From Siphonodentalium dalli (Eukaryota; Mollusca; Scaphopoda; Gadilida; Siphonodentaliidae): a DNA stretch of 64,000 nt. Below the pieces are notes generated by a model. That model ran no database searches. It saw only the letters and a program-made list of their open reading frames with translations, and was not told where the DNA came from. The stretch is from positions 14,411,710-14,475,709 of the forward strand of contig CP136062.1 of NCBI GenBank assembly GCA_032622095.1, given 5' to 3'. This document shows positions 1 to 64,000 of the stretch, one piece after another (position 1 is the stretch's first letter; each line of letters begins with the position of its first letter). A program made the position numbers and the translations under genes.

Positions 1-307
1 TGAATGGAGCCCTCGGCTATATGCCCTGAACCTCCTATGGGGTCGGGGGCAGAAAGGAACAAATGTCATTGCAGAGGGGTATCAAACCAGACATGGTGAC
101 GAAATATCAATAAATTTTGTAAATATTCTGCTAAAAAACAGCAATTGCATGTCATACACGCTAATTTTAATATTGATGTCGACGCAATTTATTCAGAATT
201 TTCTTAAATAAAATGAGAGATTACATGTGGAATATATAATATAACTGAAACAAACAAACACAAATATTTCAATATTTTGGCCAAAAGCCTGGATAAACAT
301 GTAGTGA

Positions 308-621
308 GTCTGACATTTGTAGAATGATGTCCTCCAGAGGGTGAATTAGTGATACATTAGTGATGCTACACCACAGTGGAATAGCATAACCAAATTCACC
401 CTCTTGGAACCTCCTACTGCTTAGGTTTAGCTTCTGGGAAGTATCTATAGTCAAAAATTAACATTTGCAGAAGATAAAATGCATGGTGAACATCACCAGC
501 TTCAACTGGGTCTTCCATAGCATTTGAGGAATAAGCAGAATGAGGTTCCCAGAGGGGGAATTTGGTGATGCTATTATTACTAAATTCACCCTCTGGGGAC
601 CTCATTCTGTAAATGTCAGAC
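308..621. mobile_element. MITE-like element with ~45-bp terminal inverted repeats
   Basis: The left end begins GTCTGACATTTG and the right end is its inverted complement, ending CAAATGTCAGAC-like at 621. Each arm carries a CCAGAGGGTGAATT block. There is no coding capacity, and I could not fix a clear target duplication. A diverged relative lies at 33717-34055. Non-autonomous DNA transposon is the likely class, inferred from structure only. Confidence 0.6.
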
Positions 622-1203
622 AGACTACATCTAGAAAAGTTCAAAATCATAAACATATTAAACATGTTTTATCTCTTCCAAAACTTTCAAAAACAACAAA
701 TTACGTTTTCATTACCAGTAGACACAGGAGTAACATCTGGGCTAGTATTCACCAACTGGGTTAATTTTATATAACGGAGAGTTCATTGGGTAGCGGCTGA
801 AGGCACAAGATGCATTCGCTAGCATTTACGATACATACTTTAGCCGATATGATTAACCCAATCTATCAGATTTGCAAATTGACACAACTAAATCACGAAC
901 ACTAATTGGATAAAATCCGCATAATGGTAGAGATTTAGGTGAATCTTTGCAGATTGGGTGCCAAATATATACTAGGCTGCAGATTGGGTGTTGAATATAT
1001 ATTGAGGCTAGTGGAAACTTCCAGTCTCCTTATATTCCAGAACGTGGACAAAAATTGATAAACAAAAACCTGTTCCTTTCGTCAGTGGTATATTATTTCG
1101 CTCCACGATATTTACCACTCATAATTGAAATGATTCAAACATAATTCTATGGGAAGGTTTTTAAGTAACTGGTGACCGACAATAAGTTGTCAATCTATAA
1201 TCC
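622..1203. other. AT-rich spacer with a short duplicated motif
   Basis: I see no gene here. The motif GCAGATTGGGTG plus about 20 flanking bases is duplicated in tandem around 950-1010. Otherwise this is unique-looking AT-rich sequence. Confidence 0.5.
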
Positions 1204-1947
1204 AGGGACCAGCCTAGAAGGCGATTTGGGAGACAGGGACCAGTCTAGAGGGCAACTTGGGAGACAGGGACCAGTCTAGAGGGTGACTTGGGAGACAGGG
1301 ACCAGACTAGAGGGCGACTTGGGAGACAGGGACCAGCCTAGAGGGCGACTTGGGAGACAGGGACCAGCCTAGAGGGCGACTTTGGAGACGGGGACCAGCC
1401 TAGAGGGCGACTTGGGAGATGGGGACCAGCCTAGAGGGCGACTTGGGAGACAGGGACCAGTCTAGAGGGTGACTTGAGAGACGGGGACCAGCCTAGAGGG
1501 CGACTTGGGAGATGGGGACCAGTCTAGAGGGCGACTTGGGAGACGGGGACCAGTCTAGAAGGCGACTTGGGCGATGTGGTGACTTGGGAGATGGGGACCA
1601 GCCTATAGGGTGACTTGGGAGACGGGGACCAGCCTAGAGGGCGACTTGAGAGACAGGGACCAGCCTAGAGGGCGACTTGGGAGACAGGAACCAGCCTAGA
1701 GGGCGACTTGGGAGACAGGGACCAGCCTAGAGGGTGACTTGGGAGACAGGGACCAGCCTAGAGGGCGACAGGGACCAGCCTAGAGGGCAACTTGGGAGAC
1801 GGGGACCAGCCTAGAGGGTGACTTGGGAGACAGGGACCAGCCTAGAGGGCGACTTGGGAGATGGGGACCAGCCTAGAGGGCGACTTGGGAGATGGGGACC
1901 AGCCTAGAGGGTGACTTGGGAGATGGGGACCAGCCTAGAGGGCGACT
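1204..1947. repeat. 31-bp minisatellite, about 24 copies
   Basis: The unit runs GGGACCAGCCTAGAGGGCGA plus CTTGGGAGACA. Variants affect a few fixed positions (CC/TC in AGCCTAG, GC/GT in GGGCGA, ACA/ATG/ACG at the unit end), and two units are shortened, near 1575 and 1770. A short open frame over the end of the array is a by-product of the repeat, not a gene. Just downstream (about 2205-2225) a fragment of the unit occurs in inverted orientation. Confidence 0.95.
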
Positions 1948-2304
1948 CCCTAAATTGTGCGACTTCTCAGTGAACTTCTCATATATCAGTATGCATATGT
2001 CCCAACATCATTGTAGTCAGTCAATATACTTTAAATATGGTGTTCTAAATCACTATAATCATTTTATAAGTGAACTCTTGTGTTGTATAATAATTACTGG
2101 ATCATAGAAGGGTGATGTTAAGATGTAAATTGAACTTCAGCTATTGTTACTTCTCCCTGATAACAGTCCACAATATCAAAACTGGGAGAAGTGACTTCTC
2201 CAAATTTGGTACCTCTAGGCTGGTGCCTGCTACGATCAGCCTTAAATTCACTTGATTGGATAATTCTATACCGTGACAACGACCGCAGATTATAAGTTAC
2301 AGGG

Positions 2305-2426
2305 CGAGTTGTTGCCGGATACGGTGTCATATGAGGCGAAGTGAGATTAATATCGGGTGAGGCCCTAGCCGAGCCTGATATTAATCTTGCTGAGCCTCAT
2401 ATGTCACAGTAGCCGGCAACTAAGAG
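2305..2426. mobile_element. Foldback element
   Basis: The arms GTTGCCGG...GTGTCATATGAGGC and GAGATTAATATC are followed by their inverted complements up to GCCGGCAAC, giving a near-perfect long hairpin with arms of about 50 bp. There is no ORF of note. A small non-autonomous DNA element is likely. Confidence 0.6.
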
Positions 2427-2429
2427 TCC

Positions 2430-3106
2430 TGTAACGATTTTATCATACTTTCCCTGTGAGAATTTGAAATACTTGTACGAAGTTCATTAGCTGCCAGTAA
2501 GTAAATTTGTTGTTTATGGTCATTAACTTAATATATAACACCACAGTGACGCGTCATGGGCGTTGAACGTCAACGCATTGAGTCAATGGCTAATCAGCAG
2601 AATCAGGACAACAAATTGAGTTTGATAGTTAATTTATGAGTGTTTAGAATTCCTCAAATATATCACATGCAGGTTTTGGTACATGGTACTATCTCTTAAA
2701 TTCACAGAAAATGATTTCCGACAGATATCCCTTTTCTTGGCGCCAAAATACACCGAAAACATACCCGAGGCGGCAGAGTTCCATGAAAAACAAGATGGCG
2801 TCTATCGACCACATATGAATCCATATACCCCCTGGGGCTTTCAATATGGGGTCGGTGACAATCAACGTGAACCTAATATGCCCCCATCTCGTGTCAGTAG
2901 ATCTCCATTCTCATTGGTCAATCTAATAGGACAGCATGATAAAGCTTCACATGGAGCCTTGCCCGGTATAAATCACCTGTACTATATATACATCCAGTTG
3001 GTGAATACGAGACCTGGTGTTACAATTAAAATATTGTAATGTTCTAGAAATAGTAAATAATTTCTGTAAAAGTTTGTTGAAAGAGTAAGTCAAACTGACA
3101 TAAGAA
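2430..3106. other. Downstream flank without recognised gene
   Basis: A 118-codon open frame on the plus strand (2683-3039) has no recognisable domain, no splice context and ordinary AT-rich codon use. I treat it as chance. I see nothing else in this stretch. Confidence 0.4.
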
Positions 3107-3321
3107 TACAGTAATGCCCTAAATAATTGACTTCTTAACCACAACAGAATTATGGGTAATGTTTCAGGATTTAGTCGGAAATATGACTTGTTGCCATTCA
3201 TCGGAAAGCTCTCACAGAGCTTTCCGATGAATGGCAACAAGCCATATTTCTGACTAAATCTTGAAAAGTTACCCATAATTCTGCTGTGGTTTAGGGGTCA
3301 ATTATTTAGGGCATTACTGTA
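3107..3321. mobile_element. Long-palindrome MITE, family Pal, copy 1
   Basis: Perfect-looking palindrome with arms of about 100 bp. It starts TACAGTAATGCCCTAAAT, passes through ATTATGGGTAA and GGATTTAGTCGGAAATATG, and folds at GGAAAGCTCTC. The same palindrome occurs at 5574-5789, 5817-5967 (partial), 6892-7108, 27208-27388, 58967-59090 (partial) and 59744-59937. This copy starts about 30 bases beyond the stop codon of the macro/Deltex gene, so it probably lies in its 3' UTR. Confidence 0.85.
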
Positions 3322-3353
3322 CATTATGAATATCCAAACAGAATCCTGTGGAT

Positions 3354-3531
3354 TCAAGGAAATCTGCGGGTGGAGCTGCGGGTGCCATAACTATGATTTT
3401 GTGAATGTCGAGCAGGACGTTGCACTGATCTGTCAGGACTTTTGCTCTTCTTTAATTCTTCTACTGTCACTCCTTTATCAGCCAGCTCCTCTTTGACTCG
3501 TCGGAGATACGTTTTATCTGGGTACCCAAAA
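3354..3531 (-). CDS. Exon E9 (last): end of the Deltex C-terminal domain, macro-RING-Deltex E3 ligase
   Basis: Acceptor TATTTTTAG precedes TTTTGGGTACCC. Incoming phase 2 matches E8 exactly, the junction creating Asn in GGPENFGYPD. The exon encodes residues 872-930 of the E5-E9 reading: FGYPDKTYLRRVKEEL followed by a basic Ser/Arg-rich tail, ending in TGA at 3354-3356. The motif GYPDxxYLxRVxxEL followed by a short KGVT is the signature of the extreme C terminus of the Deltex DTC domain (established family knowledge). The acceptor and first 35 or so coding bases recur twice more upstream at an exact 65-bp period (exon starts 3596 and 3661). Only the 3531 copy keeps the frame. The tail after KGVT is longer than in vertebrate DTX proteins. 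Confidence 0.9.
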
Positions 3532-3675
3532 CTAAAAATATTAGCAATACATTATTTTAGACTCATTGGAGGTATGTTTGAAATGGGTACCCAAAGCTAA
3601 ATATATTAACAATATATGATGTTTGACTTGTTGGAGGTACATTTCATTCAGGTATCCAAAGCTGTAAAATATGAT
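3498..3675 (-). repeat. Three tandem copies of the E9 splice acceptor plus exon start (65-bp period)
   Basis: On the minus strand, a T-rich tract, an AG, then YTTTGGRTACC and a TAYCTCC...GTC segment appear three times, with exon starts at 3661, 3596 and 3531. The spacing is exactly 65 and 65 bases. The middle copy carries an in-frame TGA after the CTCCAA codons. The outer copies are diverged from the functional one in coding positions. They look like tandem duplicates spanning the intron-exon boundary. Confidence 0.85.
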
Positions 3676-4650
3676 TACACTTACACATGGGGACAAAATG
3701 CAAGTTGTTAATACATTGAATGAATTTTATGGTAAATATTGCCGTCTAAGCCTTCACTAAGTATTTGTACCTATTAATAAAGTCCATAATCTTCGTTTAA
3801 CATAAAAGTAAAATTCCAATTTCTTAGGTCAAATCAATTTTTAAAGCATGCGGTTACCAGTGATGACTTTTTGAAAAACAAAGAGGTATAACTCTTTAAT
3901 GGAAATTGTGAACAACGTCAATGAACCGTCATTTGAAGCCCCCCTGATGCCAAACATGCAAACCAAATTTCATCGAGATCCAATAACAGATGGTCGAGAT
4001 ATATGAGCAGACGGACACAATGATGAATGAATGAACAGACGGATGGCCCGATAAACGCATGTAATCCAGTATACCCCCATAATTACACAGGAGAGATTCC
4101 ATAATTGTAACCGATGAAAAGCCAAATCGCTCATAAAGTCACTTAAAATGTGCAAGTGAAGTATGTTATTTAGGAACAGAACATAACTAAAATATATATT
4201 CCCCGCATTATTTTTCGACTTTATAAGGTTCCCTGTGAAAACAAAAAAAAGTTCCCATGTTTTGTACTGGTGGCATATGATCTCTATGGGCGTAAGCCAG
4301 AGTAGAGATTCGTGGTATGATCTAACATGTAACGTACTAGAATAACATGAGATTGATGAGTATAAAGTACTTCACACAGCTGGTGCATGATACAGTACAA
4401 AGTATTTGGGAAGATAAAATTGTTGTAACTAAATATATTGAGAACGATATTTTTTAGAATGGGAAACTAAGACATATTACGCCATATTGGCAACATCTAT
4501 TGGTTTTATGCCGAGTTGACATTGGGCCTGGTACACTCAAGTTCCACAGATTCAGTCCACTGGAATTTTGAAAACAGCATTTTCCACCCAGCATATATGT
4601 GACCCGCCATATCAAATCCAGTCGTAAGTCGGGATTTTTTTACCCTGTGC

Positions 4651-4716
4651 CAATGCATTCTCTTATATATGCGAGTCGACCATAGGTCGCCTCGCATATA
4701 TAAGAGAATGCATTGG
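4651..4716. repeat. Hairpin around CAATGCATTCTCTTATATATG
   Basis: CCAATGCATTCTCTTATATA is followed, after a 20-base loop, by its inverted complement ending GCATTGG. The same stem with a longer loop recurs at 22551-22648 and a degenerate version near 4795-4855, so this is a dispersed foldback family. Confidence 0.6.
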
Positions 4717-5573
4717 CCTAACAATTTTTTACAATTTTAATAATTTTTTCTTGTATTCTTTAACAATTTTATAATTTCACCCATACAGAGCCCCAGACAA
4801 ACATGAGCAGACGACACTCTTCTATATGCTTCTATATATGTGTGGGGCTCCCTGCAGGGTAATGGATGTTTTTTATTTTAATACTAGGCCAACTAAATCA
4901 ATTTTTGTGTGTGTATGCAATTGTGACTAAGTATAATTAAATACATCGAAACAAAAGTGTTTACCCAATCACAGAGCCGCAAACAAAAGGTAACGAGACT
5001 GAAACTGATAGATTTAATTTAGGAAGAGGGAAATAGTGTACGGGTTTTTCCAGGAATTACCATAACTAATCTAATTTTCTATCGCACATAATTATTTTGG
5101 CGATTGCTCTGTGTAATCATTCCAAATCCCGCGATCATAAAGGAATGCCAACTATTCAAGGGTTTTCCAACATTTCAAGGATTTATACATACCCTATTAT
5201 TCAAGGGTTTTCAATGAGTTTAGGTGAAATACAAGGTTATTCAAGGAGCCGTGGTAACCATGTTTATTGACATTAGTACAAGTCAATTTTCCTTCTCTTT
5301 GAAGACTGCCGACATCTTTTATCAATTGAAAACTAGGATCCTTATGATGCATACCATATGAAGGTATGTGTTACGCTTTACAACACCAGTTATCCTACGT
5401 TGTTGTGCGCAGACAGTAACGTACTATGTGGAGCCACAAAATAAGCGGCGACAAACAGGTGAGTCATATTTCTGTCTATCAATTATCTTTTTTGCGGACG
5501 AAAAAAACTAAAATCTGGTAGTACCCTTTGTAGCATATACCCTGGCATCCACAGGCAGTATTTTTCAGTAACC

Positions 5574-5789
5574 TACAGTAATGCCCTAAGTAATCCACTC
5601 CATAACCACAGCAGAATTATGGGTAACTTTTCAGGATTTAGTCAGAAATGTGGAGTGTTGCCATTCATCGGAAAGCTCTCGGGGAGAGCTTTCCGATGAA
5701 TGGCAACAAGCCATATTTCGACTAAATCCTGAAAAGTTACCCATAATTCTGCTGTGGTTATGGAGTCGATTACTTAGGGCATTACTGTA
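5574..5789. mobile_element. Pal MITE, copy 2
   Basis: Full-length copy with both ~100-bp arms and the TACAGTAATGCC / GGCATTACTGTA termini. The second arm has lost a base in TTTCGACTAAATCC. It is 28 bp from copy 3. Confidence 0.85.
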
Positions 5790-5816
5790 TCCTTAGAATT
5801 ATTGAAATTATATTAT

Positions 5817-5967
5817 AGTCGGAATTATGGCTTGTTGCCACTCATCGGAAAGCTCTCAGTGAGAGCTTTCCGATGAATGCCAACAAGCCATATTTCTGAT
5901 TAAATCCTGAAAAGTTACCCATAATTCTGCTGTGGTTAAGGAGTCGCTTATTTAGGGCATTACTGTA
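5817..5967. mobile_element. Pal MITE, copy 3 (left arm truncated)
   Basis: Begins inside the left arm at AGTCGGAATTATGGC and keeps the whole right arm to GGGCATTACTGTA. Confidence 0.8.
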
Positions 5968-6041
5968 TTTCCGAACATCCAAATCATGTGATCAAATACA
6001 GGGAGTTGTTTCTGGACCAACATACTGGAAAATGAAAGTAT

Positions 6042-6341
6042 ATGATGAAGTCTGAGGATGGCATAGTTCCAAATGAACAAGTGAAAGAATTAAAAGCGAA
6101 TAGATATGAGCAAAGGGATGGTGTATACATAATCAACAATATTACGAAAAAGAATAAACTAAACAGTCCAGTAAAAGTCCCAGAAAGCAGAAGGTCAATC
6201 ACATTTGAAGACCAATGTCGCCGAAATGAGAGTCAGGAAAGCAGGATAATAGGAGCTGACGATACATCGACCAATGAAAAGGAGACATTCTTAAGAGAAG
6301 TCGCCACTTTGATGCCATGGCAACTATTTCATATACAATAA
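6042..6341 (+). CDS. Orphan ORF, 99 codons, function unknown
   Basis: Open frame rich in Lys, Glu, Arg and Asn, without membrane segment, cysteine cluster or motif I know. It begins MMKSEDGIVPNEQVKEL and ends PWQLFHIQ. The composition is more protein-like than other short frames here. It lies antisense inside an intron of the Deltex-type gene, between foldback copies, and no splice partner was found. It may be a remnant of a transposon or retrogene, or chance. Confidence 0.22.
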   Translation: MMKSEDGIVPNEQVKELKANRYEQRDGVYIINNITKKNKLNSPVKVPESRRSITFEDQCRRNESQESRIIGADDTSTNEKETFLREVATLMPWQLFHIQ

Positions 6342-6891
6342 ATATTCATGGTGGGTGACGGGGTTTGCCGAATGGAAGTGGGCGTCGCCTATACAAGACC
6401 TCATATTCCCAACTGTTGCAAAAATGTGGACTGGGAAATGGACTAGTCACAGTCAACTGCGTAAACATTGTGTGGCTTGCTGGGTGTGGGAAAAAAGTTG
6501 AATTTTTCGCCTGTTCTTCTATCAAAATGATGGCTATCTTCATGTGATTTTCGTTTTGATGAATAGCCTGTTGTTCTGGCCCTACCTCGATCATGCGCTC
6601 GTTTTCATTTAGTAAATAATCAACATACCATATTACATTTATCGTTTCCGAAAGCAAAACAAGAACAACTTACACACTTGGAAGTCCCTGTTCGCTTAAA
6701 ATAGATTATGTAATTCATGGAAGGGGAACGAAACACACGCGAAACGAAATTCTCATAGTTCGATTGAACAGCCACAGCGAGTGAGTGAACTCTTTGATGC
6801 GCGTCGATGTTTGATCATCATACTTTAATTTAGTCTTTACCGGCAAAAATCATGCTTACAGATCATCGTAATTTGGGCACAATTTTGCATT

Positions 6892-7108
6892 TACAGTAAT
6901 GCTCTAATTAATCAACTTCTTAACCACAGCATAATTATGGGTAACTTTTAAGGATTTAGTCGGAAATATGCCTTGTTGCTATTCATCGGAAAGCTCTCGG
7001 CAAGAGCTTTCCGATGAATGGCAACAAGCTATATTTCCGACTAAATCCTGAAAAGTTACCCATAATTTTGCTGTGGTTAAGAAGTCGATTAATTAGAGCA
7101 TTACTTTA
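6892..7108. mobile_element. Pal MITE, copy 4
   Basis: Complete palindrome with termini TACAGTAATGCTCTAATT and the inverted complement ending ATTACTTTA. It shows several substitutions relative to copies 1 and 2. Confidence 0.85.
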
Positions 7109-8338
7109 TGACACACTATTTACCGGCTCTAAATTGGAGGAATTTAATATAGGAAACATGTATTTATCGGTAGACGAATTCACTAGTATACTCCTTTGAC
7201 TTAATAGTATTCACTAGTATACACCTATGACTTAATAAAATGGAATCTTCCATCATAACTGTCCAAAAAAATGCAACATATCAAGTTACTTGGACACGTT
7301 TCATTGTATCAGATATTTCTATTATCGTTTAGTTCATAGGGATTTGATGAGACATATTCCATGGTATTTTAATGACAAATATAGCCCTAATATTCAAGTT
7401 AGCGAATATTTCAGATCACAGTTGTGAACAAAGCTTACATTATATTCTGCACCAAGTTGAAGATGTGGTACTTGTATATACTCAGAGTATTATTTCAGGT
7501 CCTCTGATGATATTTACACTTGGTTTCAATCTATTTCCCCATTTTATCCAGGAAAGAACATATTTTTGGTGCAAAACAGCGCACACATGTTATCTTTTTT
7601 TGGCGCACAATTGTTATCTTTGTCATTTCTCAGGTGCGCACATGTTATCCATGAACGCTGGCTGGTGGTTCCCAAATTGTCATTTTCTTGTGATAAACTT
7701 GAACAAAAGATAGGGTTATATTGGTTATTTGGGTACCCAAGAGAACCAAAATCATAGTTATGTTGAAACGTTTGAGCATGTATGAGTTTTTTTCGGCAAA
7801 AATTGCCACCGAAGTGGTGCAAGTTACTTCGAAAACAGAAACTGTCGCATTGATATGGTAATAATTTCAATAATTTTAAGGATAGGATACTGAAAAAACT
7901 TTCTATGGACGCCAGGGTATATGCTACGAAGGGTATTACCAGACTTTTGTTTTTTCGTCAGAGAAAAAGTGAAACATGTTTCACATGTTTGTTATAGCTC
8001 AGTTTATGACACAAATGTCAGATAACTGGAGTGTTTACATTGCATTGAAAATAGAATCTCTCTGTTGTGTGTGTTAATGGATACAACGTAACAGATGTAT
8101 CACAGCCTTGGTGTTATTTTCTCTAATAAATTTCCTGCACAATGCACGCAATGTACTCATTTCAACGCTACTTTAATCAATTTACTTATGAACAGTTTGG
8201 AGACATTGTAAAAATAGATTTACTTACGAACAGTTTTGAGAAATGGTAAATAGTTTACTTTCAGATTTCGTTATAGAGACTCACTAATTCGTCAATATGA
8301 ATGAAAATCCATCGTAAAGAGAAACTGTACATAACTCA

Positions 8339-8915
<577 letters not shown>

Positions 8916-8938
8916 GGATTGGGATGGTTTTCTTGCAA

Positions 8939-9600
8939 AGATTCTTTCTATAATAAATAATATAACGCCCACTAATGCTGCATTTCATTTTAGAACTTTA
9001 TTTATAATTGGTTACCCAGCATTGCAAGGGTTAAAAGAGTACACAAGCCTTTAATATTATTTATTACGGGTGACAGATAATAAAGTCACTTACTAAATAT
9101 ATTCACATTCTTTACCAATGCCAAAGATGAACCCACAACACTAACAGTTAAGTGTCCCGACCCTTCTGCCATTATTTTGGTGACTTTATATCACGCCATT
9201 AGATTCCCATTATCATGTCGATGCATCTTAGTTTGCAGAAAATTGGTAAATTTACAATGAGAAGTTTGGAACATAATGTGATAAGATATCTGAGAAATTA
9301 AACAATTCCATTTTTTCCCTGCACAGAACAAAATTTATCACATATTAATTAGCCCCTAAACCTGGCCTCATATTTTTTAGTAAGACACACATGTATTATT
9401 GGCACATGCAGGGATGTAACAGCTTAGCGCAATAATATCGATCAATGTTATTATTATGTTAATTAGTATACAACTATGAAATTAATTTTGTCAATTTTGT
9501 CAACATGAAAGCTTGGCTCGAATAGAATTTAGTACACTTGGTTAATAATTTTATACAGAATTGCGACTCATCAGAGATCCTCTATGGTGCGGGTGCCTAT
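8939..9600. other. Intron sequence without recognised elements
   Basis: AT-rich, with no ORF, no long palindrome and no tandem array. It belongs to the E7-E8 intron. Confidence 0.5.
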
Positions 9601-9719
9601 GATAAACAACTAATATTTTGTGTTGAACGGCCTTATATATAGTGAATTATTATTAAATATAAATTAAAGTCGAGGAGAATCCTCCAGGGAGGCTCTCAAT
9701 CTAAGCAAAATCCTTGTAA

Positions 9720-9762
9720 TGGTCTAGCACTTTCGATAACTGGTGTATCTTCATCAGGACCA
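9720..9762 (-). ncRNA. Hammerhead-ribozyme-like motif (candidate)
   Basis: Minus strand: TGGTC, then CTGATGA, then GATA/TATC closing a CACCAGT loop with one extra A, then GAAA, then GTGC, TA and GACCA. TGGTC and GACCA pair as stem I, and the invariant CTGATGA and GAAA boxes are in order, with a UA at the expected cleavage position. Stem III would be minimal, as reported for hammerheads of Penelope-like elements and retrozymes (family knowledge). Weak points are the bulged A at the base of stem II and the very short stem III. No second copy was found in the window. Confidence 0.4.
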
Positions 9763-9889
9763 GAATGGCATGGGCAGAAGTGGATTTTTGCCTGTCCTTT
9801 TATACTTTAGATTGGTTGAGAGTGTAATTTGATTGGTCAATGAGTAGAGGTCAGTGGGTAGTAGTTAACCCAGAAGAGGTCATGAGGTG

Positions 9890-10540
9890 GTGTGCGGGTA
9901 TATTGCGGGTATTTTTTCCCGTTGAGATTTGCGGGTAGTTTGTGCGGGTATATGGTCGCTTCCCCATAACTGCAGTTCAGTGCGGGTAGTTGTGTGGGTA
10001 TGTTGGATTCGGTGCTCCAAATATGTCGGTTGGCCCTTGATTTCCGTTCAATTTGTGCGGGTAGTTCAAGCGGGTATGTTTTTTACCATACACTGTGGTC
10101 GAGTGCAGGTAGTGGTAGCGGGTATGTTGGGTGCATTGCTACAGGTGACCAGGTGTGTGCATAGATTTGAGTATGAACGTTTGGGGTATATGATATGTAA
10201 GCCTGGTTGCCCAAGCTTTGTGGTTGCGGGTATGCGTCGAACATGCAACGTTCATACGGCCGGAAATGATGTGGCTATGTCGTTTTAATCATGACAATAA
10301 GTACCCAACACTGGTGTGTATTGTTTAGTATCCGTAGTTGTAGTGCTCCGTTGATGGTATGGGTACTTCTTGTATCCAGGTATGGTTTACAAGAGGATTT
10401 ATCTATCGCGATATATCTTGTGCAGAGCGTGCACGAGTGGGGTGTGGTTTGTAATTGTTTAAACAGGAAGGTCTTGATTAGCAGAGACCCATGTTGGGTG
10501 TTGCGTGGTCGCGACGATGGTGGTTTGTTGGTGTGCAGAG
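9890..10540 (+). repeat. Degenerate GCGGGTAT-rich stretch
   Basis: The plus strand repeats GTGCGGGTAKTTGTGCGGGTAT-like phrases at irregular spacing from 9890 to about 10240, with local G-richness unlike the flanks. It belongs to the 5.9-kb insertion. Open frames of 119 and 84 codons show no protein features. Confidence 0.5.
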
Positions 10541-10549
10541 TGTGAGTAT

Positions 10550-10918
10550 ATATAATATTTTTTTACCCAAAATATGTATCTCCTATAATAAATATCTTGG
10601 ACACTGAAACTAATGGTTATATATTCTTGCTTGCAAGAAATCTAGAAGTCGTAAAAAAAACAAATCGGTACGCAATACCTCGAGTCAAATGCCAATTAAT
10701 GGCGATATATTCTTTGGACCAATCATGCGAGTCCTTTCACTATAACAGCGATGGAAAGACAAGACCTCATTCATTTTAATTTCTTCCTCCTGTGTGTTTG
10801 ATGCGTTTGACCGAGTGCGCGGGGCGGGAATGTTGATCCCAACTGGGAGGGCCCTCTATGTTCAGTGTCCAAGATATTTATTATAGGAGATACATATTTT
10901 GGGTAAAAAAATATTATA
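10550..10918. mobile_element. ~370-bp element with 55-bp inverted ends inside the insertion
   Basis: ATTTTTTTACCCAAAATATG / TCTCCTATAATAAATATC at the left is matched by the inverted complement at 10862-10915 (GATATTTATTATAGGAGATA, then CATATTTTGGGTAAAAAAAT). The interior 10600-10785 is the inverted counterpart of 15375-15560, so this small element and the right end of the 5.9-kb insertion share a family. Confidence 0.55.
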
Positions 10919-11284
10919 TCTCCTTCAAATATATCTTGGACACTGAAACTAATGGTTATAATTAGAATTCTTGAAGAGGAGGAGGCCACGAGGCAGATAA
11001 TCCGACTATGTCCATGAAACCCACCTGCTGAAGCAGAAAAGACCTGCATCCTGTACCAAAAAGATTTCTTGGTAGACATGTGCCAAAAATAGATCATTGT
11101 GTCCCATATGTAATAGTTCAGATAAACTCAAAAACAACTGAGCCTCCTAACAGGAAACACCACGTACTTCATGTGTCCTACTAGTAATGATCACAGGGTG
11201 AAGGGGTCCAGGATAAACATTGGTCATAGGCAAGGGGGATAACTCATTCATTCATGTACCTAATAGGATAAAGGAACCTATCCC

Positions 11285-11423
11285 ACCCCCCCCCCCCCTC
11301 CTTAGAGGATGAAGCAGCACTATCACGACATCCAGAGGATGCTGACTGGCCCACAATACATGCAAAAGGTGCAACGAGGGGAAAACACGGTTATGACAGC
11401 CCCCCCCCCCCCCCCCCCCCCCC
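11285..11423. repeat. Two long C homopolymers
   Basis: Runs of C at about 11285-11298 and 11401-11423. Their length is probably variable, and reads through them are error-prone. The open frame rich in Gly across them is spurious. Confidence 0.8.
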
Positions 11424-12725
11424 GCCAGAAAAGCTGAATCAATACTCAGAATGGATCTCACAAAATGAGGCAATGCTCAGTGCGGTATGACCGACTTGAC
11501 AGTATTTTGAGCCCGACCGAGAGACCCAGGGGAGATATGAGAAACCGTTGGGCCCAGACCAATGGGGGTCCGGGAATCACCAGGAAAACATGACATGAGT
11601 TGAGCACTGGAAATCATGACCCTGGAAAGAAAAAACATACACATAAGGGAGGGGACCAAGATGGAAAGATTGCCTGCCTCTGGTACACCAAGCCAAGGAA
11701 CTGGAAATTGAAGTGTACGGGCAACCAAGGAGAGGAACTAATACCGCGACTGGAACACTGTCTGATCACACGGCCAATCTGTGATGCAATGAACCGGCCT
11801 GCATGGTTTCAAAATAAATGTGGAACTTAGTTTAATATCGTTCGTCAGGTGGTGGTATAGGAAACCCATACCGTAGGTTAGCAGAAAGTTACAAAAACTG
11901 TGATAACCCGCCAACTGGTATGCTCAAGCACCGATGGGCATGCAGCAATAAGTGTGAAATGTCGCAAAGGTGAGAATCGGTAATCGCTAAATCAGATTAG
12001 AATTAGAATCACGCCTGCCAAGTGATGTTAAACACTCGGCCCGAGTGATAACATAGAATTGGAAAATATTCTTGGTTCAAAGTCTGTGAGCACTGTGACA
12101 AAGACGATAACAAAATGGACTACGTACATGACGCCTAGACACCAATGAAATGCCGATACGCTATATGATGAAATCCTATGGTGTTAGGTGGTCACTGAAA
12201 GATACATCCCAAATCTAGAAGTAAAATTGAAAATGAGCATAGTTCAGACGATAGTGTCTATGGAGCTGAACGGTCGATATTCATGATATGTTCGGCGAAG
12301 TGAGTAGAGCGCCAATTTCCCCTGTGAGATATAGCACCCGCATACTAACTTATCAGGTTCACACACACGATCAAGTCCATAATACGTCTAGGTTTGTCTC
12401 ATAAAAGCGGCCTAATTGTTGAATAAAAATCTAACAGATTAGAAGGCCCAAAACTATAAAGACAGGTCTCAACAACACCTGGAATACCCCGACGGGATAA
12501 GAACGGAGGTGAGAATGGAGGCGAAAGAAACTTATTCAGGAGCAGTTCCTGAATGCGGCACATAGCCAGAGCAATGCGATATGGCAGAAAGCAGACTGAC
12601 CGAGGAAACCTCAGAGTACAAAGAATGAAGGTAATATTGTACAAAACACTCAGTCGAATGAATGCCACTTGTCGGCGACTAGGAACAATGAGGTAGCCAA
12701 GGCAAGAAAGGGTTCGGAAAAACCG

Positions 12726-14115
12726 CTATGTGCCGTGACAGCATGAACCTGGATGGACTGAGACAGAACGAGCGGTAGATGCTGCAGAACCTCCATCGCT
12801 GCTCGTCGCTGCGAAGGTTGTGGGAGCCGCGACTACAAATAGAGGAGGCATGACCACCAACAGATTCCGAGCCTGCAGCGCAGGCTGTACCGAGTTGACA
12901 GAGGAAAATTCACTGTTGCCCATCTTGGAGAAGGTTGTGGAAGCCGCGACTACAAATAGAGGAGGCATGACCACCAACAGATTTCGAGCCTGCAGCGCAG
13001 GCTGTACCGAGTGGACAGAGGAAAATTCATTGTTTCCTGTCTCTGCGAAGGTTGTGGAAGCCGCGACTACAAATAGAGGAGGCATGACCACTAACAGACC
13101 CTGAGCCTGCTGCGCAGGCTGTATCGAGTTGGCAGAGGAAAATCGTCACACGTTGGTTTTTGTTCTTGATATGTGGGGCCCCATGCAGTCCTTCGGTTGT
13201 GGAAGACAGGCGTACTTCTCTGCGGATGGCTCAGGAGGCCGCGACCAATAAGGAGGAGGCATGTCCCGCAACCGACTCCAGCGGAGGCTCCATGTGAATG
13301 GAGGAAACAAGAGAATGGCGCTGTTTGTTCTTCCTTTTTCTGTGCTGTTAGTATCGTGCTGGTAATGCATGCAAAATTGTGCTCAATTGTTATCCTAAGA
13401 CCGAAGGACTGACCCATCCGAAATGACCCTCGGGGAAGGCACTCTCGGATGGGCATGGCGAACTCGGACACGCATCAAACACTGCCAAATCCAGGAGATG
13501 TTGCGACAGCACGTCCTCGTCTCTGAACAGCACCGTCCGTCCGGAGATGGGGGGAAAGGGGCAAGTATCCCGACCAGGTCACCTGGTGTGATGAGGCAAG
13601 AAATTCCGGAGCCTCGGAAAGGAAACTAAGTCTAAGTTCTGGCCTAGGAGCCCAAAAGAGGCCAGAAACTGTAAAAGCAAGGCCACACTGGTGGAGGAAA
13701 GAACACAGGTGAATAATAGGGATACATACCCATCCCAAAACAGGGAGGGACGGATGCCGGAAAAGACGTTGACGAATGGAGGACAGGTCAGAACCCGTGC
13801 GGTCAAATCCCCTGGAGTGGAAGCAGTGGCAGTTGACACATTGAACTGCGTAGGCAGGCAATGTGCCGAGGGCACCGGGGCTTGCCAGCTAAACGGACCA
13901 CTGATGTGGTAGCTGTAGCAAGTGGCCGGCTGGTGCAGCGATGGTGCGAACCCGGCGGAACCGGAGGCAGGACCAAGGGCAGCTGCCCTTGGACCACTAT
14001 CGCTGCCCTTCTCTGCGGGGGCTATGGACGCCGCGACCCTGAGGGAGGAGGCATGTCCACCAACCAACTCCAGCGGCGTCTCCAAGTTAATGGAGGATGC
14101 AAGAGAAGGTGCCAC
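12726..14115 (-). pseudogene. Degenerate coding-like repeats of ~39 codons, unknown protein
   Basis: Three 116-117-bp units (starts near 12814, 12930, 13047) stay open on both strands. Minus-strand units read MPPLFVVAASTTF, then NEFSS, then VQPALQARNLLV. Diverged relatives occur at about 13228-13310 and 14019-14100 (LVGGHASSLRVAAS). A 178-codon minus-strand frame spans 13579-14115. GC content is well above the surroundings. This could be the remains of a structural (ORF1/gag-like) protein of the element occupying 9662-15591, but no domain is identifiable. Confidence 0.3.
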
Positions 14116-15599
14116 GTCAGCAGAGGTGCCACGATCATTGAACTTGATAATCGATAGTCAATACTAGATTAGAATTGATGAAGCGTATCTAATAGCAAGG
14201 ACAGAGGAAGTAGTGCATAATATTCACATGTGCATAATTTGTATCAGAAACCACCGAGACTGTCCTTCCCATGACAAAAAATATAGTTTCGTTGATTAGA
14301 AGGGTGTAATTGCACCGGTAATATAATTGTGAGTTGGGGTTATCTCAAATCAAAGGTCATTGTGTGATATACCCAAGTCCACTGACAATTTCACATGCCC
14401 ATAAATTAACGGAGATGGGAAATGTGCTAAATATATCTTCGCATATTTTAATATTGATGGTGACCAGGTGGACAAGTGCAAATGGTGAATACCCGTGAAT
14501 AGAAAATTGCGAGAGCAATCGTTACTGACTCGTGGGAAGGAAAGCCGGTAATTAGTAATGAGCACAATGCGTTACCAATATCTTTGCACGATCAACGATC
14601 GTTAACCTGTCCGTTGGATATTAAACTGTAAAACAGGTTATCCAAATATGTCTGGTACTTTTCGACATCCGAAATAAAGAACTCAGACTAATCGCAGCCG
14701 AAAATGGTCATCGAATATCGGCCGTATCAACATTTCATCGATTATACGCTTAATTGTGGCACCCCTACCTGTCGGAGGGAAATAACATTTCGAAGTTTTC
14801 ATCGGAAAAGCATTGAGCCTTATGTTCAATGTAGAGAGAAGAGGCAAGCCACACTGTGGATATTTTATCTAGCATCCGTGAGGAAAATTATTGTAAAATA
14901 TTGTAATGTAAAATATTGTAAATTATTACTTCTAATACATTTGGATAGGATTTTGTCAGGGACCAAACTCCAAACTGGAGTGTAGTGGAGACGACAACAC
15001 GATATTGCATCCGGTGCAGTGTTAACAAAATCCTGACGAGAACCCGAAAGACTCGAAAGAGCATCGGTTTGTTTTATTGAGTATTGATTTATGCAAACAA
15101 AAACGATATTTGTTCTAAGTGATTCTCGTAAATAAAACAAAATTGAAATATTTGTTAATGAAAATATCCACCCACGGACTACTGTCATTAATAAGACAGT
15201 ATTGTAGAATAAAAGATTGTTGAACAATTGTAAAACTAAATTGCGAAAATTGGAAAACACGTGCGTAGTGCACGAAATTAGGCAACTGCGTGTTGTCGTT
15301 CGCAATAGCATAAAGAGAAACGTTCATGAGAAATGAACAGATAAAAAATGCGACTTATCTTGCGTCTAGAAGAATTTAAAATGAATGAGGTCTTGTCTTT
15401 CCATCGCTGTTATAGTGAAAGGACTCGCATGATTGGTCCAAAGAATATATCGCCATTAATTGGCATTTGACAAGTGCGCGTACTCGAGGTAATGTGTACC
15501 GAATTTTTTTTTTTTACGACTTCTAGATTTCTTGCAAGCAAGAATATATATAAACCATTAGTTTCAGTGTCCAAGATATATTTGAAGGAGATATTATTA

Positions 15600-15830
15600 A
15601 ATATACCTTCCGGATTCCACTCCAGATGACATAGATAAACAACTAATATTTTGTGTTGAGTGGCCTTATATATAGTGAATTATTATACAGTATACCTTCT
15701 GCATTCCACTCTGGATGGTATAGATGCTTAAGATAAACAACTAATATTATGTGTTGAGTGGCCTTATATATAGTGAATTATTATACAGTATACCTTCTGG
15801 ATTCCAGTCCGGAGGGCATAGTTTATTTCT
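15600..15830 (-). repeat. Three tandem copies of the E7 exon end plus splice donor
   Basis: Minus strand: TATGCCCTCC...CCAGAAG/GTATACTG (exon end 15794), TATACCATCC...GCAGAAG/GTATACTG (15696) and TATGTCATCT...CGGAAG/GTATATTT (15607), spaced 98 and 89 bases. All three share the following intron bases TAATAATTCACTATATATAA and GTTGTTTATC. The intron part of the third copy continues at 9661-9601, because the 5.9-kb insertion landed in it. Only the first donor keeps the frame with E8. Confidence 0.88.
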
Positions 15831-16317
15831 ATAGCACCATAGCTCTCGTATCCCGCTAGATGTTTGAAAGATTTAACACTTGATTCCATCGTTCCGTCTT
15901 CAGGCTGATCCCCCGTCAGTATGCCGTACACCTTCCCACACAACGGACAGGTCGGTTTGAACTTAAAGCTCTGATCTATGCAGTCCTTACAGAAGACGTG
16001 ACCACACTTATCGAGCTTTTTAGGCTCGGTAATCTTATCCATGCATATGGAACAATTCTCCTCCTCCGGCTTCTCATCCTTTATCGTTCCCATTGATAAA
16101 GGTTTTTCAGGTGCTTTATTTTTTGAGTTGTTTTTCGAGTCATGTTTGTCGCAGTCTTTACAAAGATTGATCATTCTCTCCCTGAGTTTCGACTGTGCTA
16201 CATCTTTTTCGGTGATGACGTGGATTTCAGACAGTGACCGATCACTGCGTGATATCTCACAAATAATTAAATCAAATAATAAATTGACTGCTGTTTCTTT
16301 TGGTGCACCAGCATTAC
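15794..16317 (-). CDS. Exon E7: end of macro domain 2, RING finger, start of DTC domain
   Basis: Acceptor TTTTTTGTAG before GTAATGCTGG, donor CAGAAG/GTATAC. Phase 1 in, phase 0 out, 524 nt. It encodes residues 626-799. The first ~50 residues complete macro domain 2 (NAGAPKETAVNLLF, then SLSEIHVITE), then a Lys/Asn-rich linker, then a C3HC4 RING at about 713-751: CSIC, KCGHVFC, KDC and CPLC with canonical spacing. It continues with YGILTGDQPEDGTM and LAGYESYGAIEINY, which are Deltex signatures (GNQPEGTM and PGYExxGxIxIxY in relatives). The product is expected to be a RING-type E3 ubiquitin ligase acting with an E2. The tripled donor at its 3' edge is described separately. Confidence 0.95.
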
Positions 16318-17381
16318 CTACAAAAAATAATATATGTTGGAATAATTACTTTCGCATGAATTATTTATACTCATTTATAGTAACATAAATATCTATCATT
16401 CTTCATAAAGGTCACACACAGGTGATACAAAAGTAATTTTATGTCCTATAATCAATAAAAAACCTGGAAAATTCCGTTGAAAAAAATCTATTATTATTAT
16501 TAAAAAACCGAATTTTGTAGCCAGATTGGACAGGTAGCAGAAGGTAGGAGCTTCACACTATCCAAATAACCTGTTGACATTATTACAATACATAAGTGAT
16601 TTAAAGATGGTCTATCTATTCCGGGTCACAATTACAACAACAACATAAATTTTATAAGTCCCAATTTCAATATTACAAACAGCTATTTTGTGAATAATTT
16701 AAAATACAGAAAAACCATCATTCCCAGATGAACAAAGAAGGATAACTTTAGAACGGAATGACAATGTTTTTAGGCACTCTTTGAAAGCACTTCTGATGGC
16801 ATCCATCCATACCAAGTTTCATTCAGATCCGATGAACCATGACTGAAGATATCTGGGCACACATGTATTATCTGTTTGGCAGTCTGTTGTCTCATTATAT
16901 TTATGAACCATGAGTGAAGATATTTCGGCAGACATGTATTATCAGTTTGACAGACAGTTGTGTCTGATTATATTTCCCAAACTGTACACTTTTTTAATAA
17001 ATGATGGGGAATCTATTTAGTAAAGAAATTGTTAACTCTATAATAAATACTCAGGAAATGTTCAGATAATAATTTCAACAAATGTCATTTGCTAGGTTGA
17101 ACTTATCATCTGAACTTACAAAGAATATAAATCCTTTTGCACTTGTATTTTCTCATCTACTCATTTTCCTAAACACCCCCTCCAATTTAATAGTAGATGA
17201 TTCCAATGTATACTATTAAACTGAATGGGAGAATCCATTTAGTGAAGAGTTAAACTTACCTGCGCACAGTATCGGGAAAGTAACAGAATGTAGCGCATAT
17301 GCATCAATGGTTGTGAAAACTTTCTTAATACAGTCCGAGAAAATGGGAGAATCCATTTATAAAAGAAAGGGTTAAACTTAC
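16318..17381 (-). other. Intron E6-E7
   Basis: Contains the second copy of the E6 donor (exon-like end at 17260) and a degenerate tandem motif around 16850-16950 (GAAGATATYTSGGCAGACAT with TGTATTATC). Otherwise it is AT-rich with no gene. Confidence 0.75.
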
Positions 17382-17466
17382 CTGCACACAGTATCGGGAA
17401 GGTAACTGTCTGTAGCCCGTATTCACTGATCCTTGTGAAAACATTCTTAATACAGTCAGAGAATAT
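17223..17466 (-). repeat. Tandem duplication of the E6 exon end plus donor (122-bp period)
   Basis: The minus-strand block from GACTGTATTAAGAA through TTCCCGATACTGTG and CAG/GTAAGTTTAA to ATGGATTCTCCCATTT occurs twice. Exon ends are at 17382 and 17260. The first copy reads SDCIKNVF...TFPILCAG; the second would read the same domain segment with about eight changes but has no acceptor of its own. Reading through the first donor adds 122 nt (a frameshift) and meets a stop at 17239. Confidence 0.9.
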
Positions 17467-18107
17467 ATTCTCAAATTTGTCTTTTTCACTTCGATATCCT
17501 GGTAAAACAACATGGACAACATTTCGAGTAGGCAGATTTCCACCGCATGTTATGAAAACAGTCCCGAGTTTATCTTCATGCCTATTCGACATCTCCGACA
17601 AATGATCCTGATAATCCTTTCCTCCTTTCCTCTTTACTGCATTTTGTAAATATCCGTTAGAACTCCTGTTCCATCCAATCACTATACAGTCAGTATTTAC
17701 TTTTAGTAAATCACCTTTGTAACCATAAATCGTTGTTTTGCTCAATTCACACATGTCAGCCTCAGTACCATTTTCTAATTTAATTTTTTTGTATCGTCCG
17801 ATCTTCTCACTTTTGGACTCTTTCATTTCATCATCAACCATCACATAGCTGTCAAGCTGTAGGTTCTCTGACATACCATCTCCTTGTTGATAATGTGAGT
17901 CGACACCTTGGTAGACTGATTGATCAATGGGGTTCACTATGGGTGAATTCTTCCGGAATTCTGTCTCCATCTTGGAAAGCATATCCTCACTAACATCAAC
18001 AAAATGGATCACCTCCAGCGTTGAGTTTGATGTTCTGTGTTCGCTGTAGTATCGTGCTGCATCAGCGTAAACCTTAGCACAATGTCGCTTTGGTACTCTG
18101 TAGATAC
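17382..18107 (-). CDS. Exon E6: end of macro domain 1 and most of divergent macro domain 2
   Basis: Acceptor TTTAACTTTAG before GTATCTACAGAG, donor GTGCAG/GTAAGT. Phase 1 in and out, 726 nt, encoding residues 383-625. IYRVPKRHCAKVYADAARYY continues the ISSG loop of macro domain 1 from E5, ending with the strand EVIHFVDVS. After an acidic/Lys-rich linker, macro domain 2 starts at about 506 (GYKGDLLKVNTDCIVIGWN). Its NAAN position reads GWNRSSNG and the ILCAG loop replaces ISSG, so ADP-ribose binding or hydrolysis cannot be assumed. In PARP9 and PARP14, tandem macro domains read ADP-ribose on partners (family knowledge). Confidence 0.93.
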
Positions 18108-18539
18108 CTAAAGTTAAAAGATATCATAACATTCACATCTGACCTATTATAGTTACAGGGACAGATATATTATTTACCGAGGGCATTATGGTTTTGTGAT
18201 AACATTCATTTGAAAGCCATATAGTAGGAGTATACGATGTACGTTGTATAGTATAGATCATGCCATGAATCTGTACATAAGGGCATTAGCCAAAGTAGAG
18301 TTTCATGGCATGATCTATGTGTAGTATTGCACTAATGTTAACTTGAAGAAAAGATTTAATTTTGCCTAGTAACATTTAATGAAATATTCATGGTTCCAGG
18401 CCTCCATGCAGTTACAACATAACATATTTTTGCATTATTCCAATGAAAAAGAAATTGTGAAAAAACCAAATGTGACATATAAACTAGACACATTACACAC
18501 ACACCAATATGTCATATAACCCTTGCAAAAAGAAATCCG

Positions 18540-18930
18540 AGCTATTTTAAAGAAGTTTGGGAATCCTAGGAATTCATAGGATTTCCAAGGTTTGAACCAA
18601 GCTTTTTGAATGAAAATATTTACTCTTCAACAAAGTTTGGAAATCCTTGGTTGGAACCTTGGTAAAGCTTAGTAAAGCTTGGATCTAAGTTTTACCAAGC
18701 TTTACCAAGCTTTACCAAGGTTGTCACATAAAGTGAAACCTTGGAAAAGCTTGGAAAAGCTTGGAAATCCTTGACTCAGTGTTGACCAACCTTGGTAAAG
18801 CTAAGTAAAGCTTGGATCTAATAGTTACTAAGCTTTTCCAAGCTTTACCAAGGTTCTTACATGAAGTTTGAAAAGCTTGGAAATCCTTGGAAAAACTTGG
18901 TAAAGCTTAGTTGTAGGTCACATGACTGGG
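18540..18930. repeat. Degenerate AAGCTTGG/TACCAAG repeat block 1
   Basis: Irregular tandem phrases such as CTTGGTAAAGCTTGG and CCAAGCTTTACCAAGG in both orientations produce many small palindromes. The same vocabulary returns at 19505-20165. Confidence 0.7.
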
Positions 18931-19504
18931 TCACATGACTATGCAGACGTCACTGTTGTATGTGGCAGCATTTTGAATTAACTGTTGCACTGAGTTTAAA
19001 TCCATGCTTTATCACAACAATTTTCACATAAGTTATTGTTTGTGTGGCCATGATGTTTTCTATTTTACTCATAGCATATGGCTGTACATGTAGTGATATT
19101 TTTATTTATGATATTATTTTAACAATTGTTTTACCATTTCCAAGACTGACCTTAAGGACCACTATCTACCTTTTCATTCAAAAGGCTTGTCCATATCATT
19201 ATTTATTTATAGCTAATTTATCTAATTTAACTGTTTTATCACACTCCAAATACCTCAGATCCATAAACATATACCTGTGAATATTATTCTATACATTTTA
19301 CATGGTATAAGGTACCATTTATCTCAATCTAAATAGAATAACAAAATTCTGACTGAAAAGTGAACTTTGAATGAATATCATGAATGATTATATGGCATGG
19401 TTCATGACTGTTTTAAATTTCAAGAGATTGTATCATTAATGATGACGCTATTGTCAAAGTTGAAGCCTTTGCAGTGTCATTAGTGATTTTCACCTTTTAA
19501 ATAC

Positions 19505-20165
19505 AAAACAATTGCAACCTTGGTAAAGCTGGGTTGCAACCTTGACCAAGGTCGTTTACAACCTTGGTAAAGCTTGGTAAAGTTAGGTTGGAAAGCTTGG
19601 TAAAGCTTGGAAAAGCTAGGCTGCAACCTTGGTAAAGCTTGGAAAAGCTGAGCTGGAACCTTGGTAAAGCTTGGAAAAGCTAGGCTGGAACCTTGGTAAA
19701 GCTTGGAAAAGCTAGGTAAAGCTAGGCTGGAACCTTGGTAAAGCTTGGTAAAGCTAGGTAAAGCTAGGCTGGAACCTTGGTAAAGCTAGGCTGGAACCTT
19801 GGTAAAGCTTGGTAAAGCTAGGTAAAGCTAAGCTGGAACCTTGGTAAAACTAGGTAAAGCTAGGCTGGAACCTTGGTAAAGCTAGGTAAAGCTAGATTGG
19901 AAACCTTGGTAAAGCTTGGTAAAGTTATGATTAAGATTTTGTAAAGCTTGGAAATCCTTGGATAAGCTCGGTATAATTTGCTGAGGTATTCCAAGGTTTT
20001 CCGAACTTGAAACGTTCCAATACCGCCCCAAGGATTTCCCAGCTTTTCCAAGGTCTCTGATCCTAGGATATCCTAGGAATTCCAAGGAATTTTCCTAACT
20101 TTTCCAAGCTTTTATTCCTAGGATATCCTAGGAATTCCTTGGATATCCTAGGACATTTTGGTAAG
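19505..20165. repeat. Degenerate AACCTTGGTAAAGC repeat block 2
   Basis: Tandem units of roughly 30-35 bp built from GGCTGGAACCTTGG and TAAAGCTTGGAAAAGCTA. The block ends in a run of CCTAGGATATCCTAGGAATT palindromes. It is intronic, and the short open frames over it are artefacts. Confidence 0.8.
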
Positions 20166-20278
20166 GGAAACTAGGCATATTACACACACCAATGTGTCAT
20201 ACAAACTAGGCACATTACACACACCAATGTGTCATATAAACTAGGCACATTACACACACCTATGTGTCATATAAACAA
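20165..20278. repeat. 35-bp minisatellite, left part
   Basis: Three units of ACACACCAATGTGTCATATA plus AACTAGGCACATTAC. The array is interrupted by a mobile element and continues at 21388. Confidence 0.85.
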
Positions 20279-21387
20279 GAGGTACGCTGCCGCGTGGCAT
20301 TTGCCCCCGACCGTAGCAATTCGGATTAAGCATGGACGAAACTGCGCATATCCGTGGAGGTCTATATGACCATTCCAAAAGAAGTTTGTACAGAAATGTT
20401 GACTAAAAACCCCAAAACAAGCGATCCGGAAACCCAAAAACAAGCGAAAATTCAAATTTTCTAAGTTAAGAAAAGGGCCATAACTCTGGCAAAAATCATC
20501 AGATCATACCCAAATTCGCGCTTGACATGTATTTTCATATAACTGATCCACAAAAATACAGGATTTACAATCGTACCACCAAAGCTCACGCTATCATCTG
20601 GAAACCCCAAAAAACAAGAGAAAAATTGAATTTTCTAAGTAAAAAAGGGCCATAACTCTGGTGAAAATGGCTGGACGAAACCCGTGCTATGCATGTAGCT
20701 GTTCCCCCATGCTGCTCTATCACCATACCAAATATCAGCTAAATCTGCCCAGCGGTTGCTGAACAATAATGCAAAATGTTCGTACGGACGGACAAAATTC
20801 AAATTTTCTAAGTTGAAAAAAATGGCCATTACTCTGGCAAAAATCATCAGATCATACCCAAATTCGCACTTGACATGTATTTTCATATAACTGATCCACA
20901 AAAATACGGGATTTGCAATCGTACCACCAAAGCTCACGCTATCATCTGGAAACAAAAAAAACATGAGAAAAATTGAATTTTCTAAGTAAAAAAAAGGGCA
21001 ATAACTCTGGTGAAAATGGGTGGACGAAACCCGCGCTATGCATGTAGCTGTTCCCCCATGCTGCTCTATCACCATACCAAATATCAGCTAAATCTTCCCA
21101 GCGGTTGCTGAACAATAATGCAAAATGTTTGTACAGATGGATAAAATTTAATTTTCTAAGTAAAAAAAAGGGCCATAACTCTGGTGAAAATGGGTGGACA
21201 AAACCCATGTTATACATGTAGCTGTTCCCCCATGCTGCTCTATCACCATACCAAACTCTATCACCATACTAAATCTGCCCAGCGGATGCTGAACAATAAT
21301 GCAAAATGTTTGTACGGACAGACGTACGGACGGACGGACAGAGACGTCGACTATATACCCGCCGACTTCAAGTCGGGGGCATAATAA
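20279..21387. mobile_element. Dispersed hairpin-ended element inserted in the 35-bp array
   Basis: Starts CAAGAGGTACGCTGCCGCG and ends CCGACTTCAAGTCGGGGGCA followed by TAATAAA. An inverted repeat links GCCCCCGACC near the start to the GTCGGGGGC of the terminal hairpin. The interior repeats AAAAGGGCCATAACTCTGG modules and a CGGACGGACGG tract. The 35-bp array stops at ATATAAA and resumes after ATAATAAA, consistent with insertion in an A-run. It is non-coding and resembles Helitron-like non-autonomous elements of molluscs (inference). Confidence 0.7.
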
Positions 21388-22030
21388 ATGGGGCATTATA
21401 CACACACCAATGTGTCATATAAACTAGGCACATTAAACACACCAATGTGTCATATACACTAGGCACATTACACACACACGCCAATGTGTCATACAAACTA
21501 GGCACATTACACAAACCAATGTGTCATATAAACTAGGCATATTACACACACCAATGTGTCATATAAAATAGGCACATTACACACACACCAATGTGTCATA
21601 TAAACTAGGCATATTACACACACTAATGCGACATATAAACTAGGCACATTACACACCAATGTGTCATATAAACTAGGCATATTACACATACCAATGTGTC
21701 ATATAAAATAGGCACATTACACGCACCAATGTGTCATATAAACTAGGCACATTACACACACCAATATGTCATATAAACTAGGCATATTACACACACCAAT
21801 GTGTCATATAAACTAGGCATATTCCACACACCAATGTGTCATATAAACTAGGCATATTACACACACCAATGTGTCATATAAACTAGGCATATTCCACACA
21901 CCAATGTGTCATATAAAATAGTAAAATTACACACACCAATGTGTCATATAAACTAGGCACATTACACACACATCAATGTGACATATAAACTAGGCACATT
22001 ACACACACACCAATGTGTCATTTTGTTATT
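21388..22030. repeat. 35-bp minisatellite, right part
   Basis: About 18 units with small length differences in the CACACA tract and ACTAGGCAC/ACTAGGCAT/AAATAGGCAC variants. It is the continuation of the array broken by the element at 20279-21387. Confidence 0.9.
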
Positions 22031-22156
22031 GAACAATTGAAACAATTAATTATTTTCTGTCCCTCTAACAGATTGAGACTATATCAAATAAATAGAGAGA
22101 AAAATCTGTATCAAACAAAATAGTGTCTATCACAGTTAAATTGTAGCAAAATGGGT

Positions 22157-22400
22157 CAGGTTACTATGAATCGGGTGGCAGGTTACTATGAATCGGGTGG
22201 CAGGTTACTATGAATCGGGTGGCAGGTTACTATGAATCGGGTGGCAGGTTACTATGAATCGGGTGGCAGGTTACTATGAATCGGGTGGCAGGTTACTATG
22301 AATCGGGTGGCAGGTTACTATGAATCGGGTGGCAGGTTACTATGAATCGGGTGGCAGGTTACTATGAATCGGGTGGCAGGTTACTATGAATCGGGTGGCA
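22157..22400. repeat. Perfect 22-bp tandem array, 11 copies
   Basis: The unit AGGTTACTATGAATCGGGTG plus GC is repeated about 11 times without a visible substitution, which implies recent expansion or efficient homogenisation. It is intronic. Confidence 0.95.
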
Positions 22401-22550
22401 CAACAGTACAGTACAGTATTGTCAATTGAACAAAAAGATATACCGTAATAACGGCTATTTAAAATCACCACTCTTTTGATAAGTAAGCACACATGACTTC
22501 TGGTAAATTGTTATCCAAATAAACACGGGGGATTAACTAATAACTGTGGA

Positions 22551-22648
22551 GACTCACATATATAAGAGAATACATTGGCCAAATAATATTTACCTTGACA
22601 ATGTAAGTCAGTGTATTCTCTAATATATGTGAGGCTCCCTATGGGAGA
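22551..22648. repeat. Hairpin related to 4651-4716
   Basis: GAGACTCACATATATAAGAG followed, after about 55 bases, by its inverted complement CTCTAATATATGTGAGGCTC. Confidence 0.55.
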
Positions 22649-22786
22649 CACTGGCACAGGATCAATAATGCTACACCAGCTCGGCTCCTGTCATGAAAGG
22701 GTTAATGAATGACTGCACAGGTTTTAGTGAGGCCTGGGGATATTCTGACTGACTGGCCAAAAGTCTGGCTATTATGAATACTATAC

Positions 22787-23933
22787 CTGAGCTGATAGTG
22801 CACACGGCTATGGACTTGGCTTTGATCTTGTCGGCCTCAATGAAGCAGATATGCACAGCCTTGAAAAGGTCGTTCAGGCAGTCTGATTTGCTTAATGGGT
22901 AGTCGTCCCACTGAGGTCCGACGGTGTGTATCACGCTATGGCATGGCATCCTTCCCGCGGACGTGATATAAGCTGAACCTATGTCTAACTTCCCTTGTCT
23001 CATAACCAGATTGTCACTTTCCACCCTGATAATATCACCGCCGGCTCTTTCTATGGCAGCCGCGATTCCACCACCATGCCTCATCTCCGCATTAGCTGCA
23101 TTCACGATAGTGTCAACCTGAATTTTAGTGATGTCAGCCCGGTGAACTTTAACCCAAAGCTTTTCTCCCAGCTTGATCATGTCATCATCAACCTTGTGTG
23201 AAGTATCATCTGAAACATCGTCTGCATCATCGCTTGCAAATTGTCGCCGTTTTCTCGATTTTGTTTTCTTTGGGCCTAGAAGGTATTGGAGTTTATTCTT
23301 CACCATAGAAATCTCTTCCCAGTCCAAACTCTGAATTCTTATTTTGCGATTAGAATCATCCATTAAAATATTACATGAGAAATTCTTCTCGCAATCCGAT
23401 ATGATTTCTGCGAGTTCGGCCTGTGAATCGGGCTGATATTCCACAACATCCTCATTGACATGAGGGATTATATCAACGTCGTGACTAATAAGCCTACTGA
23501 ACGTGACAACATCATGCTTTTGGCAGAATAATCTGACCATCCCATCTTCGTTTAATTGAATTCTTATGAACTGAGAATCGATCAAGCTCTTTAATAATTT
23601 TAACTTTGAAAACTGCATGGTTTTGTCGTAATCTTTCCTAGAAAGCAGTTTGAACTCTATGTTCTTTTCCTCATTTTCACTCTGACTTCTAGATACTACA
23701 GATGGCAAGAGAGCAGCTGTGTGTGGCTCAGCATGTCCAATATAGTGTTTAATAGCTTTTTCTGCTTCTAAGATCTGGTACATCGTTCCCTGGAATTCAA
23801 TCGTGTTTTTCCTTTGGACAGCCTCGAGTCCTGTTTGCAATTTCACTTTCCGTTTCATATCGCTGACAGCACTCTTGCACTCAGCAGCTTCAAATAAGCT
23901 TTGTCGTAACTGAACTTTGACTTCACAAAAAAC
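22787..23933 (-). CDS. Exon E5: KH-like region and canonical macro domain 1
   Basis: Acceptor CACATTTTCAG before GTTTTTTGTGAAG, donor AGCTCAG/GTATAG. Phase 0 in, phase 1 out, 1147 nt open. It encodes residues 1-382 of the confident reading. Residues 1-~225 are alternating helix/strand segments resembling the KH-like repeats of DTX3L and PARP14 (inference). An acidic linker (DDADDVSDD) and a basic cluster (KKTKSRKRRQF, possible nuclear signal) follow. Macro domain 1 starts at about 258: VHRADITKIQVDTIVNAAN, HGGGIAAAI, IHTVGPQW and TISSG. The Asp, NAAN and GGG elements that bind ADP-ribose are intact. The protein probably starts further upstream, because the frame is open to the acceptor. Confidence 0.94.
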
Positions 23934-25758
23934 CTGAAAATGTGAAGAGTAAAATTATCAATGTTCTAAAAATAGCAACAATTTACTGTCCCAATTTGTA
24001 TAAAAAAAATATTTTCCTGGTGATAGAAGCTGCTGTTGTCTTTAAGGCCTATTCAAATGGCGACATGAGCAATTAGGACAAAGGTAATACTGCTGATAAA
24101 TTCACACGACCAAAGCGTCAATCGAAAAAATAGGATTCGTCCTAGTTGAGCGACGACATGGTCAGAGCGTTTACTTGAGTGTTTTCGGCTTTTTCAACGA
24201 TGGCGATCCGTCAACATTCCCAAGTTCATTCAAGGTAAACAGAATGGCTACTTCAAATCCAATATCTATAGCGGAAATTATAAATTATGAAGTATTAACT
24301 AACAAGACTGTATCATACAAAACACACAAAGAGAATGTATGGAATATAGATAGACCAGTCTACAAGTTAATTTTATAATTAATTTGGCATTTTATTGTTT
24401 TATTAGATGGCGTTAAAAAAAATATTTCAGTGTTATTGACTCGCGTGAGTTGGCCCAATGAGCCCGGCCCACCCACCCCCCCCCCCCCCCCCCCCCCGGG
24501 AAAACTACCAGATATAAACCATATGTGATGCCATTGACGTAGAAATTGCATCGCTCGAGTCACGTCTGTACTTATCTTATGAAACAGGAGAAAATTAGTA
24601 AGTTCTACAATTAACTTTGTGAGAATAATTATAACTCAACAAAGTTATCATTTGGAACAATAAAATAATCAACAAATTCTAAGTAGAACATGGGGTAACT
24701 CTGTCAGAAATTTTCATACTGGACTCAAATTAAAACTAGACAGGAATTTGCTCAAACATAGACCATGTGCCAAATTTCATGAAATTATGTCGAACATTAT
24801 TCAAGTTGTCAATCAGATAACAAATGTTGCGGGTGAAAAGATGAACAAAGGAGAGCGGCTAATTTCTCTAGTCCATGGAACATTTTTTACTTACATTGGG
24901 TTTGGGTCGCCTTGGATTATATTTATTGAATTCCTTATCCTCCAGTACTTTATCAATATCTGAAATAAATTGTACTGAATATTGAAACGAGTATTGAATT
25001 TTGATATTAAGAGTATTATATCAAATCAAATTGAACAATTTATCGTGCTATCACAATCATAATTAACGAATATGAACTAATTATAAGCACAGTAACTCCA
25101 ACCAAAATAAGTGGATCTGGCCAGTTTTCGCACACAATCAAGACGTTGTTGAGCAAGTCACATATACCGGGTATCAACTAAATCAGTTGATATTTGTTCA
25201 AATATATCGTGATCAAAATTTACGAAAATTAACTATTTAGTGGGCTGTAACTCCGCCCAAAGTAGGCAGACATGGTCACTTTTGTTACAGTGCTAATGCT
25301 ATCTGTAGACGCCCAATGGCCAGGACGCCCGTGATCGACCTCGCCAAACTATAGGTCAAGTTTTTTGAAAAACTCAACCAATAACAGACTCTTAGTTCTG
25401 GTTGCTCATCTATAAAATTATGGTTTAATGTCTTGTTGAGTCGATTTTACGATTTGAGTCACATTTTATGGAGTTTAAACAATGTTTCAAATTGACACTT
25501 TTTTATATTGGAATTTGTACAACAACAACACGAAGAAATTGAACATGGCTGTCTCCTGAGGTCTGTGGGGTTTTAGGAATTATACGATTCCTCTAGGAAA
25601 TTTTTGGTCTTCAAGGCAGGGGTGCAGTTTGCAATTCTAAATGGGGCCCCCTCCAAACATACACCTTCCACCCTAGTACACAGATATTGATGTTGATACT
25701 ATCAAATTTGATAATCAAAGACTGTTCATCTTCAGCTCAGCAGCTATATAGAACCCAC
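23934..25758 (-). other. Intron or spacer E4-E5
   Basis: Contains a C homopolymer (24475-24498) and AT-rich sequence. A plus-strand frame at 24175-24378 ends near a TCAAG/GTAAAC donor-like site, but I find no partner exon. No other structure is seen. Confidence 0.5.
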
Positions 25759-25925
25759 AGTCAACAAGAATTCTGACAGGGGCTTGTCGATAATATATGA
25801 CTGATTTAAGTCGGCAGGATCAGACGCATGTTTGCCAAAAATTTCCTGTCTAAATCTGTCAGGAATTTCTTTAGGAAATAATGATACAAATGAAGCCTCC
25901 TCTCTAGATGGGATCTCATGTTTAT
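25759..25925 (-). CDS. Exon candidate E4
   Basis: Acceptor CCACATTTCCAG, then ATAAACATGAG, donor-like ACT/GTGGGT. Phase 1 in, phase 0 out, which fits E3 before it and E5 after it. It encodes about 55 residues: KHEIPSREEASFVSLFPKEI, then a segment ending KPLSEFLLT. I recognise no domain. The last ~60 bases plus the donor-like site recur in inverted orientation at 27672-27740 (~85% similar), which could mean a junction duplication as elsewhere in this gene, or that the segment is a repeat and not an exon. Confidence 0.4.
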
Positions 25926-26364
25926 CTGGAAATGTGGGTTTTTGTCCATCCATGTATATATCTCAACCAATGGTTATAGGATCTAAATAAAATTTAATAT
26001 GGAGGTTCATCATCATGACTGCTTACAAAGTAGGGGCAAATGACGGTGTTCACTTTTTCCATTTTAGAGTAATCCTTCTTAGTTTATCTGGAAATCAACT
26101 CTTTTTGTCTGTTCAAGCAGATATCCCAGCTAATGGGTTGTAAGATCAGAATGAAATTTGGTATAGAGGTTTGCCATAGTGATTGCCTTTAAAAGAATGC
26201 CAAATGGCATTGTTTGCATTTCCAATTTGTCTCAGTTATCGACCTTAGTTTGTCAATTTGTTGCAATTTTGGTTTGTTGGGCTTGATAACACAAACAAAT
26301 ATGAACCGATTTCAAAACTCTTTGGTATTCATGCATGTTTTATTTAATTAAGCCAGTCATCATA

Positions 26365-27147
26365 AAATTAACTAGAGGTGTGACTGTCCCAATGGTACTA
26401 CGGATACCCCCCTGTTTTTAAAATACTAAGATGTTTCACATGTCAGTAAACATTTAGTTAAAATAATAAAATAACAGTTCCCATTGCAGGTGTACAACCA
26501 TAACCCTAATCTTAAACCTATTGACCGAAAAATGTAGGAATAAAAGCTTGGACAAAATTATGCATGTTGCGAAAAAATTTCTAAGTCGAAAAAGGGGAAT
26601 AAATCCACACAAAAAATGTCGGACAGACGTCATAATCGCAGGTGCACAGGTTCCCATGATACTAAATATCAGTGCCACGATTAAAAAACATTGACCAAAA
26701 AATGTAGGAATAAAAGCTCGGACAAAATTATGCATGTTGCAAAAAAAATTCTAAGTAAAAAAAGGGGGATAACTCCACCAAAAAAAAATGTCCGACAGAC
26801 GTCATAATCGCAGGTGCACAAGATCCCATGGTACTAAATATCTGTGGCATGTTTAAAAAAAATTGACCTAAAAATGTAGGAATAACAGCTCGGACAAAAG
26901 TATACATGTTGTGAAAATTTTCTAAGTCGAAAAAGGAGGATAACTCCACCAAAAAAGGTCTGACAGACGTCATAATCGCAGGTGCATAGGTTCCCATGGT
27001 GGTTGATGTCTGTGCCAAGTTTCAAGGAAATTGATAAAAAAAAACGACTGAGAAAAACTCCGGACAAATTTGTATCCACGGACAACGGACGATACGACAA
27101 GCTGACTCCAGTATACCCCCCCTAACTTCGTTGCTGGGGGTATAATA
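26365..27147. mobile_element. Dispersed hairpin-ended element with internal ~178-bp modules
   Basis: Starts near ACTAGAGGTGTGACTGTCCC and ends in CTTCGTTGCTGGGGGTATAA plus TAAA. GGATACCCCCCTG near the start pairs with the terminal GGGGGTATAAT. The interior has three tandem modules beginning AATGTAGGAATAAAAGCTCG. It has the same architecture as 20279-21387 but a different sequence. Confidence 0.6.
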
Positions 27148-27207
27148 AACCTCAGCAGATAGCCATCTTGACAGGGGATACTCTGGGCGGTGAACTTGTT
27201 GTCTTGG

Positions 27208-27388
27208 CTAAATAATCGACTCCTTAACCACAGCAGAATTATGGGTAACTTTTCAGGATTTAATCGGAAATATGGCTTGTTTCCATTCATCGGATGAATG
27301 GCAACAAGCCATATTTCCGACTAAATCCTGAAAAGTTACCCATAATTCTGCTGTGGTTAAGGAGTCGATTATTTAGGGCATTACTGTA
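27208..27388. mobile_element. Pal MITE, copy 5 (short loop)
   Basis: Both arms are present, but the GGAAAGCTCTC loop region is deleted so the arms meet at CATCGGATGAATGG. The left terminus lacks TACAGTAATGCC. Confidence 0.8.
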
Positions 27389-27461
27389 GATCCAGAGGAA
27401 TATTTGTTGAACATCTCCTTCTATTTTTGGCTGGATTTGAGCAAAAGGTACGTCTACTCCT

Positions 27462-27660
27462 TAACCCTTTCCATACTGATTACTCATTGATGAGTAGTTT
27501 CTCAAGGAAATGTTCACATAACAAGTTTAACCCTTTCTATACTAAATACTCATTGACAAGTAGTTTCTTAAGGAAATGTTCACATAATAAGTTTAACCCT
27601 TTCTATACTGAATACTCATTGACGAGTAGTTTCTTAAGGAAATGTGAATACAGGATAATC
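27462..27660. repeat. 66-bp tandem repeat, three copies
   Basis: The unit TTAACCCTTTCTATACTGAA...GAGTAGTTTCTTAAGG...CACATAAYAAGT is repeated three times, the last copy partial. Confidence 0.85.
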
Positions 27661-28334
27661 CATTCAGTATCTAATTGACTCAAATCAGTCGCATATTAAT
27701 GACAAGCCCCTGTTAACATTCATGTTGACTGTAGGTCCTTTGTTTATTTGAATCAAGAATTGTAAAATAGAGCTTTTTCTCGAGCCCACTTAGTACTGAA
27801 ATTTTATAAATAAGATTGGGCATTTGTGAATTATGGCTGTCAGAAGTGAGGACATATTAAATTTTACTGTTTCTCCAGTATATCTTTCTGTTAATATGAT
27901 TGTGTTTGTTAAAGTGGCACACCCATTTTTAATTTAGATTTTTTAAATTCAATGCACCCAGGGCCGACAAGGTTCGGGATGATTTATGTGGTTCTTCAAT
28001 CCTGTCATCCGGCAGACATTCCGGTTTTTCGTTAAGATCCGTTCTGTACCGGCCGAAGTTAAAGTCCGCATTTTACATCTGCCCGGAATGCTGCCTCTTT
28101 CCGGTAACTGGAAAAGCAAGTCACTCTTGAATTATACGTGTCGCGATCGGTTGTGTGTCTTCATTTCCTATCTGTTTCAATCCGTCACCGTGTTTCTTCA
28201 CCAGCCTTCAATTATTCGTTTATCATCTTGTTCCTTGTGCATTCTGTCTGCATCCTGTTCCGTCGGCGTTACATATTTTCGTGGGTCGCGCGCGTGTTTC
28301 CCTGTTTGTCGTTCGGTGGCACTCAGAAATTTTC

Positions 28335-29320
28335 ATGGTTCGTACGGGATCTCGCAGTCGGGCCCGCACCCGTTCGTCTGGCAGCAGTAAGCAGGATACA
28401 TCTGCCAGCTCTTCTAGTGCCGGTCCTGCCTCCAGTAGCCGTGATAGGCCTCCGTGTTTCTGCCAGTGTGTCATCTGTGGCTGATTCCCGGGTGCGTGGC
28501 CGTGGACAGCAATTGCGCGGCAGGCCAGCTCGTGGCTCTGGACGGGGACGCCGCGCCTCCCGTGGCCGGGTATCACATTCACTGTTTGTCATCAGCCTCG
28601 TCATCAGTCTCGTCATCAGCCTCGTCATCAGCCTCGTCATCAGTCTCGTCGCCAGGCTAGTTGCCAGCAGGATGGTTCTCCGCGCCCCAAGTTTCCGCGT
28701 TACAACTCCAGGTCACCATCAGCGTCAGCAGTTCAGACAGCTCCACTTCTCTCAGCCGCCGCGAGGATTCCCGTGTGGCCTCAGTGATACACCGACCGAA
28801 CGCTCCGGCCAGAGACAGAACTGCTCCGGGTAATCCCTTATTTAGCTTTCCATCCTCGATGGTTTCCTCTTGGGACGCCCCCTTGCCGATTCCTACGGCG
28901 GCAGCCGGTTTTGGCTTTCACGTTTCCCGATCTATTTGCGACAAAATTTTCCGGGCCGATTTTATCAATTTGGATCAGCTGCAGGAACCCACCACCTCCA
29001 TTCATACAGTTGACCCCCATCAGTTGGTTGTCTCTGCTTCCGGGCGAATTCGCGTTGTGCCAAGCGGGCATGCTGCTCCAATAACGTCTGTTGACTCGTG
29101 GACCGATGCTTTTCTCACTTTCATATCGGTGTACCTCGACGTTCACCCTGAATCGTCGGCCCAGCCCCTATTGCGTTACCTGCGCACAATCCATTGAGCG
29201 GCTGCTAAATGTGGGGGATCTGCCTGGCGGTGTACGATACCCAATTTCGGTTGAAGTGGGATGGGAATACAGCTACTCCTTGGGAGAAACATCGACCCCA
29301 ACATTTGGCTGCTGGTCATG
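28335..29320 (+). pseudogene. Ngaro ORF1 (gag-like), frameshifted
   Basis: Starts MVRTGSRSRARTRSSG and continues through Ser/Arg-rich low-complexity sequence with a 12-bp CTCGTCATCAGC repeat at 28590-28650. The best conserved part is in another frame (28880-29195): VSRSICDKIFRADFINLDQL and SWTDAFLTFISVYLDVHPES, which resemble the conserved part of DIRS/Ngaro ORF1 proteins. At least two frameshifts separate the start from this part. Confidence 0.6.
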
Positions 29321-29559
29321 ACGCCCCACGTTCGGCAACCTCCGCAGCCGACTCCGCCTCAGGTTCGTACATCCGGACAATTTGCTCACTCGACCGGGCC
29401 GTCCCAGTCCCGTCTGTTTTGAATTCAACGCCGGCCGCTGCTCCTGGCCAAACTGCCGTTTTCGACACATCTGCAACATCTGCTCAGAGCCTCATGCCGC
29501 AACCGCTGCCCATGGACATGACTTTCGCCGCTAAGCCCGCGGCGGTCGCCAGCAGCGTC

Positions 29560-30551
29560 TACCAGCTCGCCGCTTCCGCCGTTAATCTTGACTATTTGTG
29601 TTGGTGGCTTGGGAAGTACCCTCGCCACCAAGTCACGCGGGAACTACGGTTCGGTTTTACTCATGGTTTTCCACTCCATTATACTGGCTCGCGTATGCCA
29701 ACTGACGCTCCGAACCTCAAGTCTGCTCGTGACCGTCCTGAGGTCGTCCGGGAAAAAATCCTTAAGGAAGTTCGCCTTGGTCGCATTGCTGGTCCTTTCT
29801 GCACACGTCCAATTCCAACGCTCCGCGTGTCGCCGCTTGGTCTGGTGCCTAAACATGAAGCTGGCTCATTCAGTCTCATCCATCACCTCTCCTATCCGAT
29901 CATATTCCGCGTGAATTCACTACTGTTACATATACCAGTTTTGACGCTGCTGTTGCCACCATCCAGTCCCTTGGGGTTGGGACATTGCTCGCACGCGGGG
30001 ATTTAGAGGCTGCATATCGTAATCTTCGCATCTACCCGGGCGATTTTGTTCAACATGGTTTTAAGCTGGACGACATGTATTATTTCGACAAATGCTTACC
30101 TTTCGGCTGCAGCGTGTTGTGCGCAACTTTTGAAAAATTCTCGACATTTTTGGAATGGGTTGTTCAGCAGCAGTCCGGCAACCCACACATCTTGCACTAC
30201 TGCGATGACTTCCTGTTCTGTGGTCCGCCAGCCACGTCCCAGGCCTCAGACAGTCTTGCCATGTTTCATCGCGTGTGCTCTGATCTTGGCGTACCTATTG
30301 CTCATGACAAAACGGTCTCACCCACCACGAAGCTCTGCTACCTTGGTCTCGAACTCGATACGTTGGCTAACGCGGTGCGTCTCACTGCTGAGAAGCTCAC
30401 AGCTATTCAGTCCCAAATCTCTATGGCTTTGCGCTGCCGTAAATTCTCGGTCCGTGAACTACAGTCGCTCATTGGCTCATTACAATTTGCGTGCAAGGCG
30501 GTTCGTCCGGGCCGCCCATTTTGTTGTCGCCTGATTGATGCCCTGCAGTGA
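29560..30551 (+). pseudogene. Ngaro reverse transcriptase, frameshifted
   Basis: The N-terminal part lies in the 29209-30006 frame (KYPRHQVTRELRFGFTHGFP, then PLGLVPKHEAGSFSLIHHL). A frameshift near 29890-29910 moves it to the frame starting 29985: ARGDLEAAYRNLRI, then LPFGCSVLCATFEKF, then the catalytic YCDDFLF box (30199-30219), then KTVSPTTKLCYLGLELD and a thumb region. It ends in another break near 30548. All RT motifs are recognisable, but there is no continuous frame. Confidence 0.8.
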
Positions 30552-30559
30552 TTTTCTAA

Positions 30560-31134
30560 GCCGCATCACAAAATCCGGATTAATTCTGGCATGCGTGCCG
30601 ATCTGGCCACGTGGTTACAGTTTTTCACGTCATTCAATGGGATCTACCTTTTCCCTTCTGCTCAATGATACCGACATCAATTTCCACACGGACGCTTGTG
30701 GTGGTCAGTTCGGCGGCTTTGGCGCATATTTCAATGGCCTCTGGGCTTTTGGCAAGTGGCCCCTTCCTTGGCATGCTTTGGGCCTGACCCGCAATATGGG
30801 TGTCCTCGAGATGTTCCCTGTCTTAGTGGCCATCAGCATCTGGGGGCGTCGCCTCCAGAATCATCGCCTCCATTTACACTGTGATAACATTACCGTGGTC
30901 CGCGCCATCAACAGCCAAACTTCCAAATGCAAGCCGCTTATGGCCCTGTTGCGCCAGCTGGTCCTGCTGCTCCTGTCTCACAACATCTCCTTGCGTGCTT
31001 CCTGGATCGCGTCTCGTGATAATGCTCTCGCTGACAGCCTATCTCGTTTCCAGATGAAACGTTTCCGTCGACTGGCGCGGTCCGCCGCCCGAACACCATT
31101 TCCCAGGTGCCTGTGGACCTGCGTCGACATGTAA
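30560..31134 (+). pseudogene. Ngaro RNase H domain
   Basis: In the 30535-31134 frame: FHTDACGGQFGGFGAYF, LEMFPVLVAISIWG, LHCDNITVVRAIN and DNALADSLSR, which supply the four acidic RNase H positions (D, E, D, D). It follows RT after a frameshift. Confidence 0.8.
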
Positions 31135-31843
31135 CGCTGCTCACCGCACGTATCGCACCGCCATACGAGCATATCTCAGTTTCGCATACCAGCATCGCTT
31201 GGCCGTTTCCTGGCCGCTCCCGGAACACGCTATCGTCGGGTTTATCGCGGGGCTTCATCGCTCCCAGCATTCTGCTTCAACCATTTCCACCTACCTGGCT
31301 GCCATCGGTCGACAGCATCGACTCCAGGGTATGCGCGATCCCACCACGACTTACCTCATTCGCCAACTATTAACCGAGGTCCGTCGCTTGACGCCTCCAT
31401 CTCTGCTCGTCGCCCCCATGAGGTCGCATTGTTTACGTCTGCCTTTACACTGGCCTTTTTTGGATTGTTCCACGTGGGGGAACTGGCGGCTGCTATATTT
31501 CTTCGCGATGTCTCGTTGAGCAGCTCCGCCATTGACGTTTGGCTCCGGCATTCTAAAACGAACCAATGTGGTCCTCCCGCTCATACTCACATTCCGCGGC
31601 TCCCGATCGGGATTGTTCCTTTCTCACCAGGCTCAAACCCCACTCACGGTCGCCCAGTTTCGGGCCGTGCTCCGTCAGGCTTTGCGTACATCTGGCACTC
31701 GACAATATATCACACCACATTCATTTCGTTCGGGTGGTGCTACCTATCTGGTGGATCTGGGCACCCCTTACCATGCCATCCAACACCGGAGTCGTTGGCG
31801 GTCTGATGTTTGTCGTCGATACATCCGCTCAACATCTGCTTAG
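31107..31843 (+). pseudogene. Ngaro tyrosine recombinase, probably inactive
   Basis: Pieces in three frames. The N-terminal segment has HSASTISTYLAAIGRQHR. The catalytic region has FFGLFHVGELAAA, where relatives carry an Arg (box FLRVGE), then HSFRSGGATYLVDLG and a SDVCRRYIR tail with the nucleophilic Tyr. The HxxR and Tyr boxes survive; the first Arg reads His (CAC), a likely C-to-T change on the other strand of a CGC codon. This enzyme class integrates circular cDNA. Confidence 0.75.
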
Positions 31844-32455
31844 TCTCGTTTCAGTAGCCATTATCTGGGTCTTGGGTTCGTCCCACGTCTACTGGGCTCA
31901 CCAGCGTGCTGTGCGGCGTCCTGTTGGTCAACATCTCCAGCTGTCCAGCCACGGCGCTTCTGTTCGATGGATCGGCATTCGTGGGATGCACTGGGGCGAT
32001 TTCCACGCCACGTTTGACCGGGAACTCGCCGCTTGCTCGCAGTCTCGACATCCTACCCACATCATCGTACAGCTTGGCTCAAACGACATCACAGCCGGTG
32101 GGTACCGTGACTTACGTGCCAATGTAAAGCAGGAGCTTTCCTATGTGCAAGAAACATTGCCTTCCTGCACCCTTATTTGGTCGCACGTATTCCCGCGCCA
32201 CTATTGGCACAACGCCCATCGCCAGAGTATTGGTGCTCGCCAGCGCCGGGACTTCAACCAACACATGTTGGGTTTCGTATTGCATCACGGGGGTCGTGGC
32301 ATCAAACACCCAGACATTTGCGCTTCTGATAAGGGCATGTATCGTTCCGATGGTATCCATCTCTCCCCCGTCGGCAACGATATCTATCTGAATAGTCTCC
32401 AGGGCGCCCTGGAGACCTTCCTGGCATCTGACACTCTGGTTTTCCCAGTGGTTTA
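31844..32455 (+). CDS. Ngaro ORF3: SGNH hydrolase-like protein
   Basis: The open frame continues from 31566 and overlaps the recombinase end. The SGNH part begins about AIIWVLGSSHVYWAH (block I Ser), followed by VQLGSNDITAGG (block III Asn) and YRSDGIHLSPVGNDIY (block V Asp and His), and runs to TAA at 32453-32455. It is the least damaged ORF of the element. In Ngaro and some other retrotransposons an SGNH esterase domain accompanies the replication proteins; its role is not settled. Confidence 0.75.
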
Positions 32456-33716
32456 ACTGTTTCATTGATGTAATTGGGCATGGAGCTCCTGGTTTGGGGG
32501 AGTGCTGTGCACTCTATGGCGATCCTGCAGATAGTGGTAGTGTCGCCATAGCGTTATAACCTGTTTGGTAACTTTGATGGGTGGCTTATCAATATAGTAG
32601 CTTAGTATGTCTATGACTGCGCAGTCATCTTATGCCTATTCGAGAGCACCAATACTCTGGCGATGGGCGTTGTGCCAAATAAGGGTGCTCTCAAACTGTA
32701 GTGCCTGATTGTGATCTTAAAAGGCCGGTGCTTAGCCATAGGGAGTTGGGCTGTCCAGTGGTCTCTCCTGCCTTTCCTGCGTCGCACTCGTTGGGCTTCT
32801 CCCTGTTGGCCGTGTGTGCTTATTGCTTAGGGCGCCTCATAGCACTTCTTGGGGCGTCAGCTCCGAATCGTACTGTAGCTCGTCGGGCCATGCTCATGCC
32901 TGCACTGTGCAGCAGTATTTCTTCAGCGTTCTCTGCTTCGGCTTCTCGTCAGAGCTGAGGCTCTGCTTAATTAGTTCCGTGTGTATGGGCTATCTGCAGG
33001 ACAAGCTTGTAAATGTTACATTAAAGCTGAGATCATACCCCACTCATGTGTTGTCGTTTAAATATCCCATGTGATGATAGAGTGTTTCTCCGTAGTGCAT
33101 AAACAATCAATACGATAGTGGCAGGGCTGTCACTGGTGGGGGTAGTGTCTCTTGGATCTGAGTGATCACATAATGTTTTTTCAGTTGAGGCGGTTCCATG
33201 ATCTCACGACCATAGCGTGCAGGCCTATAGAACGATATTGGGTTGACAACAGAGACGGACAGCCAATAATCAAAAATGCATATGAGGATACACTGGTCAT
33301 ATCTTAAATTATAGCTACAAAAGAACAAACATGTTTTGATTGTGTTTATCTCTTCAATGCACATGCATAAAATACATGACCTTTCTATATATTTTACAAC
33401 TGGTGTTTTCTTTATACAGAGCATATTGATAAAATCTTTTTCAAATGTCTGTAGAAAGACAAAGCTCAATTGGCCACATAAGTTTTTGATATCCCTCAAA
33501 TATGGTCATTTGAAGTCATACATAAAACAAATACAAGAGCGTGCGCCACAGGGTACTAGCATACACCGATGGTGCAAATAAACGGACACATTTGAACATC
33601 ACCATTTGACAATTCATTGAAGGTAAACATCGATACTAAATTTCATTGAAATTCTATAAATTATTGGCTCAGCTATCTGATCATTGTTTCCTGATAAACA
33701 AGCCTGCAAATAGCGT

Positions 33717-34055
33717 GTCTGTCATTTGCAGAATGAGGTCCCCAGAGGGTGAATTTAGACCTCATTCTGCTTAGGCCTCATATTCTGGGAAGTATCTATA
33801 GTATCAAATTAACATTGTTTTTAGTTACATTTCCCTTCTAGGAAGTTTCTATATCCCCTAATTTGCAGAAGTAAAATTCATAATTGAGGTGCCCAATGGG
33901 TGAACATCACCAACTTCAACTGGGGAACTTCAATCTTCTGATCCTAGGTTTGCCATAGCAGTTGAGGGCCTTCGCAGAATGAAGTACCCAGAGACTGAAT
34001 TTAGTGATGATAGCCCACTACGCGGGATAGTGTCACTAAATATATTCACCCTGAT
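33717..34055. mobile_element. MITE related to 308-621
   Basis: Left end GTCTGTCATTTGCAGAATGA and the CCCAGAGGGTGAATTT block match the element at 308-621. An internal second GAATGAAGTACCCAGAGACT and a degenerate right end (ATTCACCCTGATAAACAG) are visible. It abuts the 27-bp satellite. Confidence 0.55.
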
Positions 34056-34072
34056 AAACAGAAGGATAAGTA

Positions 34073-37000
34073 TAGAATGGAAAATATGAAAGATGGCTAA
34101 CCTCCGTAAAATATGAAAGATGGCTAACCTCCGTAAAATATGAAAGATGGCTAACGTCCGTAAAATATGAAAGATGGCTAACGTCCATAAAATATGAAAG
34201 ATGGCTAACGTCCGTAAAATATGAAAGATGGCTAACGTCCGTAAAATATGAAAGATGGCTAACGTCCGTAAAATATGAAAGATGGCTAACCTCCGTAAAA
34301 TATGAAAGATGGCTAACGTCCGTAAAATATGAAAGATGGCTAACCTCCGTAAAATATGAAAGATGGCTAACCTCCGTAAAATATGAAAGATGGCTAACCT
34401 CCGTAAAATATGAAAGATGGCTAACCTCCGTAAAATATGAAAGATGGCTAACCTCCGTAAAATATGAAAGATGGCTAACCTCCGTAAAATATGAAAGATG
34501 GCTAACCTCCGTAAAATATGAAAGATGGCTAACCTCCGTAAAATATGAAAGATGGCTAACCTCCGTAAAATATGAAAGATGGCTAACCTCCGTAAAATAT
34601 GAAAGATGGCTAACCTCCGTAAAATATGAAAGATGGCTAACGTCCGTAAAATATGAAAGATGGCTAACGTCCGTAAAATATGAAAGATGGCTAACGTCCG
34701 TAAAATATGAAAGATGGCTAACGTCCGTAAAATATGAAAGATGGCTAACCTCCGTAAAATATGAAAGATGGCTAACCTCCGTAAAATATGAAAGATGGCT
34801 AACCTCCGTAAAATATGAAAGATGGCTAACCTCCGTAAATTATGAAAGATGGCTAACCTCCGTAAAATATGAAAGATGGCTAACCTCCGTAAAATATGAA
34901 AGATGGCTAACCTCCGTAAAATATGAAAGATGGCTAACCTCCGTAAAATATGAAAGATGGCTAACCTCCGTAAAATATGAAAGATGGCTAACATCCGTAA
35001 AATATGAAAGATGGCTAACGTCCGTAAAATATGAAAGATGGCTAACGTCCGTAAAATATGAAAGATGGCTAACGTCCGTAAAATATGAAAGATGGCTAAC
35101 GTCCGTAAAATATGAAAGATGGCTAACCTCCGTAAAATATGAAAGATGGCTAACCTCCGTAAAATATGAAAGATGGCTAACCTCCGTAAAATATGAAAGA
35201 TGGCTAACCTCCGTAAAATATGAAAGATGGCTAACCTCCGTAAAATATGAAAGATGGCTAACCTCCGTAAAATATGAAAGATGGCTAACCTCCGTAAAAT
35301 ACGAAAGATGGCTAACCTCCATAAAATATGAAAGATGGCTAACCTCCGTAAAATATGAAAGATGGCTAACCTCCGTAAAATATGAAAGATGGCTAACCTC
35401 CGTAAAATATGAAAGATGGCTAACCTCCGTAAAATATGAAAGATGGCTAACCTCCGTAAAATATGAAAGATGGCTAACCTCCATAAAATATGAAAGATGG
35501 CTAACCTCCGTAAAATATGAAAGATGGCTAACCTCCGTAAAATATGAAAGATGACTAACCTCCGTAAAATATGAAAGATGGCTAACCTCCGTAAAATATG
35601 AAAGATGGCTAACCTCCGTAAAATATGAAAGATGGCTAACCTCCGTAAAATATGAAAGATGGCTAACCTCCGTAAAATATGAAAGATGGCTAACCTCCGT
35701 AAAATATGAAAGATGACTAACCTCCGTAAAATATGAAAGATGGCTAACCTCCGTAAAATATGAAAGATGGCTAACCTCCGTAAAATATGAAAGATGGCTA
35801 ACCTCCGTAAAATATGAAAGATGGCTAACGTCAGTAAAATATGAAAGATGGCTAACCTCCGTAAAATATGAAAGATGGCTAACCTCCGTAAAATATGAAA
35901 GATGGCTAACCTCCATAAAATATGAAAGATGGCTAACCTCCGTAAAATATGAAAGATGACTAACCTCCATAAAATATGAAAGATGGCTAACTTCCGTAAA
36001 ATATGAAAGATGGCTAACCTCCGTAAAATATGAAAGATGGCTAACCTCCGTAAAATATGAAAGATGGCTAACCTCCATAAAATATGAAAGATGGCTAACC
36101 TCCGTAAAATATGAAAGATGGCTAACCTCCGTAAAATATGAAAGATGGCTAACCTCCGTAAAATATGAAAGATGGCTAACCTCCATAAAATATGAAAGAT
36201 GGCTAACCTTCGTAAAATATGAAAGATGGCTAACCTCCGTAAAATATGAAAGATGGCTAACCTCCGTAAAATATGAAAGATGGCTAACCTCCATAAAATA
36301 TGAAAGATGGCTAACCTCCGTAAAATATGAAAGATGGCTAACCTCCGTAAAATATGAAAGATGGCTAACCTCCGTAAAATATGAAAGATGGCTAACCTCC
36401 GTAAAATATGAAAGATGGCTAACCTCCGTAAAATATGAAAGATGGCTAACCTCCGTAAAATATTAAAGATGGCTAACCTCCGTAAAATATGAAAGATGGC
36501 TAACCTCCGTAAAATACGAAAGATGGCTAACCTCCGTAAAATATGAAAGATGGCTAACCTCCGTAAAATATGAAAGATGGCTAACCTCCGTAAAATATGA
36601 AAGATGGCTAACCTCCGTAAAATATGAAAGATGGCTAACCTCCGTAAAATATGAAAGATGGCTAACCTCCGTAAAATATGAAAGATGGCTAACCTCCATA
36701 AAATATGAAAGATGGCTAACCTCCGTAAAATATGAAAGATGGCTAACCTCCGTAAAATATGAAAGATGACTAACCTCCGTAAAATATGAAAGATGGCTAA
36801 CCTCCGTAAAATATGAAAGATGGCTAACCTCCGTAAAATATGAAAGATGGCTAACCTCCGTAAAATATGAAAGATGGCTAACCTCCGTAAAATATGAAAG
36901 ATGGCTAACCTCCGTAAAATATGAAAAATGGCTAACCTCCGTAAAATATGAAAAATGGCTAACCTCCGTAAAATATGAAAAATGGCTAACCTCCGTAAAA

Positions 37001-37787
37001 TATGAAAAATGGCTAACCTCCGTAAAATATGAGATGGCTAACCTCCGTAAAATATGAAAAATGGCTAACCTCCGTAAAATATGAAAAATGGCTAACCTCC
37101 GTAAAATATGAAAAATGGCTAACCTCCGTAAAATATGAAAAATGGCTAACCTCCGTAAAATATGAAAAATGGCTAACCTCCGTAAAATATGAAAGATGGC
37201 TAACCTCCGTAAAATATGAAAAATGGCCAACCTCCGTAAAATATGAAAAATGGCTAACCTCCGTAAAATATGAAAAATGGCTAACCTCCGTAAAATATGA
37301 AAAATGGCTAACCTCCGTAAAATATGAAAAATGGCTAACCTCCGTAAAATATGAAAAATGGCTAACCTCCGTAAAATATGAAAAATGGCTAACCTCCGTA
37401 AAATATGAAAAATGGCTAACCTCCGTAAAATATGAAAAATGGCTAACCTCCGTAAAATATGAAAAATGGCTAACCTCCGTAAATTATGAAAAATGGCTAA
37501 CCTCCGTAAAATATGAAAAATGGCTAACCTCCGTAAAATATGAAAGATGGCTAACCTCCGTAAAATATGAAAAATGACTAACCTCCGTAAAATATGAAAA
37601 ATGGCTAACCTCCGTAAAATATGAAAGATGGCTAACCTCCGTAAAATATGAAAAATGGCTAACCTCCGTAAAATATGAAAAATGGCTAACCTCCGTAAAA
37701 TATGAAAAATGGCTAACCTCCGTAAAATATGAAAAATGGCTAACCTCCGTAAAATATGAAAAATGGCTAACCTCCGTAAAATATGAA
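34073..37787. repeat. 27-bp satellite, main block, about 137 units
   Basis: The unit TCCGTAAAATATGAAAGATG plus GCTAACC is repeated head to tail for 3.7 kb. Three diagnostic positions vary: CCTCC/CGTCC, CCG/CCA, and GAAAGATGG (mostly to ~36915) against GAAAAATGG (mostly after). CGTCC units cluster near 34150-34330, 34640-34740 and 35015-35110, suggesting segmental copying. One unit at 37030 lacks 3 bases. Because 27 is divisible by 3, all frames lacking a stop stay open for hundreds of codons (FTEVSHLSY, LAIFHILRR, LTSVKYEKW); I do not regard these as genes. Confidence 0.97.
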
Positions 37788-39022
37788 CGAGAGGCCGATC
37801 ACGATCGGCAGATGTTTAACCCATACCTTGGCAATAGTGATCAGCTATTTTCAGTTCTGACACGAAAATCCATAAGCCATAACTCTGTTTAAAATATAAA
37901 AAAATGGATCAAACCCAAATTCGAAATCTATCTGTATTTTGGGCTGAGAAATTCACATACAAAATTTACATACATCTCAATAAAAGGAGATATATCAGAT
38001 GAAAGGTATTTCTGCTAAGTATAAGGAATGTTGATAATTAAGGGTTCATTTTAACCACAAAAATCCATACAAGTGAAAGGGATATAATAGGAGAATGATT
38101 ACATGAAAAATATACAAATGCATAAAATTGATGACAAGGGTTAACAATTTTAACTCAATAAAATTAGGTACAGGTATGTCACTGGAACACTGCATTGATA
38201 TCATAAACCAGAGAGCTGTATGGAAATACAATAAACAACAGATAGTTCTCTGTCCAATTACAGCTTCCACTGTGCCCTGACAATATGATGGCTAAATAAA
38301 ACTCTAATTTCCAATAATACAAGTTAATCTATTCTCTCTCTCAGTGCTAACTGATATCACAGGGGTTAGCTGCTATGGTTCTACATGATAAGCATAAAAA
38401 TATCGAATCTGTTCAATCCTTAGTTAAAAAGGGCCACAACTCTGGTATAAAAAACAGGATCTAACCCATATTCAAACTAGATCTGTATTTTGAGTTGAGA
38501 AACTCACATACCAAATTTGGTTCCTATCAGACGATAACTGGTTGAGCTATCGAAGCATGGATGAATTCTATATCAAAGGGCCATAACTCCATTAAAAATA
38601 ATCTGATGAAACCCATATTCGAACTCGAATTGTATTTTAGATAGAGAAACTCACATACCAAATTTGGTTCTCATGAGATAATATTTTTTTTAGTTATCGT
38701 AGCATCCATGAATTCTAAGTCGAAAAAGGGCCATAACTCCGTAAAAAAAACTCGGATCAAACCCATATTCAAACTCGATCTGTATTTTGGGCTCTGAAAC
38801 TCGCATACCAAATTTGGTTCCAATCAGATAAAAATTGTTTGAGTTATGACAGCATGCGTGAATTCGAAGTCGAAAAAGGGCCATAACTCCGTAAAAAAAA
38901 ACTCGGATCAAACCCATATTCGAACTCGATCTGTATTTCGGTCTGAGAAACTCATATACAAAATTTAGTTCCGATCGGATAGAAAATATTTGAGTTATCG
39001 CACCATGCGTAAAGTGTCCACG

Positions 39023-39077
<55 letters not shown>

Positions 39078-39157
39078 GGACGGACGGACGGACGGACGGC
39101 GAGTGGTCAATCCGGACGTCGACATTATGTTTACCATACTATGGTATGGGTAAACAT
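37788..39157. mobile_element. Element K, copy 1, inserted in the 27-bp satellite
   Basis: Begins CGAGAGGCCGATCACGATCG (a 7-bp-stem palindrome) and ends TATGGTATGGGTAAACAT. Near the start, ATGTTTAACCCATACC is the inverted complement of the end. The 3' end forms a long hairpin with TATGTTTACC. The interior carries AAAGGGCCATAACTCCGTAA modules and a GACA/GACG tract (39027-39100). The satellite stops at ATATGAA and resumes with AAAAATGGCTAAC, so the insertion fell in the A-run of a unit. It is non-coding. A second copy is at 40686-42643. Confidence 0.85.
39027..39100. repeat. GACA/GACG microsatellite
   Basis: About 13 GACA and 5 GACG tetramers inside element K copy 1. The corresponding tract in copy 2 (42545-42575) is shorter. 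Confidence 0.9.
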
Positions 39158-39365
39158 AAAAATGGCTAACCTCCGTAAAATATGAAAAATGGCTAACCTC
39201 CGTAAAATATGAAAAATGGCTAACCTCCGTAAAATATGAAAAATGGCTAACCTCCGTAAAATATGAAAAATGGCTAACCTCCGTAAAATATGAAAAATGG
39301 CTAACCTCCGTAAAATATGAAAGATGGCTAACCTCCGTAAAATATGAAAAATGGCTAACTTCCGT
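39158..39365. repeat. 27-bp satellite, continuation after element K
   Basis: About 7.5 units, nearly all of the GAAAAATGG type, which matches the units just left of element K. The last unit runs into TTCCGTACCAAATTTCATTC of another dispersed repeat. Confidence 0.95.
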
Positions 39366-39509
39366 ACCAAATTTCATTCAGATCCGATGACCCATGACTC
39401 ATATATTTGCTTGGATGGATGGATAAATGTGCGCATGTATGGATGCAAGATAGATATATGGATGGGTGTAAATCAGAATATCCCCCAATCTTTGAGTGGG
39501 GTATTATAA
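39366..39509. mobile_element. 3' end of a hairpin-ended dispersed element
   Basis: CCAAATTTCATTCAGATCCG, then ATGGATGG repeats, then CCCCCAATCTTTGAGTGGGG hairpin and TATTATAAA terminus, like the ends at 21387 and 27147. The 27-bp satellite joins its left side without a break, so the satellite may be the internal minisatellite of this element. The end lies only 11 bases from the donor of exon candidate E3. Confidence 0.6.
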
Positions 39510-39519
39510 ATAATTATAC

Positions 39520-39701
39520 CTGCCAAATTATTGAAGATGAAGAGGATGGTATGTTCATGTCTGAAGTGGCAACAACTAAATTTCCCAGTGAAGCTGTTGA
39601 GCATTTCTTGTAATATATCGTCTGAGTTAGAACGGGTTGCCACTGGAATTGTCGCTAGGATTTGTAGTTTCTCGTGGCCAGTTGGATCCATCCTATATGT
39701 G
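39520..39701 (-). CDS. Exon candidate E3, RRM-like segment
   Basis: Acceptor CCTTTTGTTTTCAG before CACATATAGG, donor TTGGCAG/GTATAA. Phase 2 in, phase 1 out, 182 nt open. It encodes TYRMDPTGHEKLQILATIPV, then SDDILQEMLNSF, then FSCCHFRHEHTILFIFNN. The strand-helix-strand pattern resembles half of the RRM-like domains at the N terminus of PARP14/DTX3L proteins (inference). The internal Met (39691) has a good Kozak context (AGGATGG), so this may be the first coding exon. Its out-phase fits E4; its in-phase does not fit E2. Confidence 0.45.
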
Positions 39702-40685
39702 CTGAAAACAAAAGGTGGTGGGGTCAGAAGTCACAGCATCAGGCTGAGCCCATGTCTCCCGAAAAGAGGTGGCTTTTTGGAGATTGGCTTTTTAAAAAAA
39801 CAAAGTAGTCAAATTCTGGCAAATATTTTATTCCAACTGGACGATGACCTGCATATTCTTAAGGTGACCAACTCAACAAACATCAAGAGATTATTTTGAG
39901 TTTGCTCAACTTATCATCCAGACAACACAAAATTTAAGATTTGTAAGTAAAAAAAATGGCACTCCACAATAAATTGAAAAATACGCCAGTGGTAATTTCA
40001 ACAATGGGCCATAACTCAGGTGACAATTGATGGGGGAAAACCAATTTCGAACATGATCTATATCTTGTGCTAGTAAACTAACATACCAAATTTAATTCCA
40101 TTCAATTCAGATTTACTAAAGTTATCTCCGGAAATGAAGATTAAGTACAAATTCAAACAAAAAGTGCTACAACTTGGGTAAAAATTGTCAGCGGAACCCA
40201 AATTCGAACTTGACCTGTATTTTGGGCTAGTAAACTTAATTACCAAATTTCAATCCATTCAATTCATACTTACTAAAGTTATCATTCAGTGCTAGTGCAC
40301 AAAAAGTGGGTACTGGGCTTACTCATGAGGACCCCCTTGTGCAAACATTCAGTTAGCCTTCAGGTGCCAACCAACATTCATAATTTATACCAATATCATG
40401 TTTTGTAATCAATAAAGATATTAAATGTGTCTTATTTATATTATTAAGAAGATAAAAGCACATGATAATAACCAGAAACAGTGATAGACAATACATTTGG
40501 GATTAATTTGTAAACACAGTAGGGTTGTATGATGAGTTCACAAGTTAATTTAGTACCCAGAGCCGACAAGAATCGAAGTGATTTATGTGACTGGTCTGAT
40601 CTACTTCATCCGTGCTAGTAAAACCACATACCAAATTTAAGTCCATTCAGTTCAAACTTAATAAAGTTATCATCCGGTAACAAAA

Positions 40686-42643
40686 CGAGAGGCCGATCAC
40701 GATCGGCAGATGTTTAACCCATACCTTGGCGATAGCGATTAGCTATTTTTATAAATTTTATAAATCCTTACATCAACCTTTTCATGAGTGCTAAAGTTTC
40801 AACAATTCACACTTAATATAGTGATCATGTGAAAAATATTTAGTTATCACATTGTGTCAACAGGATTGGCGGAGGATGTTAATATTTTTAAGCAAATAAA
40901 CCAAATGACCCTCACTATGCAGGTTAGGGGTGTGTTCTTGTCAACTATGCCAAGAACTACATGTATAAACATAGTCAATGGAAATATTTGAGTTATCAAA
41001 TCGGATAGAATAGGGTTAATCTTACCCAAACTAATGAACTGATAAACACAAAATAGTCTATACAAAGCATGTCATTGGATTTAGAAACCCATACAATAAG
41101 TCAGTCTCAAGAATACCAGCACCATTAATATTACCCTGGAGCCCAAATGCAACTGAGGGAATTTCAAAATAAGACATTTCCTCTAATGATGAATATATAA
41201 TTGGTGATTTATTGAAACCCTTACTGAACCTGGATCAAAGTGAAAGGGATAATATTATATCTGTCAATCGCATAATATGTGTCTATGGAATGGTTTAATT
41301 TTAATCCCAAATCCATGCAAATCAAAAGTGGATCACCATCAACCTGGACATAATATAGGAGAATGATCAAACGAAAAGCTTCAAAACCATATGATGTGTG
41401 GAGAGGGTTAATCATTTTCAATGACATCACATCATGGAACTGAGGAATGTGTGGATTAATTTTTGTCTAAGATAAGACAACAGTGTATGTAGACAACAAT
41501 GTCTGTAAAACATCCCTTTTAATATTTTAGAATAGGTGTCCTATAGTGTTTACATAAACTTTAGTAATGAACCTGTTTCAGCAAAGGGGTTAACTTAATA
41601 TTGCACAGAAAACAGCACTCCACCAGATAGCCATCAATCAATTTGACATTAATATGATAACAAATCCTGCCAGCCAGGAGTACCACTATCAGGCTTTATA
41701 GCATGTCCATAGACATAGTGATAATTAACTCATTTCAATAACACATGGTCTGCCAGATATGTTCTCTTAAAATTCCCAGCAGTAATTATTTGAATTATAA
41801 AGGGTCATAACTCTGTTAAAATATATCGGATCAAACCCATATTCGAACTCGATCTGTATTTAGGGGTGATAAATTCATATACCACATTTGGTGCTGATCA
41901 GATGAAAAATGTTTTGAGTCATAGCAGCTTGGGTGAATTCTAAGTAAACATAAGAGTGAAAAGGGTTAATTAAACAATACCAAAAACCATACAGACTAAG
42001 AACGTGCTAAGAAAAACCTAGGTAAGAAATATGAGGCAGATCAGAAGAAATATGTTCAACTTATTGCATTGGATAGCATGTGTGTAAAGGGTTAATTATT
42101 TTCTAAACCGATCAACCAATCAATACCAAAAACTATACAGATGAGGGGCATGTCATCATAAACCTACATATCAAATATGAACACAATCGGACAAAATATA
42201 CTTTGGTTATAGCATCGGATTTTAGTTTTTTTAATTTTATTTTCGAAAAAGGGTCATAACTCCTTTAAAATAAATCGGATCAAACCCATATTCGAACTCG
42301 ATCTGTATTTTGGGCTCTGAAACTCGCATACCAAATTTGGTTCCAATCAGATACAAAATGTTTGAGTTATGGCAGAATGCGTTAATTCTAAGTTGAAAAA
42401 GGGCCATAACTCTGTAACAAAATCTCGGATCAAACCCAAATTCGAACTCGATCTGTATTTTAGGTTGAGAAACCCATATCCAAAATTTGGTTTCGATCGG
42501 ATAGAAAATGTTTGAGTTATCGCATTACTCGTAAAGTGTCTACGGACAGACAGACAGACAGACAGACGGACAGACGGACCAACGACGAGTGGTCAATCCG
42601 GGCAACGACACTATGTTTACCATACTATGGTATGGGTAAACAT
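40686..42643. mobile_element. Element K, copy 2
   Basis: Same start (CGAGAGGCCGATCACGATCG) and same end (TATGGTATGGGTAAACAT) as copy 1, but 1.96 kb long because it carries extra modules, among them GGATCACC...AATATAGGAGAATGATC segments ending in GGGTTAA. It is flanked by GGTAACAAAA on the left and AAAAAGCGAACAGACAG on the right. Rejoined, the flanks read like the CGGAAACCAAAAGTGGACAG end of another dispersed repeat (compare 45128-45147), so this too is an insertion into a repeat at an A-run. Confidence 0.85.
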
Positions 42644-43845
42644 AAAAAGCGAACAGACAGATGGACGGTTGGATGGACAGACTGGTATAACGCTAATGTG
42701 TTAAGATGTCTCATCACTGTGTCATTCTAGCTTTATTGCACACTATGAGGACTGCAGCTTGTAGTATACTTAAATTTACGATGATTCTACTTCATTTAAT
42801 TTAACAAATTAGTGCTTAATGTAGAGTATATACCTCATAACAATGAAGACATTTTCTTTTACAGTTGATATCGTCAAGCATGTTATCAAGGTAGTCGGTC
42901 GGTATTTTCCAAGGATAAGGCAAAAAAAGGTTTTGGTTCTCAGGTCCCGCCGCATTGAATAAAAAGTGCCGCATTAGGCCTTTTTATTGCAATGCCTGAT
43001 GTTATGACAAAAAAACTTGCGAGAAAAAAAATTGAAATTTTTATTTTTATTTTATTTTTTTATTTTTTTATTTGATCAACATGTCCATAGCAGATATATG
43101 TCGAATATTAGTGTGCATTGAGCTCTAACATGTAATGTGTTTAAAAGTGACTTGCAGGCTTACAACATGAAGTAGATGACTACAATTAAGAAAATGATTA
43201 GTTGATCCTCATGCTCTTCTTGCAATTAGTCATTGTGAACAACTTACACTAATTGTAACTTTATACAATTGAAAGGCACAGGACTAAATTCAGGATCACA
43301 TATTAGAATGGGGAGGTATCAGTTTTTAGACAACAATAACAGTAGTTAATGTCAGGGGCATTATATATTGTTAGGTAATCCCATTCATACACTGGTAGTA
43401 CAATGTCATTTTTATATAAGACAAAATGAGTTTATATGCATAACAGTTCCCTCTACCTTTCTGGTTATTACTAGACAGAGGAAGGTATCTTTGTCCATGC
43501 TTACTATGCGCAGAAAACAAATAAAAAATAAAAATAAAACCCTCCCTCATTGATTTGAAAAAAAAATTGCCCGAGAACCAAAACACTTTTTTTTTTTGGC
43601 CTAAGACAGATTTTTTATATTAAACATTTTGAAACCTTCTGTATTTAGCTGTATTTCACAAAAATAAACCCAATAGAGATATTTTAGTGATTCCTGGGTT
43701 CTTAAGAAATGAATGTAGTTTGAGTGTATTTTATTGAAAGGGTATAACATTGTGCAAATTGTGTGAATTGTGAAGCGACATACACCTTAATAAAACACAC
43801 TCAAATTCTTTGAGAAAGACATTGATTGTATATTATAAAGTTATT

Positions 43846-44003
43846 ATACAATGTTGTGAACAGTAAGTGCTTTTCTTGTACAAGTCCAGGTTGTGGTGAA
43901 AAGTCACATTGGACGGGACACACAGCGTCGAATTGAATATGACTTTTCACCACAACCTGGAAAGTTCAAGAAAACACATACAGTACACAACATTGTATAA
44001 TGA
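43846..44003. mobile_element. Foldback element with ~65-bp arms
   Basis: ATTATACAATGTTGTGAACA...CCAGGTTGTGGTGAAAAGTC is followed by the inverted complement ending CACAACATTGTATAATG. The loop is about 30 bases. It is non-coding. Confidence 0.75.
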
Positions 44004-44103
44004 CATTTTTGTTATCCATCTGTATGTTTATCCAAATTTTGGAAATAAAATTATTGTATGATTACAGGATGTACATGTACTCTTCCCAGGGTTGGGTGTC
44101 TCA

Positions 44104-44123
44104 CCCCCCCCCCCCCCCCCCCC
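44104..44123. repeat. C homopolymer
   Basis: Run of about 20 C. Its length is uncertain. Confidence 0.85.
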
Positions 44124-44827
44124 ACATTTTTGTCCAAAGATTCAGTAGTGGGGAAGTCGGAGCATCCAGTTTGAAATTTCAATAGAACATGACATTTTTG
44201 ACTTTCAGATTTTGTGATGTCACAGAGTCCCGATAACTTTCATAAAAATCATATTGTACTCGATTCGACTACAATATGACTTTCGGGAGTCCAACATGAC
44301 TTTTTCCCAGATTATCATGTGACGGCTTTTGCCCAATTAGAAAGAGTGTTAGTTAATTATGGGATGGATATTAAATAGCGCTTATCACATATCGCTAACC
44401 ACTGGGTTATGAAGCTCTGTATATCTTAATAAGCTAACCACTGGGTTACAAAGCACCCTGTATCTGAATATTAACACTTGGTATATTTTTGGGTGTTTTG
44501 AGAGCATTGCTGGAATGCAAAATTAATTTGCTACTGAAACTTCTGCTTTGTAAACAAATGAAGTGCTTGAATAAAACCCACCTGTCAGCTGTATTTATAA
44601 GTGAACCTGACACACTAGGTGTGATGTCTGTAGTTATAAGTGAACCTGACACACTAGGTGTGATGTCTGAAAGAAAAAAAATATGCGACAGTCATAAGAA
44701 GGAATGAATAATACATAGGTTAGCCACAATTTCCCATCAGAATACAGTATAGAAAATTACAGAAAAATATAAACAAAATAGACTAGTATATCATGTAACA
44801 TTATTTAATCTGCTCATTATGTCGAAA

Positions 44828-45190
44828 CAAGAGCACGCCGTCGGGGCGTGGCATAATACGCCCGTTTCTGGAGTAGAGTGGGGCAAGGTTTAATTCATTT
44901 GTTTGAAACCTTTTACTTAAAGACAAAATAATATTTAACTTGATCTGTATACCAAATTTGGTTTAGTTCAATCGATTCAATCTAAATTTATCATCCCGAA
45001 ACAGCATATCAGGTAAAATCTAAGTCGAAAAAGGGGCATAACTCAGTCAAAATCATTCGGACGAAACCCATATTCGAACTTGATCTGTATTTTGGGGTGG
45101 TAATCTAATATACCAAAGTTATCATCCGGAAACCAAAAGTGGACAGACGGACAGATGGCGGACAGATGACAGACAACGGACGGACAATTT
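44828..45190. mobile_element. Hairpin-start dispersed element, right end missing
   Basis: Starts CAAGAGCACGCCGTCGGGGC with hairpin CACGCC/GGCGTG, continues with AAAAGGGGCATAACTCAGTC modules and ends in a GGACAGACGGACAG tract without the usual terminal hairpin. Confidence 0.55.
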
Positions 45191-46453
45191 TATCATTAAA
45201 TTTTATCATTAAATCATCACATGAATTGTATTTTTGACTGCATTTTCAATTTTCTTTATCCGCTACATCACTGATACCCACACTTGAACAATCTACAGGG
45301 ATATCTTGATCATATACTCTAAACATAACTCTGATATATCAATTATTAGTAAAGTTATCACAGAAAGGATAACCCTACCCCCACCCTTGTTGCTTTCACA
45401 ACTGGTCAGATTCCTTTGGTCAAAACAAATGGTCGCGCAATTTCGGAATGTTAAACTCGACATGAGAACTGTTTCATGTCTACTTTCATATCTACCTGTT
45501 TCCATGAAATTTTAGTGGAAAAAGTTTTTTTGGATGGTTTTAAGAATTTAAAGAGCATTTTATAAATGATTATAAAAAAATATTGATTATCATAATTTGT
45601 CTTCTTATGGACTCCGTGAGTATAAATTTGACATATATATCAAATATGACTGTCTACTGTCAGAATCTACCTATTTCCAACGTGACAGTTTATTGGAAAA
45701 CGGTTTTTTGGATGGTTTTAATATTTTAAGAGCATTTACTGTTATAAAACTATTAGCTACTACAATTAGTCTTATTGTGGAATGTGCATGTTTAAATTTG
45801 GCACACATATCAAGTATGAATCTGGAATGTATTTTTGAGAATGTTGGTGTCATCAGAACAGTCTCGGTGAGTACAGTTGCGATCAAAATATAACATTGTA
45901 CCCTATGGAGATGTTGACGCTTTATTCAAATGTTCAATGTGATGCCACTTAATGCGTATCATATATGCATGGCCCTTACATATAATAGACTGTAACATGC
46001 TATATAGTTAGTATAGTTAGTTTGAGTTTCATACATAAAGATACGGGCAGCCTTCGCGGTGGGTATAGCAGGTATAGCTGTTAAAATAGTCACAACTGCT
46101 AAAACTGACATATAAACAGAAAGAATATAGACAGATGTTGTTTTTATACAAATCATAAACATTGTGTAGATTGCATATTATTGTCACATTTGTATACTTT
46201 CTTATGTAAACAAACATAAAAAAAAGATACAGAACCATTTATTTATAGACAAACAATCAGAACTACTGAATCATCCATGTTCCATTGTGCTGTGGAGGAC
46301 CAATATAAAATTATTGACGCAATCAACAATCGTGCCAAATTTTATTTTAATCGACCCATTTGACCTGTTTTTTAATTGTCAGCTCAAAATCCAGCTAATC
46401 CACATTACTTCATGATTGGGAAATGATCAGACAGAAAACGTGTACATAATATG

Positions 46454-48419
46454 AAAGTGTCAATGACACTGTAGCTCAACTTTGTAAAGAAGGTAATTTT
46501 TTTGTGATGAGCAATGAATAGAGAGATTAAAAAGGAGTGTAAAAATGAGCAGTAAAGAATTTATTCACACAGAGTAAAATCCAAGATGGCTGCTGGCGGC
46601 CATGCTGGCGGCCATGTTATTGTTAACATCCATGACAAATTTCATGATGATCAGACTAAAGGTACGACCTGTAGCCCGTGCTAAAGGATTTAGTCATACA
46701 AAGAGTAAAATCCAAGATGGCTGCTGGCGCCATGTTTTTGGGCCGAATGACTCCCAAAATGACTCGTTCCCATCTACATGTCAATATTAACATCCATGAC
46801 AAATTTTATAATGATCAGACTAAAGGTACGACCTGTAGCCCGTGCTAAAGGATTTAGTCATACAAAGAGTAAAATCCAAGGTGGCTGCTGGCGGCCATGT
46901 TTTTTGGCTGAATGACCCCAAAATGACTCGTTCCCATCTACATGTCATTGTTAACATCCATGACAAATTTTATGATGATCAGACGAAAGGTATGACCTGT
47001 AGCCCGTGCTAAAGGATTTAGTCATACAAAGAGTAAAATTCAAGATGGCTGCTAGCGGTCATGTTTTTGGGCCGAATGACCACAAAATGACTCGTTCCCA
47101 TCTACATGTCAATATTAGCATCCATGACAAATTTCATGATGATCAGATAAACAGTACGACATGTGGCCCGTGCTAATGGATTGAATTTTGAAATCAAAGA
47201 TGGCCACTGGCGGCCATGTTTTTTGTCCAAATGACCCCAAAATGACTCGTTCCCATCTACATTCCAATTTCAACTGCCATGACAAATTTCATGATGATCA
47301 GACTAAAGGTACGACCTGTAGCCCATGCTAAAGGATCTAGTCATACAAAGAGTAAAATCCAAGATGGCTGCTGGCGGCCATGTTTTTTGCCCGAATGACC
47401 CAAAAATGACTCGTTCCCATCTACATGTCATTGGTAACATCCATGACAAATGTTATGATGATCAGACTAAAGGTACGACCTGTAGCCTGTTCTAAAGGAT
47501 TTAGTCATACAAAGAGTAAAATCCAAGACGGCTGCTGGCGGCCATGTTTTTTGGCCGAATGACCCCAAAATGACTCGTTCCAATCTACATGTCATTGTTA
47601 ACAACCATGTCAAATTTTATGATGATCAGACTAAAGGTATGACCTGTAGCCCGTGCTAAAGGATTTAGTCATACAAAGAGTAAAATCCAAGATGGCTGCT
47701 GGCGGCCATGTTTTTTGGCCGAATGAACCCAAAATGACTCGTTCCCATCTACATGTCAATATTAACATCCATGACAAATTTCATGATGATCAGACGAACA
47801 ATGCGACCTGTGGCCCGTGCTAATGGAATGAATTTTGAAAACAAAGATGGCCACTGGCGGCCATGTCCGAATGATCTCAAAATGACTCGTTCCCATCTAC
47901 ATTCCAATTTCAACAGCCATGACAAATTTCATGATGATCAGACTAAAGGTACGACCTGTAGCCTGTGCTAAAGGATTTAGTCATACAAAGAGTAAAATCC
48001 AAGATGGCTTCTGGCGGCCATGTTTTTTGCCCGAATAACCCAAAAATGACTCGTTCCCATCTAGATGTCATTGTTAATATCCATGACAAATTTTATGATG
48101 ATCTGACCAAAGGTACAACCTGTAGCCCGTGCTAAAGGATTTAGTCATGCAAAGAGTAAAATCGTAGATGGCTGCTGGTGGCCATGTTTTTTTGGCCGAA
48201 TGACCCCAAAATTACTCGTTGCCATCTACATGTCAATATTAACATCCATGACAAATTTCATGACGATCAGACGAACAGTACGGCCTGTAGCCCGTGCTAA
48301 TGGATTGAATTTTGAAATCTAAGATGGCCACTGGCGGCCATGTTTTTTTTCCGATTGACCCCAAAATGAATCATTCTGGTACAAATGTTGATGTCAACAG
48401 CTATGACAAATTTCATAAT
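46454..48419. mobile_element. 164-bp-repeat element A, left part
   Basis: Starts GAAAGTGTCAATGACACTGT with AGCTCAACTTTG, then about 11 tandem units of 164 bp. Each has AAAGGTACGACCTGTAGCCC, CAAGATGGCTGCTGGCGGCC and CAAAATGACTCGTTCCCATC. A second unit type carries TGAATTTTGAAATC and GATGGCCACTGG. The element is interrupted by the LINE insertion at 48420-54212 and ends at 54343. Confidence 0.85.
48405..48419. repeat. Target-site duplication of the minus-strand LINE, left copy
   Basis: GACAAATTTCATAAT here and at 54213-54227 flank the insertion. The uninterrupted sequence can be seen in the related element at 63448-63465. Confidence 0.9.
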
Positions 48420-48801
48420 TTTTTTTTTTTTTTTTTTTTTATATATTTTTATTCAGACAAAATCATTTATACAGTACACATTATGGATACATTATCACAA
48501 TAAATTTGTTAGACTAAATTAATTAAAGCATCATTGTCTCATATTGTCTGGGGTTTTTTTTTTCTTTGGGGGGAGGGGAGGGGAGTGGGCTGGCTTGAAC
48601 TTGAAATTATCAAGAAATGTGTTGTTTCTTTGAATGTATGTAATATATGTTAACCATATGTATGTAATTTTCTATCAAAGACTTAATAAGATAAAGAAAA
48701 ACAACGTTCTAATTTGTTTGCAGGCAGATTGGATATGTATTTCGTTGGAATAGTTCCATTTTAAACCTTGTTATTATTATAACTGTTGGCTGAATAATAG
48801 A

Positions 48802-49588
48802 TTATTCAATTAAATATTTTAAGTATGACCATCTTTCTGTGAATTGTTTATATCGGCCTTGGTTATAATAACATATACGTTCAGCAAGGTAGTATGCCTT
48901 TAGTTCTCTTTGCAAGCATAGATAATTTGGTATGTGTTCATTTAATTTTGACATATATATATGGTATCTGGTAAATAGAAGTAAAAATTGTATCCATGGT
49001 TCAAGGTTTTTCTCTGGTGTGTTGCTAAAAATAGCTATTATATTATTTAGTTTAATTCTTTGGCTTGTTAGATTGTATACCCACATCTCTACAGTCCGCC
49101 AAAAACTTTTTATGACATGACATTCCCAGAAGATATGAAGTATTGTTTCGATTTTGTTTTTACAGAATGTACATGTATCTTCATCTTGGATGCCTATTAT
49201 TTTCCAAAATTTATTTGTACACAGTATATGTGTGTTAATTCGATATTGAAACCATTTAAGTTTTGTATCTGTAACATTGTAAAAGGGACATTTAAAAACT
49301 TCTTTCCACCATTCCATGCTATATGTTTTGTTTAGTTTAATTATCCTCCCATTTAGCTATTTGTTTGCTTTGATTTTCATATGGGATCATTATCTTATAT
49401 ACATTTTTTTTGCTAGTTGTATTTAGAATGTTTTTTAATTGGAATGGAATAAATGGATAATCCACAGTCATTTTGTTATCACATTTCTTTAATGATTTTT
49501 CGTAGTTTTTTATTAATTTTACTATTCCATGAAATGTTACAAAATCCAATTTTGATTTATATTTTAAAGTAAACTCATTGTATGACAT
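48802..49588 (-). pseudogene. LINE ORF2, C-terminal part
   Basis: Frames at 49337-49588 and 48802-49317. The latter has FQYRINTHILCTNKFWKI, then CTFCKNKIETILHIFWECH, the C-x2-C...H...C knuckle found at the end of many LINE ORF2 proteins, ending FTERWSYLKYLIE. The two frames are separated by a stop and shift. Confidence 0.7.
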
Positions 49589-50494
49589 GAAACTCCCAAG
49601 ATGGGATTTTAAAATCTGAAATAGTTACTATCCTTTCGGTCATAAACATGTTTATTCGTGGTTCTACAAATTTGGCTGTGGCATTAAAACCAATCAATGG
49701 TAGGGTATCAAAGTCTATCTGACTTATAGGATGTAATTTATTACAGTATACCATCCATGTGTTAATTACATCTCTCCAGAAAGGATTATCAACAGCTTGA
49801 GCATGCTTCTTTAAAATAGATGGGGTCATTAGGTACCAACATGTATTAACTATGGGGGCAGAATTTTCAAGAATGATAGTCCATGATGTATCTTGAACTA
49901 TACATCTTTTAATCCATGATATTTTCATTGAGTTCATAAATCCATTTAGATCAGTCATTGCACATCCACCATTTGTATAATCTTGTATAAGTTGTTTCCT
50001 ACTAATTCTATCTGGACCATTCTTCCAAACAAAACCAAAAAGAGTTTTATTTAGTTCTTTAATGAATTGTGCTGGAGGGTTTGGTAATGCTAGGAATAAG
50101 TGTACAATTTTTGAAATAGCTAGGGATTTTACTACAGTTATCCTGCCTAGTGCAGTCAAGTTTCTTCTACCCCATGTTGAATGTATGTTTTTTATTTTAT
50201 TTAATCCATTAGAGAAATTTATATCGATCATTCTGTTAATATCGTGATTAAATTCAATACCCAATATTTTGAATGTTTCCGGTATCCATTTTAATTTCCA
50301 CCTGTCACAAATAGTCTCTGTGCAATCTGATTTGGTACCTATCCAAACTGCCTGCATTTTATTGTAATTAATTTTCTTGAAACGTGTTTAAATTTATCAA
50401 GGATATACATGGTTGCTTCCAGTGACTCGGGTGACCCGTCCAAAAATATGGATGTATCATCAGCGTATTGAGATATTCGTATATTTTTATTACC
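49575..50494 (-). pseudogene. LINE ORF2, RT catalytic end and thumb
   Basis: Immediately left of the nested insertion the minus frame reads RISQYADDTSIFLDGSP (50420-50475), holding the catalytic YADD box. A frameshift near 50385 leads to the 260-codon frame MQAVWIGTKSD, then FKILGIEFNHDI, GRITVVKSLAISKI and GGCAMTDLNGFMNSMKISWI, typical of L1-like ORF2 after the RT. Confidence 0.8.
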
Positions 50495-50509
50495 AACATT
50501 GATTCCATT
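50495..50509. repeat. Target-site duplication of the nested LINE, left copy
   Basis: AACATTGATTCCATT, repeated at 52025-52039. Confidence 0.92.
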
Positions 50510-50527
50510 GAAAATGAAATATATTAC

Positions 50528-51355
50528 ATGAAAGATCTCATGAAGGATAACTCAGGTCTTTTGAATTATGAGGAATTTTGTCAAAAATACACCTCTACAA
50601 TTCCTTTCACCACCTATCATGGACTGTTAGCTGCCATACCTCGTGCATGGAAAACATTTGTGAATGAAAACATGAAACTTGATACAATCACCAATAATAA
50701 TCTAGAAACCTTGAAGAATTGTGTAAAAACATGCAAAACATTTTATCCAAAATTTTTGCAAATCTATTGCACAATTCCAACTGTTTCACAGAAAAAGTGG
50801 GCGAAAAATCTTGATAAAATATTTTCTGAAGAAGACTGGAAAAAAATCTATACTAATATATATACATTTACTAATGACAGTAGTCTCATATCATTCCAGT
50901 ACAAAATAAACCACAATATACTCTATGCCAATGCAAAACTTTTTCAACTAAAGCTGTCAGAAACAGCCATTTGTACATTCTGTCAGTCGGACAGAGAAAC
51001 AATACTACACTTGTTTTATGATTGTACAGTCACAAAATCTATTCTACTTGAATTTCAACAAAAAATTTAAAAGAAATGTGATCTGATACTGAAAATTTCA
51101 CCAGAAATTGTGATTTTTGGAATATATGACGAATACAACACTCAAGACAACTTGATGAATATTTGCCTCCTACTATTCAAACGATATATTTTCTCCAGCA
51201 TGATAAAAAAGAAAGACCCAACTTTTATTGGATTTCAAGAATGGCTTAAGTATTATAAGACAGTAGAACAAGCATCGCCAAAAAAATTTGCATCGAAAAA
51301 AGACATCCTTTTTCATGATAGATGGAATATGATAGAAAATATCTTTAAACAATAA
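50528..51355 (+). pseudogene. Nested LINE ORF2, C-terminal part
   Basis: One continuous frame broken by a single TAA at 51068-51070. It includes FQYKINHNILYANAKLF, then CTFCQSDRETILHLFYDC (zinc knuckle), ICLLLFKRYIFSSM and FHDRWNMIENIF. The domain layout equals that of the host LINE (CTFCKNKIETILHIFWEC), so the two belong to related families. Confidence 0.75.
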
Positions 51356-51659
51356 CGTTATAAAAATCTTTTTAGTCCTCTCCTTCACATATTTTTTCTG
51401 GCAAATGTCAGCATAGTTCCACGGCAATTCATACTCATAAATATAAATAAAAAGTACTGTATACAAGCCCACATGCATGTATGTCACAGGAGTTCATCTC
51501 CTTCAACAACCTTGCAACTTGTCAAATTTCATTCTCAGACTAGCCTTTGGCAAATCATAGAGAGAGACTTCTGGCAGGTTGCACTGAGTTGTTGGTGGAG
51601 GGGGGGGGTGGACTTTTGGAACATTGTGTTTGTCTTACATGGTTCTTTTTGCTTACTGT

Positions 51660-51683
51660 TTTTTTTTTTTTTTTTTTTTTTTT
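51660..51683. repeat. T homopolymer in the nested LINE 3' UTR
   Basis: About 24 T. It may mark another small insertion tail, but no duplication was found. Confidence 0.5.
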
Positions 51684-52039
51684 CTCTTCTCAACTCATCA
51701 AACAAATTAAAAGAGACATCAGAAGATAACCATCATCCAACATGATAACTTTTCACTCTGATAACTTAATAACAAAACAAAAACAAGAAAACAAAACAAA
51801 ACAAATGGGTTTAATACCTCCAATCGTTTATTTCAAGTAAACACTCATCACAGAACCATGTAAGGAAGAACTATATTATAGGACAGTATTTTGCTTCCTA
51901 CGTTTATGTAATTTTCTTTACCTTAAATATACAAAAATTCATATACATTTATGTCATTACAGTTTTGTGTAAATCAATATTTTTTTGATTCCAATAAAAA
52001 TTATTTAAAAAAAAAAAAAAAAAAAACATTGATTCCATT

Positions 52040-52759
52040 AACTGTCGGAGAGTTTCTCACCATAATACCTAGAATTTCACCACATAATAGAAATATATAT
52101 GGGGATATAGGATCGCCTTGTCTGCACCCCCGCTCTAAGTTAAAAAATCTGGATATCTGACCATTCATGTTTATACATGACGATGAATCACAATAAAGGG
52201 TTTGTATATAATTGATGAACGTTTGACTAAACTTGAAATATTTCAAAACAGCGATAATAAATTTCCAAGAAATTGAATCAAACGCCTTCTCAAAATCAAT
52301 CATTAGCATAAGTCCAGGTATTTTGTTTTTCTTTGTAAATGACATCATGTCCATCATAAGCCTTATGTTTTCCCCAATATATCTACCGGCTATAAATCCA
52401 GTTTGATCTGGATGTATTAATGTAGGTAAGAACTTTTTCAATCTATTTGATAACACTCCAGTAAGTATTTTGTATGTTACATTTAAGAGAGAGATCGGTC
52501 TCCAATTTTTCAGAAATTGTCTAGGTTTGTTACCTTTTGGTAACAGTGTGACAATACCCTGCCTTTGTGTAGTCGACAGCTTTCCTATACTTAAACCATA
52601 ATTCATTGATCTGACCAGGTAGGCTCCCACATCAGTCCAAAAAAATTTGTAAAACTCTACACTGAAACCATCATTTACCGGGCATTTATTGTTTTTCATA
52701 TTTTTAAGATAATTAAGCGCTTCACCGTATGTAATGGGATTATCCAAGTAGTCAGTCAT
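52040..52759 (-). pseudogene. LINE ORF2, reverse transcriptase fingers/palm
   Basis: Contains PVNDGFSVEFYKFF, GIVTLLPKGNKPRQFLKNWR, PISLLNVTYKILTGVLSNRL, HPDQTGFIAGRYI, MIDFEKAFDSISW and CRQGDPISPYIFLL: RT motifs 0 to 4 in order. The frame is cut by the nested insertion just before the YADD box, which lies at 50420-50475. Confidence 0.85.
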
Positions 52760-53507
52760 TCTGTGTAAGTTTTGTTACATTTTTTTCCTTTATTTCATTC
52801 ACATCTTTAAGTATTGCCTCAATATCAAGAGGTAGACTTTCATCGTCTTTATTTTTATATAGAGTTTCATAAAACTTGGTTGTTTCATCTAATATTTCAT
52901 GTTGTTCATATATTGTTTCACCCGTCTCCCGTTCAAGCTTTTGGATTATTTTAGATGTAAAGTTACGCTTTTCTAAATTTAGAAAATATTTTGAGGGTTT
53001 TTCACCATCGCTTAGCCATCTTGCTCTTGATCTAACAAATATGCCATTTAATTTCTCTTATCTCAATGTTTCTAATTCATGCTTTATTTTTTTGCTTTCT
53101 GCTAACTCAGTTTCTGTTGGGTTAACTATTTGTTCTAACAGGTCTATTTTAGTTGTTAAGTCCAATTCTTTGCATTTTCTTTTTTTTGATAGATGAGCAC
53201 AAAAAGGTATTGATGCACTGCGTATTTCCATTAGAACCATTTAAAAAAATAGTTGGTCATTTATACTAAATTGCACTACATTTTGGTCTATTTCTTCACT
53301 GTTTCTTGTTGTTGCATATTGGTTAATAACCGTTTTTATTGTGTCCTTCACTAACTGTATATATTCCTTATTTTTCAGCAATGAATTATTAAATTTCCAG
53401 AATCCTCTTTTTCTCTTAAAATTGTTAAATTTTAGTAATACTGATATTGCCGAATGGTCAGTTTTATATCCAGGTAGTATATCACAGTTTTCGACAGTGG
53501 GTATCAT
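52760..53507 (-). pseudogene. LINE ORF2, linker between endonuclease and RT
   Basis: Several shifted frames. 53241-53507 has PGYKTDHSAISVLLKF (the last endonuclease motif, SDH-like: TDHSAI) and RGFWKFNNSLL. 53058-53240 is helical and Glu/Lys-rich. The next part has RARWLSDGEKPSKYFLNLEK. All are normal parts of L1-like ORF2. At least three frameshifts or stops are visible. Confidence 0.7.
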
Positions 53508-54135
53508 ATCTTGTGAAATTAGAAAAAAAGTCTAATCGAGCTTGTTTGGTTGGGTTAGTTCGGCGCCATGTGAACCTTTGGGTATCAGGATTATTTTTAC
53601 GCCATACATTAATTAGATTTAATTCATCAATCATTTTAATAACTTCGTCTCGTGCATGTGGGTTATTTATATTAATATAGTTCATTTGATCAATGTTCGG
53701 ATCCAAGATCAAGTTAAAATCACCACATATCACTATGTTACCATTGTCTTTTTCTTCTAAATATGTTCTGAGATCCTTATAGAAATTAGGTTCATCGTTA
53801 TTCGGTCCGTATAAGTTTACTATTGTCATAGGTTTATTTTCTATTTCTGCATGGACTATTATGAGGTTACCAGCCTGGTCAGTTTTCGTATCAGTTAATT
53901 TAAAGCTGAAGTTGTTTTGTATTAATATCGCTACACCCCGTGATGAACTAGTATATGAGTTGAAGGCGATCTCATATCCCCATTCTACCCTAATGGTATT
54001 TTCCATTTCTTTTTTAAAGTGTACATCCTGTAAACATATTAGACCATATTTCTTATCCCTTATATAATTAAAAACATCTCTTCGCTTTTTCCGGTCACCC
54101 AAGCCCCTGCAATTCATTGACATTATACTAACCAT
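53482..54135 (-). pseudogene. LINE ORF2, apurinic-type endonuclease domain
   Basis: Starts MVSIMSMNCRGLGDRKKRRD, with LICLQDVHF (the catalytic Glu position reads Asp in QDVH, where relatives have QETH), NLYGPNNDEPNFY, ICGDFNLILDP and RFTWRR...ARLDFF. The frame breaks near 53510, before the TDHSAI motif. The Met is the likely ORF2 start, 77 bases inside the element end. Confidence 0.85.
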
Positions 54136-54212
54136 TATGTGTATGCACGTACTCCAACCTCGTGATTACATACATCATTTTATTTGAATTTAAGTAAAGT
54201 CCGTTCAAGGCC

Positions 54213-54343
54213 GACAAATTTCATAATGATCCGATCAAAGGTACGACCTGTAGCCTCTATTGTTGACGCCTTACGCACACACGCGCACACACGGACGACA
54301 AAGCCATGGCAATAGCTCAAACTTTACAAAGTAAAGTTGAGCT
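54213..54343. mobile_element. 164-bp-repeat element A, right end with terminal hairpin
   Basis: After the LINE duplication the element resumes (TGATCCGATCAAAGGTACGA), passes CACACACGGACGACAAAGCC and ends TAGCTCAAACTTTAC / GTAAAGTTGAGCTA plus A. The hairpin is the inverted counterpart of AGCTCAACTTTG at the element start (46475). The end CTAA fits a Helitron-like CTRR terminus (inference). Confidence 0.75.
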
Positions 54344-55365
54344 AATAATTGTTCTTGCAAAGAGATGAATATTTTTCAATCCAGTTAGTATATTCTCCTG
54401 ACAAATATATGGTAATATATACCAAAGAAGGAATTTACTGTGGTACTATATTGTGATTTGTAAGTTGTAGGCGTACCAAATTAGGGTTATAAATCCGACG
54501 TATAATGCGCGTGAATCCAAATAAGGATAATATCATGACTCTGCTTATAAACAATTCACTGTCCTTTTTGTGAGAAACTAAACAACACTCGACCTACATT
54601 TTCTCGGACACAAAGCGTGTTTTGTGAATAATATCAGTATATCACATTCATATCATCAGTATATTCTTGAGGAAATTATCAAAATTTGATCAATATTATT
54701 TCTAAATTATAACCTACAAGAAAAGCCGCCCGTCCCTTTAATATTTTTCAGCAATTTCAATATGTGCATATCATCATATGCAAAATGACGTCATTTATCC
54801 AAAATAATAGAATCTCCATTGGGTTTAATGTTAAATTTTGATCGCAACTGTAGCAAGCAAGAAGCAACTGATCACATATAAATTTTCAAAAATACGTATA
54901 AGGTTCATATTTAGTAGTTTTGAGAAATATCAAATCTCACTGATCACCGGGCATACACCAAATGGCACCCTCTATCATTTTCTGTAAATATGAAACGCTC
55001 TTTAAATTAAGTTGACACCGATTTAGGCCGACCCGCCAAACTTCAAGAATGGAAACAAGTCAATCCTGAAAACACACATACAAACTCCGTTTTCAATTCG
55101 CTTTTAACAAACCAAATATGCAAAATGACATAAGGATATGGTCGTCTTCGATTAACAAGAATTTGTTTGGGCACTGTTCCGGTAACCCCCTAGGACATGC
55201 CAGAGATTTAGTCGCTGGAAAGGGGATATGTCACTTCATAGTTCATGTTGTTTTAAAACTTTTTTCGCAAATTGGATTATAAATTGTTTTCATGTTCAAA
55301 TCCCAGCCAACTCAACACAGTACATTTATCTCCTAATTGTAATAAACACCTCAAAAATACCTGAA
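54344..55365. other. AT-rich stretch without recognised gene
   Basis: I see no array, palindrome or convincing frame. A GTTCAAATCCC at 55293 looks like a tRNA B box but has no tRNA around it. Confidence 0.5.
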
Positions 55366-56200
55366 TAACCTGATGTAATAGATTGAAACTAAGATTATAA
55401 CACCATACCTGTACAACCTCATTGAAACTAGGATTATAACAGCATAGATGGAAACTAAGATTTTAACAACATACATGTATAAACTAAAATTATAACAACA
55501 TACCTGTATCACTTGATTGTAATAGATAGAAACTAAGATTATAACACCGTACCTGTATTAACTAAACAAGAGGTGTGCACTCGAGTGCTAGCATACCTCC
55601 ACTGTGGCAAATTCAACCTGCATTATCCGTAAACCAAACAAAAAAGATTTTTAAATTTAAAGAAAAATTTGGACCAATAATATCGATATGGTGTCACAAG
55701 AAGCTTGTACAGAAAAAATTATTCAAATTGGTTCATATTTGTTAAAGTTATTAAGTCGGACAGAATTTAAGTCAAAATAAGTCGAAAATGAGGCGTAACT
55801 TAAAAAAAGAAAGTCGGACCGAACCGCAATTAGCATCATGCGGAGAGGCAGTCCTAAGGAGATTGCATACAAAATATTATTGAAATCGGTTCATAGTTGT
55901 TCGAGTTATGAGGTCGGGCGGACGGACGGACGAATGGACAGACACACAGAGGGAGAAAGCGTGACGGACGGATTATAACACTGTACCTGTATAAACTAAG
56001 ATTATAACACCATACCTGTACAAACTAAGACCATAACACCATACCTGTATCACCTGATTGTAATAGATGGAAACTAAGATTATAAGAGCATACCTGTATC
56101 AATTGATTGTAATAGTTTGAAATGAAGATTATAATAGAGTACCTGTATAACCTGATTGTAATAGATGGAAACTAAGATTATAAGAGCATACCTGTATCAA
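55366..56200 (-). repeat. Tandem array of the E2 exon end plus donor (49-bp period)
   Basis: Minus strand: CAATCAATTGATACAG/GTATGCTCTTATAATCTTAG-type units. Exon-end positions at 56192 (functional), 56143, 56094 and 56045 are spaced exactly 49 bases; 29-bp short units (55987, 56016) and further copies to 55370 follow. Each keeps the TACAG/GTA junction. The array is split by a dispersed element at 55564-55970. Confidence 0.85.
55564..55970. mobile_element. Dispersed element inserted in the E2 donor array
   Basis: Starts AACAAGAGGTGTGCACTCGA (with GTGCACTCGAGTGC palindrome), carries CGAAAATGAGGCGTAACTTA-like modules and ends in CGGACGGACGGACGAATGGA...GACGGACGG without a clear terminal hairpin. 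The 49-bp array is broken at AACTA and resumes at ATTATAAC. Confidence 0.65.
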
Positions 56201-56275
56201 TTGATTGTTCAGGTTGTCCTTCTGTTGGGGTTCTCATTGACATTTCTTTGGGCGCCTCAATTTCCCCTGATGGGG
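56192..56275 (-). CDS. Exon candidate E2, 84 nt
   Basis: Acceptor TTAATGTTTTGTAG before CCCCATCAGG, donor GATACAG/GTATGC. Phase 1 in and out. It encodes PSGEIEAPKEMSMRT, then PTEGQPEQSIDT: a low-complexity, Pro/Glu-rich linker with no domain. The phases match E1. Its donor is the founder of the 49-bp array. Confidence 0.5.
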
Positions 56276-57657
56276 CTACAAAACATTAATCCTTCAATAT
56301 TAAAAGGTTAAATTATAGTATTGGTCTATCATTCATCTGGGTGAGTCTTTTGATGATACAATTCCTTGTGAGAATAGAAATGCGATGTTATTTTCTTTCA
56401 AAAATATTTACACTTAAATTTACCAATGCTTTATTGAAATAATATTCGACAAACTTTGAAGACATTTTCAATTAAAAATTTGAATTGATATCAACTTCGA
56501 ACACTCCACCCCCCTCCACCCCAATTCAATATTGGGATTTTTATCTGCACAAAAGTGTTGATTCCCAGAGACCTACTCAAAGGGTATTGATCAAGATTGC
56601 ATTCCAAAATAACCTAATAATATTCTCTTTTGAATCTTTCTCTACATTTAAATATGTCGATATATAACTGAAATAGTTTTCTAAGAACATAGTCTCGTTT
56701 GAGGGTTTGCAGATTCTATTCAATTAAATTCCGGAATTCAGAAGCAGAATAATGTGCGACTATCCAGAAAACATATATTGTGTCTTATTACATGATCGTA
56801 CCCTTTGTCCATTCAATAAACCCATTCTATAAATTGTGATATTAAACGTTCGTGTAATATTTTTCCAACAAACTATAATCAACGAAGAGCTTGAAAAGTT
56901 ATGTAATTAATTATACGCCATTGAATGCGCCAAAGGGTCCTTATTTATCTGGGACTATTTCTTTACGCGAAACAGTCAATAGTTAAGTGAAACGTCATCG
57001 CATGCCTTACAGAAGCCGATGTTAGTTCACGTCCCATTTATTGATTTAATTATGTTTTGGATCATGTAATAAATAGAATCTACAACTCGTCCCCAGTTTA
57101 TAGTGGAAATTGTGTCTATATAAATCATCGACTCGATTACGTGACTTCTGGTAGCACAGTTATCACTGCCACTGTGCTCCATTAAAAATGTGTGCATGCT
57201 TCAGCGACCAATGGTGGTGAACCTAAAACTAAAGTTAGCAGCTCTCAGCCAATCAGAATGCCTGCTTCAGCGACAAATATGATAGTTGAATTATAATCTC
57301 GGAAACTGGGGATATCGAGACGAAATTTCGTACTTAGGGCTTCCCAAGAGACGGGGGAGATTTTCGTCGGGTCAGTTTGTCCGCCTGAGGTGACCTTGAA
57401 ACGAAACTCGGGCATCAGCATGCTGTCGGCATGCCTGTACGGGGTTACCTTGAAAAACAAAATTAATGGATCGACCAAAGCCATGGGACCAAACCCGCCA
57501 GTGGCGGGCTAATCTGCTAGTTTCATATAAAACATGTGCAGAAATGAGGACGAACGGACCTGCTTCCCAATTCAGATTTCCGATTCATTAGTGTAATTGG
57601 TATCTATGTTCAAACATGTGTTAAACATGTGATATATTACCTCTGCAATTACAATAA

Positions 57658-58640
57658 TGAAAGTGTCAATGACACTAGCTCAACTTGGATGGGGGATAAT
57701 GTGTTACAGTCAATAGAGTGATTAGGAATGCGGAAAGATTAAATGTCTAAGTAAGTGAACGTTCAGAAGACCGCGAGTCAATCGTAAGTGGAAAGATTTC
57801 CATCATAAGAAGTAACTGGCTGTTGGACTGTGCATGCTCATGTCAAGATTGCAAGTCAAAAAATAACATCAAGCACTGTTTGATTTTAGATGCAAAATTG
57901 TGGCGTATCCATGGTTACCTCCACTTGCGACGTAATCCAGTTATGTGTATGTAAAAATCGTAGCTGGAAAGAGCGTAGGGTAGTCAATCATATGTTTATG
58001 AACAACCGACAATATCATCATCTACGATGACATCGCAATCATGTGAACAAACTATCCACGATTTTGTAATGCCCGATTCCTCCTTTTACAATTTATACTA
58101 GATGCTGATTGGAACGAAATTCAAAATTAATATGAAGTTTGGTGATGATCGGAAGAGGAATGTGGTCTGTACTTTGTAGGGTGTGCCAAAGGATTTAATC
58201 ATGCAAAGAGTAAAATCCAAGATGGCTGCCGGCATCCATGTTTTTAATCGAAAATTGTTCATATTTGATATCAGTCATCTAGAGGTGATCCTAATCATGT
58301 CTGTAAATTGTGTGTCAAATGCTTTAATCATTAATCAAAGAGTAATATCCAAGATGGATGCTGGTGGCCATCTAGAGGTCACCCCGAATATCCGTATAAA
58401 ATTTGGTGACATGGGAAGTGAGACGTAGGCTGCAGGGTGTGCCATGGATACAAATTCAAAATCCAAGATGGCTGCTGGTGGCCATATATTTTTTAACGAA
58501 TTTCGGTCAAAATAGGTGCCTCCCATCTAGAGGTCACACCGAAGATCCATATAAAGTTTGGTGATGATAGTATGACGTGTAAGGATTTAGTCATGCAAAG
58601 AATAAAATCTAAGATGGCTGCCAGTAGGGCTGCAATGATT
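57658..58640. mobile_element. 164-bp-repeat element B, truncated
   Basis: Starts GAAAGTGTCAATGACACTAG and has diverged, irregular units (CAAGATGGCTGCCGGCATCC, CTAGAGGTCACCCC). It lacks the terminal hairpin and stops near GGCTGCCAGTAGGG. Confidence 0.65.
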
Positions 58641-58966
58641 CACCACATTTTCTGTAATTCCCGATGTTTACCGGTTTACGCGGTTTGTTCTGTAATTATT
58701 CCGGAATGTTTTCAATCCATATTTAGTAGTCTAAATGCAAACCAAATCACTCTGAGAGAACACTTTTCATTTTCATTGTAACTGCCATAATTCCATAGTT
58801 TCCTGTTCTGTTGACCAATCAAAATTCTTGTTCTTCCATTATATCGATGGTCGATGTCTCGATGACCTTTAAAATTTAAAATCTATAACATATCAGACCA
58901 TGATAAAATCATTTGATGAAATAAATCACATGGAATCTATCAATTACACAAATTTTTGTACCAAAT

Positions 58967-59090
58967 TACAGTAATGCCCTAATTAATCGACGTCTTAACC
59001 ACAGCAGAATTATGGGTAACTTTTCAGGATTTAGTCGAAAATATGGCTTGTTGCCATTCCTTTCCAATGAATGGCAACAAGCCATATTTC
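58967..59090. mobile_element. Pal MITE, copy 6, right arm replaced
   Basis: Complete left arm (TACAGTAATGCCCTAATTAA to GCCATTCCTTTCC) and the first ~30 bases of the right arm, ending GCCATATTTCC, where a LINE 3' end begins. ACTGTATG after the LINE may be the last bases of the right arm. Confidence 0.75.
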
Positions 59091-59350
59091 CATTTGGTGC
59101 TAATTTGATCACGGTTGGCTACCGATCTTTCAAAGTAACATGCGCAAATGCATGGAATCCTCTGCCATTGAACATAAAAGAGTCACCATGCATCTCTTGA
59201 CGACTTTAAAAAGTGATTGAAAACTTACTTGTTTGCGCGGCGTTTCAGAAAGTGACTTTGATATTGTGTATATTTATATTTTATGTCAAGCGCTTAGGGC
59301 CCGCTTATTGGGGATAAGCGCTATACAAATATTATTATTATTATTATTAT
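59091..59350 (+). mobile_element. 3' end of a CR1/L2-like LINE
   Basis: The frame reads FKVTCANAWNPLPLNIKESP, the conserved end of CR1/L2/Rex-type RT proteins (usually A-x-LWNSLP), then ENLLVCAAF-like codons in a shifted frame. The 3' tail has GCGCTTAGGGCCCGCTTATT and GGGATAAGCGCTATACAAAT followed by (ATT)n, typical for this group. It is severely 5'-truncated. Confidence 0.8.
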
Positions 59351-59570
59351 TACTGTATGAAGATTAGAACTAGCTGATGCAGAGGTGGTAATCTTCATTG
59401 GCGCATACCCCAGAAATAAAAAAATAAAAATAAAAAAAAGCACTCGCACATGGTTTTAAAATATTTTGGTCTGAGAAATGGGAAAGTGACTTTGCATGGC
59501 TCAGTCAAACCACATAGAAAACTATGGTGACCTTTGACCCTACAATTGGTATTGTCTGCGTCTTGATTAC

Positions 59571-59684
59571 CTGGAGTTGGTTGATCACCTCTGACCTTTG
59601 GCCTTACACCACCACGTGATCCAGAACTATCCCCGAAGTAGTTCTCAGTGACAGGCAGCTGGTTGTAAGCCGAGTCTGGCTTCT
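59571..59684 (-). CDS. Exon candidate E1, 114 nt
   Basis: Acceptor GCATTTTCTGCTTCAG before AGAAGCCAGAC, donor ACTCCAG/GTAATC. Phase 1 in and out. It encodes KPDSAYNQLPVTENYFGDSS, then GSRGGVRPKVRGDQPTP. I recognise no domain; it looks like a disordered, Gly/Arg-containing linker. It pairs in phase with E2. Membership in the macro/Deltex gene is inferred from strand, order and phase only. Confidence 0.45.
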
Positions 59685-59743
59685 CTGAAGCAGAAAATGC
59701 ATGTTGGTAGATGTACTCGAATGACTGATTACATATACAAGAT

Positions 59744-59937
59744 GTAGTAATGCGCTAAATAAATGACTCCTTAACCACAGCAGAATTATGGATAATTTTT
59801 CAGGATTTAGTCAGAAATATGGCTTGTTGCCATTCAATGGAAAACTCACACTGAGAACTTTCCGATGAATGGCAGCAAGCCATATATTTCCAACTAAATT
59901 CTGAAAAATTCCCATAATTCTGCGGTGGTTAAGGAGC
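59744..59937. mobile_element. Pal MITE, copy 7, diverged
   Basis: Both arms are present with about a dozen substitutions (GTAGTAATGCGCTAAATAAA start; right arm ends GTGGTTAAGGAGC without the terminal bases). Confidence 0.75.
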
Positions 59938-59939
59938 AA

Positions 59940-60350
59940 TTTGGAGTAAATTTTGTTGGATGAGATATAAGGAATGTACTTCACCTCAGTATTCCCTACT
60001 CACACAGTAGGCTTGGATAGAGTTATCATGACAATAATGCTCACGGATGTGAAAATCACCATTTCCAGTGATTTTCAATTTATGGTTACCATATTGCCCC
60101 ACATCTTGGATTTGTGTGAATTTTCCTCAACTCAAGTATAAGAGGAATCCTAGCCAGGGTATTTCCTATAACACATATATGTGCATGGGTGGAGTTATAA
60201 TAACAATAACAACCACTGATTCGAGGAATGACATTACGTTATTAGCTATGATTTGCTGTTGACAGGATTATACCGACATCTGGTAAAAAATATCCGGCCT
60301 GGATATGGCTGTTATGGTCTCATTGTGTGCGTAAATGATTCTTCTATTAT
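59940..60350. other. AT-rich stretch, nothing recognised
   Basis: No gene, array or palindrome of note. Confidence 0.5.
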
Positions 60351-60352
60351 AA

Positions 60353-61349
60353 TGAAAGTGTCAATGGCACTGTAGCTCAACTTAGGAAAGGGAATAATTT
60401 AATGGTTGACAGTAAATGGAGGAATAGGAAAGGTGCTAATTGAAAGTTCTAACCTACATGTAGCTGTGCCAAAGGATTTATTCATGTAAAGAGTAAAATC
60501 CAAGATGGCTGCTGGCTGCCATGTTTTTTGGCCGAACGACCCCAAAATGACTCGTTCCCATCTACATTTCAATATTAACATCCATGACAAATTTCATGAT
60601 TATCAGTCGAATAGTACGACCTGTAGCCCGCACCAATGGATTTAATTTTGAAATCCAAGATGGCCTCCAGCGGCCATGTTTTTTGGCTGAATAACCTCAA
60701 AAGGACTCGTTCCCGTCTACATGTCAATGTTAACATCAATGACAAATTTCATGAAGATCCGACTAAGGCTACGACCTGTTGCCCGCGCCAAAGGATTTAG
60801 TCATGCAAAGAGTAAAATCCAAGATGGCTGCTGGCGGCCATGTTTTTTGGCCGAACGACCCCAAAATGACCAGTTCTAATCTACATGTCATTGTTAACAT
60901 CCATGACAAATTTCATGAAGATCCGAATAAAGCTACGATCTGCAGCCCGCGCCAAAGGATTTAGTCATGTAAAGAGTAAAATCCAAGATGGCTGCTGGTG
61001 GCCATGTTTTTTGGCCGAACAACCCCAAAATGACTCGTTCCCATCTACATTTCAATATTAACATCCATGACAAATTTCATGATTATCAGTCGAAAGTTAG
61101 ACCTGTAGCCCGCACCAATGGATTTAATTTTGAAATCCAAGATGGCCTCCAGCGGCCATGTTTTTTGGCTCAATAACCTCAAAAGGACTCGTTCCCGTCT
61201 ACATGTCATTCTTAACATCCATGACAAATTTCATGAAGATCCGACTAAAGCTACGACCTGTAGCCTGCGCCAAAGAATTTAGTCATGCAAAGAGTAAAAC
61301 CCATGATGGCTGCTGGCGGCCATGTTTTTTGGCCGAACGACCCCAAAAA
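60353..61349. mobile_element. 164-bp-repeat element C, right end missing
   Basis: Starts GAAAGTGTCAATGGCACTGT and contains about five and a half units alternating between GGCTGCTGGCGGCCATG and GGCCTCCAGCGGCCATG types. It breaks off at CGACCCCAAAAA, where element D begins. Confidence 0.75.
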
Positions 61350-63581
61350 GAAAGTGTCAATGAAACTGTAGCTCAACTTGGATAGGGAATAATTTAATGT
61401 GTTACTGTCGATGGAGTGATTAGGAATGTGGAAAGTTGAATGTCTAATACTAGTTTATCAACATGAAGAGATATATATATAAATGTATATTAAAGTAAAA
61501 TCTAAGATGGTTGCTGGCGGCTATGTTTTCCAACAATTCAAAAATATTTTATAGCTTTAGTCATGCAAAGAGTAGAATCCAAGATGGCCGCTGGCAGCCA
61601 TGTTTTAATGCCGAATAACCCCAAAATGACTACATGTCAATGTCAAAAGTCAAATTTCATAATGATACCACCAAAGGTACAACCTGTAGCCCGTGCCAAA
61701 GGATTTAGTCATGCAAAGAGTAAAATCCAAGATGGCTGCTGGTGGCCATGTTTTTTGGCCGAATGACACCAATATTACTCGTTCCCATCTACATGTCAAT
61801 ATTAACATCCATGACAAATTTCATGATGATCAGACTAAAGGGACGACCTGTAGCCCATGCTAAAGGATTTAATCGTGCTAATGGATTGAATTTGAAATCC
61901 AGGATGGCCGCTGGCAGCCATTTTTTTTGTCCGAATGACCCCAAAATGATTCGTTGCCATCTACATTCCATTTTCAACAGTCATGACAAATTTCATGATG
62001 ATCAGACTAAAGATATAACCTGTAGCTCGTGCTACATGTAAATGATTTAGTCATACAAAGAGTAAAATCCAAGATGGCTGATGGCAGCCATATTTTTTGG
62101 CCGAATGACACCAAAATGACTCGTTCCCATCTACATAAAACTGTTAACATCCATGACTAATTTTATGATGATCAGACTAAAGGTACGACCTGTAGTCCGT
62201 GCTAAAGAATTTAGTCATACAAAGAGTAAAATCCAAGATGGCTGATGGCAGCCATATTTTTTGGCCGAATGACACCAAAATGACTCGTTCCCATCTACAT
62301 AAAACTGTTAACATCCATGACTAATTTTATGATGATCAGACTAAAGGTACGACCTGTAGTCCGTGCTACAGAATTTAGTCATACAAAGAGTAAAATCCAA
62401 GATGGCTGCTGGCGGCCATGTTTTTTGGCCGAATGGCCCCAAAATGACTCGTTCCCATTTAGATGTCATTGTTAACATCCATGACAAATTTTATGATGAT
62501 ATGACCAAATGTACGACCTGTAGCCTGTGCCAAAGGATTTAGTTATGCAAAGAGTAAAATACAAAATGGCTGCTGGCGGCCATGTTTTTCTGCCGAATGA
62601 CCCCAAAATTACTTGTTCCCATCTACATGTCAATATTAACATCCATGATAAATTTCATGATGATCAGATGAACAGTACGACCTGTAGCCCGTGCTAATGG
62701 ATTGAATTTTGAAATCCAAGATGGCCACTGGCGGCCAATTTTTTTGTCCGAATGATCCCAATATGACTCGTTCCCATCTACATTCCCATTTCAACAGCCA
62801 AGACAAATTTTATGATGATCAGACTAAAGGTACGACCTGTAGCCCGTGCTAAAGGATTTAATCATACAAAGAGTAAAATCCAAGATGGCTGCTGGTGGCC
62901 ATGTTTTTTGGCTGAATGGCCCCAAAATGACTCGTTCCCATTTAGATGTCATTGTTAACATCCATGACAAATTTCATGATGATCTGACTGAAGGTACGAC
63001 CTGTAGCCCGTGCTAAAGGATTCAGTCATACAAAGAGTAAAATCCAAGATGGCTGCTGGCGGCCATGTTTTTGGGCCGAATGACCACAAAATGACTCGTT
63101 CCCATCATAATGTCATTGTTAACATCCATGACAAATTTCATGACGATCTGACCAAAGGTGCGACCTGTAGCCCGTGCTAAAGGATTTAGTCATGCAAAGA
63201 GTAAAATGTAAGATGGCTGCCAGCAGCCATGTTTTTTGGCCGAATGACCCCAAAATTACTCGTTCCCATCTACATGTTAATATTAACATCCACGACAAAT
63301 TTCATGATGATCAGACAAACAGTACGACCTGTAGCCCGTGCTAATGGATTGAATTTTGAAATCCAAGATGGCCACTGGTGGCCATGTTTTTTCTTCCGAA
63401 TGACCCCAAAATGAATTATTCCGGTCTAAATGTTGATGTCAACAGCTATGACAAATTTCATAATGATCCGATCAAAAGTACGACCTGTAGCCTGTATTGT
63501 TGACGCATCACGCACATACACGGACGACGGACGACAAAGCCATGGCAATAGCTCAAACTTTACAAAGTAAAGTTGAGCTAA
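61350..63581. mobile_element. 164-bp-repeat element D, complete
   Basis: Starts GAAAGTGTCAATGAAACTGT with AGCTCAACTTGG, has a leader of about 200 bp, then about 12 tandem units, then the terminal block CACACATACACGG-like, GACGACAAAGCCATGGCAAT and the hairpin TAGCTCAAACTTTAC / GTAAAGTTGAGCTA. It shows the uninterrupted structure against which element A can be read. Confidence 0.85.
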
Positions 63582-63943
63582 AAACCAGAGAAAACTAGAA
63601 AAAAAATTATCACGACATATCAAGTGAAATAAAGCATAATATCATTTTTTTAAATCACAATAAGGTCTTTAAATTTCAAAGCTCAATTATCCATGGAAAA
63701 AAAATTGTAAACTAACTTTTTTGGAAAGCCTGACCCCGGAATAACTGGAAACGCAAAAAAAATAAAATCAATTTTGGCACACAAGTCGCACGAAACTACA
63801 CGTTGGCCCTCACGGTCTCATATATCCAATGAAATAATGCAAATTTTCTATTTTTAATCACAAAACGCTCTCTAAATAGAGATATCTAACCCCTAGAAGT
63901 CAAAAACAAACATATTTGGATTGTCTGCAGCCTATAAGAATAA
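63582..63943. other. AT-rich stretch, nothing recognised
   Basis: Spacer between elements D and E with no ORF or repeat structure of note. Confidence 0.5.
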
Positions 63944-63945
63944 AG

Positions 63946-64000
63946 AAAGTGTCAATGACACTGCAGCTTAACTTGGAAAGGGAATAATTTCACGTGTTAC
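63946..64000. mobile_element. 164-bp-repeat element E, start only
   Basis: GAAAGTGTCAATGACACTGC followed by AGCTTAACTTGGAAAGGG is the conserved 5' end. The element is cut by the window end. Confidence 0.75.

Follow-up and report, generated by a model that had tools for sequence, protein, structure and literature searches.

Tandem arrays across splice junctions of a macro/RING/Deltex-C gene and of unrelated genes in the same genome, with an excess at donor sites

Splice donors are spanned by the founding duplications of tandem arrays more often than expected under random placement, as observed across three samples of unrelated genes from one genome. Arrays spanned 13 of the 332 control exon edges surveyed (10/166 donors and 3/166 acceptors), and random placement of the founding units predicted 3.0 over the same 332 edges (P 1.9e-5). 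Such a comparison by TRF of unrelated genes with random positions had been proposed in a preliminary description of the 64,000-nucleotide stretch of DNA analysed here (the window), and its outcome agrees with the enrichment suggested there, mainly at donors.

The gene under study in the window encodes macro, RING finger and Deltex C-terminal domains, and three of its junctions lie inside tandem arrays. The features concerned, all on the minus strand, are listed below.

22776..23933, minus strand: E4, first of the macro-domain exons, with an approximate donor end (Pfam Macro, E 4.2e-26)
17382..18107, minus strand: E6, second macro-domain exon (Pfam Macro, E 3.6e-12)
17224..17463, minus strand: E6 donor-spanning 122-bp duplication, 2 copies (TRF); unit of about 80 bp of exon tail and about 42 bp of intron
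16832..16975, minus strand: 71-bp intronic repeat, 2 copies, away from junctions (TRF); comparison array
15794..16317, minus strand: E7, RING finger and start of the Deltex C-terminal domain (profile match)
15602..15821, minus strand: E7 donor-spanning 98/89-bp array, 3 copies (TRF); unit of about 22 bp of exon tail and about 76 bp of intron start
3354..3531, minus strand: E9, final coding exon, closing the Deltex C-terminal domain (positions 113-133 of Pfam DTC, E 1.4e-5)
3492..3672, minus strand: E9 acceptor-spanning 65-bp array, 2.8 copies (TRF); each copy holds AG and about 40 bp of the E9 start

The preliminary description had claimed these arrays as 122 bp in two copies, 98/89 bp in three copies and 65 bp in three copies, and TRF recovered each of them, the E9 array at a match of 75%. 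Its statement that the extra splice dinucleotides mostly survive is likewise borne out: TRF and the sequence place the E6 donor GT at 17381 and a second GT 122 bp downstream, the E7 copies (spaced 98 and 89 bp) all carry AAG|GTATA, and AG is present in each E9 copy. Among the genes compared (A to G), the E6 donor unit occurs twice in A, B and C and once in D and E, with the donor position identical across A-E; in A, B and C the divergent copy abuts the exon, and the copy resembling the corresponding exon end in D and E sits in the intron. The E7 donor unit is common to A (3 copies), C (6), D (6) and F (at least 53), and the E9 unit in relative G is present in 13 and 6 extra copies.

Differences of this kind could also be generated by assembly, through collapsed or over-expanded repeats or haplotype duplicates, and the near-identical second copy of the window gene on the same contig and the paired matches of some control genes may be unpurged haplotypes. 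However, the units are diverged in register and common to diverged relatives, and C and D have an insertion that interrupts the E7 array, which is unbroken in A. The E7 and E9 units moreover recur at several separate places with differing copy numbers, so that an assembly artefact is extremely improbable. When the best candidates were scored, all 32 matches listed for the E7 unit and all 17 listed for the E9 unit fell on C2 at 14.39-18.04 Mb. A dispersed repeat or transposon is not supported as the source of the splice sites in either unit, their listed matches being confined to this gene cluster on C2.

We interpret the arrays, with a probability of roughly three in four, as mirage-type junction-spanning minisatellites, tolerated and unstable, that are seeded across splice junctions. 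A short stretch running from the exon end into the intron, or from the intron into the exon, would be duplicated in tandem; the copy abutting the exon would retain its own splice site, the extra copies would fall in the intron, and the duplication would be tolerated because of that retained site. The array may then grow or shrink as any minisatellite does, presumably by slippage or unequal exchange. The traits of mirages can be recognized here in units that span the boundary (E6, E7, E9 and the 13 control edges), in the involvement of both intron ends and in the many copies that keep GT or AG. Length instability is seen between gene copies, since two copies of a CCT gene that are 99.0% alike beside the array hold 27 and 14 array copies, and the three copies of a kinesin gene show 14, 11 and 14 array anchors (exon-side identity 97.6% for the two that were compared).

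The persistence of splice dinucleotides could alternatively reflect selection that retains the extra sites as decoys, as the preliminary description suggested among other explanations, or as backups or a source of isoform diversity. GT is kept in 52/53 copies of the E7 unit in F, in 27/27 and 14/14 copies of the CCT gene arrays and in 36/39 copies over the three kinesin genes, and the columns around the donor in F have few mismatches, though the units were selected by an anchor over that same stretch. Yet 62 of the 98 columns of the F unit are without any mismatch, and in G, where the average column shows 8.7% mismatch, 5/19 copies have lost the acceptor G, several of the five being alike and thus representing few events. 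The column comparison gives no special conservation of GT or AG. In addition, the second E6 donor, if used, would add 122 nt, which is not a multiple of 3, and D and E manage without the second E6 copy; selection for decoy sites is accordingly judged very unlikely.

The control sample comprised 166 exons (332 edges, 150 loci) of CCT chaperonin, adaptin, myosin and kinesin genes: 63 CCT exons from 86 HMM matches listed, 60 adaptin and myosin exons from 43 and 88 matches respectively, and 43 kinesin exons from 123 matches. Exons were picked by place before their sequence was read, and places that nearly duplicated others were left out, as were long open frames and uncertain matches. The edges are ends of HMM matches, not annotated splice sites. 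An array was counted as spanning when it covered at least 10 bp to either side of the point where the exon match ends, with no upper limit of period; arrays of period below 25 were excluded throughout. An earlier rule, later tightened, had required a period of 25-200 and coverage of the last exon base and the first intron base, and the null, like the 10-bp rule, was fixed after the first sample.

Several arrays lay at the margins of these rules. Under a looser tally of the CCT sample, 7/126 edges were touched, including two where the arrays have periods of 13 and 15 bp. A 31-bp, two-copy array in kinesin locus L143 begins at the donor and was classed as exonic, since the HMM match there extends too far. 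A second array at L027, with the same exon-tail motif as the junction array of that locus, and an array at L172 that overlaps the exon match by 6 bp were both counted as intronic, which works against an excess. In adaptin exon L098 a diverged copy spanning the acceptor is plain to see where TRF reports nothing, and it was left uncounted.

The excess under the founding-unit null was found in each sample separately, with 5 spanned edges against 1.0 expected in CCT (P 0.004), 4 against 1.3 in adaptin and myosin (P 0.04) and 4 against 0.7 in kinesin (P 0.007). Counting junction arrays per gene left 10 genes (P 0.0012), and arrays of at least 90% match spanned 11 edges against 2.2 expected. Pure tolerance would explain the arrays without any preference for splice sites, tandem duplications arising everywhere in a repeat-rich genome and those at junctions being harmless. 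Compatible with it are the flat array coverage per base with distance from the exon in the CCT sample (3.4-6.3% per 40-bp bin), the cruder whole-footprint null, which expects 8.0 spanned edges against the 13 seen, and the 71-bp intronic non-junction unit, which in relative E has expanded equally strongly, to more than 3 kb. Taken together, the flat coverage and the footprint null mean that the excess hinges on counting founding units. The founding-unit expectations, both overall and at 90% match or above, stand against pure tolerance, as does the finding that junction arrays are no more decayed than intronic ones, and we regard it as somewhat unlikely. Longer visibility of junction arrays was considered as a source of the excess and discarded: match within arrays is 93.4% at junctions and 87.7% in introns (P 0.004), so that junction arrays are the less decayed and longer visibility does not account for their number.

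The seeding of mirage-type arrays across junctions appears to concern donors above all. Acceptors alone gave no significant excess (3 against 1.5 expected, P 0.20), and the direct contrast of donors with acceptors, 10:3, has P 0.09. The 10 control donor units, split by eye, consist mostly of exon tail plus 4-41 intron bases, which places the right breakpoint close to the donor; their mean exonic share is 0.73 (KS P 0.02), a skew to which the counting rule itself contributes, since arrays holding less than 10 bp of exon did not qualify as spanning. Unit length is a multiple of 3 in 6/10 of them (P 0.09). It is conceivable, though on balance doubtful, that the 5' splice site itself marks the start of tandem duplications, perhaps via a replication or repair event linked to transcription or splicing, in which case mirages would be a widespread product of mutation that can be counted and that contributes to the growth of introns and to the replacement of exon ends, as at E6 of A, B and C with its divergent exon-abutting copy. 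A local replication or repair hotspot had been put forward in the preliminary description; as a property confined to this gene it is contradicted by the control genes, while a genome-wide form acting at donors is uncontradicted.

The same controls bear on the two claims that the arrays belong to one gene and that they accompany diversification of an immune-type gene family. Several relatives make up the macro/Deltex cluster and their arrays differ, and in the window gene 4/13 edges of E3-E9 (E8 counted, E5 assumed) carry arrays against a background of 3.9%, although this gene was chosen for its arrays and its own count is therefore no test of excess. Against a trait special to such a family, CCT, adaptin, myosin and kinesin genes carry like structures, and TRF found no junction array in three distant Deltex paralogue stretches, which hold only E7 and E8. 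Neither claim survives this comparison, and an immune-type speciality is highly improbable.

The preliminary description knew of no process seeding tandem repeats at splice junctions, but minisatellite-like duplications of intron/exon boundaries, termed mirages, have already been described gene by gene in amphioxus, in Adh3, the globins BflGb6 and BflGb9, PGBD5 and troponin C, with somatic instability reported for Adh3 (PMC3087553, PMC3902484). The likeness extends to tandem copies of the boundary at either intron end in several unrelated genes, to AG/GT kept in many copies and to a copy number that varies between amphioxus haplotypes. Unlike there, the 2.2-Gb genome is that of a mollusc-like host, the copy number of one array is at least 53, the frequency was measured (13/332 edges) and a donor excess was tested; globin splicing was checked by RT-PCR in amphioxus, whereas the present arrays are known from DNA alone. 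The host is called mollusc-like on the strength of a muscle myosin fragment, for which the top matches among solved structures are 3i5f, followed by 1dfk and similar entries, from squid and scallop. What is new relative to amphioxus mirages is the phylum of the host, how often the arrays occur and their excess at donors. Human segmental-duplication genes similarly have variable minisatellites at the exon-intron boundaries in paralogues of recent origin (PMC2812944), but there the repeats alter coding sequence or splicing in primate-specific paralogues, whereas here conserved basic genes are also affected and coding sequence is apparently not. Intron gain by tandem genomic duplication, the subject of PMC4974935 and PMC3443670, likewise involves a tandem duplication that carries splice signals; it creates a new intron within an exon, whereas the introns examined here pre-exist, and an intron absent from relatives was found neither at the E6 donor (A-E) nor at the E7 donor (A, C, D, F). 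Among the papers listed by the literature searches aimed at molluscs, no molluscan junction array was recognised from titles and the starts of abstracts; the minisatellite of an abalone paper is intronic and, in the parts consulted, not said to span a junction (PMC6905558), and the repeats of an earthworm paper are, in the parts consulted, intronic only (PMC12783039).

A frequency of 10/166 sampled donors in core genes makes the arrays numerous enough for three questions: what draws tandem duplications to splice junctions, whether splicing ever uses the inner sites, and whether the arrays feed the growth or gain of introns. It also calls for caution in gene prediction and short-read mapping, as exon ends may recur tens of times within an intron.

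The preliminary description had counted five multiplied junctions, adding the E2 donor and the E8 acceptor side to E6, E7 and E9. The features at these two places are as follows.

55366..56208, minus strand: interrupted array of TACAG|GTA motifs at the putative E2 donor (TRF and motif count)
8340..8557, minus strand: E8, Deltex C-terminal domain exon (Pfam DTC, E 2.5e-32)
8580..8907, minus strand: 24-bp minisatellite, intronic, just upstream of E8 and not junction-spanning (TRF)
8913..8941, minus strand: old diverged copy of the E8 acceptor region

The array at the proposed E2 donor is real, with 9 exact motifs TACAGGTA, or 11 when up to one mismatch is allowed, running from 56197 to 55366 with a 434-bp gap separating the motif at 55992 from that at 55558. 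The exon fared less well, and E2 is not upheld as a junction: the proposed E2 was matched in the window only, four other matches (40-41 bp) being confined to the far end of the query. At E8 the claim holds in part. The first exon base is 8557, so the 24-bp minisatellite lies entirely within the intron and outside the junction, and it was not found in the three aligned relatives C, D and L012. The diverged acceptor copy claimed there is real, with 24/29 bases alike as counted by hand, and is also present in C, D and L012.

The window gene lies on contig C2 (G000:C2:14411710-14475709) of a genome of 2.2 Gb in 9 contigs, and homology supports five of its exons, E4 and E6-E9; E1, E2, E3 and E5 are putative, and the numbering follows the preliminary description.

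about 23933-22776, minus strand: E4, first macro-domain exon (homology)
18107-17382, minus strand: E6, second macro-domain exon (homology)
16317-15794, minus strand: E7, RING exon (homology)
8557-8340, minus strand: E8, Deltex C-terminal domain exon (homology)
3531-3354, minus strand: E9, Deltex C-terminal domain exon (homology)

Junction arrays, tandem repeats whose unit crosses an exon-intron edge, had been described at five exons of this gene. TRF recovered those of the E6 donor (122 bp, two copies), the E7 donor (98 bp, 2-3 copies) and the E9 acceptor (65 bp, 2.8 copies) in the places claimed, and in the sequence each unit crosses the exon edge. The 24-bp minisatellite at E8 is real and purely intronic. 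It is present in the window copy (A) and a near-identical second copy (B) and missing in the relatives C, D and L012, all of which keep the older diverged copy of the E8 acceptor region that had also been reported. The E2-donor array is likewise real, and since the putative exon E2 is matched in the window only, its standing as a junction stays putative.

Exon searches placed B at 18.02-18.05 Mb of C2 (99.7-100% identity over the three pieces read) and found, on the same contig, the diverged copies C, D and E as well as the separate exons F, G, L012 and L013; other contigs gave weaker matches to the gene's exons. All matches listed in a DNA search with the E7 and E9 units fall inside this C2 cluster, where the E7 unit occurs three times in A, six times each in C and D and at least 53 times in F, whose array reaches the end of the fetched DNA, while 13 and 6 extra E9 units precede the two E9 exons of G. 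The E6 duplication is present in A, B and C, where the exon-abutting end is a divergent duplicate (17224-17463 and its counterparts in the relatives); the single copy of D and E resembles the one that A, B and C now carry in the intron. Either the first copy would have disappeared from D and E, or a divergent end would have taken the place of the original exon end in A, B and C, so that exon-end replacement is possible. A 71-bp intronic repeat (16832-16975), which touches no junction, has grown to over 3 kb in E.

It had been suggested that such arrays are a speciality of an immune-type gene; chaperonin (CCT), adaptin, myosin and kinesin exons carry them too. Pfam searches supplied 166 control exons at 150 loci, each taken with flanks of about 500 bp (190.5 kb in total). 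TRF was run with a single parameter set throughout, and an array counted as spanning if its period was 25 or more and it covered 10 bp or more to either side of the exon-match end. Spanning arrays were found at 5 donors and 0 acceptors of 63 CCT exons, 1 donor and 3 acceptors of 60 adaptin and myosin exons, and 4 donors and 0 acceptors of 43 kinesin exons, that is, at 10/166 donors and 3/166 acceptors (13/332 edges). The repetition of exon end plus donor, or acceptor plus exon start, is seen in the sequences themselves; at one CCT donor, a 47-bp unit (43 exon bases and GTAA) occurs in 10 copies at 99% match. These counts are lower bounds, for at L098 (G000:C7:108031840-108033150) a diverged copy of an adaptin exon's own acceptor and start precedes the exon where TRF gives no array. 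Eleven matches to one myosin-head segment fall within 1.3 Mb (G000:C4:274.2-275.5 Mb) and mark muscle-type myosin genes clustered in tandem.

Since a junction can be spanned only if the founding unit, the first duplicated stretch, spanned it, founding units were dropped at random as the null, which we think the right choice over shifting whole footprints. Under this null the claimed overlap with splice sites beyond random placement is borne out, with 13 spanned edges against 3.0 expected (P 1.9e-5; footprint null, 8.0 expected), 10 genes when counted per gene (P 0.0012), and 11 against 2.2 for arrays of at least 90% match (P 2e-5). Both this null and the 10-bp rule were fixed once the first sample was in; a wider criterion had been recorded ahead of the two later samples. 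Donors account for 10 against 1.5 expected (P 5e-6), and the 166 acceptors show no significant excess under the founding-unit null (3 against 1.5, P 0.20). In the CCT sample, per-base array coverage stays flat with distance from the exon. The excess could reflect junction arrays staying visible for longer; however, they are less decayed than intronic ones (21 in 161 kb), with a match of 93.4% against 87.7% (P 0.004), and longer visibility alone is thus not supported as the explanation of the excess.

Selection for decoy splice sites found no backing: in the columns of F and G we see no sign of special conservation of the splice dinucleotides, in a test of limited strength. Among 51 aligned E7 units of F, the GT columns hold 1 and 0 mismatches, and 62 of 98 columns have none; the donor-flanking columns are low in mismatch, but the units were chosen by an anchor over that stretch. 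Of the 19 E9 units of G, 5 have lost the acceptor G, a share that exceeds the mean column mismatch (8.7%), though several of these look like copies of one event.

Copy number differs between gene copies, which is minisatellite behaviour and argues against simple assembly error. A CCT pair with 99.0% identity across 1,118 bp next to the array carries 27 and 14 junction units, and three kinesin copies, more diverged (97.6% identity on the exon side in the pair compared, about 90-91% just past the array), carry 14, 11 and 14 anchors. Some close gene pairs may be unpurged haplotypes. Same-contig second copies (G000:C2:14.41-14.44 and 18.02-18.05 Mb; C1:54.08/54.25; C1:68.38/68.55; C7:133.43/133.49), with identity measured for the window gene and C1:68 only, stem from recent segmental duplication or else represent unpurged haplotypes.

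Overall, the arrays are a known kind of structure, the amphioxus "mirage", and not a peculiarity of immune-type genes. In the features tested they agree with mirages as portrayed in PMC3087553 and PMC3902484, the latter a further precedent. For amphioxus globins with mirages, the former gives RT-PCR suggestive of regular splicing and proposes a model of intron gain, and in humans, genes of segmental duplications likewise carry repeats at exon-intron boundaries (PMC2812944). By its structure, duplication over a junction would yield a tolerated intronic array. No molluscan report of such arrays was found in the open-access literature searched. The finding is of value for the frequency of the arrays (13/332 of the edges sampled), for the excess at donors and for arrays that reach 53 copies or more.

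Elsewhere in the window, TRF gives a very long 27-bp tandem array (34081-37787, 137 copies, 98% match) with a smaller second block of the same unit type at 39158-39366. Retroelement-like ORFs occupy 28.0-32.5 kb (plus strand), including a reverse transcriptase (RVT_1, Pfam), an RNase H-like RVT_3 slightly below the Pfam cut-off and a GDSL-lipase-like ORF below it, and non-LTR-type retroelement remains lie at 49.6-54.1 kb (minus strand), with endonuclease (PF03372) and reverse transcriptase (PF00078) ORFs and a third ORF without Pfam match.
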